Assembly (NCBI GenBank): GCA_001557505.1
Contig: LSAX01000005.1
Coordinates: 2,542,001 to 2,606,000, forward strand
Source: Reticulascus tulasneorum
Taxonomy: Eukaryota; Ascomycota; Sordariomycetes; Glomerellales; Reticulascaceae
Direction: 5' to 3'
DNA: 64,000 bases
Both the position numbers and the translations under genes were made by a program. Of the stretch, positions 1-64,000 are shown piece by piece; positions within the stretch are counted from its first letter, which is position 1, and each line of letters begins with the position of its first letter. The notes beneath the pieces are model-generated. The model saw only the letters and a list, made by a program, of their open reading frames with translations, had not been told where the DNA came from and made no database searches.

Positions 1-883
1 AGGATATGGATTCCGTGACCACGAGAGACCGACGCAGAAGAGAACGAGGCCGGACGCAAGGAAGAAGTACCCAACCCAGTCGAGCTTGGCTAGCTTCTCG
101 CGGGTCGTAAATTGTGTCTGCTTCTCCCGCAAAGGAGGGTTGTAGACGAAGAAGCACAGCATGGCCGCTATCAGGAACCAAACCATCGTCATGTAGTAAT
201 AGTATCTGAAACCATCAGATGCAGGGTCATTCGTGCGGTTGAGAGCGCCACCAACGAGAAGACCAGTGATGCTGCCTAGACTGTTGGAGGCCATGTCAGC
301 TGCTTGACCATACGCTCTCCACCTTCGAGGTAAAACCTCTGATGTGACCGTATGAAGGAGTGGCTGTGTGCCGTAGGCGATGCCAATGACCGAGAAACCA
401 GCAATCGCCATATTCATTGAGCTAGCTCTGGCGACAATCACGGATCCGACAGCACCGAAAAGGGTGAGCCCCACGAGGAACCATTTTCGACCCCAGTAGT
501 CGGCAGCTTGGGAGACGATAGGCCCGAGAACGACAGTCAGGATGGTGATTGGGGCTGAGAACCAGACAGGGTTGCCCGTGTCCCCAAAGTGACCGGCGAT
601 GGTTTGGCCTTGCTGTTACTCAACGGTTATGCAAAGAAGTCTGACGGACCACATTGTAGCAACTCACTGCACCAGCACCCACGAGATTCACGAGCTGAGC
701 AAAGTAAATCAAGCAGACGGCAAAGACAGCAAGAAATGTCTTCGCATGGAGACGTGGGGTTATCTCCTCGTCGGAGCCGGAGCTGACGGCCGCTCCTAGT
801 TTTGTCTTTTCAGATCCAAGAGCTATTGGCTCTGTAAGCAACCCTTCGGTCCGACTTGTAGGAAGATCTGTCGCGGCCATCAT
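1..883 (-). CDS. TRI12-type MFS efflux pump, N-terminal part (cut by window edge)
   Basis: Major facilitator of the fungal trichothecene efflux pump (TRI12)/siderophore transporter group, expected in the plasma membrane as a drug:H+ antiporter. Exon 1 is 883-668 (72 codons, ATG at 883) and ends in the first membrane helix, LAVFAVCLIYFAQLVNLVGAGA in outline. The intron is 667-613 (GTGAGT..CAG). Exon 2 runs from 612 off the left edge without a stop. It includes the loop DYWGRKW, typical of MFS helices 2-3, and a stretch around RYYYYMTMVW followed by NPPLREKQ, which I recognise from TRI12-like pumps. The N-terminal 45 residues are hydrophilic. The C-terminal half lies outside the window, so intactness cannot be judged. 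The substrate is unknown, and nothing nearby marks a trichothecene cluster. Confidence 0.85.
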
Positions 884-1720
884 GGCTCATATACATAGAA
901 AACGATGAGCGATGAGAACAGACGTAAGGATGAAGAGTAAGTACTGACGCACATGGTCTCATCAAGTAAGCAGAGCTCTGCAGGAAGAGACTCGGCTAGT
1001 AATGACTACAGTAGCTGCAGCCAACGAACACTGGATTCTATCCCTTTGCAAATCCGACACCGGCAACAAAAGAGACCCTGAACTCGCATGGGAAGAACTG
1101 TCCCGTGCTACATAACTTCATCGGTCTTTTGTTGGAGAAGTGCGGCAAGGAAGGGATTAGAGTTACACAAAGCGAGGTATTAGCGTACCGACATGCATGG
1201 AAACGACGCTGGCGGGCCAGTCAATTTCAAGAACCAAACCACCGGCCCGCTCCTGAGCCGCTGCTCGGCAGATGCAGTCGAGACGTTTATTGATACGTAC
1301 ATCCGGACCAGTAGTAGCCACGTACCATTAGATAGCTGGTGCTACTCATGCAATGCCTGGCGAACATCATGTACAGGCTCGAATGGGCGATTAGCAGTGA
1401 TTCTTCTGTCGGGCAAATCAATGGCGCTAGTGAGCATCTTGGAAAAGGCTTGGATGAATACGAGCCTTACCAGCCCTGGATCACGGATGTCTTAGCTAGC
1501 AGATCCTTGCCTACCAAAGCCTCTTACTCCTTACACGGACTTCACCCAGCAGGATGGCCCCGCACCAAAGTTTAATTGAACTATGCATCAAGTGCTCCCC
1601 AGAGAGACACACATTTGTGCTCATCTCATTCAAACTCTGTTCACCTTCGTCCACCTCTACTTGAAGAGAGTTAGTCATTGCTAGTCCACTCACCTTGCGA
1701 CATAGCTCCGAATCTTCAAG
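884..1720. other. intergenic, shared upstream region of the pump and FAD monooxygenase
   Basis: The two flanking genes diverge from here. Short open frames around 1105-1575 have no recognisable motif and no consistent splice structure. I see no repeat or RNA gene. Confidence 0.5.
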
Positions 1721-3257
1721 ATGCTCGAAGTAATCATAGTTGGCGCAGGCATAGCCGGCCTCTCTGCCGGCCTCGCTCTCCGTCGAGCGGGCCACACGGT
1801 GCACATTTATGAGCGCTCGAGCATGAACAACGAAGTTGGCGCTGCCATCAATGTTCCACCAAATGCTATCCGCTTCTTGATCCCCTGGGGTCTTGACCCC
1901 GTTCGATGCCGCTTCGTGAAATCACGGGGCATGACGTATATAGACCCAATAACCATGGATGTTACGATGGATATGTCGCATGACGACTGGCCAGCCCGTT
2001 TTGGCGACCATTATCTTTGGTATGCCCACCGTGTCGATCTTCACGAATCCTTGAAGACTATAGCTACCGATATTAAGGGGTCAGGAGTTCCAGTGAAGAT
2101 CCATCTCAGATCGGATGTTGTGGGATATGTACGTGCAATATAGCGCCATTGAATTTGTTGAATAATTCTCACGCCTTGAAGGATGCAGACACTCCGTCAA
2201 TTACACTCCGAGACGGGAAAGTTATTCGAGCTGATCTTGTTGTCGGTGCTGACGGCGTGCACTCCGCTGCTTCTGAAATTGTCCTCGGTCACAAGAACAA
2301 ACCTGTTTCACCGAGTTACTACAACTGGTGTTATCGATTCCTCATTCCAGCTACTCTGCTGGAAGAGGATGTTGAGACTCGATTCTGGAACGTCGACGGC
2401 GACGGAAGATTTCGTCTCTTCCCCCACAATGAGACAAACAGGAGACTCGTTTCTTATCCCTGCAGAGAGTAAGCTGGCTAGTTTTAGGTTCGGGCTCTAA
2501 TGCTGACAGAATAGCAATACGGTCCACAACTTTATTGGCATCTTTTTGGACGAGAGTCTGACCTCGGATACCGGAGATGCGAGAGAAGGCGAGCCCATCC
2601 AAATTCCGATTTCTTTTCCGCTTCTAATGGATACCTAGACTACCAGGCAAGCGTGGATAAATCTATTGTCCTTGAGAAGTTCTCGGACTTCCATCCAAGC
2701 CTGCTGGCCATCATCAAGTAGGTCCCTAGCTCCGGGTAGCCGAGCTCGGCTGGCTAGAATCGATGACTGTGTCTGACCTTCTAATGCTGTACAGTAAGGC
2801 AACAGAGATCAAGAGGTGGCCGCTTCTTTACCGACCACCAATTTCCACGTGGCGGAAGGGGAAACTGGTACTGATCGGTGATGCAGCGCATCCCATGCTT
2901 CCACGTTTGTCTTTCGCACTCTGTGGACTAGATCAAGTGCTGACCAATGTAGATCAGGGGCAAGGGGGTGCTCAAGGCCTTGAAGATGGTGTTGTTCTCG
3001 GCATAGTTCTGTGCGGCGCGGTGACACCAAACGAGATTGTGGAGCGATTGGCTCTGTACGAGAAGATTCGTCGGAATAGGGCGAGTGCTATCCAGATCCT
3101 TAGTAACGTAGGCCAAGACCAGTCGCACCTGGTACGCGAGGAGTTGGTCCAGTATTTAGCAGACGAAGACATACCCAGTAAGATTCTCCCCGCACCAAAG
3201 CCCGATGATAAAGCTGAGTGTGAGTCCAGCAAATCCAGCGGAGAACCTGCGCCATAA
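1721..3257 (+). CDS. FAD-dependent monooxygenase, salicylate hydroxylase-like
   Basis: Flavoprotein aromatic hydroxylase family (class A), using NAD(P)H and O2, about 409 residues. Exons: 1721-2128, 2182-2468, 2515-2555, 2639-2717, 2795-2904 and 2953-3257; the sum is 1,230 nt and stays in frame. Visible motifs: the dinucleotide-binding [10 protein letters not shown] near residue 8, the GADGVHS (DG) motif mid-protein, and the FAD-ribityl GDAAHPMLP motif, whose histidine-glutamine continuation is joined exactly across the last intron. The intron at 2556-2638 has a weak GTCTGA donor. It is inferred because both unspliced frames fail and because splicing joins DE to NYQASVD in a family-like way. 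The alternative is a damaged exon. Start chosen at the ATG just before the FAD fold. The substrate cannot be read from sequence. Confidence 0.88.
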
Positions 3258-3953
3258 TTGCAGCTACGATGTAGTCAAAGCAACAATGGAAGTGATGAGG
3301 GAGTTCGACTCGTCGTTTGAGCCGCCATCTGGGTTCTTTGCCGCAAATGATCCTTGTTTGGCTGCGCCTCCAATCAATGGACATTGAAAGAGACAACCGA
3401 GCACATGAATAGAAACTACATGGCTTGTTACTGACGTCAAACCGTATGGGGATCTTCGACGAGGCATTCCACTCACGTGTTCGAGTTGCGTTACGCTACG
3501 AGCTGCTGACGTCTAAAAGCCAGAAAACCATCTGTCGCAACGTTTTCGCGATGATTGAGGATGAGGATGATGAATGAGCAACGAGCCAGCTGTTGCAGTA
3601 AGCCATGCATAAGAGAGGTCCTCGGAGTTTAAGACCGCAGATATTGTATGAGGGGTAAAGCCACGCATGAGAGATTTGGTTTCAGAGATGTTATCTATGG
3701 AAGAGATTGAAAGTATGTTGTGTATTATAAAGTTCTATTTCAACGTGCCAACTGTTTCCGGCCTGGTAAAGGATGAGGTGTTGAATCCTAGTGACCTCGA
3801 TGCTATGTACTGGAACATATATGTTATTGACGGTCTGCTTTCAACCTGGCGACGGTCACGATTCGAGATGAAGCCCGGAATATATCAGCAGCCATAAAGA
3901 CATTCTACTGATAGCCTCCGTAGCAGCAGCCCATGCTACTGACCCGAGAAAGT
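3258..3953. other. intergenic between convergent genes
   Basis: Lies between the tail-to-tail FAD and HET genes. A 76-codon open frame at 3667-3897 (+) has no recognised motif or homologous context. Nothing else is supportable here. Confidence 0.45.
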
Positions 3954-5675
3954 TCAATATGGAAATCTAGGCAGCGTGGGACGCTGAATGTCTTGCATCT
4001 GAACGTCAACAACCAACATCATCACCCCCATAACCTCCTCGGGGGTAATCTTCACAATCACGCGCTCTTTATCACTTATATCCCCAGCTGCCCAACATCC
4101 TTCGACCCGGTCAGTCCCTGGTTTCATGCTCAAGAATATCGATTCATAGTCGGGCACCACAACAGCGCGAGGCACCCCGTGACTGGGGTTGTTATTGCAA
4201 TGCTCGTCGTAGGCCACCGCCGTAAGCGATGTAAACTTCTTCTGTAAAACATTCATATGCAACTCGTCTTTGAATGCCTGAAGCAGCCGACGAGCCTCGG
4301 ACACTGGCTGTTGCGTGAACGGAATGTCGGTATCTCTGATGACTCGGCACTCGGTCGGTCGGATAACCACGAGAAAATTCTTTGCGTATGTGTCGTTACT
4401 GAAGCCTCGGATATCGAGAGCCGCTATATTACATGGTCTGTAAATGGTCATTTGAGATTTGTTCCAGTGCTGCTCTGGGTAGACATTATAAATTGAATAG
4501 CCGAGGGGCATCTCCCGGATGTAGAAACCATAGCGCCGGTCTTTTTGAGACTGAAGAAGTGTTTCCTCTCGAATATAGATCTTCTGGCTCACCGCTTTCT
4601 TAGTAAGGTCATAGGGAACTTGGATAATGGACTCAGAGTAACGAGAATGCAAGACTCTCGAGAATACACCGTTCGAAAACTGTCGTAAACGAATCGCCAG
4701 AGGGCCGCTGAATTGGCGAGTAATGGAGCAGTTAAGAAGACCCAATACTGTCCCTAGTTCATGGAGCGGGTGCGGATATTCAGGATTGACTATCGGTAGT
4801 TGAATGTGGAGTCCTTGATTCGTCATTGTCCATGGCATGGTTTCCTCTGTCGGATCCCGAAAATACGGCACAATATCGGAGCAGAGGACGAAAGCATCGG
4901 CGCCACGCGCCAGAGGGCCGCAAGTTTCCATTGGTGCTAGAGATTTATACCAGCAGAGAATCGAATGGTCGTCTGTTGACGCCAAGATGGCTTCTTGGAG
5001 TCTGGTGAAAGCCTTGTCGCCTTCTCCGTAGAGCAGTGGCATGTTCACGCCGAATATTCCCAGAAGACAATATGCCATATCCTCGGCTCGGGTAGTCACC
5101 CGGCGTGCAGCCCATCCCATCCTCTGAGCCACCGTAGCTGAATCCAGCGGCTGTTTGTTGACAAGTATTTCCTGGCTGATGTTGGTTATTGTGGCCAATT
5201 CCTTTGCAAAGGCCAGTTTCGTTCCCAAAAATATCCATTCCATGTTGAAAAATGACACTCGAGCTGGGGCAACGAGTTCTTGAAGCGTCCAGCCCCGTTT
5301 AAACCACCGACTTCCCAAGAACTCGGAAGCGAGGTCCGCAATACCGACTGTGAGTCTGACGTCGGAAAGGAATACATAGCAAAGACTCGCCCCTTCATAC
5401 CACTTGAACATCGAGTTAATAGCCTCCGAGAGTTCGGCGCTGCTGCTTTTATCAATGCAGCAAGTATCGACCCATCCGTAGCGATAGCCATCTTTTGCCG
5501 CTAGAGCGCAGAAGGCAGTGATCTTCTGGAACCCTTTCGTGGTCGAAACATCTGAGTTTTGCCATTCGCTTAGGGAGACCTCTTCGTCTCCCCAGGTATG
5601 TGACAGGATGGCATAGTCCTGTGGAGGGGTGATGAAGTCCTGAATTTTCAGGGTCTCGGTGTTGAGCAATCGCAT
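3954..5675 (-). CDS. HET-domain (heterokaryon incompatibility) protein
   Basis: Single-exon protein of 573 residues. The start is the ATG at 5675 giving MRLLNTETL, the usual opening of HET-E/HET-D-like proteins; the open frame extends 10 codons upstream but only to a non-ATG codon. HET signatures: YAILSHTWGDEEVS (about residues 28-40), GYRYGWVDTCCIDK (70-85), WFKRGWTLQELVAP (about 134-147) and the closing segment ATRAEDMAYCLLGIF-like followed by MPLLYGEG. The C-terminal 330 residues show no NACHT, WD40 or other known repeat. In fungi, HET domains act in allorecognition and trigger cell death when activated. This solitary form has no attached sensor that I can identify. It lies 6 kb from the kinase island. 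Confidence 0.93.
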   Translation of the reverse strand: MRLLNTETLKIQDFITPPQDYAILSHTWGDEEVSLSEWQNSDVSTTKGFQKITAFCALAAKDGYRYGWVDTCCIDKSSSAELSEAINSMFKWYEGASLCYVFLSDVRLTVGIADLASEFLGSRWFKRGWTLQELVAPARVSFFNMEWIFLGTKLAFAKELATITNISQEILVNKQPLDSATVAQRMGWAARRVTTRAEDMAYCLLGIFGVNMPLLYGEGDKAFTRLQEAILASTDDHSILCWYKSLAPMETCGPLARGADAFVLCSDIVPYFRDPTEETMPWTMTNQGLHIQLPIVNPEYPHPLHELGTVLGLLNCSITRQFSGPLAIRLRQFSNGVFSRVLHSRYSESIIQVPYDLTKKAVSQKIYIREETLLQSQKDRRYGFYIREMPLGYSIYNVYPEQHWNKSQMTIYRPCNIAALDIRGFSNDTYAKNFLVVIRPTECRVIRDTDIPFTQQPVSEARRLLQAFKDELHMNVLQKKFTSLTAVAYDEHCNNNPSHGVPRAVVVPDYESIFLSMKPGTDRVEGCWAAGDISDKERVIVKITPEEVMGVMMLVVDVQMQDIQRPTLPRFPY

Positions 5676-6429
5676 CCGATACGTTACCGGCTCGACTCCG
5701 GTCAACTTGAATCTACGGCGTAAGAATTATAATGATCTCATTTGAGGACTCTTGGTCAAGGAAACAAAGGCGGTAGTTATGTATGGTCTCCTCAGTAGTC
5801 CGTAGACTAAGAGCAGGCCCAGCTGATCACGTGTCAAACGCCCCATACGCCACGATTTTGTCGAGGGTGTGCTGCTGGTATGAGGAAATGCCGAAGCTTA
5901 AGCGGTTGGGATGAGAAGCAACCGAGGATGCACGTTCTTAGATGGGGGTTCAGTTGCCATTCATAAACCGGCGCTAGCTAAGAGAAGACTACTGTGCACA
6001 CGATTCATGTTTCTCAACGTAGGATGAAAACATCAAGAAAAGGAGAAACCTTGGGTGTCTGTGCAACACTGACGCAGCAGTCAGTTGTGACACGTATGTA
6101 GAATTCCATCGGCTGCCGCAAGGCACAACCAATACCACTTCCGTCTTTCTCTTGCGCTCCTTGACTGTCAAAGTCCGGGTAGCTGCTTTTTGGTGTTCTC
6201 TAAACTCGCCGTGCATGTTTATCAAGCGTAGCCGGCTAATGATGGCTAATAATCGTAAGTGGCCTTCGGTCACTCGATTTTCTCGTGCCTCAACCCCTAA
6301 CCCGTTCGAAACCGTAGTGCCACGATATCTTTCCTCAGTCTCTCCGTAATGGGTACTATAGAGACGGGGTCGACCGCTCGTCTGAACTCTTGAACACCTC
6401 AATCGCCTACATCACCTGAAAGGCGCCGC
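5676..6429. other. intergenic upstream of the HET gene
   Basis: No convincing coding sequence. The long frame at 5989-6402 (-) opens only at a non-ATG codon and has no motif. Probably HET promoter plus MYND-gene 3' region. Confidence 0.5.
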
Positions 6430-7773
6430 CTAATCTTCATCGCTACTCCACTTGTCAGAGTGGCAAGCATCATATTCTGCTTCCTTTGCCATCATATTAG
6501 CATAAACATCCTTATTCTCCAGAAAATGTCGCTCAGAGGGCCGCTCAAACCAGGGACCTAAGTACGAGGCGTTTTCGACCGCGTAATCAAAATATCCCCA
6601 CATCCGGTTCACGCTCATATCCGCCAGCATCTCCTCCGCCGTCCTGCGCAAGCCAGCCTCCAGCTTGAGCGCCTCAAACTCCATCATGCCCTTAATCTCG
6701 ACCTCTATTTCCCGAGCCGTGCACACACGTGCGTCGTTCAGCATGTCCAGGACACCTTCCGTCTCCCAAAATGCGGCGTACGAGTACTGCATCGCGAGTG
6801 CCATTTCTTCCCAGGAGCCGATAGAGTAGGATTCGGGCCTGTTGGAGAGTGCTTTGTCTGGCTCAAAAAGGTGGAACATGAAGTTGTTGTTGGCTTCGAC
6901 TAGTATTGAGCCGACCTGAGGAATCTGGTTCAGGAGCGTCGCCTCTATTTTGGAAATGGAGTCGGGGGATTCTTTTTGGAGCTTGGCGGAGAGTGGACTG
7001 CGGACCACGGCCAGCTCGAACATCTCCCAAATATCGAATGGGAGGCGGCGTGAGGCGAGGATCTTACGGGCGATCTTCAGGTTGCGAATGTCAACGAGCA
7101 GCTTCAGCTTCAGCAGCAGAACTGCAACAACATGGTTCAATGCCGGAAACTCGCCGAAAAAATTGGGATCCTCAAGGAAATTAGCGCCGCGTATGTTGAG
7201 GTGCGGCAAGGCCATGTCGTCCAGGTCGTACCGACCGCCATGATTGTAGGTCGCCCACCACTTCACGAAATCATAGCACTCCTGGTCGAGGTCCAGTCGC
7301 AGCATCATGGCCGGCACGATGTGCCGCAGCCCCATGTTATCGCCCCGACATAGTCTCAACATATCCTGCATGTGCTCGAGGGCCTCGTGGACACCGTCCA
7401 ACGTGCCCAGTTGAAGCAGATGCGTCCCTGCCAGCGCGAAACGCGCACGCATGTAATCGCGCGTGCTGCTGATGAGCCAAAAGCGGCCGACTTCAGTCTC
7501 AAAGGCGTTGGCTGGGGTCATGGAGTCCGGCGTGGCATTGCGGATGCGGTCGTCTTCTTCGGCAAGTTTGGCCCGTGCTTTCTTGACCTTGTTGCAGGCA
7601 GATTTGTGCTGGGGACGGTGAGTGACCTGGTGTTCGCGGCTGCAATAGCGGACCGCGAGACAGCCGGTGCATCGGCGGAGCTTAAGGCCTGTTGCTGAGC
7701 ATTGCGGACAGCGATGGCGCATGGGCCCGACTGGGCCTTTATATGTGCTCGCGTTGTTCGAGATGTTGGCCAT
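6430..7773 (-). CDS. MYND-type zinc finger protein
   Basis: Single-exon protein of 447 residues starting MANISNNAST at the ATG at 7773. The frame continues 14 codons upstream but without an ATG. Residues about 19-60 form a MYND finger: CPQCSATG, then RRCTGC, then VRYCSREHQVTHRPQHKSAC, which supplies the Cys/His ligands. It is followed by a basic KKARAKLAEE linker. The rest is helical, with the segments GRFWLISSTRDYMRARF and ECYDFVKWWATYNHGG that recur in fungal MYND proteins of unknown role. MYND fingers bind proline-rich partner peptides. No SET domain is present, so it is not predicted to be a methyltransferase. The acidic C-terminus ends in KWSSDED. Confidence 0.85.
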   Translation of the reverse strand: MANISNNASTYKGPVGPMRHRCPQCSATGLKLRRCTGCLAVRYCSREHQVTHRPQHKSACNKVKKARAKLAEEDDRIRNATPDSMTPANAFETEVGRFWLISSTRDYMRARFALAGTHLLQLGTLDGVHEALEHMQDMLRLCRGDNMGLRHIVPAMMLRLDLDQECYDFVKWWATYNHGGRYDLDDMALPHLNIRGANFLEDPNFFGEFPALNHVVAVLLLKLKLLVDIRNLKIARKILASRRLPFDIWEMFELAVVRSPLSAKLQKESPDSISKIEATLLNQIPQVGSILVEANNNFMFHLFEPDKALSNRPESYSIGSWEEMALAMQYSYAAFWETEGVLDMLNDARVCTAREIEVEIKGMMEFEALKLEAGLRRTAEEMLADMSVNRMWGYFDYAVENASYLGPWFERPSERHFLENKDVYANMMAKEAEYDACHSDKWSSDED

Positions 7774-9975
7774 GCTGTCTGCCGCAAAATTCCTTGGGAA
7801 GTATAGAGGCGTCACGTCGCTCTGGAATCCGACATGGTTATGAAAATGGACGGTTTAGTATAAGGGCTTAAGGAAAGAAAGAAAGAATGTCGTAGAAATG
7901 GCGGTAAGTGATTGCCACCTTCACATGGGCAAGTGGGCCAAGGATTAGGTGACCAGCGGTCCCCTATCAAAACACTGGCATAACCTCAAAGAGAAAACTG
8001 CTACCTATTAGACAAGAATATATACCAAAATCACAAAAGACGTCAGAGTATAATGGAAAGAAACAGAAAAGGAACTGGACAGTAAATGGCCAAGAATGGG
8101 ACGAGGCATACTAGCAAAATTCAGTACAGTCAGTCTGCTTTCAAGTTTGGTGGTGTAATTAGTTGCACTTGCCCTGGGTGCCTGGCAGTGCCTGACGTAC
8201 CTTAGGCGAGACGCCGGAAGACAGAGCGGAAGCCTCGCTGGGGTTGGATGGCGGCAAATATTCGGGGAAACGCTACAAGGCCCCGGCCGATAGTATTTCC
8301 AGAAAGGTATGCAGCCAATGGCCTGGCCAAAGCGCTATTCATGGGCTCAGCTGCTGGCCCTGGATGGAGTTCTTTACAGGGCGTAATTCGCATTATTTCT
8401 TTTATAACCAAATCAAAGTCTGTGAAACTGGGCCCCTGCTCAGGCTGGCTCAGCTCAGACTGTCGGAGCAAATGCTTGCTCATGGCTAAGGAGGAGGGAA
8501 ACGAGATTCTGGATATGAGCTTCGAGGTCATATTCGACTGCGATCAGAACTGGCTATGTAACACTTAGTCCGACTTACCGGGTGTGGTATTAGCAGTATC
8601 AGGTAAGTACAATAGGCCACTCGACATTTTACTCCAGATAGAGCCATTAGTCAAACCCGGCTCGCCTTCCAGCAGACCCCTATCATGTCAGAAAACAACA
8701 ACAGACGTCCTGCGAAGTAGAATGATCGAAATGGGGTTCAGGGTCTCGCCGCTTCCAGACAAGCCCCGCACTACCAGGATAATCACGCAGACTAACGACT
8801 TTCCGCTACGGACGTATCGCTAGCTGCAAGGTACCAGGCACCGACAGAAGCGAGAGACCGTGTCAGCTTTTATCAGCCTCAAGCAAATAGCTTCCCCGAC
8901 GGTACGGAAGCGCCTTGCTAGTCCGATGGGACCTTGCCTGGTTGGGCGATCGGTAGTCAATAGCCACGCTTCCCAAGCAGTAGATCTGCCGCCATGCTCA
9001 GATGTGCAAATTGCCATCCCCACCCTCGTGCCGGCACTCGCCACGATTGATCCGAATGTTTTGCCATGAGCACCATGCTGGCCGTGCGACGTCCATGTGG
9101 GAGCTGACGACTAGCCAAAATTTTGACGATGGCATGACTGCACTGAGCCACTACTGGTCTAGTGTGTACCTTACCCCTAAATTCCACTGCTATTTCCCAA
9201 TGCGCTGTTCCCAATGCGCTGCTCTAAATCCAAATGTGGAACTAGGGGTCTAATCGACCCATATCTAGATACCACCTGTTTCGCATCTTTCTTTTCCAAT
9301 GGGCCATGCCAGGTACTACGCACCGTCGTCGCGAGTTAGGAAGATCGGATTGAGGACTGTCTTGACGGGATCGTGAGAAGGAAAAGAGCGCCATATGTGG
9401 TTTGGGCCCAGCGCCTTAAATGGATGGACGTCTTTGTGTGCGGCAGCACTACACGATCATCGCTTCTTCATCTAATAGGCTCACTGCTCTGATTTTCAAG
9501 ATCAGTGAGAAAAAAGGGACCACACGTGTGATGGGCTAGCTGTCTGCATTGCTCATGGCGGTGTGGCGTAGACGGCGTTTTCGAGCGGACTCTAGCCAGC
9601 ATAGCGCGCGCTAGCTCTCAGCTGTGACAATGGCGACAACACCGGATATTACCATTAACACTATGGAAAAGCCATTTTGATCTTGACAGGATTAGCACCA
9701 TCCTAGACATGAGATCTCATGTATATTACTTCCCCCGTCGATCCCCCAGTCTTCGTGCGCCGAAACTGGCTGCTCAACCACGTTAGATCGACACTCTCAC
9801 CTACGGCCGGTCTCGACTGTCTGTTTGGCCATGCCATCGTGCGGAATTTGACTTTTGGCAGACCATAGTCGCCATCCACTCGTTAACAATTCTCTAGTTT
9901 AAGCTGCCACGTTTGAGCAGGATTTTGTCGATCGTTTCCGAACTCCTGCGTTTACTCCCGTTCACTACCTGAAGT
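7774..9975. other. 2.2 kb gene-poor interval
   Basis: Several overlapping open frames cover 8200-9250 on both strands. The best is a 109-codon ATG frame at 8531-8202 (-) without recognised motifs. No splice-consistent gene emerges. The stretch 9640-9975 probably holds the promoter of the DUF1996 gene. I see no repeats, tRNA or transposase motifs. Confidence 0.45.
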
Positions 9976-11566
9976 ATGCGTCCCTCAACATTCGGATTAT
10001 GGGCCCTGGTCGCCGGCCCAGCAACCGCCTTCTGGCGCTTGACATGCGATCATCCTCTCGCTCTCGAGCGTATCGATCCCATCGTCAACCCGGGGAAGGT
10101 GTCGGGTCACCTTCATACCATTGTTGGCGGCTCCAACTTCAATGCCACCATGACGCATGAAGATGCCCTGGCTTCGCCTTGCTCCACATGCAAGATCAAA
10201 CAAGATCTTTCCAACTACTGGTGCGTTTTATGGCTACTTTTGTATTCACTGAGCTAAACTTCGAATCTTTAGGACGCCAGCGCTTTTCTACCAAAGCCAA
10301 GAGGGTGACTTTGTGCCTGTGCCGCAGATGGGAGGAATGACTATATACTATTTGTAAGAAGCTCTATTACATCGCATGTGACTTCCCGCTTACACGTAGA
10401 TTAGGCAACGTAACGGCACCAACCCACCAACCAACGTTCTGGTGAGGTCACTTCCTCAATGAAACAGTGCGCTCGCTAATTATTAGGCCTTTCCACCGGG
10501 TTTCCGGATGCTCGCGGGAAACCCGTTCCTCCGCAACTACACAAGTACCCCCGAGCAGCAAGCCATTAGCTGGACCTGCCTAGGCGGCAAGGGTGGCGCC
10601 CCGCGGACGAGCGAGATCCCTGACATGAACTGCCCTGGCGGACTCCGCGGCCAAGTTTTCTTCCCGTCATGCTGGGATGGTGTCAACCTGGATAGCCGAG
10701 ACCACAAGTCCCATATGGCGTATCCTTCGCAAGTAAACGACGGCGTCTGCCCTCCCAGTCACCCCAAGCGATTGGTCTCTATCTTTTTCGAGGTGATGTG
10801 GGCAACCTACAAGTTCAAGGACCAGTGGTATGGCCCGGAGCATCCATTCGTCTTGGCACAAGGGTTGGTCACTTCAATCATCTGGCATAGGACGCGGCTG
10901 ACATTTTCAAGTGACCCCACAGGCTATGGTTTCCACGGTGACTTTTTGAACGGATGGGACGTGCCATTGCTTCAGAGGGCCGTGAACGAGTGCACCGACA
11001 TGAGTGGTGAGATGGCCGACTGCCCGCTCTTCGAGTATTTTGACGACGTCACTCGCCAAGACTGCTACTTGCCCGAAATGGTCAATGAGCAAACGTCGGG
11101 CGTACTGTCCGCTCTCCCGGGCTGCAACCCTGTGCAAAATGGCCCGGCTGTGGCGACCTCACGATCTGGATGCGGAGCGACTACCGCCCTTGGCCCTCCC
11201 AAGTACCCGTACACGGATCTGACCGCGGCAGGGTGGGCGTACGTTGGCTGCGGAAAGGACTCCACCCCCCGGACGCTGCCGTACGCGTGGAGGAATAACA
11301 CATACACCACCACGACAATGACAAACGAGGGCTGTGTGGCGGGGTGTGCCTCGAAGGGATACACTTATGCTGGCACTGAGTACGGAAGCGAATGCTGGTG
11401 TGGGAACTCGGTTGCGCCTGCAGTCGCGGCAATTCCAGGGATCATGGGTAGTTGCAACACACCGTGCAAAGGCGACGCCGACCAGATCTGCGGGGGTGGG
11501 AAGAGGCTCAGCCTGTACAAGAAGTGCAGCGCTGGAGAGTTGTGTTATAATGTTCAGCTTCCGTAG
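9976..11566 (+). CDS. secreted DUF1996 protein with C-terminal WSC domain
   Basis: Extracellular or wall-associated protein of about 464 residues. Exons: 9976-10220, 10273-10353, 10405-10441, 10487-10863 and 10912-11566 (1,395 nt, in frame). The first 20 residues are a signal peptide. DUF1996 follows, with the family hallmark GKVSGHLHTIVGGSNF near residue 40, then GGMTIYYL, PPGFRMLAG and CPGGLRGQVFFPSCWDG. The intron at 10864-10911 is 48 bases and stop-free, so an unspliced reading inserts 16 spurious residues between FVLAQG and DPTGYGFHGDF. The last about 100 residues are a WSC domain with spaced cysteines (YVGCGKD.., NEGCVAGCASKGYTYAG, GSECWCGN, CNTPCKGDADQICGGG), a carbohydrate-binding fold. 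There is no GPI or membrane anchor at the end. The catalytic role of DUF1996 is not established. Confidence 0.9.
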
Positions 11567-11837
11567 GTTGGGAGACGTAGTAGACTGTGCATTGGGGAAG
11601 GTTTTCAGGCGTAAGGAGCCCAGGTTGTGTGGCCTTATTAGGAGGCCTTTAGACATAGAACGGCGGGCGGCGTTGTCATGACTGAAAGTCTGGTGATATC
11701 TTTCTCTACTTCTCTAGATTCCCTTTTATGATAAACCATTTTAGTCTATTCACCAAGACACATTTTGCTCCTGACGTTACTCCGCGTGAGGCTAGGCATT
11801 TGGCACAGGCAACCAGTACATTCTCAGGAAAGTATAT

Positions 11838-13461
11838 CTAAACTGTGTAAGCGGCCTGCTTCACATCGCCATCACTCGTGTTCTTCCTGCGTCCACTCAT
11901 CGTGACCAGATACCAACCGATGATGGTCAGCAAAGTTAGCCCGCCGCTGAGAACAAAATACAGCCATATCCATCCAGAGACAATGGACTGCCCATTTACT
12001 GGGTTAAAGTTGAACATGGTCATGGAAAAGATCGACTAGATATGGTTAGGCTTGAAGAAATCAGCGGTCGGCGAGAAGTCTCATACCGCAACCGATCCCA
12101 TGGGAAGGTAGATCATGCCAAGAAATGCAATTGACCGCATTTGCCCGTTGTCGCGCTTAGTCTCATATGCAATGTCGGTATTGGCTCGAGCGATGGAAGT
12201 GTGGACTTCGGCGTCGTAACGTGCAATGTGATTGCATGCCTATCAACTTTGTATCAGAGCGGATGAACTTGAAAGTTAATTAGGACGTACCATTTGCATT
12301 GTAATGGGAATGTTCTTGATCGCCATCTCGCACGGATCAATCATCTCGTCGTACTCATGCAGCATCTCCTGGAAACGGCTCCGGATTCGCGCCTCCGCGT
12401 GTATCGCCTGAGGTCGCTGCCGACTGCCATGAATAACGCGGGACATCTCATTCATCTTTGTTATCAGATTCTCGACTTGGCGCTTAACTGCCCTCAGGTT
12501 GTTGCAGAGGCTTCGTCCCTCGTCACAAATGTCGATCAAGTCCGGCATTTGCTCCTGTTTGATGTCCGCGATATTGCTGCATTCCCGTGCCTTCCTTCGA
12601 AGTCTCCACGTGCACTCAATGAAAGCATCATCCACTGCCTTTACCGCAGCCCACAACCTTTCCCTATCAAGCTCCGCGAAGATTCCGGCGACGAGGAACG
12701 GGCTGCTGGCGGTATCCTCCGAGTTCCGCAGCCGACCGATGATTGACTCCCGCTGCTCTTTATTACAGCCATAGATGACAGCAAGTGTCAGTCCTGTTTT
12801 GGGAACAAAGCAGGCCGACAATGCGAGATCATCTGGCCAAGAAGATGACATCCTCAATGTTAAATCTAGGTAAGGTTAGTCGGAGCTCGGGACCATTTGA
12901 TCAGCGACTCACAGATCTTCGCCGTCCGCCTCCCTCGAATGGGTAGACAGGAGGCCGTGTAAGACGAAGAACCTCTAGCAATTGGCCGGCATATTGCGCG
13001 ATGGATCAGAAATTTATCGGCCACATGCGTAAATGTTCGTCTCGTAAATGGCAGATACGACACAGGTGCTACATCGAGCACGTTTTGGGCGCGGCTGCAC
13101 AGGCTATGAAATGTTAGCTGCCATATACTGAGACTTGTGAACCTTTCGATTACATTACGCAAAGACCGCGGCATGGTATGGGATCATGGAGAAACGAAGC
13201 CTTTGCTTGGTAAGTAGTAGCAGATGAGTTCGAGCACTGCGAGTTACCTTCTCTAGCCAGTCATCCCATTCACCTTCAGACATCAGAGTGTCTTGCATCC
13301 ATCCCTAAAGCCTGGTCGTCAGCGACGGATGAAATGGATTTCGCAAGGTTTCTAACATCTTCGCCCGAAATCCTTCGTATGACGGTGCTCTCTCTCTCCT
13401 CATAACTGAAGCCGTCCAGATCATGTTCTGTGAATGCCACATCTTGTGTTAGCCAGTCCAT
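11838..13461 (-). CDS. CorA-like two-helix membrane protein, copy A
   Basis: Protein of 455 residues. Exons: 13461-13357, 13304-13159, 13103-12913, 12865-12291, 12239-12087 and 12035-11838 (1,368 nt). It opens MDWLTQDVAF. A large cytoplasmic helical region follows, with SSWPDDLALSACFVPKTGLT and IYGCNKEQR in the middle and a long coiled-coil-like helix before the membrane. Two membrane helices close it: SIAFLGMIYLPMGSVASIFS and WIWLYFVLSGGLTLLTIIGW. The topology and the segment before helix 1 (RDNGQMRSIAFLGM) are CorA-like. The Gly-Met-Asn selectivity motif of true Mg2+ channels is absent; SMTMFNFNP is at its place, so transport is doubtful. The first intron (13356-13305) is inferred from frame, a CTGAC branch site and the identical 105-nt first exon in copy B. 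Divergent from tiny-family member 1. Confidence 0.8.
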
Positions 13462-14094
13462 GTTTGACGACAGTGTCAGACAAGGAGAGCTTTGCAATAA
13501 ACGAAGTTTCTTAGCTCAGATCAGGCAACGATAATGAAAAATACGCCGCAGCTCGGTGTGCAAGACTAAACTCATTGGTTGGTCTGCCATCTGCTCGCCT
13601 TGATATTGGCATTCGCTGCGAACTTTCTCGCGTGTATTGAGCAGAGCCTCCATGAAATTACATTTAAGCTTCGCCACCATTATTGAGTGAGATTAGGCAT
13701 ACTTTCAAATATGTTCTTGGTTCGACAAGTCGGTTGGCTGATTCATGATGGTTGGGTATCAATGAGTTGCCTCACCATGCAACCTGCAGGTGACAAGCAC
13801 AAATATCCTGCGAACAACGTCACGCCATAGGACACTCGTCCAAATTTCATCGTAGCCGTATGTAAATATTAATGGTAAGGGCGGTGTGGATATCAAATCA
13901 TTGCATAGGTCGTTGTGTCAATATCTTGGCTGCTCCCCATTGCGTAGCCTGGTGCGAACCGTAACCGGAGAAGTCAATACTTGATACACATAAAGTAGAG
14001 CCGCTCACCGGTCTCGTAGCTCAAAGGAGACATTATTGAATAACAACCAAGGACCTTATCATTTTCTCAATATTGTTATTTGGTTCCTCACACG
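13462..14094. other. divergent promoter region, module A
   Basis: 633 bases separate the start codons of CorA-like copy A (-) and tiny gene 1 (+). No coding signal. The equivalent interval in module B is 611 bases. Confidence 0.6.
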
Positions 14095-14473
14095 ATGCCT
14101 CAGCCGCTTGTGCAACCACATTGCGGCACGCCCTATCTGAGCCTTGCTTGGGCCGAACAGGTACTTAGCAGGCGTTACAATGACCCAGTGCTACTGATGA
14201 ATGGCCTCGATGAGATCTTTGGCCGCGGAGAATACTCACTTAAAGTAGGAGCAAGCAACCTTACTTTTGATTGAATTGTCTGCTAACTATGTCTACCCAG
14301 ACCCAACGAGATCGGTGGATTCTTCGAGCACCACGGTGCCTGGAAGAGGTATGCCATAAGGTGTTATGCCCTTGATATGTGCTAATGATTGCCAGGATGA
14401 GATGAAAGGACTGGAGCAAAAGTCGTATCGACACTACACACGACAAAGCGAAGTTCGCAACGAAAAATGCTGA
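14095..14473 (+). CDS. tiny three-exon family, member 1
   Basis: 91 residues. Exons 14095-14244, 14301-14348 and 14396-14473; both introns are GT-AG in phase 0. Exon 1 ends DEIFGRGEYSLK, a predicted amphipathic helix followed by a strand. Exon 2 is the 16-residue TQRDRWILRAPRCLEE, a divergent form of the family motif that keeps the aromatic, the Ile-Leu pair and Ala-Pro. Exon 3 begins DEMKGLEQKS and continues as a charged tail. There is no signal peptide or membrane segment. It lies head-to-head with CorA-like copy A and tail-to-tail with kinase A (220 bases). I know no named family for it. The gene model rests on the shared exon structure of eight copies in this window, not on any external match. 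Confidence 0.72.
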
Positions 14474-14693
14474 GCCTCAGTTGTGTCCAATTTGGCTCAC
14501 ACTACCCTCCTACATACTTCAGGTCTCCTCTGTTACCTAAGTCACTAGAATGTGTACAATGCATGTATGTCGTCAGTGTCTCTTAAAGTCACTGTTGCAC
14601 CTTATAACAGACACTATCCAACATGATAAAGTGGCCCCAAGAAGCCTGCCAGCTCCGTTACAAGTGAATCTCTGTAAGATACATTGACCACGA

Positions 14694-16372
14694 TCAGAAG
14701 TCACAGTAGCCTTCTTGATTCTTACACCGCCAAGCAAGTTGCTTCAAATCAGATGCGACTTTCGGGCAACTCGAACGTCTAGATGGATCCACTTGCAACA
14801 TATCAGTCTCAATCAAGTGAAGGAAATCTCGCAAATAAGGGGAACATCGTTCGTTGCCTCGTAGCTTTTCCCGGATCCATTCAACAACCTGTGGCTTGAT
14901 CTCGGCATGTTGCTTGCCTTTGCCGTCTGCCTCCTCATTTATGATGCGGAAAAACGTGTCTGCATCTATGCCGTTAATATCTTTCTCCTCTCGAAATTCC
15001 GAAAATTCTTCAATGACGGCTTGGAATCCTAAGAGATACCATGTACAAAACTCTAGAAACGTGCAGCCGAGGGACCACACGTCGAATGCCCGAGAAATTT
15101 TGCCGCCTCGGAGGTCAAACTCCGGAGATCGATACGTTGGCGAGTTTTGTAGTCTGCTTGCGTCAATGTTCGACCTTGAAATCTTTCGGTGATAGTCGGC
15201 GAGGCCAAAATCATTCAAGACTAGTTTGCCAATTTGCCCATCATATCCGCTGCAGTTGGGGAACCACAAGATGTTGCTTGGCTTGATATCACCATGACGG
15301 CCATAGAGATCCTGATGTGGAGTTTCGGAGCCATGGACTGGCGGCTCGTATCGTTTCTGCTCATCGTGAATTAGACAGAGTGCAGATGCTAGCCCCTCGC
15401 ATTGGTCGGCCATCCATCTCATCAGCTCCACTGTCCGTTTGATATCCGAATGCTCTTCCCAGAGGCTTTGAAGATCTCCATGCGCCCAGGGGAGGATCAG
15501 ATAGTAGCTTCCGGACTCCGCTGGCGTCTCGATGGTGGCGAGCAGCTTGATCAGATGCTCGTTCTCCTTGTGACTGAACCGCTTAAGTACGGCTCGCTCA
15601 TTGCGGAAGACATCACGGTCGTATGAAATCATCTTTTTCAGTGCGAAATCATGATATGGGTTGTCAATCTAAAATTGCCGGTCAGTGTTCGACTCATGTC
15701 GACGAGCGTAGAGAGACCTACTCCGTAGTCACCAAATGAATAGTGTGAACTGTGAATGCGAACTCGTCTGACGGTCCCAAATCCACCAACCCGTTGCTGT
15801 ACTTTGGGGCTTAGTCGATTACCAGCCCTTGAAATAATTTCCACGCCAGTGGATGAGAGGTTGATCGAGTCCTTAGGCTTCTCGTCCTCATCAGTGATAG
15901 GCAGGACGTGGTTGTTGTCAAGGACGTAATGAAGAACATCCCCAGGAGGACGTATGAAAACGGGCGCCTTAACAGTGTACTGCTCTCGGCAAAAACTATC
16001 GATATGGCCCTGCCTCCAACTCTGTTTGGCGATGAGATAGACCAATTGCGGATCCTCGGGTTTCAATGGGAGCGATTTGTCATCCACATCCATCTCAATG
16101 AAGTGGACAATCGAGGTCTGCTTCTCAATCAATACTAGTGCAGCGAAAATGCACCGGAAGTCTTTTGCGTCTGATGAAGCAGGACAGACAGTCGATGCGA
16201 TCTCCCTGGCGGCTGAGCTGCCCAAGTCTTTGAGTATCGTTTGCTCCACAGCGTGGCGTAAGACGAGAGCCTCAATGTCGCATCGCGGTATGAATGTATT
16301 TTTGGCGTAGTCGCCCTTCGGGTACGCAATCCTGGCATCCCATAGCTCGCTATACAAGTCGGGGCTGCTCAT
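14694..16372 (-). CDS. fungal protein kinase A of the island
   Basis: 541 residues, exons 16372-15722 and 15668-14694. The N-terminal region of about 200 residues has no named domain but is shared with kinases B and C (YAKNTFIP near residue 22 and a segment around RCIFAALVLIEKQTSI). The kinase domain has a GGFGTVRRV glycine loop, DFALKK lysine, YGRHGDIKPSNILWF catalytic loop (HGD in place of HRD), LNDFGLAD metal-binding loop, YRSPEFDL and WSLGCTFLEF. All catalytic residues are present, so it should be an active Ser/Thr-type kinase. Its 3' end faces tiny gene 1. The upstream regulator and substrate are unknown. Confidence 0.88.
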
Positions 16373-16559
16373 ATTCTAGTTCTGGTCATCCACAAAAGTC
16401 TCTCAACCGCAGCTGGTGCATTCCTCGCCTGATTGGGCCGGTGCCTCCTCGTCAGGCTTACTCTAGGACTTGATGAGCGACGTTGATTCGATTTCGTGGT
16501 GTGATTGGTATAAGGGATAATGTAATTGTCCTGTAAACTGGTCGAGCTGTCAATTGCCC

Positions 16560-17185
16560 TCGGAATTGGGTAACCTCGGTGTCATCGCACTATTGACAAT
16601 CCCAGCCACCCAAGCAATGATTGGTTCTATTGCCAGTCTTACAACAAAGCAGATATGATAGGACACGTAGAACACCCAGTAGCAGGATCACCTTGGGTCG
16701 AGGAGCCTTGCGCTGCTTGCGAGGAGACTGGATCAAAGGCAAAAGTATTGGGCATTCCGCTGCGGCAAACAAACCGATACGCAGAAGCGGCAGTAGAATA
16801 GGCGACACCAAGACAACACAAAGTGAAAGATGAACTGGGAGATCAACGGTTATATCAAGGTCATGAAAATCTTAGTCAATGGGCAAGGCAACCAGATCTG
16901 CGGGCGTACAAAGCGGCATCTTTGACAGAGAGGCTCAACAAGACGCATCCCTAGACAAAGCATCAATAAGGCTGGCGAAGGCTCATTAGCGAGTCAGGCC
17001 GCAAAGCATGGTCACACAATGGCAAAGGCATGCGGAGAGTGTGCCCAGGCGCGAAAGGGAAAAGATATGCCTGTTAAAAGTCTCATCAGCGCCACTTTGG
17101 CAGACCGGCCGTCAAGACGGCTGCAGGTAGGCACTTCATCTCTCATCATCGGAGGCAAGAGCAAAGATGGTATTTAGTCCCCAGC
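16560..17185 (+). pseudogene. possible decayed Cys-x2-Cys protein gene
   Basis: Two long protein-like stretches in neighbouring frames. The first carries EEPCAACEETGSKAKVLG and is interrupted by TAG near 16798, continuing in the same frame to about 16953. The second, shifted in frame, carries MAKACGECAQARKGKDMPV. Both hold a Cys-x2-Cys followed by basic residues, as in zinc-knuckle or zinc-cluster ends, but the later cysteines of such motifs are missing. No intron set rescues one frame. I therefore read it as a broken gene, with chance open frames as the alternative. Confidence 0.33.
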
Positions 17186-18669
17186 ATCCACATTGGCCGC
17201 AGTCTATTGTTGTTACCGCACGCGAGCAAAGGAAAGATCTCTGAGATGGCAGTCTCTGGATCTAGTGATATTCGGATAAGCGGACCTTCTCCCGGAGCTC
17301 AATCTACGGCGACAACAATCACTGTTATTTCGACTCATTTTGCAAGAAGGCGCTGAGAGTTGTGTTCCGTAGGCAGCTGGCCATCTGTCAGCTATCTCTG
17401 TAGGTGGTCGTGGAAAAGACGGTTCGGGTCGACTTGGAGTGGAAGGTGTGCAGGCCATCACACCATCTTTGAGTTTTTGGACGACTGCACTGCCCACCAC
17501 CTAGGCCGGGATGTTGGGCATCTACGGCCTGAACAACATCGTCCGTCTGCGCCACGTATGAGATGCCAATAAAGGCGTAGTTCGGTTTGGAACAAGTGGC
17601 CAAGAAATCAAGGCCGCTGTAGCGACTGACCAGTGGTAAAATATCCTGTTCCGCGTGTCCACATTACATCATTTCCTGTCCTGGCTGCCTTGTGAAAGAG
17701 AAGTTGCTGGCAAGGTGATTAAAAGGCTGGCCTGGGTTCAGTCCCGCATTCCTCGATGATTGCGCCGCATATATGGATTTGCACCACATAGCACCCTGAA
17801 TTGGTGCTATGGCTGCCGCAGTCCAAGATCCACGACCGAGGATGGCAACTTCGGAGTCGGTCGGTGCTATTGGTAAGAGAACCACCGGAATGGTTGCATC
17901 GCGATGCCTCCGTGTGGCGAGCGACTGTGTAAGCGGATTAGCAGGTGCGAAAACCATTGGTCCACGTAGCAAGTGAATAACGAGAAAGCAATGCGGCCTC
18001 CCAAACGAACATTACACGGCAGTGTTCACGCAGTAATATGGACGGCAACTTTGACACGGCCAAGTTGGGCTGCTAAATCAGGTCGAGGTTTGAAGCTGCG
18101 GTCGTCAACTTTCCGAGACGCCTGGATAAATGCCACGCAGCATGGCTACGATTGCATTTCTGGAAGGGAAGGAATTGAACTGTCTGTGGAAATGAATCTG
18201 CCAGCAGAAAAATGCCGTTGGCTGAGACTAATCTTACGAGAAATCAATACTGCGGCGCCCCCCCACTAGCATGGCGGGTCTCAGCGAAAGCCTCAGAGCT
18301 CATAGGTCGAACGGTGGCGCAACATCAGCGCCAATTGATCTGATCAACAAACATGTGCAAACACAGTGTCACGAGCAGACCCTGTGCCATGTTCCTCGCC
18401 ACTAACCGTCTTTACGGCTTCGCTGTAAATCCGCTGTAAACCCCCAAAGTGCTTGCAATAACGAATGAAGTCGCCGCCCCATGCGAGGTGCGGGCGAAAG
18501 AGGCACATTCCACACCCTTGTCCTGAGACCGATGATCGCACTCTCTTGCATTAGAACTGACGTATAAGCAGAGCTCCAATGCCAGCTCAGTCCCGTCTGC
18601 GACCTTCACTCTGTCACCTTCACTCTGCAGATATCCTATCCTTCCTCAGTCGCAAGACACTCTACAACT
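17186..18669. other. gene-poor interval
   Basis: Open frames such as 17664-17972 (-) and 17973-18269 (+) have no recognised motif and no supporting splice pattern. The last 100 bases probably hold the promoter of tiny gene 2. Confidence 0.45.
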
Positions 18670-18985
18670 ATGCCTCGAGGTGGTGTGAAAAACGACATGA
18701 TGCCCAGCGACGGCCAAAGCTTGTTGGAGCTTCCTGGCCAGTACTTGAATCCGAAGAAGATGAAAGCGGACCTGGATCGACAATTCAACGGCGAGTACAA
18801 GGTGAAGGTGAGGAAAAAACTCCCACGCGCCGCTATACCACTGACACATTCCCAGCTACGCCGAGATGTCTACCGAATCGAAACGCCGTCAGAGCTGACA
18901 GAAGTGAGAGATCAGCCCACGACACCAGACCTGCATACATATTGACTGAATCCAGGCACAAGTGAGGGGATTCTATTCGAGGTAG
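18670..18985 (+). CDS. tiny three-exon family, member 2
   Basis: 71 residues. Exons 18670-18807, 18856-18903 and 18956-18985, introns in phase 0. Exon 1 opens MPRGGVKNDMMPSD and ends KADLDRQFNGEYKVK, the family helix-strand ending. Exon 2 encodes LRRDVYRIETPSELTE, close to the consensus. Exon 3 is only AQVRGFYSR and a stop. This member has no kinase or CorA-like gene directly beside it. The nearest neighbours are a decayed gene and unassigned DNA to the left, and a copia relic and PAC1 to the right. There is no secretion signal. The model depends on the family pattern; the exon 2 length of 48 bases and the clean GT-AG borders are the main support. Confidence 0.7.
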
Positions 18986-19938
18986 CACCCAAGGACGCCT
19001 CAGGCATGGAACGACGGGTCTATAGGTTGATGCGCTACTTATCGCGCTCCGGGAAACCAATTCACTATTTACGCAACGTACAAGTCGAATTCTGGTGCTC
19101 CCGTGGGGATTAGACTTTTACTGAGTACATGATATTTCACCATTCTGTGCGAATCTCTCGATGTGGCGATGGGAACTGGGGTCAGTGTTCGGAAACTACG
19201 GAATCCGCCAATGACGCTAGGTTTGAGTATTCCCTGAAACCTGTGCTCATCTAGATGGCTTCTTAGCCGGACATTTGGCCACAATAGCACATATTTACAA
19301 ACATAATTTGAGGATATTGACATGCAAACATGATTGTACCACAGTGGCAAAGATGCGACCATCGATCGCAATGTTGGACCCGAGGAAAACCATGCGCGGG
19401 ACATTGGTCTGCCAGCGCAGCGTCTCGGGCTCGCCGAAGGAACAGAAAGGGGCTCGGTTAAATATAAAATAGTACTGGAGGAGAAAGGGGCTCGGTTGGT
19501 TTACGCATATGACTATTGACACTGGTCAGCGCCTGGGCGGGCTCAGCTTGGATCCGGAGGATGACCGTGCCATGCTGACCACTCGGATGGTGACGGAACC
19601 AGCACTAGGTTTTCGTGTGCAAACGAACCAATGTTAGCGCGAGAAGGCTTGGAAGTTATGGTGCTTTCTGTGCTAGGAATACGTGTATACGAATGGCCAG
19701 ATATTCGAGATCTTACTATGAGCCAAACACGGAGAGTACAGGCTACAACGAATGTAATTTGATACTGGAGTCAGATGAGACTCGTTTCGTCTATTATTGG
19801 TCACATTTGACAGAATGATCTGCTTTGACCTCAAACCCGCTGCTAGCTTCAGATCATTTTATTAATGACGCTATCGACGTTCAATATTAACGTTTCCATA
19901 GTGATGTAAACAGCGTCTATTCTAGAGTTGGCTCGGGA
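18986..19938. other. interval with two related protein-like fragments
   Basis: Fragments ending at 19519 and 19818 on the + strand read YKIVLEEKGARLVYAYDY and NLILESDETRFVYYW, which look like diverged copies of one exon. No full gene is visible. A 15-base direct repeat (gaaaggggctcggtt) lies inside the first fragment. Confidence 0.35.
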
Positions 19939-20348
19939 TCACGCGCGCTGGGACAGGGGTACCATGGAGAAGGCGGAGCCTGAACGGGATGAGCCGAGGT
20001 CAACCACACTGTCGGGAAGATCGACGTCAGTCTGCCTGGTGTCGCAATACAGCTTCATTAGCTCGCCAAGATCGAAGCTGATGTCACGGAAGAGCGCGAT
20101 CATGTCTTTATCAGTCTGGTCGACGCTAAGGAGCTCCGCCCCTGTCGTTGCAGCCCGGTCTTCCAAACGATCTGTCCGCCGAATAGCAGCATGTTGTTTC
20201 CCCGTGAGGAGCGCCTTGTGCCGAGATCGTCGGCAAAGGAGGCGTCGCTAGCCATGATCAGGACCCCGTCAAAGTCCCTATTTAATTCTATAGCTAAGAA
20301 ACACGTCGAGTAGAGGTATAAAATGGTCTGAAGAGCTGCATCAATGTG
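19939..20348 (-). mobile_element. Ty1/copia retrotransposon relic (RNase H region of Pol)
   Basis: Reading the - strand from 20348 gives ALQTILYLYSTCFLAIE, then DGVLIMASDASFADD, TRRSSRGNNMLLFGG and IVWKTG, which is the RNase H core at the C-terminal end of copia polyproteins. A shift into the next frame continues with TTGAELLSVDQTDKDMIALF. The expected order is kept, but the frame is broken near 20160. No integrase, reverse transcriptase or LTR is visible, so only the 3' end of an old insertion remains. It cannot be mobile. Confidence 0.85.
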
Positions 20349-21597
20349 CTCGCTCGATGTTAGGAAATGACCTCTGCCGACAACCTCATAGCCGCGCTCC
20401 TGACGCCAAAAGAGGACGCCAAAAGAGAAAGAAAAATCAACAGCACATTGTCGACGTGATGAAGCCACCGTCGAGATACAGAACCTTCTACGAAATCGAC
20501 TGTTGTTGGCATTCACTCCAGACACAAACGGGCACATGATTCCCGAAGCTGCGGATGAACGGCGGACCCCGTGCTATCAATTACTGGGCTATCTCCATCC
20601 TAGTCGGTTAGCTGTTGGCGTTGGGTCTCGCTGTGGCGTGGGGTGAAGTCTTTCCAAGACACAGCCACCAATGGTGGGTTGTGCTAATACTCGTCTCCTT
20701 CATCCGTACGGACTACACTTGATACTATTCGGCCACTACCTAACTATGGCATTTGGCTACTTCATCTTGATCGCGTCGTGTTCGTCTAAATTTCTCGATA
20801 GCTGTCAACTATGCAACCATGGAAACAGCACCAGCAGACACATGCTCGAGCGGACATGAAAACCTTTGCTTCCCCTGCACTGCGAAATGCCGCCTTCTCC
20901 ACCCGCAATGCTACTTATATGCGGAGACAGAGTTGGAGAGGGAGTGGGGACCGCGGGAAGATCGTGGAAGCTCTTCACAATATTGGTGTCGCGATGCAGC
21001 TCATAGTTGTGTTAACTGCGGCTCAAGAGACTCCTGTACACGCTTCCTGGTAGGACAGGGTCAATCTGATCCGGTTTCCTTGCCTGCGCATGTTTGTGAC
21101 AATGATAATCGTGGCCTACAGAATACCTGAGACGCTGAAAATGAGCATGAGTCGCTATAAATATACTGAGCAAGCTTCTTAGTAGGGAGGTCTCCCCCAC
21201 CCCGCTAGTCGTTCTAATGTATATCAGAAACAAAAATAATGCTAAACTCTACAAAGCATGGCTAGTGTAGAGAAGCCAAAACACTCAAAGGGCTTGTCTC
21301 TTTACATTTGAAAAGAATATTTGAGTATCAAATAACCTTCATTCACAGGACATGACGTAATAGTACCTGAGTCGGCGTAATGGAAAAAGAAAATTCCGAA
21401 CGTGCTGAGGACCCCTCACATCTGAAAGCTGGATCGTCTCACACTGTAATAACTCCACATCGTTTGCAGTCCAAAAATAATAATGGCTGCCATCACTTCC
21501 TCTCAAAAGAAACCACGCGCTGGGATAAACATACACGTTACTAAACCGAGAGAAATTAGAGTAACTCGCCCTGCATATCGGAATTTCTGCGCCTACC
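20349..21597. other. intergenic, left flank of PAC1
   Basis: No coding sequence I can support. The frame at 21339-21599 (-) overlaps the PAC1 start and has no motif. Confidence 0.45.
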
Positions 21598-23057
21598 ATG
21601 AGTCGTATCCTAACACCTAGGCAGGCGGAGGAATTGTTCGTGCTTCCACACTACCTGCCTTCTATCGCTAACTGAAGCCCAGACACAAATCTATGATTGC
21701 CTACCTCACCTCGATAAACCTGCCCACGAGTGCCGCGGCGTTACGGGAAGAGCTAAAAATCGGTGATACCTTAGACGCTTCCACAAGTAAGAAGTATGAG
21801 GGGCTGTTGGAGAAGAAATGGACCAGCGTGGTTCGATTGCAGAAGAAGGTTGGCTCTTGCGATCGCCATTCCAGCATACCTATAGTAGATACTGACTCTC
21901 CGCAGATAATGGATCTGGAATCGAAGAATGCTGCGTTGCATATCGAGGTTGAACAGGCCGGACCAGGCGTGCAGTCTAAACGACAACGGGATCCTGTGAA
22001 CTGGCTTCCTAGAGCACCAGCACAATATACACTCCAATCGCATCGATTACCTATAAATTGTGTCGCTTTTTATCCGACCTTTTCCGTTCTCGCTTCGGGT
22101 TCGGAAGATTGCACAATCAAGGTTTGGGACTGGGAATCAGGAGAGTTGGAGAGGACAGTTAAAGGGCATACAAGAGCTGTTTTGGATCTCGATTTTGGCG
22201 GCCTGAGCGGAGGAATTCTTCTCGCATCGTGTTCAAGCGACCTCACAATCAAATTATGGGACCCAAACAACAATTATGCAAACATTCGAACACTTACGGG
22301 TCATGATCATTCCGTTTCCGCTGTACGCTTTTCTCCTTCATCTGGGAATATTCTCCTGTCAGCCAGCCGAGATAAATCTATCCGAGTCTGGAATGTGTCG
22401 ACTGGATACTGCGTGAAGACGATCCATGGACATGCAGGGTGGATCCGCGATGTCTTTCCTTCTTTTGACGGACGATGGCTAGTGTCCGGAGGCGATGACC
22501 AAACTGCAATGATATGGGACATGTCATCGGGAGAGGCAAAAGCCACCCTAATCGGTCACGAGCATTTTATCGAATGCTGTGCCTTCGCACCACCAGCATG
22601 CTACAGTCACTTGGCAACTCTGGCCGAATTGCCAAAGCCTCCCCCCCTTAGCAGTTCTGCCGAGTTCGTTGCAACAGGGTCAAGAGACAAGACGATAAAG
22701 TTGTGGGATTTTCGGGGGAGACTGATCAAGACACTTATAGGCCATGACAACTGGATCAGGGGTCTGGTCTTCCACCCCGGTGGGAAATACCTGATCAGTG
22801 CAAGCGATGATAGGACTTTGCGCTGCTGGGATCTTTCTCAAGAGGCACGGTTGGTGAAAACAATAGACGGTTCGCATGATCATTTCGTCAGTTGTATCCG
22901 ATGGGCTCCCAGCTTGACGGAAATAACCCCTACTGAACAAGTTGAGGGTGGGAGGAGTAATGGCATCTTAAAGGAGGAAGATGCCTCCAAGACGAGGATC
23001 AGGTGCGCCATTGCAACGGGATGTGTAGACTTCAATGTGCGAGTCTTCATGTCATAA
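21598..23057 (+). CDS. PAC1: LIS1/PAC1 (NudF) dynein regulator
   Basis: Nuclear-migration protein that binds dynein and NudE, 451 residues after splicing. Exon 1 is 21598-21635, exon 2 21683-21848 and exon 3 21906-23057. Exon 1 supplies [13 protein letters not shown] and the first junction restores the LisH helix ([13 protein letters not shown]). The second intron (21849-21905, 57 bases) has no stop and stays in frame, so it is easily read through. Removing it rejoins VVRLQKK to [11 protein letters not shown], the expected coiled coil. Seven WD40 blades follow, with [66 protein letters not shown] and [10 protein letters not shown], ending [12 protein letters not shown]. It looks intact. Some fungi keep two PAC1 copies; whether this is the housekeeping copy or an extra one cannot be told here. 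Confidence 0.95.
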
Positions 23058-23090
23058 ATATGGGCCTAGGACTCAATATGCAGATATAAA

Positions 23091-23210
23091 ACAAGTGTAA
23101 CAAGTGTAACAAGTGTAACAAGTGTAACAAGTGTAACAAGTGTAACAAGTGTAACAAGTGTAACAAGTGTAACAAGTGTAACAAGTGTAACAAGTGTAAC
23201 AAGTGTAACA
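23091..23210. repeat. 9-bp minisatellite, unit acaagtgta
   Basis: Thirteen perfect tandem copies of acaagtgta plus a partial unit, starting 33 bases after the PAC1 stop, so probably within its 3' UTR. The lack of any sequence divergence points to recent slippage. Confidence 0.97.
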
Positions 23211-23364
23211 ACTATCAAACCATTTAACAACTAAGCAGCCAAAATCAAACAAACTGAATAATAAACCAAGGAGACTAAATAGACTAAATAAAATAGACTA
23301 TCGAGACACTTCATGCATGGACCATATTCGCCATTGCAATGCTTCCCAAAGCATAACGCCCACC

Positions 23365-23641
23365 TTACAATGCAACCCTCCATGTTCTATGATAGGTGCT
23401 GCTCCAGCAAGGGATGTAGAATACACCTCCGTTACATCCACTCGAACAGGCTCTGAGCACCTTGCCAGTTGTTCGGCAGGTCGTGCAGCCATCTCCGTTT
23501 GTTCTATTTCCGTATCCAGCGCATGTATAGCAGTTGGCTGCGTTGGCTACAATTGTGTAGCCTTTGCCCTTGGCAACCATTGCATGCGGCAGCTGCCGTC
23601 TGAGGATTGCTGCTGGAGCCGGCACACATTGGACATGCCAT
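23365..23641 (-). other. cysteine-rich DnaJ-zinc-finger-like fragment
   Basis: The - strand from 23641 reads MACPMCAGSSS and then ACNGCQGQRL. A frame change follows, and from about 23536 it reads NCYTCAGYGNRTNGDGCTTC and TTGKVLRACSSGCNGG before a stop at 23365. Paired CxxC(x)G elements resemble the cysteine-rich domain of DnaJ/BSD2-type proteins. The two halves are in different frames, and the only GT-AG pair that would join them is 31 bases, which is too short. It is either a decayed gene or a gene with an exon arrangement I cannot resolve. Confidence 0.4.
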
Positions 23642-24882
23642 TATGGGTGACTGCTCATGGTGTTAGCAAACTGAACTGTTCAGAATAGAGGCAATAGCAG
23701 GGATGGCTTGCTGTAGTGCGTTATTGGTGTCTTTGGTTGGCGTGGATATACTGGTGAGAGGAAGCTCGAGATGTTGGTCTTTCGGAATTGGGATATTGAA
23801 GAGGAATATTTGTCTTCTGTAGTGGCTTTGGACCGATATTGAACTTTCATCATGTACATACACCTGCGCACCTGCTCTCATGTTGAAAACTCCCATGTCA
23901 ACCGTTCTTCAAGCTCTCATTAGCTCGGTACCCGTGCAATTATCAATGGCCGATGGCTTGAAACATGAGGTCGACGAGGTCTACCACCAACTCTACAAGG
24001 CTTAGCATCCAATGGGTCATCGTTTAGTGAGCGGCTTTACAAGTGGGTCGAAAAAAATTAAAAGGACTGCTGTCTCTGCATTCTCTTGAGGTCGAAAAGA
24101 GTGGCAAGTTTTTCGAACTGATTATATAGCCGCGAGCTTAATTTGACGCCCAGCTGTTTGGCTGGCAGCCCCATCTATGCGCCGCAATAAAACGTCACAC
24201 GGATAGAACCAGCAACGTGGGACTGGGTCTTTTTAACGGCCCGCCTGACCGATGTAGCAGTCTACCATAGCAGCTTACAAAATAGGTATTTACATTGCGA
24301 AAACCAATCGTGACGCTGGACTTATCGAGGACCTAGGAGATCGAAAATACGGGAGTAGAAGCAACCTGTTATGGTCGGCTTTGGGGATTTGTCCGTTTTA
24401 CAAACAGGCTGAGCAATCCGAGCCGGGGTGTTAGAGGGGTTTGCCGGGTTTCGGAATAAGCTGGATGGAAACTTGGAACCATAATTAGGGGTCCACGGCT
24501 CTGCGAGCAAAAGACACAATTACATAATTAACATCAGTGATGTTCCCCGCGGCCGACTAGTAACCTGCTAAATGCGCTATAAATCCACTGTAAATTAGTG
24601 CCTTGTTTTGACGAAGAGCGCTACAAGACATTTATGGCGCACAAAGCAGGATGAATAGATCCTTCGTATGAGATATAGATGGTCTTAGTTAAGGTCATCT
24701 TAATAGGAGTTATATATAGAGATCTCTTATTTATATATATTTAGCTGGTCTTTTTACTGTCGCTAGGCTTTCAATGTGACGTGGCGGGACCTCGACCTCG
24801 CCGAGTGGCAGAGTTACTGGGTCCGCCAGAGCTGGACTTGGAGACACCCACGTACAGCACCAACGGTTGATTTAGATATCGA
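23642..24882. other. intergenic, AT-rich toward the right
   Basis: No supportable gene. The stretch 24540-24770 is strongly AT-rich with many TA steps and contains no open frame of interest. Confidence 0.5.
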
Positions 24883-26575
24883 TTAAACATCCATCTTAGT
24901 CTCCTTGCCAGCTCGTACTGCATTGTCTTTCCTCGGCCTTCTTGTGTTCGCACAGACGTACCATAGCCCAACAGCAAGCAGCGTGAGCCCGATCGTAACC
25001 ACAAAATATATCCAAAGATATGGAGAAACCATCTCATCGGAGTTATCAGGATGCCATTGAAAGAAGGTCATCGAAAACAAAGTCTATCCGATGTGTCAGT
25101 AGAGAATTCTAAATCATAAGGTAGGGTGACTAATACGTACAGCAACAAAGGTCGCTGGCAGAAAGATCATAGTTAAGAGAGCAATAGATTTCATCTGGCT
25201 GCCATCTTTCTTCGTAGACAAGGCAATCTCCATATTCGCTTTCGTATGTGCCTATTAATGTTAGCTACCTAATATGAAACATTGTGGAACGTCGGATTTA
25301 CGAGTTGCGTTGCTAAAGTCATGCCCTCCATGATCATATGGCACTCTCGGATCTTCTCGTCGTAATCGCATATGATCTCTTGAAGTCTCTCCTTGATCCG
25401 CGTCCCTGTCTTCTCCACGGCGCTTTTGAAGGCCAAGTCAGGGTCAGTCGGAGATGGATCGCTATTCAATGCAGGTGCTTCGACATCTCTGAAGAGACTC
25501 GCCGAGAACTCTTCAATATGAAAAACCATTCTCAGTAGCTGCTCCTTCCAGTTCTCGAGGCCGTTCTTTAGATAGTGGATGTCAAGCCAGGGGTCCATAG
25601 CATGATTTGTCTCATCATCTCCCATAATCGTTTCCCAATCTGCCCCCTCTCTGCTGAGGTTAGAAACCGTTTTCAGCAGTTCTTCCAGCCCACGAGTAAC
25701 CAGCGCAATCTGGCGTTTCCTCTCCAGTTCTGCAAATATGCCGATCAAAGTGAGCGGATGACAGAGCGAGTCCTCGGCGTTTGTGAGACGACCAGTTATC
25801 TCCCTCATGATAGAAGGGCTGCAGCCGTAAAATATGGCGAACGAGGACTTGGTCCGAGGGAAGTACGTCATGGACAGAGCTATGTCACCAGGCCAGCTAT
25901 GAGAAGACCTGCAGTTGTAGACTAGTACATACAGTTAGTATGAGATCGTGAACCGGTGCGGATGCATGGCATGCTCGCCTATGGTTGGTTCTGGAGGGTT
26001 TCCCATGTTGACGTGCGACCTTGAGAAGATTGCATGACCGCGGTTGATGATGCGGACCATGGAGCCATGAACTGAAAAGCCGGAAACTATTCTTTCAAAT
26101 GTCGCTTCAGAGTATGGCAAGTGGGACAATAGTGCTGGATTATGTGCTTCCTCGCTATCATCGACTTCGCGCCCTCCCAATCTGCACGGGTAGTGAGATG
26201 AGGCTCAAACTAGATGGAGTTACGGTGGACATACAACACGCCGATGCCGCCTCCTGTGCTTACATCTCTGAGGCCAGCCAAATGGTTCTACATTTTTTAG
26301 TTAGTGCCAAGCGTTGAGTATAATAAGCAATCTTGAAGATAATCACCGAACCTTATTAAACCAGTCTGTCCATTCGTTGTCCTTTGTCAGATCCCATACT
26401 CTAGGTTTCTTTGAGGATTCTCAGCCTATGATCTGTCACAGTTTGCGTATGAGTCTATCATATCTCATACCTGGTCTCCTCTTAGCACTCTCAGGACTCT
26501 GCTAGACCGCAATCCGTATCCAAATGTGCGACGATCCTTGAGGCTGAAATCTGGCCGTCCTCGAGCCCAATCCAT
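24883..26575 (-). CDS. CorA-like two-helix membrane protein, copy B
   Basis: Paralogue of copy A, 453 residues. Exons: 26575-26471, 26408-26352, 26287-26235, 26181-25954, 25908-25302, 25251-25141 and 25083-24883 (1,362 nt). It opens MDWARGRPDF; the 105-nt first exon has the same length as in copy A. Shared blocks: DNEWTDWFNK (GEWDDWLEK in A), HSWPGDIALSMTYFPRTK, IFAELERKRQ and KKDGSQMKSIALLTM leading into membrane helix 1. The post-helix motif is SMTFFQW, again not Gly-Met-Asn. Helix 2 is YLWIYFVVTIGLTLLAVGLW. The second intron (26409-26470) and the 45-base intron at 25909-25953 (weak GTTCAC donor, perfect TACTAAC branch) are the least certain joins. Divergent from tiny gene 3. Confidence 0.78.
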
Positions 26576-27186
26576 TCTGCTTGCAAGAATTGCCGCAAAG
26601 CTGCTGTGGATATGTATTAGCACTGTTTCTTGGAAAGAAGTCCGACTGGTAAATGCATGGCAACCGAATAGGCATTAAGATCAAATTGGGGAGCACATCG
26701 GTGAGCTTCCCAATCCCCACGTGCTCAATAAATACGCCACAATCTTGAGTTTAGCAAGGCTCTACGTCCCATCCAATAGTGCGACATGATTGGTAGCAGC
26801 CTAAACCAATGCTGTGATACCATCAAATATTGCATAGCCACTGAATTGGAGACTTGCGTCCTGCGTGGCTAGCATCCAGATCAGCTGCTGCATAGCAGTT
26901 GTGTTCCGTGGCGCTGTCTCTGCCCCTCTTACCAGTCCTCCAGGCATCATTTGTGACTCTTATCTTCAGACAAGCCTTTTGGAGTGAGGCGAAGTGCATT
27001 TTGCACATTGGAGCAACGAGTGGTGGTAGCCTTGGGCAACCTATGAGATATTTGATTGTCTTCTGGGGCTTTTCGTGATCAGGCTCTGACAAGTTAAGCC
27101 CCAAATATCAGGCGACATTAAATTCAGAGCCTCATTATCTACGAGGTTTTTACCTCCCGAATCCCCCTCTTTTGCCTAGTCCTCTA
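26576..27186. other. divergent promoter region, module B
   Basis: 611 bases between the start codons of CorA-like copy B (-) and tiny gene 3 (+). No coding signal seen. Confidence 0.6.
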
Positions 27187-27597
27187 ATGTACGCTACATC
27201 GGCAAATACTTTGTGTTCAGCCACCGAAAAGAGAAGAATGCCATCATCAAAGAAAGATGTGAAGCTCGTAGAGCAACAGATCGCGATTGCATATGGAGAC
27301 AGATCTATGCTTGATGAGGAATTGAAGAAGATATTTCCTGAACAGCCTTACAAAGTCAAGGTGCGCCATTATTTTCAAAATCCTCGTACCGAACGAGGGG
27401 CATGCGACTGACTAGACAAGATTAAATGTGGTTTCTTCCATTTACAAATTCCTAGGGAGCTTTCTCGGGTCCGTACACTTAAGGACATTTGCCTGGTCGC
27501 GTAGTTTGTTGCTTATTACCGTCTTACGCAGGAACAAATCGACAGTATCAATGCGAAGATTCGTGCCCATTACCAGACCCAATATGAGGAGTTTTAG
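27187..27597 (+). CDS. tiny three-exon family, member 3
   Basis: 95 residues from the ATG at 27187; a second in-frame ATG at 27241 would give 77. Exons 27187-27360, 27421-27468 and 27532-27597. Exon 1 ends LDEELKKIFPEQPYKVK. Exon 2 encodes IKCGFFHLQIPRELSR, the most diverged copy of the motif but exactly 16 codons, keeping the aromatic, Pro and Leu-Ser positions. Exon 3, EQIDSINAKIRAHYQTQYEEF, is a longer amphipathic tail. Introns are phase 0 with GT-AG ends. It sits between CorA-like copy B and kinase B exactly as member 1 sits in module A, with a 200-base gap to the kinase 3' end. Confidence 0.72.
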
Positions 27598-27797
27598 ATC
27601 CATTGAGCAAGATGATGGCATGCGCAGAGGGGGTAATGAGAAGACATACGACAGATCGAAGGTCTAACAGGGAAGGATCTCCAGTCCCAGTATGCATTAA
27701 AAAACTATTATCTGAATCTATGTGCGAGTTGTTGTATTATACAATACGATATTGTCGAACCATATCCATTCAATGCTGCCAGAACGCCAGTGATGAC

Positions 27798-30700
27798 TTA
27801 TAAACAGCAGAATAACTTTCGAAGTTTCATCTTTAACCTCTCATCCGCAAGCTGCTGCCCGGGTGGTCCGGGAACTAGAGACTGATCTGTTATTATATCT
27901 CCATTCGTAGTAACATTGGGTGGTGGCGGCTGCCCCTGGCGGGAGTTTTGGCTTGAACGTGCGGATGGGTCCATCCCTTGGCGTGTCCTTCCATTCCCTT
28001 CTCTTTCTGTACTCTTTCCTTCTTCCTTCTCTTTGAAATGGTTCTGATCAGAAAAGGGAGAGGGAGGTGAGGAGCCCGCCTGCATTGAACAATTGATGCC
28101 TGGCTGCTTTTCGGCCCCATTGGGAGTACTTTCATCGTCTGCATCCTCGATATCGGCGGGACTTGCGCCATTTAGTGGGGCCGAATACTCCATATTTTCG
28201 GTCACCGACTGCCTAGTCCCCAATTCCTGTGATAATACGGCATGTGCCACAAGTTTAGGCTCAATCAAGCTACGGTCAGTCTGCAGAGTTGGTGCAAGCC
28301 TGCCAGGAACCATGATGCGTTCCGAACTCTGTGAGCTATCATGAACTGATGCTAAGGCTGATGAAGACTCGCGCGACGGCCTTTGATGAATGGGCATCAT
28401 ATCAAGAGGCGTGATCGATGGACTCGGTGCGTCTAATACTGGTTGGTGCTCGTTCGGGAGATCATCTGTTGGTTCTCTGTTGGGGAGAGCTGTTTTGGGT
28501 TCCAGTGGCATGGCCGCATTACCAGAGTTAGATACCTTTGGGCTTACATCTCGATTGCGTGGATTGCCGGACATGCAATATAGTTCGTCTGCTTGGCATT
28601 TCTTAGACATCTGGTCCAGCTTCTCCACGACCTCGGCACACTCTGCCCTGTCTTTCGGCTCTGGAACCAGTAGAGCTTCCATCACAAAGTCCAGGAAATC
28701 ATGGAGGTACGCGGTGCAGTTTTGATGTGAATGAAGATTGTCAACCCACTAGTCAACTGTCAGTCAAGTCCAACACGGGAAATTGGCGGATTCTACCTGG
28801 ATGACCGAGTCCTTGACCTGGCCGACTGGGTTGCCCCCAGAGTCTTCCTTCACAATCTTGAAGAACTTGTCTTCGGAAACTTCAACAGTACTGTCATCGT
28901 CTTGTCCACGATGCGATGCAAACGAATCATGAACAGCGTGGAACCCCTCCAGCAACCACGTAACGAACTCGAGATATAGACAACCTAAGGTCCACAGATC
29001 GAACGCCCGCGATACCGAACCGTCAGGGAGGTCGCATTCGGGCGGCCGGTACGTCAGTGAGACCGGCACAAATTTCGGATGGATACCGGAGCGGGACCGT
29101 CTGCTGTGAAATCTCGTCAAGCCGAAGTCTGTGATCTTGAGGACCCCATGTCCTACCCCGTTGCCGTAGTGGTTGAACCAGAGGATATTCTCCGGCTTGA
29201 TATCGCCATGTCGTCCGTATAACTTTCTTTCCTGAGAAGTCGTTCCGGACCTCCTTACGGTGAGACTATTGAGGTCGGAGCTGTGCTGGTAGTTGTGGAT
29301 GCTGTACAACCCTGTAGAAATGCCATGACACTGCTCTGCAACCCACAACATCAGCTCGCGATTTATCGTCGGCTGAGGATGAAACTCCCAGAACTCTCGT
29401 AGATTGCCGTCTGCCCATGGAAATACGAGATAGAAACTCTCCGCCCATTTGAACGTCGCCAAAAGTTTCGTGAGGTGGTTGTGCGGCTTGTTGCTTAATC
29501 TCTTAAGCGTCTCTACCTCCTGGTTGAAGTCAACTTCTTTGGGGGAGTTCAGCTTCTTGACTGCAAATGACGGGTCTCCCTCCTAATTCAATTAGCAGCT
29601 TCTACGTTCCATCGCGTTTACAGGTACTTACTGGAGGACAGTCAAAGTTGTGATGCCCACGATGGATCTTTATTCTCCAAACCATCGAATAACCAGACTG
29701 TACACCTGGTGACAGTCTCTCCGTATCCTCAATAAACGGCAAAACTATGCGTTCCTCAAGGGGGTAAAACCACACTTTGTCCTCACCGTCTGCCTTGGAA
29801 AAGAATGGTGAAAGCATTTTCCACTGATAGTTGTCGAAGGATTGCACCTGGTGGGGAGTCCAACCGTGGGATGCTTTCACGAACCTGTCGCCTGACCCCT
29901 TCCGTTTTAAGCGAGTGATGCCAGTCTTTCTGTGCAATGTGAACGGGAGGTCTATATCGCTCAAGGTTTCCTTGATGAAGTTCTGAATTGAGCCGACCTT
30001 CTCCATTAGGACCAAGATGGCGAATATCTTACGACCGCTCGTGTACTTGGGCTGTGACGAGCTAGAGGAGGAAGGAGAGTCAACACGATAGCGCTTGCAA
30101 ACGTAGTCTACGATATCCTTGATTTCTGCGTCGGTTAAAGGTGGTGATATGGATTGCAGCTCGGTTCGAATGGATGAATGTGTGATGAGTTCGTCTAGTT
30201 TGTTGATTGGAAGCCACACCCCTTTATTTTGGTGCGGATGCTGATGAAAAGCATCCACCAGTTGTTGTTGCAGCGTATATGTCTGCTGATCGATGCCGTC
30301 TAATTCCTCGAGGTGTTGATTAGAAGTACCACCAGTCCCCGACCCGATGTGCGCTCCAGTCTTCGACACAATGTGTGCTTTCGTTTCCTCCGAGAGAGTC
30401 TCCACAGGGGCTTGATTGAGTTGTTGACTAAGACCATAGTCGTAAACCGTACTGCTGTTTCCTGATGTTGCATCGATTCCATTTTGGGCAGTGCGTCGCA
30501 CATCGTTGCTTTCTGGCGCAGGCATTGTCTCGGCCCGTGAAAGAGTAATCAGAATCCCACCGCTCTCGTTTCGTTCGAGCACTGGAGCACTGGAAGGCGT
30601 AGCTTCATCGAACTCCGGCGGATAGTTGGTTAGCCCACCACGCATGGCGGCGAAAGGCGGAGAAGCCTCTGGGCGTGTACCTTGTGCATCTTGATACGCT

Positions 30701-30951
30701 TTGGACGAGGTCTATTAGAGGGTCGTTTAGCTGTTGAGAAGATCACTGAGCCAAATCATTGGAGTGGATTCGTGCTTACGACATCAGGTATAGAGTCGCC
30801 CAGCGGAACCTCCTTTTCAACTTGATTAGCGATCGCGAGGGTTCTTCCATCGGGTGGAGCCTCGTCAGGGACATGTGCTTCTCGAACCTAAACAGATTCG
30901 AGTCAGACGGCAACAAGACGTATCAACTATTAATCCAGTACTCACATGCAT
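27798..30951 (-). CDS. fungal protein kinase B of the island, with long C-terminal tail
   Basis: About 976 residues if started at the ATG at 30951; exons 30951-30946, 30887-30780, 30711-29632, 29582-28797 and 28748-27798 all join in frame. The 6-base first exon makes the start uncertain; the ATG at 30645 is the fallback. The N-terminal region shares VWLPINKLDELI and a KIFAILVLMEKVGSI segment with kinases A and C. Kinase motifs: SFAVKKL, YGRHGDIKPENILWF, ITDFGLTRF, YRPPECDL and WTLGCLYLEF. The glycine loop is poor (SGYSMVWRI). The 300-residue Ser/Pro-rich tail is unique to this copy and ends KLRKLFCCL, a basic stretch with paired cysteines that suggests lipid attachment. The 3' end faces tiny gene 3. 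Confidence 0.85.
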
Positions 30952-32012
30952 GGCCAATGTATTACCAGCCTAAACGACTTGTAATCCGGGGTTGAGGCGA
31001 GGGAAGACGACAGTGGACCGCGACTTTAATGGTGACAATGTCGGTCGACGATCCACATATGAAGACGCTCGCCGGCACGGCTCGAACTCGTGGAGCCTCA
31101 CGTCAAGGGCGGACGCATCGTATGAAATCTAGAAAATGCGATACAGCCGTGGCGGAGGCGGGACATGGTGGCTGCAGATCGATGGCGGAAGGGAGGTGAC
31201 CATGCAGCCTCTTCATCGTCCAGCAAAAGCTTTGCCTTACGGAGACATCATATTTCGTGAAGCAGCAATTGCGCTTGAAGGGCAAGGCTGCTGTTGGCGT
31301 GCACTGGGTAACTCTAGCAACTCAAGCGGCTTGGTGTGGAAGGAGCACAGCCAAAGCAGGATCGCCGATCAAGCATTTGCGGGATGGAGCTAAATTAATT
31401 CTAGCACTCATCGATTCGCTAGAGTTGGTCGACGGCAAGGCTCTGGAAGCGCACACAACATTGAATGGTACCAATTGACCAGTAATACGCACGATGGCGT
31501 TCTGGAGAAGTGATATGATATGCATCCACCAATACTTCATAGCTTGTGGGACATGACAGGTCGCCCTCGCCTCGGATTCCCGTTCTTGTCAAGCAAGTCA
31601 TACTTCGTACAATTCACTAGTGTGCCTCGCGCGTGGCTAACAATGTAGACAGTAAGCGTGACCAATTGTGTCCGCCCCCCCTGGGAGCTGAACAATGCAC
31701 GCAATTCCCTCGGGTTCCTGCAACCACCACACTTACGCAAGCCGCCCATGCAAGCATGATTGTGCCCCATCTGCGACATAGGAAGTTGGGGGAGGGGGGC
31801 GAAAAGTAGGGGTCATCGGAGCTTTTGAAGTTTCCTCTCTTCCGCGAAGTAACCAGAGAGTCCGTTTATCCACCTACGTTCATCCTTGAGTTATATTCGC
31901 AAGTGCAAAAGACTTTTGCTTCGTTGGGAGAATGAGGTACGTTTTCCCGTAAGGTGCAACTCCGGAAAACATCTGACCCTCTGGCAGCAACCGAACGTGG
32001 TCTGGCATAAGC
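30952..32012. other. intergenic between kinase B and tiny gene 4
   Basis: Overlapping short frames on both strands without motifs. It probably holds the promoters of the two divergent neighbours; nothing specific can be named. Confidence 0.45.
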
Positions 32013-32343
32013 ATGCCAGCTTCAACAGGACCGCCAGCTGGCTCTGCGAGGCGTACGATCATCTCAAGCCGGATCATTGACCGCGAAAACCTTCTGACTG
32101 GTCTTGACAAAAAATTGGGCAAGAACAACTACAAATTGGAGGTTGGTTCGGAGCGTTGCGCTGTCCAGCGCAGGGGGTCATGTTGACAAAGTAAACCAGA
32201 TGCGTCACAACAACTGGATGGTCCTTACCAACGATACGCTGGATGAGGCAGGTAATCTTCAAATCCCTTCGTGGACGATTCTGATGCCATCACAGGGAGA
32301 TATCAAGGACATCATACAGTGGTCAGATTCGATATCGAGCTGA
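32013..32343 (+). CDS. tiny three-exon family, member 4
   Basis: 74 residues if spliced twice, 90 if only once. Exon 1 32013-32141 opens MPASTGPPAGSARR and ends LDKKLGKNNYKLE. Intron 1 is 32142-32199 (GT-AG, phase 0). Exon 2 32200-32247 encodes MRHNNWMVLTNDTLDE, the family motif with Asn in place of the usual Pro. A second intron may run 32248-32295 with a GC donor (gcaggt..cacag); it is 48 bases and stop-free, so reading through is also possible. Splicing would give the tail GDIKDIIQW, which matches the exon 3 starts of other members. Located divergently from kinase B, 1.06 kb from its start. Confidence 0.66.
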
Positions 32344-33311
32344 CGGGGCAATGGAGGGCTCCATTAGGTGCACGAGAGGTGTTTTCTCTAGTGTAACTCG
32401 AAACGATTGTATAAATAGGCCTTTGCCCTTCAGATTCCTGTACATCTGTAAAACACAATGTCAATATCAATTCGCTCATAAATTTCCTGGACACCATTCA
32501 GATGGATCGGTCAGGTTCGCAGGTTGCGTGCGACGCGGGTGTCTCGGTGATGAAGTGGTGTGTGGATGGCCGTGCGTCAGAGTTTTTACACTTCGAGAGA
32601 GCCAGCCTGGTCACTTGTGCAACAAAGCCACCGCCATCGTCCGAAAGTCGGCGGCCCTGAATCGTGGCCACACCACTGACTCAGTAACTGTAAAATGGCG
32701 GGGACCACCCTCCGACAATGTCCAACTTAGCGCCTATCGTAGTGGCATGAGCCTGTTGCAAATGATCTGATCCTACAGGCGACCTCAACTCGTGAAGGCT
32801 GCCCAAGGATGCTGGAGCCTGACTGCTGGGACACCATATTGGCTCCTCATCGATGCAGTTGGCGGTCGAAGATGAAGCCAGGCATCTTTATGGTAAATGG
32901 GAACGCTACATAGTCTTTTACGTGCCTAACTGTACTTTGTTGATCTCGCAGCGATCGGGAGTCATAGACCAGTCCTGGGACTGCGACAAGTCGATACGTG
33001 TTTCGCTTTCAGTTCATCGTTCGGCGTGTCCCTGTATATGGAGCTCAGTTAGCTGATGGCTAGCATGTTGAGTCCGCCGCAGGCTGACGGGATCGCAGGC
33101 ACCCTTTCTAGACAGGAATCTTCACCGAGATGAGGCTCCCATGCCTATCGATCTCTTCTGCGGAAGAGCCCGGACCTTGGAACTTTACTAGAGTCTGGGC
33201 TCGAGGATTAACATCTGCAAATACATCGGGTTCGGTCTGTACACCAGGTCTGATTAGAAGGCGGTGACTTCCAAAGCCAGCCAAGCCAGCGAATCAAAAC
33301 TCCGCACCTTG

Positions 33312-33333
33312 AACACCCTAGACATGAACTCCA
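33312..33333 (+). repeat. 22-bp direct repeat, copy 1
   Basis: Begins aacaccctagacatgaact and is identical over 22 bases to 35986-36007. The two copies flank tiny gene 5 and the LRR-like gene. Confidence 0.9.
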
Positions 33334-33422
33334 CGGAAAGTTCATGTTTGGGGTTTGGATTACCGCTTTTGGCTACCTGAACAGGAATTTTTCATCATTA
33401 TTCCAGACAGGGGGTTTTTATC

Positions 33423-33457
33423 GCTGTCCCGCAATCGGCCCATCACTACACCCACGC
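33423..33457 (+). repeat. 35-bp dispersed repeat, copy 1
   Basis: Begins gctgtcccgcaatc and ends actacacccacgc. It matches 56690-56724 at 32 of 35 positions, and all three differences are transitions. Origin unknown; an end of an old transposon is possible. Confidence 0.85.
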
Positions 33458-33956
33458 TGGCCAGCTTGCATTCCCTCCCATTTACAGTTTATCCCAAACT
33501 CGCCCCGGCTGTGCATTTGTGTGATGTGAGAAAGTGTTAACCTAGCTTCTTGTGCAAGTTTCGCATTTTGAAGGCCTATCCCATGCAGCCTTGAGGTCTG
33601 ATACCTGGCCGAACTGTGTCATGCAGCCCGGTGGCCAACATGTCAAGAAGGCGCTCGCATGCGGTGTGAGGAACCGGGCGGTGCTACAATGGCCGCCTCA
33701 AAATGAAGTCGTTCAATGACTATCATTTGGTGCGGCTGCAGATCAACGTTTCACATCCGGTTATGTTATTGTGGCAGGGTCAGCCCGTAGTACTGCCTTA
33801 TTACTCCCACGGAGCTCCTGGATGATATAAGGCGAGCTTCCCTTGCAGCCCCCCCACACCGCGGTGAGGCCAACCTTTCTCACCTTACTACTGCCAAGAT
33901 CGTCTCTGGAAGTAAGCTTATCTAGAGCTCTGTTTGTTTCGCAAGTCAGGCCTAGC

Positions 33957-34239
33957 ATGGGAACGAACAATGTGACTGAGCCCGAGAATGCTGGGGAGCG
34001 ACCCATGGAGGTGAAGCTGATCCACGCACGATATATCAGGAATCCGAGCAAGCTCTCTCAGCTTCTCAGACAGAAATATGGGCCAGGCAAGTTTGTCATT
34101 GAGGTAAGTGAGGTCCCATCCCACTGTTAAGATTAATACTTACCCCTATTTCTAGATGCGGCACAATGTCTTTTCAATCAAGACACCAGAGCCACTTTCC
34201 GACAAGTTTATAGCGAACCAACAAAGTATCACGATATGA
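33957..34239 (+). CDS. tiny family, member 5 (no second intron)
   Basis: 76 residues. Exons 33957-34103 and 34156-34239. Exon 1 ends LSQLLRQKYGPGKFVIE and also carries VKLIHARYIRNP, a segment shared with members 7 and 8. Exon 2 starts with MRHNVFSIKTPEPLSD, a near-consensus motif, then reads straight on to KFIANQQSITI and a stop. No phase-0 donor exists at the usual second-intron position, so that intron seems to be lost or never present. The first intron is GTAAGT..CTAG in phase 0, as in all other members. Followed on the same strand by the LRR-like gene. Confidence 0.75.
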
Positions 34240-34915
34240 GTGGCCAAATGCCAATTTACCATACTTGAACGCCCCGGAGAGCTTCTAACAATAACGGGCG
34301 CTGACTCTCCAGCCAGTTGAACTGCCGCCAGGTCTTCTTACGAATAACGATGTCACGAATCTCACCAATTTGTTTGCAATACGTACTGCTTCTCTGGTGG
34401 TTTATTTATACTTTGGTTTATGGGTTATGCAGGGAACGCATAATCTTTCCCAGATTGGGACGACTCTCAAAGTTTCCATATGCAATTCGGTGGTTACCGG
34501 GGTCTTGTTGGGTTATCACGGGCAACGTTGGGTCTCCCTGTCGGGTTTACGCAAGGTAGACAAGTAGAAAGATGAAAATGAGCCTAGTATCCTAGAAAAC
34601 TGTCATTAGCATCCTCCTCCTCAATATTTCTACATACCTCTCTGCCCAGCTCATAGTTTGAAATCGAGTCTCATGTGCGGGCTGTGGCGGTGCATGCTTA
34701 ACTACGGCGTGAATGCGAGCAGGGCTGGAAGCGAGATTAACTCCTGCCAGAACCAAACATACCCAAGTATGATCAGGCTTCTTTTTAGGCGTACTTGAGA
34801 GGCAGCCTCAGATGGAAAATGATACTAACTCACAAATTTCCACCAACTATATTGTTACGTCGCTTGAGGCCGCAATATAAATCTAGCCCTCCAGCTCTTG
34901 GTTCCAGTGTCACTA
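34240..34915. other. intergenic between tiny gene 5 and the LRR-like gene
   Basis: A hydrophobic open frame at 34317-34559 lacks an ATG start and homologous context. No further tiny-family copy found. Confidence 0.45.
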
Positions 34916-35908
34916 ATGGCTCCAGCAAACTACCATCGCTTTGGCGCTTCTCAGATACTGCGTCAGTTTTCTCATTCTTCAAGCCGCTTCCACAACCCCG
35001 CTATGGCCATGAACACTGGTGCCGGAAATGTAGCTTTTGGCGTAACCTGCCCTGGCAGCCTGATGCAGCACTTGCAGAGAGTGGACGCAGAGAAGGTTCG
35101 CAATATCAAAAAGCTGCAAACTTCGTTCAGCAAAGAGCAGGTTACCTGGCAGTGTCCTGTCGGGACCAGTGATTTGAACATCGTCAAAGGCTTTATTGAG
35201 GCGATCGACGAGCTTCAGGAGCTTTCCATCTTAAACTATGAAGCGGACACATCTGTTCTTTGGCCAGCAATATTCCATCATGCAAAGTCTTTGAACAGCT
35301 TAGGCATCCATACACCACCGCAACAGCAACTTGATGTGTGGACGCTATCCAATATCAAACGAGTCAACGACAGCTTGCCGCAGCTTAAGAGAATCGAACT
35401 AGATATTAGCCTCGAGGAAGCTGAGGCTCGGGCAAAAGAGTCCTCACCTCAGTCTGCATCCGACTCTCATCAGTCCTTGCCGTGTGCACTTGATGAAGTA
35501 GCCAAGCTAGACCGGCTAGAATCCATCATTATCAACATCAATCTGCAGGACAAGCCAAGCTTTTTTGCAGATGTGCACACTTGGAATGCCATGGGCACCA
35601 TATCTTTTCCCTCCCCAAACAAGGAGCAATGCAGCCAGTTGGCACGCCAAATATTCGACGACATCTTCAGATTCAATCAGAATGCTTCCTTGAAGCACTT
35701 GGAGCTTCGATTTCCGCGACGGTGCTGGGACGATCGATGTCAGTTCTGGACCGTGGCATACTCGGTACATGTTAAGAAGGACGATATGCAGGTGAAGGTG
35801 GAAGAGGACCACAGCTGGAAACAATACTTGCCAGAATGGCCAGCCTATGGAGATGGAATATTGAATGAGGTGGTCGACAAGGCGTATGCGGAGCAATTTC
35901 TCAATTAA
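34916..35908 (+). CDS. LRR-like protein, perhaps an F-box-type C-terminal half
   Basis: Single-exon protein of 330 residues from the ATG at 34916 (MAPANYHRFG). Irregular leucine-rich segments recur: IDELQELSILNYEAD, AKSLNSLGIHTPP, LPQLKRIELDISLEEAE, LDRLESIIININLQD and NASLKHLELRFPRR. This is the pattern of the LRR half of fungal F-box-type proteins. No F-box is visible at the N-terminus or upstream, so it may be a truncated or domain-split copy. It is tail-to-tail with kinase C, the position that a tiny gene occupies beside kinases A and B. No signal peptide. Confidence 0.65.
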   Translation: MAPANYHRFGASQILRQFSHSSSRFHNPAMAMNTGAGNVAFGVTCPGSLMQHLQRVDAEKVRNIKKLQTSFSKEQVTWQCPVGTSDLNIVKGFIEAIDELQELSILNYEADTSVLWPAIFHHAKSLNSLGIHTPPQQQLDVWTLSNIKRVNDSLPQLKRIELDISLEEAEARAKESSPQSASDSHQSLPCALDEVAKLDRLESIIININLQDKPSFFADVHTWNAMGTISFPSPNKEQCSQLARQIFDDIFRFNQNASLKHLELRFPRRCWDDRCQFWTVAYSVHVKKDDMQVKVEEDHSWKQYLPEWPAYGDGILNEVVDKAYAEQFLN

Positions 35909-36550
35909 CAGCTCAATGTTTCGCTGTATTTTTTCACTTTACATGAATCAACTCTGAGCGTAGCTAAGAGAAAGTCCGAGCCTCAAACACCCTAGACATG
36001 AACTCCAGTTTACAACATATCTCTCTAGTCAAAACACTCCCATCCCGCCAACACCCCAAATCCCTATAATCAAGCCAAAGCTTTTCAGATGATGCTGCCC
36101 CTAATAATTAGGATACATAAAGTGTAAGATTTCCTCGACTGAGCTGCAGCAAGAAATAACAAACTGGACTAAGTCATGGTCATGTTTTCGCTTAGTTCCG
36201 GCAGACACTCTCCCACTGAAGGCCATTCCAAGCGATAACCTGTGCAGAGTTTCATATACGTGTCAGAGACTAGATTGCCAGTCTACAGTCTTTCATGCAC
36301 ATCGAATTTGAAAGATCTATTGAACCAATACTAAACAAGATAGTCTTTGAAGTGCTCTGACCCCAGGATACATCCAAATACGTTGCGAAATGCTACACTT
36401 AATCTTGTCAGACAGGCACAGGTCCGCGCAAAATAACACCTTCAATATGACTAAACACTTCAACTTCATCTGCTACAGATATCGAACAAACAATGGAGAT
36501 TAAAAACCAGACAGCCGTATAACACCATGCATAATTAGGGGCCGTGGGTG
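35909..36550. other. intergenic between convergent LRR-like gene and kinase C
   Basis: No gene. Contains the second copy of the 22-base repeat at 35986-36007. Confidence 0.55.
35986..36007 (+). repeat. 22-bp direct repeat, copy 2
   Basis: Identical to 33312-33333, lying 78 bases after the stop of the LRR-like gene. Confidence 0.9.
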
Positions 36551-38298
36551 TCAAGAAATCTCGGACACCGAAGCACTAGGAGTTGGTTTAACACAGTATT
36601 GCACATCTCCCAGACAGCGCTCATACAGGGCTTGAAGTCTGGTCGAGACTTCTTCTGCGGGCATTCGCACCTCACCCTTCTCTTTGGAAACAACCTTCAG
36701 CATACCTCTCTGTATGATGTCGAGGAAGTCGTGCACGAAACCGGTGCATTTGTTGTTCGCATGCAGTTTCTTGATCCACTGTGCAATCTTTATTAGCATG
36801 GAAACAGGAGAGATGACGAGAAGGGGGCAGAGGAGAACGAACCTCGGTAACAGATGGCTTCACAACAGCCAGCGAGGCGATCGCTCGACCACTGGAATCA
36901 TCGGTATCCACAATATTGAAGAACGGGTCAGATTCAATTCCGTACATGTCAGTAGACATGCGGGCATCTTCGAACTCCTCAAACAGGACAAAGCCTCCGA
37001 TCAACCAGGTAAGAAACTCAAGATAGACACAACCGAGGGTCCAAATATCGTAGGATCGTGAGATTTCTCCATCTTTCAGATCAATCTCAGGAGGCCGGTA
37101 GGTTGGAGAGTGCATAGGTTTGTGAGTGGGTCTGTATGATCTGCTCTTTTTGCTGTGGAATCTGGTCAGGCCGAAATCAGAAATCTGGAGATAGCCAAGA
37201 TCATCTTTCGCTTTGGGATCCTTGAACAGCAAGATATTCTCCGGCTTGAGGTCGCCATGACGCCCATATTTTCTTTCACCATCCGGGTTGGCGGTTGGCT
37301 CTTCGTCGGCCACCTTCAGCACATGAATTGACTCAAGGGCCGATGCCACTCCTACACATTGCTGAGCAACCCATCGGACCAGTTTTACATCCGTGGGAGG
37401 GTTGGGCAGAACTTCCTCCCAGAAATGCTTAAGGTCGACTTCTGCCCACGGGAACAGTAGGTAGTATTTGCCATTGTGGGAATACGTCGCAAGCAAGGAG
37501 ATCAAGTGGCGGTGTTGATTACCACTAAGACGCTTGAGGATCTCGACTTCGTTCTCAAATGCTGCCTTATCCTCGGAGAGCAGATGCTTAACGGCAAACG
37601 TGTTTGGGTCTCCCATCTACAACGACATGATCAGTGGTGGGTCTGAAATAGCAGGCGTACTTGGGACATACGCATGGTAGGTTGTGGAAGTCATGATGAT
37701 CCGGATGCACAGTCACCCGCGAGACGTGGCTAAACCCGCTTTCGACCTTATCATCGCGCATTTCGCGAGTCCAAGGCAAAATTGTTCGCTCTTGGAGCTG
37801 GTAGAACTGAACATTTTCCTGTGCATCTTTGGCGAAGACGGGGACGAGCACTTGCCACTGCTTGTCATAGAAGAGACCGATCTCAGTGTCTTTCTGTAAA
37901 TCCGAGAAGTTCAGCGCCTCGTCTCCGCTCCGTGCCAACTTATATCTTCCTCGTCTTCTGCCGGGAACGAGCCGTAATGGGAGATCTTCATCATCGATGC
38001 CCTTTTCTATGAACTCCAAGATGAGTGGGGTTTTGTAGATCAGAACAAGAATGACAAAAATCTTCTTCAAGGAACCACAGGAGGTATCGCCGCAGATGAT
38101 GTGGGCATGCTTGCGTGCGATGCTTTTATCCAGACCGGGGACTTCTTTATCGAGTTCATCTGTGACTGTGTCTACAGTTATGAGCCGGGAGAGGAGGCCA
38201 TTCGGTACAAAGGCGTTGCCATACTCGTCATCGGGCTGGATTGCCGCCAGTAGCTGCCCCTGCAGAGACACCGAGGACTCTTCTGAATCAGAGCTCAT
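36551..38298 (-). CDS. fungal protein kinase C of the island
   Basis: 545 residues, exons 38298-37672, 37616-36843 and 36787-36551. The N-terminal region matches kinases A and B (NAFVPNGLLSRLI near residue 28 and KKIFVILVLIYKTPLI). Kinase motifs: TFAVKHL, YGRHGDLKPENILLF, ISDFGLTRF, YRPPEIDL and WTLGCVYLEF. The glycine loop is degenerate (SGFSHVSRV), as in kinase B. The end after the catalytic core (FVHDFLDIIQRGML) is homologous to that of kinase B (YLHDFLDFVMEALL). It lacks the long tail. It is closer to B than to A by motif and intron position (the first intron falls before GDP in both). No CorA-like gene is adjacent. Confidence 0.9.
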
Positions 38299-39571
38299 GA
38301 TATCTGAACACCCTGAGAGATATGCAAACAGTGATAATAGCGGTAGTCAAAGAACAATTGCATCAAGGAAGCCCAAAAAATGGAAGTTTAAGACAAAAAG
38401 GGGCAGAAAGACTTGAACAGCGGGCGAGACTGGAGAGAACAGGGGCTCTAGGCTCGAGAAGAATACAATAGGGACACTCGAGTTTAAAGAAGAATGCGGC
38501 TCATGCTTGAGAGTCATCGACTGTTACCTTGTTCGTTGAAGCGTAGCCTTCACCGCCTGAAAGGCCCCCATGCCGGCCGTTCAAGCGACCTTTGATCGAT
38601 CTCGAGTCCTCGACTCGATGCCCGACGACACCTTTAGAACGTAGCCTTGCCTCACCGTAATCATCGGCGCTATTTACGCTGAGGCATCCTGTTACACAGG
38701 GAGGCACGGCCAGGCCACACGCCGGGCTTCGTACTAGGGTCGGGCCCCATCTAGTCTCTGCTGCTATTAACTGTCGTGAGTGGTGAGGTCTTGTCCGTGG
38801 CTCCCGCGCTGCCTAAAGAGGCTCAGACTTGAGGCTCGCGTGTTGGCTGGGAGAGTACAGCTGCCAATTAAGCTGCTTCACTGCTCAACTCATGGAGTCA
38901 TTGTGGTAGGCATGTGTGTGCCACGAACACTTTTGAGGTCAGAATATCACGGCCATGTCAATGGCGGCGGTGCCCTTGTATATAGCGGCACATCGGCCAT
39001 AAACGTCCGGCTTTGCGCCCGCTTTTACAGCTATAGGATAACAACCTCCTCCAGCGCCATTACTCGCCACCAACGTCGACTGAAGCTATGCCATCGGCGA
39101 CTCTCGAATGGTTCACATCCCACTTTGCTCAAACAGATAATTGACGTAGGTGAATAACTACGAGCAGGGTATACGGTACATTCAAAACAAATCTCAGAAT
39201 CACGATATTAGCGGCGAAGAGCGGCATCAAGGGGGCATAGAATGTCTAGTGGTGTGAAGGAACCACCCACCCTCTTCTGCGTGCAGGAGGGTATATATCT
39301 TCGACAGGTTTAGCTGTCCGCCACCACAATAGCGGCCCAATGGTCTGCCCTCGTTTCAAAAGCGGGAGGCCGTACGGCTAAGATGGAAGGTACTGTAGAA
39401 TCCCGACGTGGCCAGTCGGAAAGCGGTCGACGTCGGAACGTGGTGTCACATGAAATGTTCAAGGTTAGGCTCCTGTGCATTTAATATGGTGGGCTGCCCT
39501 CTTCACGACCCAAGACCTTGGACAGAAGCCGACCTTAGTTGCACTTTGTTTACTGTCTTGCCCAATTTTCA
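38299..39571. other. intergenic between kinase C and tiny gene 6
   Basis: Open frames at 38051-38416 and 38780-39157 are unsupported; the first is mostly antisense to kinase C. It probably holds the divergent promoters. Confidence 0.5.
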
Positions 39572-39938
39572 ATGCGCGCAGCATCCATGGAGTCCCCACC
39601 TTCGGTCCAAACGCCGTTGTCAACGGGCGCATTTGCATCATGGAGAGATCCCTACACGTACCAGAAGGTTCCTGGCCGCTTGGTAGATCAAGAAAAGTTG
39701 GTGGATTTGCTTGACAGCAAATTCGGAAGGGGAGGATATAAGGTTGAGGTGAGTTGACTTGGTGATCTTTTCGCTGGCCCTATTTGACGGCTCTACTGAT
39801 GTTTGTCCGTGCAGCTTCGGCACAATCTGTTTACCATACGTGCGCCAAAACACTTGTCCATGGTGCGCCCGATCATGGCGAAGCTGACCCGTTGGGAAGC
39901 TAATGAGCTGGCAGCGCGATATAACGCAATGCTACTGA
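39572..39938 (+). CDS. tiny three-exon family, member 6
   Basis: 82 residues from the ATG at 39572 (or 77 from 39587). Exons 39572-39748, 39815-39862 and 39915-39938. Exon 1 ends LVDLLDSKFGRGGYKVE. Exon 2 encodes LRHNLFTIRAPKHLSM. Intron 2 (39863-39914, GTGCGC..GCAG) is stop-free at its start and can be read through to a 182-codon frame, but splicing gives RDITQCY and a stop, matching the short Cys-containing tails of members 7 and 8. I prefer the spliced form. First of three consecutive copies to the right of kinase C. Confidence 0.7.
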
Positions 39939-41576
39939 CGTATGACCTCGACGTGGCCGCGCGAATTTTGTGGCATTCGAAAAGGCTGAGATGGTGTGGA
40001 CTGGCTGCATGCCGGTGCTGCCGGAGTGTTAGGCCTTCAAACGACGAATGGGGAAACGAATATCCAGATAACCGCAGATGGAAAGTGGCTAATCTGATAA
40101 GATTGCTGGAAGTGTGCCGGCTCAGGATCCTTTTAGTCAAGCATCATGTAGGTAGCTGCTTTGGGCCGTTTAGTAGAGTGGGAGAGACGAGAGCAAATGT
40201 GACTGCTTTTGCGGTGCAGCTGTGGCGCTTAATAGGTGACCATGATTCGGCGACTGCCACTGTGTGTGCCCAGAACAGCCAACAGTCCTGGACATTTCGC
40301 CACGACTCTTCCTTGAATGGCAGTCTTACTAGAAAGAGAAGTAGCTTTTGAGACAGAACCGATAGGAAAGTTCCCCGTAGATCTTGGGGCTGTGTGTGGG
40401 CGGCTTGACAACAAATTATCTGCCAGCACCTCTCTCACGATCGGAATGATGAGCGGCCCACAAGCGTGGGCGGCACGACCCGCGAGCACACATCTGCATG
40501 TGAATCTTGGCTGTTAGAACTCTGGCATACTTCTCGAATCGAATGGGCACTGTAACTAGGCACGAAGTCGGGTAGCTACCTTTCCGGCTTTGGTTACATC
40601 AGACTCCCCTGAACAGATCTACCAAAATACAAACAGTACTCCGGCTTTCCGTCACTGGCGAATGCCTAGCCTGTTCGTTCGTTCTTAGGGGTCTCATCTT
40701 GTATTTCAGAAGCCACGACAATTCGGTGCTGTCTCGCGGCGCGAGCCCCGGGGGCCGGAAATCAGCATCGATAGCTTGGTCATATCTATATCAACCACAG
40801 CCAATGGCGCAACCTTGCCGATTCGAGATGAGGAGAAAAACTACACGCGCACCACGGCCAAATTACTACAGTGATGCGAGCACTGTTCTTGGATCAAGCC
40901 GCCCAAACGTCATGGGCCTGGGCTACTACGTGGTAGCTGTGCCACAGCTACGTTAAATATACGCCCCCCACGACTTCTAGAACAAAGTACGGGGTACGTG
41001 GGCAGCGAATGATTTCACTAGTGGAAAAGGACGGACTGGCTGCGACACTATCCTGTATTCGCTTTCCCTGGACGATCCAAGTAAGCGAATCGGACGACAG
41101 CATCCCCAGCAGCAACACGGACATTTCAGCATCAAGTCTTGTGAAGCCACACTTTTAGGAGCTCGTACAGCAAACAAATTCTTAACGTCAACTTTTGTTT
41201 CACCGATCGCCTAGTTCTATTTAGCTCTGTGTCAGTTATGATACAGGCTCATTTCGCGTCTTTCTTCAATTGGCAGCCACTTGGCGGCTGGAATGCCAAT
41301 GATACGTGTCCTTTAAACGTAGGTCTTTGTATCATGGGCCAGCAATTAGCTACCCGCCCACGGGTAGCCTCCCTTTAGGCGTCCGCCAAATCGGAAGGGA
41401 GTATCTTGCATACCATCCCTACATGTTTCCCATCAAATTTCACATGCTTCAGCTGAGGGTTCGTGCAGTTCCTCCACCTGCGCCAGAGAAAGTGCTCAAC
41501 GGAGCAATAAAAGGGTGGATCTCCATAAGATTTAAGATCTCAAGCTTCTTTCACCCTACCTATTCAACCATCGTCA
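39939..41576. other. intergenic between tiny genes 6 and 7
   Basis: The open frame across 39803-40351 is the unspliced continuation of member 6. The rest has no supportable gene. Confidence 0.5.
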
Positions 41577-41928
41577 ATGGACAACTCGCCGAGGGAAACC
41601 TCCGTCAAAACTCGCCCTCCTTTCTCCTTCCCACCTCGCTGGGTCATCTCAAAACAAGTGATCCATGCAAAGTATGTGTGGCATCCGTCTGTCCTTCGCG
41701 ATGTCCTTATAAGAAGATATGGGCAGGGGAACTTCTATGTCGAGGTGAGTATCTTGGGGCTGAGGATGCTGCATGGTGGAAGCTTACTCGTCTCCATAGA
41801 TGCGACACAACGTATACACAATTTGGGCGCCAGGAAGGCTCTCTTTGGTCTGGGCTTCTTCCATCGCGGCATAAGCACGTTCAGCTAACTTGAGCTCCCG
41901 CTAGATCGAATTAGAATCTTGCCAATGA
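41577..41928 (+). CDS. tiny three-exon family, member 7
   Basis: 79 residues. Exons 41577-41744, 41800-41847 and 41905-41928, introns in phase 0 (GTGAGT..ATAG and GTCTGG..CTAG with a GCTAAC branch). Exon 1 contains KQVIHAKYVWHPSVL and ends RRYGQGNFYVE. Exon 2 is MRHNVYTIWAPGRLSL, which I take as the reference form of the motif. Exon 3 is IELESCQ and a stop, nearly the same length and ending as member 8 (KDVDACQ). These shared tails are strong internal proof that the second intron is real. No signal peptide or membrane helix. Confidence 0.8.
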
Positions 41929-42962
41929 CTGGAGTGCACGGCGGGGAATCCAACAGCATATATTATGCACAGGTGTAGGCTCCTCGGTGGTTCTCAAGGC
42001 TCGGACCCGGTAGTCTTGCAATTTACTCCCTAATGCAATCAGTGACCAGAGGTCGTATTCCTCTTCTATCCACGGGGTTCCCATGACCCCAGTAAACCAA
42101 GCGAGGCAATAGTGGGACGTGGCGCACATAGAGTGGAGCCCTGGCGTACCGAGACCATGGTCCGTATCCTTTTGGATTGTCATCCTCAAATCGGCCAAAT
42201 CCCTGCGTCTCGCCAGCCTCGGTAAGACCTCGATGTAAGAAGGTGCTTAACTCTGAGTTCAGGACGCGAAAGAGAGCTCAGGCAACCCACCAAAGGCTCT
42301 TACCAGGCTCAATCGTGCAGAGAATGCAGATACAGACTTTTGGTACTCTTACAGTGTTGATCGTAGTGATAGCAATCATGCGTTTTACGAGGATCAACTC
42401 AGAGGATGAGGCGGCAGTTTGTTGGCAGTTTGTGCCCTAGATCGATTGTCGGCGGGCGAAGATATTGCTATTCTCTAAGCATAGAGCAACCTGCAGTGTC
42501 ATAGATCGGTGGGAGCAATTATTTCAATGGCGTATCTATCAAAGTATCAAAGGTCTCACTAAATTCACGGTAGTTTTCATCAGTGTCTAATATGGAGTAG
42601 AAGCATTCCGGAAACTTTAATCATATATTAGGGTATCTTCTACATAGGTTGGCGTTACATGCCCCAATTGCTGTACAATCAGTCTACTAAGACAGTGATC
42701 TCCTCAAACCTGAGCATTAGCGAGAGGGCTAGCCGGCCCAAGCCAATGACGCAGCCCATGCACCCATGGCTGCCATGAATTGGTAGGTCCAGATGAGCCT
42801 CACAGCTTGGTAGAAGTGAAGACTTGGCAAAATGAGCGTTGCTAAACTCAGCAGACAAAAGAAATTCACTGTGCATCACGCTGTCAGTAGAATCAAGAAA
42901 AGCATCAGCTAAATGAGTTACAATAATGCAACCCATATTCAAAAAGGATGAAGAAAAAAAAG
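41929..42962. other. intergenic
   Basis: No gene or repeat I can support. It ends at a tRNA gene on the - strand. Confidence 0.5.
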
Positions 42963-43049
42963 AGGCCTGTACCAGGTTTGAACTGGTGTCTTTGGGAACT
43001 TTGTTCTTGAAATCAAAACCCAACGTCCTGACCACTAGACTAACGGGCC
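42963..43049 (-). tRNA. tRNA-Gln, anticodon TTG, with a short intron
   Basis: Reading the - strand, the 7-bp acceptor stem GGCCCGT pairs with ACAGGCC except for one C-A mismatch. The D arm is GTCT-loop-GGAC. The anticodon stem TTGGG/CCCAA carries the loop T-T-TTG-A, interrupted after position 37 by an intron of about 15 bases (starting TTTCAAGAAC). The T arm is ACCAG-TTCAAAC-CTGGT. Intron position and cloverleaf fit a nuclear tRNA. The discriminator base would be T. Confidence 0.82.
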
Positions 43050-44568
43050 TAAGACGTGCTACTTGCAAGAATTGGCTTATTTTAAATTATATAATCATTA
43101 GGTATCCGTGCATGACCACCCAGTCACGTGGCAGTTATTCCGGGACCTCAGCACACTAAAACCCCAGGTAAGCCTAAACCGCACTAATAACATGCCTGCA
43201 ATTCTACTCTGAAGTGGATGTGATTTATGGGATGTGAATATGCAGCTAGCCTACTTTATACCAGCTTCTGATTCTTCGTGGTCCACCAACAGGATGACTA
43301 ACCAACACTACTAAATACTTCATGACGCGGAATGCAGCTTTCAAAGATGCCACATCGGCTGGCCTTTTGTTCTACCGCGGAGTAATACACTCGGTGTCCT
43401 TCAAGCCCCCGAACCAATTCCAATACCCTACTTGTAATACGAGTGCGCTCACTTAGTTATTAACGACTTGTATTCCAGTGGTTCTGGCCCCAGCAGCTTA
43501 ACGCTACAGAGCCTCAGTGGAAATCTGTCTTGAAGGACGGTCCGGGAATTGGTTGGGCGGCGGGTGCAGAAAAAAGTGTGTGTAGGTACAGGTGTGCGGA
43601 GTTTATACTGAATATGACCTGGAATGAACAACTCCAGTTCGTGTTTACACATGTGAAAATGAGATAAAAGCTTCAAAACTTTCGGAAAATCGAAGGCATG
43701 ATTAAACATTTAGAGGTGTTTATCGTTTTGCTCACTCTACAGGTGTGCAGATAGTGATAGCTTGCATTGAAACAACACTGTCTTGGGCCACAGCACAACA
43801 GTCAAAAGGAAGTCTATCGGTCCATTCAATGATAGCCAAGGCGCATTCGCATTAATGCGTCTTTAAACACTTTCTCCTTTCATGCTGCTAGCCTTAACTG
43901 AGTCATTTGCGAACGATTTTCCCATCGCCTACCAATTTAGCGTGTAATAGCAACAGAATCACCTAGTGCATGTTGGGCCTGGGAGTTCCAACCTAAAACC
44001 CTCCCCCCTGTTTGCACATCGCGCCACCACGCCAGCTTTTCACAGGTGACGTGTTATTCTCGCCGAGGCTTATGTACGGCGGCCTCACTACCATTAGGCA
44101 TTAGAGAATGGTGCCTGGCATGAGCAGGAAACTGAACCTGACAAGGGCGATGGCTCTTAGGCTGCCTATTCTGTGGACTGGTAACTGAGTCACGAGTTTT
44201 CCTCTATGGTAGAAACGATTGCCACAAATAAAGGCTGCCAAATAATTTAACTTATACACATCTCTAAAATTTGACTCATCATGGAATCTATCATTTTTGT
44301 CCATACGAAGCTCTTGCGGCCCTAGTAGACATAAGGTCGACGCCAAAGTTCATGTATTATTGATAAACAAATGCCACGTAAGTTATCTGACCATGAAGCA
44401 CTTGTCTTAGTATTGGTGTCAACTTGCTGATGTATTTCGGGCTTAATAGCCCAGATGTATGAATAAGACAGTTCTATCATATCCCTCCTTTCACACGACG
44501 AGTCGATTTTTAAGTTGCACCACAAAAGCTGACCCCATTTTCGACCATTCACGGACCGAACATTAAGA
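43050..44568. other. intergenic between tRNA-Gln and tiny gene 8
   Basis: Short frames on the - strand (43449-43709, 44101-44346) have no motif. Nothing else seen. Confidence 0.45.
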
Positions 44569-44913
44569 ATGATTGATGAAGGTCTTGACGTCAAATCTAC
44601 AGTACAATCCACCTGCTGCAGCAAGATACCCATGGAAAAGCAGGTTATTCACTCGCGATTTATCTGCGACCCCTTCAAGCTATCGGATCTACTGAAACAT
44701 CGACATGGCAAGGGAAACTACAGAATCGAAGTGCGTTAGTTACATTTATATTTTTGAAGCGGACTATACTAACAAACTGATACAGATGCGACAGAATGTC
44801 TATACAATATGGGCTCCCACACAGTTAGCCTGGGTATTCAAACACTGCAGAAGCACTCAACTACAACCAAGTTGCTGACACGCGAACAGAAAGACGTAGA
44901 TGCTTGCCAATGA
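44569..44913 (+). CDS. tiny three-exon family, member 8
   Basis: 77 residues. Exons 44569-44730, 44786-44833 and 44890-44913, introns in phase 0 (GTGCGT..ACAG and GTATTC..ACAG with a GCTGAC branch). Exon 1 contains KQVIHSRFICDPFKL and ends LLKHRHGKGNYRIE. Exon 2 is MRQNVYTIWAPTQLAW. Exon 3 is KDVDACQ and a stop. It is the closest relative of member 7 by all three exons, pointing to a recent duplication. It is the right-hand border of the island; the next gene is an unrelated NTF2-like protein. Confidence 0.78.
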
Positions 44914-45521
44914 TGATGTTTCAAGTCTGGGATTAGTATGAATCAAAGATGAAAGAACCTTCTCGATCCTTAGAGCGACATTGGGGGAAGATAAACATCG
45001 ACTATGCAAATTTGCAAGAGTTGTAACATATCGAGAAGGTCAATAAGGAGCTGAGAAAAGGGACTTGTCTGTAGTGTTTGCTCAGGACGAAAAGGTCAAG
45101 GGCAAAATGCGTTTGCTTAACATGCACTTTCACAAGATTTGACCCATACCTTCATGAAGGTTAATATGCAGATATCGGAGTGCTAGAGTGTGTATATGTA
45201 CTGTTAAAAGCATTTACCTCCTGTTATCCAACAGAATCAATGGCCAATAACATCTGATTGATCGGACTATTATTGGATGCTGCAACGCGCGTTGAACGCA
45301 GCTGTAGCGTCATGGCTGACGCGGCAATAGGTCAAGTTCGTTGTACAGACCAGGATACCAACAGCGATAAATACAGACCATGAGCGCCGATGAAGAAATG
45401 CACCATTAATGACTCGTGAAATTGTCATGAAATATCAATTACTAATTGTCCGTGTCTAAATATTTTCAGGCATACCGCCCAGCTTACTACTGCTCCTGGA
45501 TCGGAACTTACAGACTTCAAT
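44914..45521. other. intergenic, promoter side of the NTF2-like gene
   Basis: No coding signal. AT-rich with no clear repeat. Confidence 0.5.
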
Positions 45522-45896
45522 ATGCCTATCAACAACCATTATTCCAATAAAGAAGCCTGGGTCACGGCCGTTTCGAAGATTTTCAATGGTCCCGAGCCCG
45601 AGATTGAAGACAGCATCCTTGCATTATACACCACGAACGTCACTGTCACTGCCAACGGCTCCTCCATGAATATGGCGGACTTCATCGCATACGTCAAAAA
45701 CATTCGCAATATCGCAGCGTCGGTAGAAATTACATCGCACTACTTTCTGCGGGACGGAAACTTATTTGCGGACAAGCACACAGTCATTGGCACAGGCCAC
45801 GACGGGTCGAAGACCCAGGTTGAGAACCTGGTTATCGGCGAGCTGAATGAAGCAGGAAAGTGTTTCTGGATCGAAGAGCAGTCAAGATTCGTATAA
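45522..45896 (+). CDS. SnoaL/NTF2-like fold protein
   Basis: Single-exon protein of 124 residues. Length and pattern fit the NTF2-like/SnoaL fold: an N-terminal helix (NNHYSNKEAWVTAVSKIF), a helix with LALYTTNVTVTANGSS, then FIAYVKNIRNIAASVEITSH and alternating strands ending CFWIEEQSRF. Many fungal homologues are uncharacterised; some members are cyclases or isomerases. No catalytic dyad can be assigned with confidence. There is no signal peptide, so it is probably cytosolic. Confidence 0.7.
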   Translation: MPINNHYSNKEAWVTAVSKIFNGPEPEIEDSILALYTTNVTVTANGSSMNMADFIAYVKNIRNIAASVEITSHYFLRDGNLFADKHTVIGTGHDGSKTQVENLVIGELNEAGKCFWIEEQSRFV

Positions 45897-47034
45897 CGCT
45901 GCGACCTCGCCGATGACGGGAACTGGTTCTGATGATGAGGTGACATGGTAGCCGTTTCCCTGTGCGGTATGGTAGTCTCAAATTGGACGGCTATTTTGCG
46001 GAAAGTTATTTCATTTGGGGAGGAGATGGATGGAGACACAACAAAGAATAGTTAATCTTGTTTATTTAAAGCTTATATCGTCATTTTCAGGTTCATGATT
46101 GGCACAGAACCCAAAGGTCGCCCCGTCCCTTTCTGAGGTTGAACCCCTGACCCAATAATGCCAAGCTCCCTGGTTCCGAATGTCCCTACGGCCATAATAA
46201 CTTCACTTGCAACAATACTACCAAGCCAGCCTATTGTTGGTATTGCCCTGTCGATTCCCAGTGCTCGCGAATAGGTAAAGTGCGGATTGGCATATGCGGC
46301 GGCTTAAGGTCGTTACAACCGCGACGAACGGTAAGGCTCCTCAGGTTTCCGTTCATATACTATAAACTACCGAAGTTTATATAGCTATGGGGATTGGTTT
46401 CTTGTCAGTCGTGGGGCGGAAAGGATAATTGAAGCAGCACCAGCACTTCTTACATAAGTCAAACGAGCTGGAACATGTTTTCAGATTTTATACATATAGG
46501 AGGCTCTAGAAATCAAATTCAACATTATAGACTTCAATGCGCTTCTATTTTAGGGAAGCTTGAGAGACGCAAGAACAAGCTCCGTTTTCATTTGCGCGAC
46601 AGATGACGCTGAGCATGTCACAAGATTCCTCGTCGCAGTAATCAGACTTTCGAAGCGTTATAATCCAGTGAGGATATCTGCCCCGTTGCCAGGAAAACAA
46701 GGTATTGTTGACAAGAGGTTGGCGATGAAGTCACTGATCATAAATTTAAAGAGTATTTGCACACAAAAAGAGCCTATGTTACCACTGTAGGTTATCTTTA
46801 ATGATCAGCCTAACCAATATGGTATCACTTAACAATTAAAGAAACAATGCCGTCTGATGTGTAGGGGCTTTCATGACACTGTCACGAATAACAACAAAGC
46901 TAAAAACCGTCCCCTAATAGATGAACTAAGTTCCGGGCTTTCTGAGTGATACAAAACTATGTACATAGTTTTCCCCACTACTCCATGCAATGCGTACGTT
47001 TGACCAACTCCAGACATCCTTGTGCACATCGCAT
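45897..47034. other. intergenic with an unidentified - strand fragment
   Basis: The - strand of about 46310-46073 reads FTYSRALGIDRAIPTIGWLG and then SIVASEVIMAVGTFGTRELG before a stop. It looks like the end of a real protein but has no start or upstream exon I can find, so it may be a gene remnant. The rest is empty. Confidence 0.35.
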
Positions 47035-47736
47035 CTAGTTCCCGTCCCATAGCAAGGGGCCGGGCATAACATACGCCGCCGGCTTGCTCGTCCATTTGTC
47101 GTAGCGAATGCCGGGATCAGCGGCCTTGTAAATGCCGGGAATCTTGAAGACTGGGTTGGGAGTACCGCCGCCAGGACCGGTGACGTTGAACTGAGCGCAC
47201 TCGATGTAGAATTGGGCTCGATCCTTGTGGCCTTCATGGAGACCGATATGCTCGATGCGGACCAAGTATTCTCCAGGAGGGATCTTCGCCGGAACCTTCA
47301 TCGTGAGACGATCCTTGTTGTACGAGCACCAGTCGGAGTCCCTGCCTGGGTTGGTCCCGCAAAGGCCGGTCTCGTAGACCTTGAACCAGTCTCCGGAGCC
47401 GTCGTAGCCCTTTACTCCGGATTCGGGGGCCTTGGACATGTAGACGAAGCCTGGACCGGGGTGTTCAATCCTTTCGTTGTTAAAAAGCTTGAAGCTGACC
47501 TCGTCACCCGCATTCACAGAGTAGTAAGTGTCGGCAGTTCCAGCCTTGGCACCCTTGTTGCATCGAAGCTCGTCAGTCTCGACAATATCGGGGAAGGCAG
47601 GGTTGTATGAGTTGCTGTTCTTTCGGAAGTATTTGTATTCGCCACCCAGTGTCTTGCCATTGACAATCAGGATGTTGAAGATGTAATGAGCATCTGCTAA
47701 AGCCGCCAGAGCGACGAGAGGGAGAAGCAACTGCAT
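47035..47736 (-). CDS. AA9 lytic polysaccharide monooxygenase
   Basis: Secreted copper enzyme that oxidatively cleaves cellulose or related glucans. Single-exon, 233 residues. The signal peptide MQLLLPLVALAALADA is followed by His17, which becomes the N-terminal residue of the copper histidine brace. The second brace His is in the IEHPGPGFVYMSKAP segment. The axial Tyr and conserved Gln are in AQFYIECAQFNVTG. Cysteines at ELRCNKG, TGLCG, WCSYN and YIECAQ fit the usual disulfides. There is no carbohydrate-binding module or linker; the protein ends just after the catalytic domain. All key residues are present. Confidence 0.95.
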   Translation of the reverse strand: MQLLLPLVALAALADAHYIFNILIVNGKTLGGEYKYFRKNSNSYNPAFPDIVETDELRCNKGAKAGTADTYYSVNAGDEVSFKLFNNERIEHPGPGFVYMSKAPESGVKGYDGSGDWFKVYETGLCGTNPGRDSDWCSYNKDRLTMKVPAKIPPGEYLVRIEHIGLHEGHKDRAQFYIECAQFNVTGPGGGTPNPVFKIPGIYKAADPGIRYDKWTSKPAAYVMPGPLLWDGN

Positions 47737-48395
47737 GTTGGCGGTACTCTGGGAAAGATTTGGCTTGAAGATGGAGGGAATGGTCCGAGTGCTCTCAAAC
47801 CCTAGCCTAAGAGCTGGAGGTCAACAAGCATCTATATAGACGGTCGACGCCGCTCCTACGCTCTGATTGACGACTGTGACGAGACCTTGTTTCTACGAGA
47901 AAGACAGTTCAGTAATATATTATAGGTCTCGGCGCCAAGACTCGGCAATTCTTTTGCATCCTCTGACACTGCTAAAATCGTTGCGAGTGAGAGGCTTTCA
48001 GAAGCCTTCCACCGCGCCATAATTTGGGGGGGATGCTGGTCCTGTAAGATGAACGAACCCCACGACCGACCCAGGGGTACAGTCCTAAGGTCATATATTT
48101 TAAACTGGTTCCTCTAATACCCCGATTGGGTGACCCCGGATGTTTGTCATGCACCCCGCGTTCGGTAGATGCAAAACCACTATAAGAAAACAAACATCAC
48201 ATGGTCGCCAAGACCTGTATTATTCAATCATGTGGATCTTTCAGGCGCCTCGTTCTATCATTTCTGCTTTTGCAGAGCATAGTAGGCCTAACACAAACGT
48301 TTCTCGTTACTTCGTACTTTAGTAATACCATGTTTGCCGGCCCTATAGTTAAGTGCCATAACTTTTGAGGGCACGTCTGTACTTTGGTTGAGTAG
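47737..48395. other. AA9 upstream region
   Basis: Promoter side of the AA9 gene. No supportable coding sequence. Confidence 0.5.
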
Positions 48396-48755
48396 TCAAA
48401 GTCCTTTAGGCTTTTTGCGTTTAGCCGCTGTAGCGGCCGTTTTCTTATGCTTCATTGTACGCAGCACATTTGTCCTCAGCTGAGCTTCCTGACGGTAGTA
48501 ATAAAACATCAAAAGATTATAACATATTAGCTGTCTTTGAAAATTAACTATTCATACCGACCGTTTGTGGTCTCTTGACCACCGGCGGCTGCCACGAAAT
48601 CTCTCCAACTCCACAATGTCACAGCACAAGCTGGTTTGGGTGATGGCGGAATATGCACAACCAAGACACCGATGGCGAAGCCTCCTAACTGCAGCAGGGA
48701 GCAGCCAATTAGTCAGCAATGGGATCATTTTCCGTTCGTTGATTCGATGGTCCAT
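48396..48755 (-). CDS. hypothetical small basic protein, two exons
   Basis: Possible 96-residue protein: exon 48755-48558 from an ATG, intron 48557-48489 (GTATGA..TCAG, phase 0), exon 48488-48396. The second exon reads EAQLRTNVLRTMKHKKTAAT and ends in a lysine-rich KRKKPKGL, a nuclear-localisation-like or nucleic-acid-binding tail. The splice pair is clean, but the first exon has no recognised motif. It could be the end of a longer decayed gene. I do not recognise the family. Confidence 0.35.
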
Positions 48756-49376
48756 ACGAGCCTTCAGAGCACATCGAGACTATTCCTATATAATATGCAA
48801 TGATTCTATGCACACAGGGGTTTGTTTCGACGCCATTAGACTGTGGCTGACTAATTGCAGCTCCGTCAACGCCATTTTGAGAAATGATCGAGGGCTCCGT
48901 CACATCTGGGCTCCTTGGCGCTTGAAACTACTCCAGAGTAGATAACAATGAGGCTATCGGCTCCTGGCGAAGGTCTTCGGCCCACCCCAGGGTTGTTGTT
49001 TATTGGATATCATATACGAGGAGATAGGCATCGAGCAGTTCAGGGCAGTATCGAGGCACAACCTATCGAGGTTATGGCTTTATAAACTTGGGCCAGTCCA
49101 ATGTCCGCATGCCTCTAGCCACGAGGCGCCCCGGGCGGCAGCACATGGAAAACCTCGTTCCATTGGTGTACAAGTTTGTATTTGCCTCGGTGAAGTCTTC
49201 TAAAGTGGCTGGCAAAATCACGCCATCGTCTGTGTTATCCGTGGGAAGAATGAGGGCATCCATGGTGGCGGCACCAATGTGCGCGGGGGGCGACTGTCGT
49301 CTATAAAAGCCCATATACAAGATTCCGAATTAGAAGCAGAAACTTGCCTCCTCATCCCATTGCTGTGCTCGTTAGT
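48756..49376. other. intergenic
   Basis: Protein-like open frames on both strands at 49072-49320 have no motif. It contains the promoter of the following membrane protein. Confidence 0.45.
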
Positions 49377-51832
49377 ATGGAGTCGACAAACCAATATCCC
49401 GTGTATCTCGGCGTGTGGGTCAACTGGTCCCGGGGGTCCGTCCTGGGCTCTACGTGGACCATGAGTCGTGAGGATGGGAACTTGCTAATCGCGCTAGTGG
49501 CCTTCTTCGTGGCTTGGGGTAAGTGGGCCCCAGAGCCTGAGCTCCTAGTGTGGCCTAAGTCCCCGTAACTGACCTAACCAGTCGGCACCCGGCTCTGGAG
49601 GATCATCTGTCTGGTTTTGCACTTCATCTACTCGAGCCAAGAACCTAGGGATGCTCTCCATCACCAGCGCCAAGTAATACTTCGAAACTCGGCAAGCCCG
49701 GAAAGCGGACTCTTGAGCTTAATTTACCTGGCGCTGACTTGGAGGAGGACCAACCAGCCAGGAAGTCGCTATCTGCATCTCATTTTGACCACTGTGGCCG
49801 CACTCATCTTTATCGCCGGCTTCACACTGGCAAGTGGCTTTTCATCCCAGGTCTCGATGGGCAGTGAGGTGCTCGTAGACGGAACTCACTGCGCTGTTAC
49901 TGGCGGCGGTTTGGGTCCTCAATATCTCGATGTGGCAAAGTATTTTGAACCATACTCATCAAGACTGATGGACAGTCGGGCCAACTACGCTCAGCTATGC
50001 TATCGAGGCCAGACAGAAATATCACGGCCTGAATGTAGGCAGTTTGTGAAAAGCCGGCTGCCGGCCACTGTCGATGTCAACGCACGCTGCCCCTTTAACG
50101 AGAGACTTTGCAAGAGCCGAGACCAGAATCTGAGGATTGACACAGGTCTCTTGGACAGCCACGAGCACTTCGGAATCAATGCTCCTCCAGGGGAGAGATT
50201 CCAGTACAGGAGGGTCATGCAATGTGCGCCTCTTGCAACGGAGAATTTCACGTCCACCTACACTGAGTCTCTGGGTCGCCCATATAAGCGATACTACTAT
50301 GGGACGTCCGGTGGCCCTGACAATCTTCGACGCAACCACACCTACGACTACCCAGACGATGCATGGAGCACGTTCAATTCGTCGGGATTGGCGCCGTGGG
50401 TATCTGACTATTTCATCTCGTAAGTTCCTTTCCTTGAGTGCCACAACAGCCCCGTGGGCAAGTCTACACATGCTAAGCTCCAGCATTTCCCAGGTGCTGG
50501 GTAGCGTCTTACGCGTTCGGGGCACCTGTGCCGGGTAATACTAATTTTGTCCCGATTGCCGAGTTTGAATCGTCGGGGGATGCAGATATCCTGCTATTCT
50601 TCCTAGCGGCCAATGAAATCACATACCCTGTTCCTACGAACGACCCTTGGTACCGTGCTACGACGCTTGTTTCCGAACATGAGTTGGTTTCAGATGATAA
50701 CCAGATGAACGGCACATTAGCCGAAGGCCCGCCCATTTACATTAGAGACGAAGCTGCATCTCCGTTGGCATGTAAGATGCAGGAGCAACTATGCAATAAA
50801 AACCTGCCCGAAGGGTCACGGTGTCATCCGCTGCAATCTTCATCCGACCACTTAGGAACCAATCCTGAGTCGTTATTCCCAGGTCAAGTCGGGATGACGG
50901 ACAAGCTCGGGTGGCTTTTTAATGCAGCCTTTGCGTCAGACAGTTACATCTATAATGTGCCCGCAGTGCTCGGGGCCCATTCTCTGACTGCAAGATTCGG
51001 GTTATCAGAGGGAGGCACGCAGGGCTATCTTCCCGATAACCAATGGATGCTGGATATAGAGCATTGGCACAACATCATCATGGCTTCATTGCAAAGCGCT
51101 TTAGTCACCCATGCTGCTGGGCCCGCCTTATCAGACCCTAACGTACGCCCGTGGTATACCAGGACGCCGAATAACACGTTCGAGTCAAGTGTGTGTAATA
51201 ACCAGGCAAGTATAACCCGACTTGGTAGAATCCCTATGCTAAAAGCTAATGAAAGGCCACAACAGAAAATGCTTAGTTCAGATTATTCATCTTTTAGTGT
51301 ATTTGGTCTCCTGTTTATTCTTATTGTCGGAAGTATTATTATATTCGCATCCTTTGTTTTAGACCCTCTTATGGTACTCCTCCGAGAGAGATATCAAATC
51401 AAGAAGTACGAGCAGCTGGAATGGCAGACAAATGACGCCTTACAGCTTCACCGACTGGCACATGAAGAAGTCGGATCTGGAACTTGGTCGAAGGCAGCGG
51501 ATAATATTCCCATCACCTTGGCCGGCGAGACCTTGGCCCTGCTAGACATCTCAGACCCTCGACATCCAAGACTACAAGTGCCATCAAATCCAAGTCCACT
51601 GCTGCAAAGAAAGAATGAGGTTGAAGTTCAAACTACCGAAGTCTTGCGCCTCAGCGATGAAGAACCTCAGACCGATACAAACCTGGTTACCAATAGTCCA
51701 AGCCCCCCAAGTCGTGAAGGGAACGAGCACCTACGCCTCAGCGACGATGGATTTCAGACCAATGCAAACCTGGCTGTCACAAGTCCGACCCCCGGAAGTC
51801 AGGAAGGGAACGAGCACTGTCTCAATCAGTAA
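49377..51832 (+). CDS. large fungal membrane protein of unknown function
   Basis: About 752 residues. Exons 49377-49518, 49582-50419, 50494-51205 and 51266-51832. The last intron (51206-51265) uses a canonical GC donor (gcaagt..caacag), is 60 bases and stop-free, and would otherwise add 20 residues. N-terminal helices surround GNLLIALVAFFVAWVGTRLW, a motif block (SSQEPRDALHHQRQVILRNS) follows, then a helix at LILTTVAALIFIAGFTLASG. The middle is a large Cys- and N-glycosylation-rich loop (FTSTYTES, RNHTYDYPDD), probably extracellular. A last helix (FGLLFILIVGSIIIFASFVL) precedes a cytoplasmic tail that ends in a 29-codon imperfect tandem repeat. I recognise the layout as a recurrent uncharacterised fungal family but know no function. 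Confidence 0.8.
51647..51820 (+). repeat. 87-bp tandem repeat inside the membrane-protein tail
   Basis: Two imperfect copies, period 87 bases (29 codons), each starting RLSD and ending EGNEH. It lies in the acidic cytoplasmic tail. Confidence 0.88.
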
Positions 51833-53017
51833 CTCCAACACACACTACTCTGGCGACTTCGGGTTTTTTGATTGCGGTAATTTGCCCCCAAGCTATTCAT
51901 TAATTTTATGTTCTTTGATATATCTATTTAGTTTCTACGCGTCAATGAAAACGAGGATAATCATGTTTCTGAGCTTTTATGTTCCGAGAATGTTTGCTAG
52001 TGATACCTACACATCCTATACACGGGTCAAAGCCACGACAGCACTGGGCAACCACGGAGAAGGGAGTTGTCAGCGTCAAGACTAACATGTTATGGTTGGC
52101 TGTTACGTGAGATAAACCTTGCCCCCCATGTTATTGTAGAAAAGGACCAAACCTTGAGTCGCTCTAAAAGAAACGGTATACTGCGGAGGCTTGATTTTAA
52201 GATGTCGTAAAGGGACCTTGAGCTATTAGGAGCGGCCCTGAGAACGTTAAGCTCGTGGTCTCGGCAAAAGCCGCAGGAACCAAGATGTCTTCATTCCGAA
52301 AACAAAGCGCTAGTCAATGCAGCTAGTCTCGCTTCTCCATCGGCTGTATCTATGGGTAGATAGACTGCACCATTGTGCAAGGCGACAAGGGCACACTTGG
52401 ACATCTAGACTCGCATCACGGCCTCTATTTCTCATCTTTCCTGTCCGCTAATGGGGTCCAACATAAGGCGTTTAAGAGCAAGAAACAAAAATCTTTGAGC
52501 GACTTAGAGAGGCTTTAAACTGTCGTATTTAGGAAGAGAGTCTGAAAAGTAACTCCTAACGAACGGCGATCGAAATGATACATCCGATACTGCCGACTTG
52601 GGTGCATTATTAACCAAGATAGCCCGAGCTTTCGCTATCAACCCTTTTGGTCAATCATACTAGGTGGTCGACGTTTAAACGTGCGTATAATCACCTGAAT
52701 TGATGTCGGTTCCTCTACTCAAATGCAAACATTTTCTCCAAACCTAACTCCGTGCCACCGCGCAGCATCTAAACTAATGGATATATGCATATGTATGCGA
52801 ACCGTCTAACCCCCCACATGTTCAAGTGCCTCGGCTGCCGGCCAAGCCCTGTCAGCCAGCATAGCCGCTCACTAAGAAAAGCGCGGGTGCCTGCCTAACC
52901 CTAATTTCATAATTTGTAACTATATAGATATTGAAGTCTACTTTTACGCCAGCATTTTTACCTCTATTGAGCACGATCAAATCTTTGCCAACTAAAAACA
53001 AATTTTGGCGCCTTATC
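51833..53017. other. intergenic
   Basis: A frame at 51615-52085 is out of frame with the membrane gene and unsupported. Nothing else seen. Confidence 0.5.
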
Positions 53018-53886
53018 ATGCTAATGAAAGACCGCATCTGCCTTTCTGATGCTTCAAGTCTCACTAATGTGTCTGACGGTGAGCTTCTTGGCCTCTTTGC
53101 GTCCGAACCTGTCATATGTCAATTTGGCGGCAGCAAAGTAGTTCGTATTTCAGAGCACCTCGTTATGAAAGGAGGTGCTTGTATGACAAAAGGAGAGGCC
53201 GAGACGCAAAAATTTGCCTGTACCCTAGGCCTACCGGTGCCTGCTGTGCATCGAGTCTTCCAGGCTTCACTTGGCCAACACGACGGGAGGGACAGAGACG
53301 ACTGGTTTATGGTGATGGACTTTGTGCCAGGTCAAACGTTGGACAACGCTTGGCCAAATCTGGACCAGGAAGGAAGAAAGACAGTAGTTCTACAAGTTGC
53401 GAATACAATTCGCCAAATGCAGTCGGCCCCCGTCGACGACATGCCACCAGGCCCTGTTGGAGGCAGCGGTAGCGAAGATGAGAAATGGCAGGGACCTTGG
53501 TTACGGACTACGGTGCTGGCCCCTTCGCGGCACTTGGAGATCTAGAGGCTTGGTTTAACCACAAGTTGGATGTGTGCCTTCGACTTAGACAGGTTTCTTC
53601 AGAGATGCCACGTTTCGAGTTCCGACGGCTTGTGCTTACGCATCAGGATATCGCTCCACGGAATCTCATTGTAGACTCTTCGAACCGCTTGTGGTTGATC
53701 GATTGGGCTATGGGTGGGGTATATCCGCTTGGATTTGAGGAAGCCACATTATCGTCGCAGTTCCTGGAAGACTGGGATGAGGAATTCTGCGAGGCTGTTC
53801 TTAAAGAGTTACCAAATCGTTTCGAGAAGGTGACCCTACAGTTAAATGGGATTATGTATGGGCTTACAACAGGCGTTCTACTATAG
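53018..53886 (+). pseudogene. aminoglycoside phosphotransferase-like (APH) gene with a frameshift
   Basis: Small-molecule kinase fold. The first frame (from the ATG at 53018) holds VVRISEHLVMKGG, EAETQKFACTLGLPVPAVH and WFMVMDFVPGQTLDNAWP, the nucleotide lobe. Near 53500, just after KWQGPW, the reading must shift by one base to continue TDYGAGPFAALGDLEAWFNH, then LVLTHQDIAPRNLIVDSS and LWLIDWAMGG, the catalytic and metal-binding loops. No intron explains the shift. All key residues are present, so the loss is recent or a sequence error. Fungal relatives are common and mostly uncharacterised; resistance should not be assumed. Confidence 0.78.
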
Positions 53887-54364
53887 AATCTTTGAAGTTG
53901 AACCACCGGGCTTTGGCACATGTTTACTGACCTATTCACGGATTGCTAGGACTGACTCTCTATATCACCCCTATTCACAAATTTCGGTCCCCTTTTAAAT
54001 TGAACATGATCTCATTCTGTGTTCGACGCCCACTAAGGCAATGTTTACAGGCGCGTCAGGTGTCGCCAACATCTGGGGCCTACTGTGTAATTTCCTCTCT
54101 ACCCGCGCAGTCCTCCAAAGCGTGGTGCCAAGAAGGCTTGGCGGCTGGTACAGATGAACCTTATGTTGAAGTTTCCTCGGCGATAAGACTCATCGCGTGC
54201 TAGATTCTCGCGAGATGTCACACTTTTGCGTGACGAACCTTAACCGTCGCCCAATTCTTTAAAGCTCAGCCCCTCCGATCTCAGTCCGCAGCATTTTAAG
54301 AAATCGCAAATAGCCATTTCTCCTCCAACACAGGCCGCATAGTACAAATCTAGTCCCGTCGCAT
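53887..54364. other. intergenic
   Basis: No gene or repeat seen. Confidence 0.5.
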
Positions 54365-55923
54365 ATGCCAAATCTGCCGATACGTAAAATGGATACGCAA
54401 CAATCGCCTAGCAAGGAGCGGAATACTAGATTCTTGGTCGCTTGCCCTCGTAGCGGCTCAACGCTTCTCGTGAGAATCTTCACCGAGTCCTCTGGATACG
54501 CCGTCATGATTCGACTCATCTTAACAGGCTTTGCAGGCTCTAGGGACTCTTTTCGTCCTGACTACTCGATCCTAGAGAGCCCTTGCCGCTATATCGTCTT
54601 CGATAAAGCCAAGAACTTAGGCAGACAATTCCTTTTTTGCATCGAAGAACTCGGAAACAACAGTCAGAAAGGCGAATGTGTGTACGACATATGTCCAACA
54701 CCCTCTGCCGATGCAATAACCCGGCCCGGTTTTCTGGTTCGTGATCCCATTCGGGTTTTCGACAGCTGGAAGATGTTGGATGGACAGACGCGCAGATTCT
54801 GATTGACTGCTATACGAACATGTTCCAGATGCTCGATCAAGCTCCCTAGCACACAGTCTTGTGCCTTCTTTACGAACGACTCATTCAGCAGCCCCAGAAG
54901 GAAGTCCAGCATATCTGCTCATTGTGGGGAGTGCCATTCTCCGAGACTATGCTTGACCTCAAGAAACCGTTTGGACCATCGGTTATCTTCTCTACCGATC
55001 GTGAGAGAGCTATATACTGCGAGGAGAAGCGTCTAGGTCTATTCACGACTGTGGAAGCCGGCTCGTCGGTAATCACCGAGGTGCTGCCTCATAGTCTCTT
55101 CTCCAATGTCGAGAAAAACAACCTCGAGGAGCATTTAGGACATCTCTATTTTCGCTGTTGCCAGGATGAGGTCCTAAGACTGCGGGCTATTCTGCCAGAG
55201 AAGACATGGATTGGCTTTGATCTCGACGACACATTGCATGAGTTTCGCCGAGCATCTTCGATAGCTACTGACAAAGTGCTTACAGAGATCTCTATGCGAC
55301 ATAGTATCTCTATGCCTGCACTGAAGACGGAATATTCCAAAGTTCTCCAAGTGAAGACAGCAAATGGATTCTCTGATGGGAAGACATCATTCGACTACCG
55401 GAAGGAGAGATTTACTTTCGTTTTGGATCACTTCTCCCTGCCGCATGATACGCATTTCATGGCTTGGCTGCTAGAAACCTATGAAGCCACACTAGTAGCA
55501 TCGATTGAGCTGAAGTGTTGTGCACTAGGCCTACTGTCGACAGCCAAGAATATGGGCAAAAAGATTATCGTCATTACCGAAGGCCCACAGGGTGCACAGG
55601 AGAGAACAGTCAAGGCCCTTGGCATCAGCAGCTATGTCGACTTCCTCGCTATGACTAACCACTTTTGCGTAGCCATAACTGACGGCCTGGTCACCAAAGT
55701 ACTCCAGCACTTGTGCATCTCATGTGGCGACATCGCATACATTGGCGATAACTCGCAGCGAGACATGGAGCCTGCTATGAGCGCAGGAATTTTCTCAATT
55801 CATTTTGCTGAGGCAAACAATGTTGCATTGAATTCATTTCCTCCACAGATTACTACGTTGAAGAAGCTGCAATACATTCTTTCTGGTTGTCTAAGACGGG
55901 TGGCAAGTTTGTACAGATGTTAG
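54365..55923 (+). pseudogene. sulfotransferase-HAD hydrolase fusion, disrupted
   Basis: The N-terminal part from the ATG at 54365 has the P-loop FLVACPRSGSTLL of sulfotransferases and GFLVRDPIRVFDSWK, the second PAPS-binding region. Near 54780 the frame shifts by one base, and the continuing frame meets TAG at 54847-54849. It then runs open to 55923. The downstream part finishes the sulfotransferase (LLYERLIQQPQKEVQ) and adds a HAD-superfamily hydrolase: TWIGFDLDDTLHEF (nucleophile DxD), IIVITEGPQG and YIGDNSQRDMEPAMSAG. Two independent lesions in an otherwise well-kept sequence make this a young pseudogene, unless the assembly is at fault. Confidence 0.75.
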
Positions 55924-56730
55924 TGGAGGGGAAATTGAAGATGTGGGTCTCGGGGGCTCTCTTTACCCCGGGGCAAGACGGTCAAGAGGGAAGAGTTGTG
56001 TGATATATCTTAGCTCCACCACCAGGGAAAGAAAACCAATGTATTCTTGTAGAGACTTGTACTGTGTGATCTGGATGCCTCTAAGGAGGACGGTGTTCTT
56101 GAGTTGGTAGCAATATCGGAGACGCGAGACGCGAGACGCCGTTATGATCCCCGCCCATTTGAAGGCTGGACGGGAGGAGAGGTATGTATATAGGTTGATC
56201 AACGTCCTGGCAATTGAGTGGAAGGATGTGGTTGCATACGAGGCTATGCTTGTCCCAACAAAGAAATGGGAAGTTGCGATATGCAAACACGAAGAGGGGT
56301 GGGATCTGCGAAGAGATTCAGTAAGCTAATATATCTGTTCTTTAATTAGGCATCTATCTCTAGGAAGTGTCTTTAATTTGCGAGGGCCTTGATATTGTCT
56401 ATCTTTAGCTTTGAGAACGAAATTCATATCAAATAGGGGATCTAAGAGGAACAAACCCTCAAAATCATATACAGCTGATAACGTCACTGACTCTTTTGCC
56501 CTACCCACTGATCTTGTTTAAATTGGCTTACGGAAAGGGTGGGTAGCCGAACTGATTCTACCTTGGCTTGTGCATCATCCAACTCCCATCTGATCACATT
56601 TCATGGGCAGTAAAGACAACAACAACATTATTCCACCAGAACTATTTATCTAGCTGTTTTGACTGCAGCTATATTAGGAGGTTCGTGTTGCTGTCCCGCA
56701 ATCAGCCTACCACTACACCCACGCAGCCTC
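55924..56730. other. intergenic
   Basis: No gene. It contains the second copy of the 35-base dispersed repeat at 56690-56724, directly beside the 3' end of the haloperoxidase gene. Confidence 0.55.
56690..56724 (+). repeat. 35-bp dispersed repeat, copy 2
   Basis: Matches 33423-33457 at 32 of 35 positions; it lies 6 bases from the stop codon of the haloperoxidase-like gene. Confidence 0.85.
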
Positions 56731-58177
56731 TCAAAACTTGTCCCAGTTCCTATCAAACAGCCGAAGTGTCTCGCGAGCTACTGCGTCGCCAAGATCGATG
56801 CCCGTCTGACCCGCGTAATCGAAATGAATCTGTTCCACATCAGTTATCTACTCAAATAATCACTTAAAAAGCAACTCACCCCGCCAAACAGCCGACTCTT
56901 CGAGTTTTCTAGTGCAGCGGCGCTGAGATCTGTGTACTTCCGTGTAATAACCCCCCTGGCATCAAGTGTAACATTGCTGCTGAAGGTCACGTTGACGGCA
57001 TCGCCGCCGTTAAAGGCGCGGATAACGGCTGCAGCAGCTCCACCAAAGGTAGAGTGCGTTGAGACATAGTCCTGATGGCTTGGCGTTGGGCGGAGGAGTG
57101 GCGTCCAGGCCGGGTCCGAAACGTTCTTCCCACTGGCGAGCCATACGTCGGTGCGATGAATGGCGGTCACTGGGCGCCAGGCATTGTAGGCGTACCTGGC
57201 TTTGTTAGGGAGACGTATGGGGGAGGCACTTCGGGGCACTTACTTGGTGTCCCAAGACGCGAATCCAGCGTTTGCGAGGGCATAGTTTAGCTGTGCATAA
57301 AACTTGGCAGATTTGACTACGTCGGACGCTAACGAGCTTCCTACGACGCCATGCGCGAACCGATTCCACCCGCTGTATCGTCAGCCAGATTCCTTGCAAC
57401 AGATGTGATGTACGTACGTTACTGAAGACTCTCTCCATATGTATGCAGAGTCGGTATCGTACACCGATCGTGTCGTCGATTTGAGATCTCCAAGTTCCTT
57501 GACCTGAAATACATATTTTTCGTAATCCAAACCCTTCGCGTCTGGCGGCGGCGGCGCTCGAAACCGCGAAAGTTCTTTGACGCCACCAAATGGCCGCACA
57601 TATACTGCTTGCGGCGTATCGGGAAACGCGTTCCCCCCAGGAGTCTGCTGATACACGCCTGGCTCGGCTGGACCGAAGACGTAGCTGACGAAGTTGCTCA
57701 GGCCGTCGTGGGCGCGCTTCTCCGTAACGCGAGCGGCGGCGTTCCGCCCGATCTTGGTGGCCTTACGGCCGTCGTGAGAGTAGGCGGCAATGCCAATTGG
57801 TCCGAGGACTGCGCGCAGGGCTGCGTCGATTGGGTTGTACAGACGCGCGCCGTGGAAAACGCCTACGAGGGCGTCGTGCGCTGCATGCGACACGGCGAGC
57901 TGCTGGAACGCGTGCGAGTTGTGGGCCGACTCACGGGCGGCCGAATAGATTGCACCTTGCACAATTGCAGTGAACCAGGCCGAGGGAGGCGAAGGAAGGC
58001 CGCCGATGACCGAGCCATTGACGAGGAGGGAAGATTGCTCGACCCTGTGGGAGTCAGTATATACAAGAGCTGGTCAGGGTAGTGGCCTTGCTCATACCAG
58101 TACTGGACAATGTCGCCAGGATACGCGGCACGAACGAGGGCAGCTGCGCTTGTGGCAAGCACGAAAGACAACTTCAT
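56731..58177 (-). CDS. vanadium-dependent haloperoxidase-like (PAP2) secreted protein
   Basis: 416 residues. Exons 58177-58098, 58044-57418, 57372-57244, 57195-56880 and 56829-56731, all in frame. The signal peptide MKLSFVLATSAAALVRA precedes PGDIVQYWVEQ. The PAP2/vanadate site is complete: K-x6-RP as KYAYNAWRPVTAIH across intron 3, VSTHSTFGGAAAAVIRAF for the second motif, and SRLFGGIHFDYAG for the third across intron 4. Such enzymes oxidise halides with H2O2 or act as acid phosphatases; which applies cannot be read here. Each intron is 45-53 bases. Long antisense frames at 57609-58082 are shadows. Confidence 0.9.
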
Positions 58178-58876
58178 CTTGTAGGTTTTGCTGAATCTTA
58201 GAGGGCTAGATCTGCCCGGCTAAAGTGATAGGTCATACTCAATAGTTTATATACCCACCAGCCGCGTCCGCCGTCCGCATTGCAAATTGCCAAGGGGGTC
58301 GTCAGAATCATTGAGAATGGCATCACTTCAAGGCGTGACGCTAGGCGGGTACCATTGATGCGACAAGCTCCCAGATTGTACCTGGGTGTCCTGCTGCTGA
58401 CTGCAGGCTGCAGGTGCATGCAGGTTGGTACCGTCGCAAAGGTCGTGATTAAGAGGCATATTCGCAACATCGTGAACTCCAAAACTGGGTTAGTAGCTGC
58501 TTGGCCGGCAGTAGAGCTCCTCCGCATCTGACGATATGGAGCCTGGCGGTGGTGTGCTCATCATCTGTTTGTAATTGGCGGTCGTGATTGGCTGTTTCTG
58601 GCACAAGCATGCACGGCCCGAATCACGATCGGCGGGGGCGGCTTGACTGCCACCTGCGCTACTGGACGCTACCCATGGGAATCTCCCCGGCCGTGAATAA
58701 TCCCCTCACTGCCGGCGCTGGGTTTACATCTCTACTGAAATTATGGGCTTTTACAAAAGATATTTCGGGATGGAGTCAACGGGGCTGAGCATTGTTAAGA
58801 GAGCCGGAGGACGGCTGGATATGCAGCAGACCTCTCGAGCTGACGCAGGCTGTGGCTATAACCTGGCAATACGAAA
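58178..58876. other. intergenic
   Basis: Upstream region of the haloperoxidase-like gene. No other signal. Confidence 0.5.
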
Positions 58877-60805
58877 CTAGCTAACAAATCTGAAATCCAA
58901 ACGTTTGCTCCCTTTGTCTGTCGTCGTGTCTAGATATCTCTGCTTCTCCTCACCTGACATTGCGTCCCAGGTCTTATCTCTCTTGTTGTTTCGCCACAGG
59001 TAGTAGAGCTTCGCGACAGTGTATACGACAATGTTCAGGCACGTTATGCCGATGAGGACTCGATTGCCGCGCCTATATTGAGGTCGGTCGTCCTTCCGAT
59101 AGATATTGGAGCTCATGATGGAGTTCAGCTGGACAGCCATGTTGTAGAGAGCGGCGGATACTGTCCTCGTCCGCACGGTGTTGGAGTTGCGGCTGCACCA
59201 GCCAACCTGCATTGGGTGTGCTGACGGGTAGGACAGAAGGACAGTCACAAGGGCATAAGAGCCCCATCTATTGACATCGGAAGGGATCACAGCCAGCGCA
59301 ACAACGCACGGGAGGAACCAGAACTGCGCAAATAAACCTAGGTACGCGCGCTGGTTAATCCGCTCGGATACGTAGGTCAAGATAAGCATCTACCACGCGT
59401 CAGCTCCATCGGGATAAAGTTAAGGCAAACTCACATTTATTGTCGCTGTAACTTGGCACGGAATACTAAGGAGGTTCGAGTCGAACGTGTCAAACCCGAG
59501 CTGCCGCAGCGTCAGGGTCAAGTATTGGTCAGGAGGGCCAGCTGGCGCGGAAAATGTAAGTCCGATGATGTATATTGGCCACAAATCGAAGTCGCAAAGC
59601 GATTTCCACAGCAACTTGAACGAAATGGCTTGACGGTTATGCATATCGCTCTTAGACGGGTCGTCGCGCAAGATCCTGTTGACCATGATCTTTTCCTCGC
59701 GTTCCGTGAACCAACCTTTAGGACGCCATGGCGCTCGTGTCTGGGTGGGGGAGGGTACCATGGCAAAGACAGACCAGATACCGATGACGAAAGTGAGGAG
59801 ACCTTCGAGTAAAAAGAGCCTGTGCCAGTTGTCAGTAAGACAGAAGATGGGGCAGTCGAAGGTGTCATACCATCGCCAGCCTTCGTATCCATGGTAGCCA
59901 CGCAACCTTAAAAGGCCATAAGCTAGTAGTGGTGCAATGACGTCCGTTAGTCTGTTAGCCATCCAGAAGAGCGCGAGCCGGAATGGCAGCTCGGTTCCCT
60001 TGAAGAAGTAGGACATGTACTACTAGAAGGTTAGGTGGTTCCTTATCACCTGCTTAGCTGCACATACCAATATAACATCAGGAATAAAGCCACCTTGCAG
60101 CACCCCGATGAGAACTCTTGTCACCAAGAAAGATGTGCGGCCTGTCAGCCAGAACTGAGAAGCACTGACGATGCTCCACAAAATCATCTGTGCGGGAATC
60201 CATCGGTCCCTGCTAGGTTAGTGACATATCAGTCCAACGGAGTAAGAAACTTACGGTCCAATCTTCTTGCTCACGAGCTGACTGGGCAGTTCTGACAGTA
60301 GGAACGCTACCCTGAATACTGTCTGCCCCAGGTTATAATCGTTTGTGTCTAACCCCAGATCGTCTAGGAAGTTATCCGTATTGGCCTGGCTGATGTTGCT
60401 GCGATCCAAGTCGAGCGCGAAGAAGGCGATGCATGACCATGCCGTTACCTTCCAGTCGATTCGCTTGATCAGTGGGATCTCCTCGGCCCAAGTCCAACGG
60501 AAGGCGGGGTCGAATCGATGCCGATTCTCGTACCGCTCGCTCGGCTGGAAGAACTTGGCCAGCTCCGGATCGTCGAAGACCGAAGGCTGCGTGGCGATAG
60601 CATCAAGGTCGTGTGTAGGCTTTGTACGACGCCAGAGGCTGGTGACGGAGTGAGAGGGCCGCTCGGACTGGCGAAGTTCTTCTTGTTGCTCGAGTATGAT
60701 TTCGCGGATCTCTTTGGAGGTGTCTTCGTCCGAACCGGACTTGGACTTTGAAATAATCTCCTGGGAGACGCCTGGGAGAGTCTGGCTTTTCTCTGGGTCC
60801 GCCAT
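58877..60805 (-). CDS. MFS permease, anion:cation symporter (Dal5-like) family
   Basis: 580 residues. Exons 60805-60255, 60212-60068, 60019-59871, 59819-59435 and 59389-58877, all in frame. It has a long hydrophilic N-terminus (about 120 residues) ending [20 protein letters not shown], the start of helix 1, then [13 protein letters not shown] between helices 1 and 2, typical of this family. Other family marks: [22 protein letters not shown] (helices 4-5) and [22 protein letters not shown] in the central loop. The members transport allantoate, nicotinate, biotin precursors and similar organic anions. The substrate is unknown. Intact. Confidence 0.9.
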
Positions 60806-62129
60806 GGTGCTTTGTATTGCCTGAGTCTGAGCCGCTCCGTGTGGGCCTCGAGTATGCTTAACTTATATGTTTCCGAAATGCTGGATTCTTCGCCACTCTG
60901 TCCCACGCCCATGGTTCACGCAATAATACCAAGACTTTGTGTGACCATGCCTTCCAACACCAGTTTCCCGGATATAGACTCCCCCCATGGGCTCCTTCGT
61001 CCCATCCAGTATTCTGGGAGTCGATAGCTAGTAGGTGTACGCCCGCTGCTCCTGGGCGACAATGGCATCATCGGTGGCAACGTCTCTTCGAGCTCATCAA
61101 ATGTCCAGACGATACTTGCCATCCCCGCTCCCCGCACGCACCATGAACGTTGGGCCACATGCCAATACCGGCACCATGGGAGCTGCGCCTTGGGGAAGCC
61201 GCGTGCCGCGGAGAAACATCAGGTGAAGTCTATTGCGCAATATCAGGGATGGAATTCGTTTTGATCTGTGTTTCTTGGTAGAAACAAGCAGTCACGTCTT
61301 GTAGTAGTATGGCATTGAGGTCGAGGTCGTACCAGATAGCTGCCAGTGGACATCGGCAGGTGTGTATGGTGAGATTGAGCGGGGCAATTGCTCATCTTCC
61401 CTCGATCTGGAAGCCAATGTGATTTCTTCTTGGCTTTGCCAACACCATCCGAGCCAATGATACAGAGATGCGCTGCAGTTTGCAAATTCACGGCGATCAT
61501 GACTGTGCAGCGAACAAACGAAGTGAAATGGAGCCGGTGAGGCTACGGGAAGAAGCTCGGATTCAAGGTCCCCCCACGTTCTATTAGCAATTCCTGGAGG
61601 CGCATTAGCCAGATGCTACTAGACTGCCGAGTGTGGGATGGGGATATTTTTAGCGCCCGCCATGGGGTCTCCGCAACTTGTTTGTCTACGAATAATGTTA
61701 AAAGAAAGGCTTAGCAGTCTATGACAGCACGGAATGCAGAACAAAGTGACTGGTCGCATAAGATAACCTCGGGTTTAGGACTTAGCAAACATAAGTGGCA
61801 GAGTGATATTGGAACACCAACATCCCACTGAGCCGACTTCATCAGTGACTCAACACCATGCCCCGGCCATCTGATCAATGACACATTGCGTGGTAGTTTA
61901 TCAGTAGGCGCCGGGTTCTCTGTAAGATGATCTCTCGCTCAACAGCCAAAAGCCGACGTGACTGCAGTACGGGCATTTCTCTTTCCTCAACATACGTCGG
62001 AAGTGGGTCATACTGTGTATGCTTTCGATTTACTTATGAACCGCGCGGTTTGAATTGCTTTGATAGAAATACTGATAAGACTAGTTATATCCTTCCCCAA
62101 AAGACAACTCCACTCCAAGTTCCCCAACT
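60806..62129. other. 1.3 kb intergenic
   Basis: Promoter side of the permease. No coding sequence or repeat I can support; open frames here lack motifs. Confidence 0.5.
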
Positions 62130-63106
62130 CTACTTAATAGTCACATCGAAATCTTCCGGCTTCCTCCCAAGGATCTCCTCTAGCTCGGGCGACACGACAG
62201 CCGTCTCTCCGGCCCGGATAGCATCCCAGGCCGTCGCCCACGTCCGCGCCATATCTTCCGATCCGAATCGGCCCACAACCTGTGACTGCTTCGCATACCC
62301 ATTGACGGCCACCTGTTTGATTTTGATATCCTTCCCAGCGATGCCGGCAAGAACTTTGACCGTTTCTGCCAAAGACCATTCTCGAGTTCCTGTCAGCAGC
62401 ACCGTGGCGTTGACATACCGGAAAGTCTGCGGATCTGTCGCATAGCTGGCAATGAGCTTGGCGGACGCCTCCCCGAGCTCATCACGCTTGACCCAGGCGA
62501 CACCCGGACCACTACCATCATGAGGGATGAGTATCTCATCAACAGGCTCTGCAAGGTTGAAAAAGGCCGTGTAGATCGGGGTTGACTCGGAGTACAAGCC
62601 CTCACGGATGGAGGTGTACGTAAATGATGGGTCCGAATCTGCCATGGAGCTGAGATATCGCTCCGTGTCCAGGTGAGCCTGCATGACCACGGCAAGGGAC
62701 TCGTTCTTCTTATCGCCTGCGAAACCGAGCGAGCTATAGAATATGTGCTTAACGCCAGCACGGCGTGCGGCATCCACAGCAGGCAGTTGGACCTGTCGAA
62801 GTTTAGCACTATCATATCACCGATCCCCGATGCCTCGCTCACTTTCACACGATAGTCGTGGACATGGCTCGGATATGACACGAGGAACAGGACCTCGATA
62901 TCCGCAAAGACTGCCTCCAATTCTGCAGGAGTGGATTCGTAAGACGCCTTGCGGACTTTGACGCCATTTTCAATGTAGGTCTGGGGAACTTTGTCGGGAT
63001 GACGGTTGATGAGAATGACCCGATCATTGGGAACGAGTTTTAGCAAGTGAGTGTACGTGCTACCCCCGAGCGCCCCAGATGCTGGGAAGATCCCGACAGT
63101 TTTCAT
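62130..63106 (-). CDS. NmrA-like NAD(P)-binding protein
   Basis: 308 residues, exons 63106-62843 and 62792-62130, with a 50-base intron in phase 0. It opens MKTVGIFPASGALGGSTYTH, an atypical Rossmann glycine loop (GIFPASGALGG) as in NmrA-like atypical short-chain dehydrogenases. INRHPDKVP follows strand 2 and favours NADP binding. The KHIFYSSLGFAGDKK stretch is the usual active-site region, although no YxxxK pair is clear. C-terminal NATVLLTGTREWSLAETVKVL fits the family. Such proteins are redox sensors or reductases. No cluster partner is evident besides the flanking transporters. Confidence 0.85.
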
Positions 63107-63416
63107 CTCTAAGTGCGAAGTATTGAAGCAGCGGCTGGCTGCAAAATCTTAGAGAGAGAAGAACAATGTTCTGCTCTGTAGGTGATGTTCCTGGCGGATC
63201 TAGCAATTACTCAGCTCGTCATTTGTCAGCTGCACCGCGTTTCATTTGAACTTTACATTTATTCAGTGGGATGCTGGTCCCCTAATTATGACGTCTTGTA
63301 TGTAGAGCTAGAGTGGGGCATGCCCTGTGGGTCGTCGTAATCTGCACGGCGAATTTGTCCCACGGCAGATTGAATGCTGGATGAGTAGCTATGCTTAAAA
63401 ATCCAATGCTTGTCCC
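63107..63416. other. intergenic
   Basis: About 310 bases between two - strand genes. No features. Confidence 0.5.
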
Positions 63417-64000
63417 TCATACGAGATATCTGAAGCCCTTCTTCATTCTCAAGGCCTCATCAGGATCGTCCAAAATCTCAGCTGTTTGCCGGGTGACATC
63501 TCCATGTGGCTCCCATGCCTTCTCTTTGCCGTCAAGCTTTTTGTTCAGGCCCACGAGAATCATCTTAAACCACAGACAGCCTAAGATGGTGATGCCGAAC
63601 ATCGAGATGACGATACCGTAACTCTTGCGGTACCCATTATCCTTCAGATGCCAGACATACGAGCCAGCGACGTTGCCCAGCTGGCTGAAGGCATTGATGA
63701 GTGCGATGGCTACCGCGCGCTTTGCTGGCGGGCGTGGGAAGGACGAGCTGATCCAAGAGTAGAAGACAATAAAACTACGGTAATCGTCAGCAGGCGTGAT
63801 TTACACGACAAGTGGAGACTTACCCCGCATACGAAGCCGCTTGCAGGAAGAGTGCGATGTAACGGGCCGCCACATTGAGTGTGGACATGCTGATGATGAA
63901 GCCGACCATGCCGCCGAGTATCGGGCCAACAATGTGCCAGAACTACAGGGTATTAGTAGGAATTTTATCAAGCAAAGTTGACAACACACCTTCTCTTGGG
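63417..64000 (-). CDS. MFS permease, C-terminal part (cut by window edge)
   Basis: Exons 64000-63990 (partial), 63942-63824 and 63774-63417. The visible part covers the last membrane helices: FWHIVGPILGGMVGFIISMS, then YIALFLQAASYAGFIVFYSW, then AVAIALINAFSQLGNVAGSY and FGITILGCLWFKMILVGLN, followed by a short cytoplasmic tail ending GFRYLV. The FWHIVGP and SYVWHLKDNGYRKS elements place it in the anion:cation symporter family, like the 58.9-60.8 kb gene. The N-terminal two thirds lie beyond the window. Confidence 0.85.

Follow-up and report, generated by a model that had tools for sequence, protein, structure and literature searches.

Very short split genes recurrently adjoin an undescribed kinase family in Reticulascus tulasneorum

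The window analysed here is a stretch of 64,000 nt from Reticulascus tulasneorum (assembly GCA_001557505.1, contig LSAX01000005.1, positions 2,542,001-2,606,000, forward strand). A 31-kb part of it holds three kinase genes and eight tiny genes. All eight tiny genes that a sequence-only reading had proposed between 14095 and 44913 are present; an ATG stands at each of the eight given start coordinates, and the eighth gene ends with its stop codon at 44913. Tiny genes past a kinase end are called D type, and those upstream of a kinase and divergent from it U type. The extents of K2 and K3 are ORF bounds and not exact exons.

14095..14473, plus strand: tiny gene g1 (D type), exons 14095-14244, 14301-14348 and 14396-14473; 91 aa
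14694..16372, minus strand: kinase K1, undescribed N-terminal domain (ORF 15638-16372) and protein kinase domain (ORF 14694-15632); PF00069 E=1.9e-17
18670..18985, plus strand: tiny gene g2 (U type), exons 18670-18807, 18856-18903 and 18956-18985; 71 aa; divergent from K1
27187..27597, plus strand: tiny gene g3 (D type), exon 1 from 27187 or 27238 to 27360, then 27421-27468 and 27532-27597
27798..30711, minus strand: kinase K2, N-terminal domain ORF 29602-30645 (open to 30711), kinase domain 28764-29462, C-terminal tail 27798-28685; PF00069 E=4.4e-12
32013..32343, plus strand: tiny gene g4 (U position), exons 32013-32141 and 32200-32247, and 32296-32343 if intron 2 is GC-AG; divergent from K2
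33957..34239, plus strand: tiny gene g5, exons 33957-34103 and 34156-34203, read through to a stop at 34239
36554..38346, minus strand: kinase K3, N-terminal domain ORF 37588-38298 (open to 38346), kinase domain 36672-37616, C-lobe end to 36554; PF00069 E=3e-20
39572..39938, plus strand: tiny gene g6 (U type), exons 39572-39748, 39815-39862 and 39915-39938; 82 aa; divergent from K3
41577..41928, plus strand: tiny gene g7, exons 41577-41744, 41800-41847 and 41905-41928; 79 aa
44569..44913, plus strand: tiny gene g8, exons 44569-44730, 44786-44833 and 44890-44913; 77 aa

The tiny genes represent a previously undescribed kind of very short split gene. In all eight, exon 1 has a conserved tail and ends in phase 0 at a GT, the first intron measures 48-66 nt and ends in AG, and exon 2 is exactly 48 nt long; the conservation of splice phase and length noticed in the sequence-only reading thus holds for the first intron and exon 2. 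Its description as a three-exon family applies to most members: six of the eight (14095, 18670, 27187, 39572, 41577 and 44569) accommodate a GT-AG second intron, with acceptors chosen by eye and certain donors being weak (e.g. GTCCGT, GTCTGG), but the gene at 32013 requires a GC-AG intron (GAG/GCAGGT, the slash marking the splice site) and that at 33957 has no clear second intron. The gene at 27187 has an additional in-frame ATG at 27238. When seven copies from elsewhere in the genome are included, 11 of 15 tiny genes have a GT directly after codon 16 of exon 2, where 1 in 16 is expected, a count slightly biased by the one point that our scanner awards for this GT. One of the outside copies (L037, contig 34), read by eye, lacks a second intron at the expected junction; the sequence there, LSH/RELRRC, agrees with the exon 3 pattern x-[ED]-L-x-x-C of other copies. 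Splicing is supported in a relative, since both exon junctions are joined in the public-data protein P0001, whereas the near-identical P0002-P0004 read through the introns.

A profile comprising the tail of exon 1, the GT..AG intron and exon 2 was used to delimit the family. In the window, only the eight tiny genes scored above 14. Leave-one-out scans recovered seven of them, missing 27187, and no other window match reached 8. The first-round maximum in Markov-random DNA (1 Mb, both strands) was 15.2. Seven additional tiny genes were found on five other contigs near relatives of the window kinases, the outside stretches scanned being selected around kinases and not a random sample of the genome; two of the seven had first-round scores of just 18.7 and 18.9. 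A later scan over 263 kb, in which members score high by construction, gave 49.0 as compared to 13.3 for the next non-family match, and random DNA reached at most 13.4 in 2 Mb. Altogether, copies are present on six contigs (C17, C34, C1, C2, C4 and C32), and their pairwise identity is only 7-49%.

The predicted fold of the tiny proteins is beta-alpha-beta-beta-alpha. A helix-hairpin-helix had been proposed before, which omits the first strand of this prediction. According to the model, exon 1 would extend from the strand through the helix into the first hairpin strand, most of which it encodes; exon 2 would complete the hairpin and add an AP-x2-L-[ST] cap, and exon 3 would form the final helix. 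The earlier remark that no named domain fits was borne out: none of the 16 members has a significant match in Pfam (best E 0.016, one member) or NCBIfam (best E 0.079, one member), and none was found among PDB sequences. For P0001 and P0003, the best PHROGs value was 0.031. Fold matches of the model are generic.

The kinases form an equally undescribed family, with an undescribed N-terminal domain. Searches with this domain delivered eight loci apiece and nine kinases in union. The window kinases K1, K2 and K3 exceed the curated Pkinase (PF00069) cut-off of 31.7 bits with 63.9, 46.4 and 73.2 bits, respectively. A loose pattern for the catalytic lysine finds FALK in K1 and FAVK in K2 and K3; the catalytic loops read HGDIKPSNI, HGDIKPENI and HGDLKPENI, and DFG is present in all three. 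Because H-x-D is retained in 12 of 12 kinases viewed and H-x-D-x-K in 11 of 12 (C2 has HGDLN), these proteins probably possess a kinase activity that is open to regulation.

The sequence-only reading missed the company of these kinases, as it did the copies elsewhere and the hint of two positional types. A tiny gene lies within 2.3 kb of each of the nine kinases found by the N-terminal domain. When equal flanks of about 1.5 kb around the kinase domain are compared, tiny genes occur at four of these nine and at none of ten lesser kinase matches (L019-L028; hypergeometric probability about 0.03, computed by hand). Furthermore, a distance of no more than 2.5 kb separates 12 of 14 tiny genes from such a kinase; when positions in these stretches were drawn at random, none of 20,000 draws reached this figure. 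Here the cut was our own choice, tandem copies are not independent and the stretches were picked around kinases. In the window, g5 lies beyond the 3' end of K3, separated from it by 2.3 kb and a further ORF (34898-35908); neither g7 nor g8 has its own kinase, their distances from K3 being 3.2 and 6.2 kb. Three more distant relatives resemble the family in the N-terminal domain by eye: no tiny gene was found in 20 kb for the C35 kinase, that of C32 has one at a distance of about 4 kb, beyond a further ORF, and the kinase at C34:926k shares only n1, about 3.4 kb away.

The placement of the tiny genes further hints at two types. The four D genes are spread over three contigs; they lie approximately 149, 201, 221 and 267 bp beyond the kinase end and all face the kinase; among them are g1 (221 bp from K1) and g3 (201 bp from K2), both convergent. 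D and U genes fall on opposite sides of one branch in 78% of bootstrap trees, and label shuffles were equally low in 1 of 500 cases for D and 7 of 500 for U. The split itself is weak, with a support of 58/50 and an identity test in which 19 of 330 label permutations were as high. A clean arrangement of D and U is seen at K1 and K2 only, and the kinase at C1 213k has one tiny gene beyond its end and another upstream on the same strand. A D-weighted scan detected no additional D genes.

The recurrent position beside one kinase family suggests that the mini-proteins are dedicated kinase partners. We infer, with a probability of slightly more than one half (about 0.53), that the tiny genes are a rapidly diverging family encoding about 70-90 aa, whose products bind the N-terminal domain of the adjoining kinase and regulate its activity. 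The bound mini-protein would be a small subunit that sets this activity by sensing or holding, D and U types could supply one kinase with two distinct small partners, and the pair may have a part in the recognition of self or intruders. A more far-reaching version, which we regard as speculative and rather doubtful, is a recognition unit of three genes, in which the D and U mini-proteins flanking a kinase would act as opposing keys, one holding and one releasing, on the N-terminal domain; such units may multiply and diverge in the manner of immune receptors and function in fungal recognition of self or intruders.

Neighbours may also have been duplicated jointly with no functional link. The local multiplication of both families fits this, as does the multiplication of tiny genes apart from a kinase (g7, g8), and co-duplication alone could explain the adjacency. 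However, the pairing has persisted through extensive sequence divergence on six contigs, the D position and orientation are identical at four loci, and lesser kinase matches have no tiny gene at 1.5 kb, so that we estimate the chance of mere hitchhiking at about one in four. A considerably less probable reading is that of a harmful tiny protein with the kinase as antidote, akin to a selfish spore killer. For the SPOK proteins of Podospora, resistance is reported to come from a predicted kinase domain and killing from a nuclease domain of the same protein, the kinase being thought closer to eukaryotic-like kinases (PMC6660238). The loci described here, which diverge fast, resemble Spok as described there in being multi-copy and equipped with a kinase domain, but the kinase matches Pfam Pkinase, the small protein is encoded separately and Pfam revealed no nuclease in the seven kinase ORFs scanned. 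In addition, fold matches of the tiny model are generic. That tiny genes are fragments detached from the kinase N-terminal domain is very improbable: an aromatic-x-[IVL]-x-x-P motif is common to both by eye (K1 REQYTVKAPVF; tiny proteins RHNVYTIxAPxxL), but when the profiles of 16 tiny proteins and of nine N-terminal domains were compared, a different region aligned and this origin was not supported at the sensitivity used (probability 0.4%, E 0.15). A chance reading of open frames, to which short and variable exons and the two low-scoring outside copies might point, is likewise very improbable in view of the score gap, the leave-one-out recovery and the joined junctions of P0001.

The proposed partnership can be compared with known fungal systems. 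In het-B of Podospora anserina, the HET-domain protein Bh is accompanied by Bp, a PII-like protein of 115-132 aa; the gene vicinity is reported to be retained in 28 of 31 taxa having both, and Bh1 and Bp2 act jointly in incompatibility (PMC10890737). There, too, a small-protein gene adjoins the gene of a larger signalling protein. In contrast to PII-like Bp and to Bh with its HET and lectin-fold domains, our tiny family has no Pfam match and a kinase as putative partner, and what is shown for the pair is gene adjacency. Neighbouring NLR and effector genes with shared amyloid motifs are described as one signalling unit (PMC9815663); the motif is common to both of those proteins, whereas tiny proteins and kinase N-terminal domains have no detectable homology. 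The expanded unclassified kinases of Fusarium, whose role is described as mostly open and in need of further work, are likewise multi-copy and outside named families (PMC6001611); the terms 'small protein' and 'adjacent' do not occur in the main text of that report.

The middle exon of only 48 nt makes tiny genes difficult for ordinary gene finding, and the profile of 16 members now allows the search for the tiny gene-kinase pair across other fungal genomes. Since many fungal kinases are without class or role, a recurrent mini-protein neighbour would supply a candidate regulator.

The eight tiny genes (g1 to g8, starting at 14095, 18670, 27187, 32013, 33957, 39572, 41577 and 44569) were read out of the window sequence (G000:C17:2542001-2606000, within a 42.8 Mb genome of 35 contigs), aligned, and their exons modelled. 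All eight starts and the end coordinate (44913) of the sequence-only reading proved exact. The first part of exon 1 is variable, and about 30 residues at the exon's end are conserved, with the approximate pattern [VI][IV]-x-x-[RK]Y-x-x-P-x-x-L-x-x-x-L-x-x-x-[FY]G-x-x-x-[YF]-x-[VIL]-[EK]. A phase-0 intron follows (48-66 nt in the window genes, 48-83 nt over all 15 genes of the family, seven of which, n1 to n7, lie on other contigs), then an exon 2 of 48 nt, for example MRHNVYTIWAPGRLSL. Exon 3 is short across the family: it reads x-[ED]-[LIV]-x-x-C-[YQR]-stop in five genes (g6, g7, g8, n1 on C34 and n4 on C2) and forms a helix-like tail 20-25 residues long in g1, g3, n6 (C1) and n5 (C4), the copies outside the window being read by eye. 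The second intron of g4 requires GC-AG borders, with a possible intron at 32248-32295 (GAG|GCAGGT ... CACAG) at the conserved junction. No clear second intron was found in g5 or in n3, a C1 copy. In n2 (C34; L037:2422-2255, minus strand) the expected junction carries no second intron and the frame runs directly into the exon-3 motif RELRRC, probably by intron loss.

Searches were run with a two-exon profile that joined the closing 21 residues of exon 1 to the 16-residue exon 2 across a GT..AG gap. In its first round, built on the eight window genes and the related protein P0001 only, it recovered within the window exactly the eight genes already noticed; leaving one out at a time, 7/8 were found again, all other window matches scoring below 8. 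Seven further tiny genes were detected in 199 kb of fetched DNA (159 kb around kinases and 40 kb beside the window, the latter yielding none), with scores of 56.6, 42.3, 33.9, 32.0, 28.5, 18.9 and 18.7. The maximum in 1 Mb of random DNA of the same composition was 15.2, which the two lowest copies slightly exceed; the case for these two leans on gene structure and on a second round. In that round, over 263 kb, the 15 genes scored 49.0-78.9, values that are high by construction for members; the best non-family match reached 13.3 and 2 Mb of random DNA 13.4. For the C4 copy an additional reading with a lower score (31.9) was left uncounted.

Support for splicing comes from a relative rather than from this strain. 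Among 166 candidates in a large protein set, four relatives were found at E <= 1 (P0001 to P0004). P0001 reads ...GNYRAE-MRHNTYEIWAPSKLTT-NEIQWL..., with both predicted junctions joined. The other three are nearly the same protein with 20 extra residues (60 nt) separating the two exons, in P0002 VSYASRLSKTILQRADEVSQ, and with VGKPS... after exon 2. Both features are expected of an unspliced GT...AG intron and a GT donor, so P0001 was probably derived from a transcript; its record is silent on the source, and the product of an intron-free gene copy is a possible alternative.

Structure prediction on P0001 with the window exon-1 pieces (9 rows) gave a model with pLDDT block means of 89-92 over residues 21-70, comprising a strand (22-27), a helix (34-45), two strands (51-55 and 58-63) and a helix (69-76). 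On this model, the first strand of the hairpin would contain the first junction (residues 53/54); exon 2 (54-69) would supply the remainder of the hairpin together with the P-x-x-L-[ST] cap, and exon 3 the final helix. Fold searches with this model returned generic alpha/beta matches only. Both the exon-1 tail and exon 2 carry strand-x-P-x-x-L-helix (RYIRNPSKL, VYTIWAPGRL) and MAFFT tends to align the two, so that an internal repeat is possible.

Three large genes on the minus strand, interspersed with the tiny ones, are kinases by Pfam. The gene content of the window (HET domain, AA9, WSC) would fit a filamentous ascomycete.

Features of the window outside the tiny-gene family
3954-5705, minus, HET-domain protein of heterokaryon-incompatibility type (PF06985), about 8 kb away from g1
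6430-7815, minus, MYND-finger protein (Pfam)
10508-11566, plus, DUF1996 + WSC protein (Pfam)
14694-16372, minus, kinase K1
21693-23057, plus, WD40 protein of 454 aa (Pfam matches to WD40 families), resembling LIS1/NudF
27798-30711, minus, kinase K2
36554-38346, minus, kinase K3
47035-47736, minus, AA9 polysaccharide monooxygenase (Pfam)

The N-terminal parts of K1 to K3 (15638-16372, 29602-30645 and 37588-38298, minus strand; three ORFs) matched no Pfam family, and a search of the large protein set with that of K3 had no match at E <= 0.001. When the whole genome was searched with this part of K3 and of K1, each gave eight loci, in union nine kinases (two each on C1 and C34, one each on C2 and C4, and three in the window), all of which are among the 23 matches of a kinase-domain search of the genome. 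Three remoter relatives (C34:926k, C32:403k, C35:704k) have an N-terminal part similar by eye. H-x-D is kept and H-x-D-x-K mostly kept in these kinases. In the C2 kinase (G000:C2:2126367-2127338) HGDLN replaces HGDxK in the catalytic loop, and its activity is doubtful.

A tiny gene lies within 2.3 kb of 9/9 kinases of the N-terminal-domain set (about 1 kb, taken from coordinates, for the C1 217k kinase). For the C32:403k kinase it is about 4 kb off with another ORF between, the C34:926k kinase has just the shared n1, about 3.4 kb away, and 20 kb around C35:704k held no tiny gene. The median distance from a tiny gene to such a kinase was 1.1 kb, as against 5.4 kb when positions were drawn at random within those stretches (p 2e-4; n=14, n7 on C32 excluded, ends of outside genes approximate). 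At a cut of 2.5 kb, which we chose ourselves, 12/14 lay near such a kinase, matched by 0/20,000 random placements, tandem copies being non-independent. Ten further, weaker kinase matches (L019-L028) had no tiny gene in flanks of about 1.5 kb; since equal flanks show one for just 4/9 of the N-terminal-domain kinases, this control is modest.

The positions recur. Four genes (g1, g3, n6, n5) lie about 149-267 bp beyond the kinase's last codon on the opposite strand (D), and g5 lies 2.3 kb past K3. Upstream of and divergent from their kinase (U) are g2, g4, g6, n1 and n4; g7 and g8 are so too, at a greater distance. Of the other upstream genes, n2 is on the kinase's strand, and n3 is on the strand of the nearer of two kinases and divergent from the other. 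In a tree of 16 sequences, with four D and seven U labels assigned by us and five rows unlabelled, the two sets lie on either side of a single branch in 78% of bootstrap trees. Label shuffles as low occurred in 1/500 for D and 7/500 for U, and a simple identity test of the split gave 19/330. The branch itself is weak (58/50) and no inner branch is well supported; we take this as a hint that D and U may be two old types.

The family, its gene structure and its linkage to kinases are established in this genome. Linkage outlasting deep divergence, the repeated positions and the kept catalytic motifs lead us to infer that each mini-protein would work together with the kinase encoded beside it, with binding to the kinase's N-terminal domain as the likeliest mode. 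We hold this best explanation at slightly better than even odds (about 0.53); the equal-flank control, just 4/9 versus 0/10, makes us slightly less confident in it and more so in hitchhiking.

Among the families, solved structures and publications listed by the searches none fits; within these limits no description of the family, of the kinase N-terminal domain or of their pairing was found. As a general kind, signalling genes with a small partner gene next to them are known. At het-B a small-protein gene adjoins a HET-domain gene and both act together (PMC10890737). With this example, and given the fast divergence and multiplicity of the tiny genes, it is a fair guess, no more, that the tiny gene-kinase pairs may serve the recognition of self or intruders.
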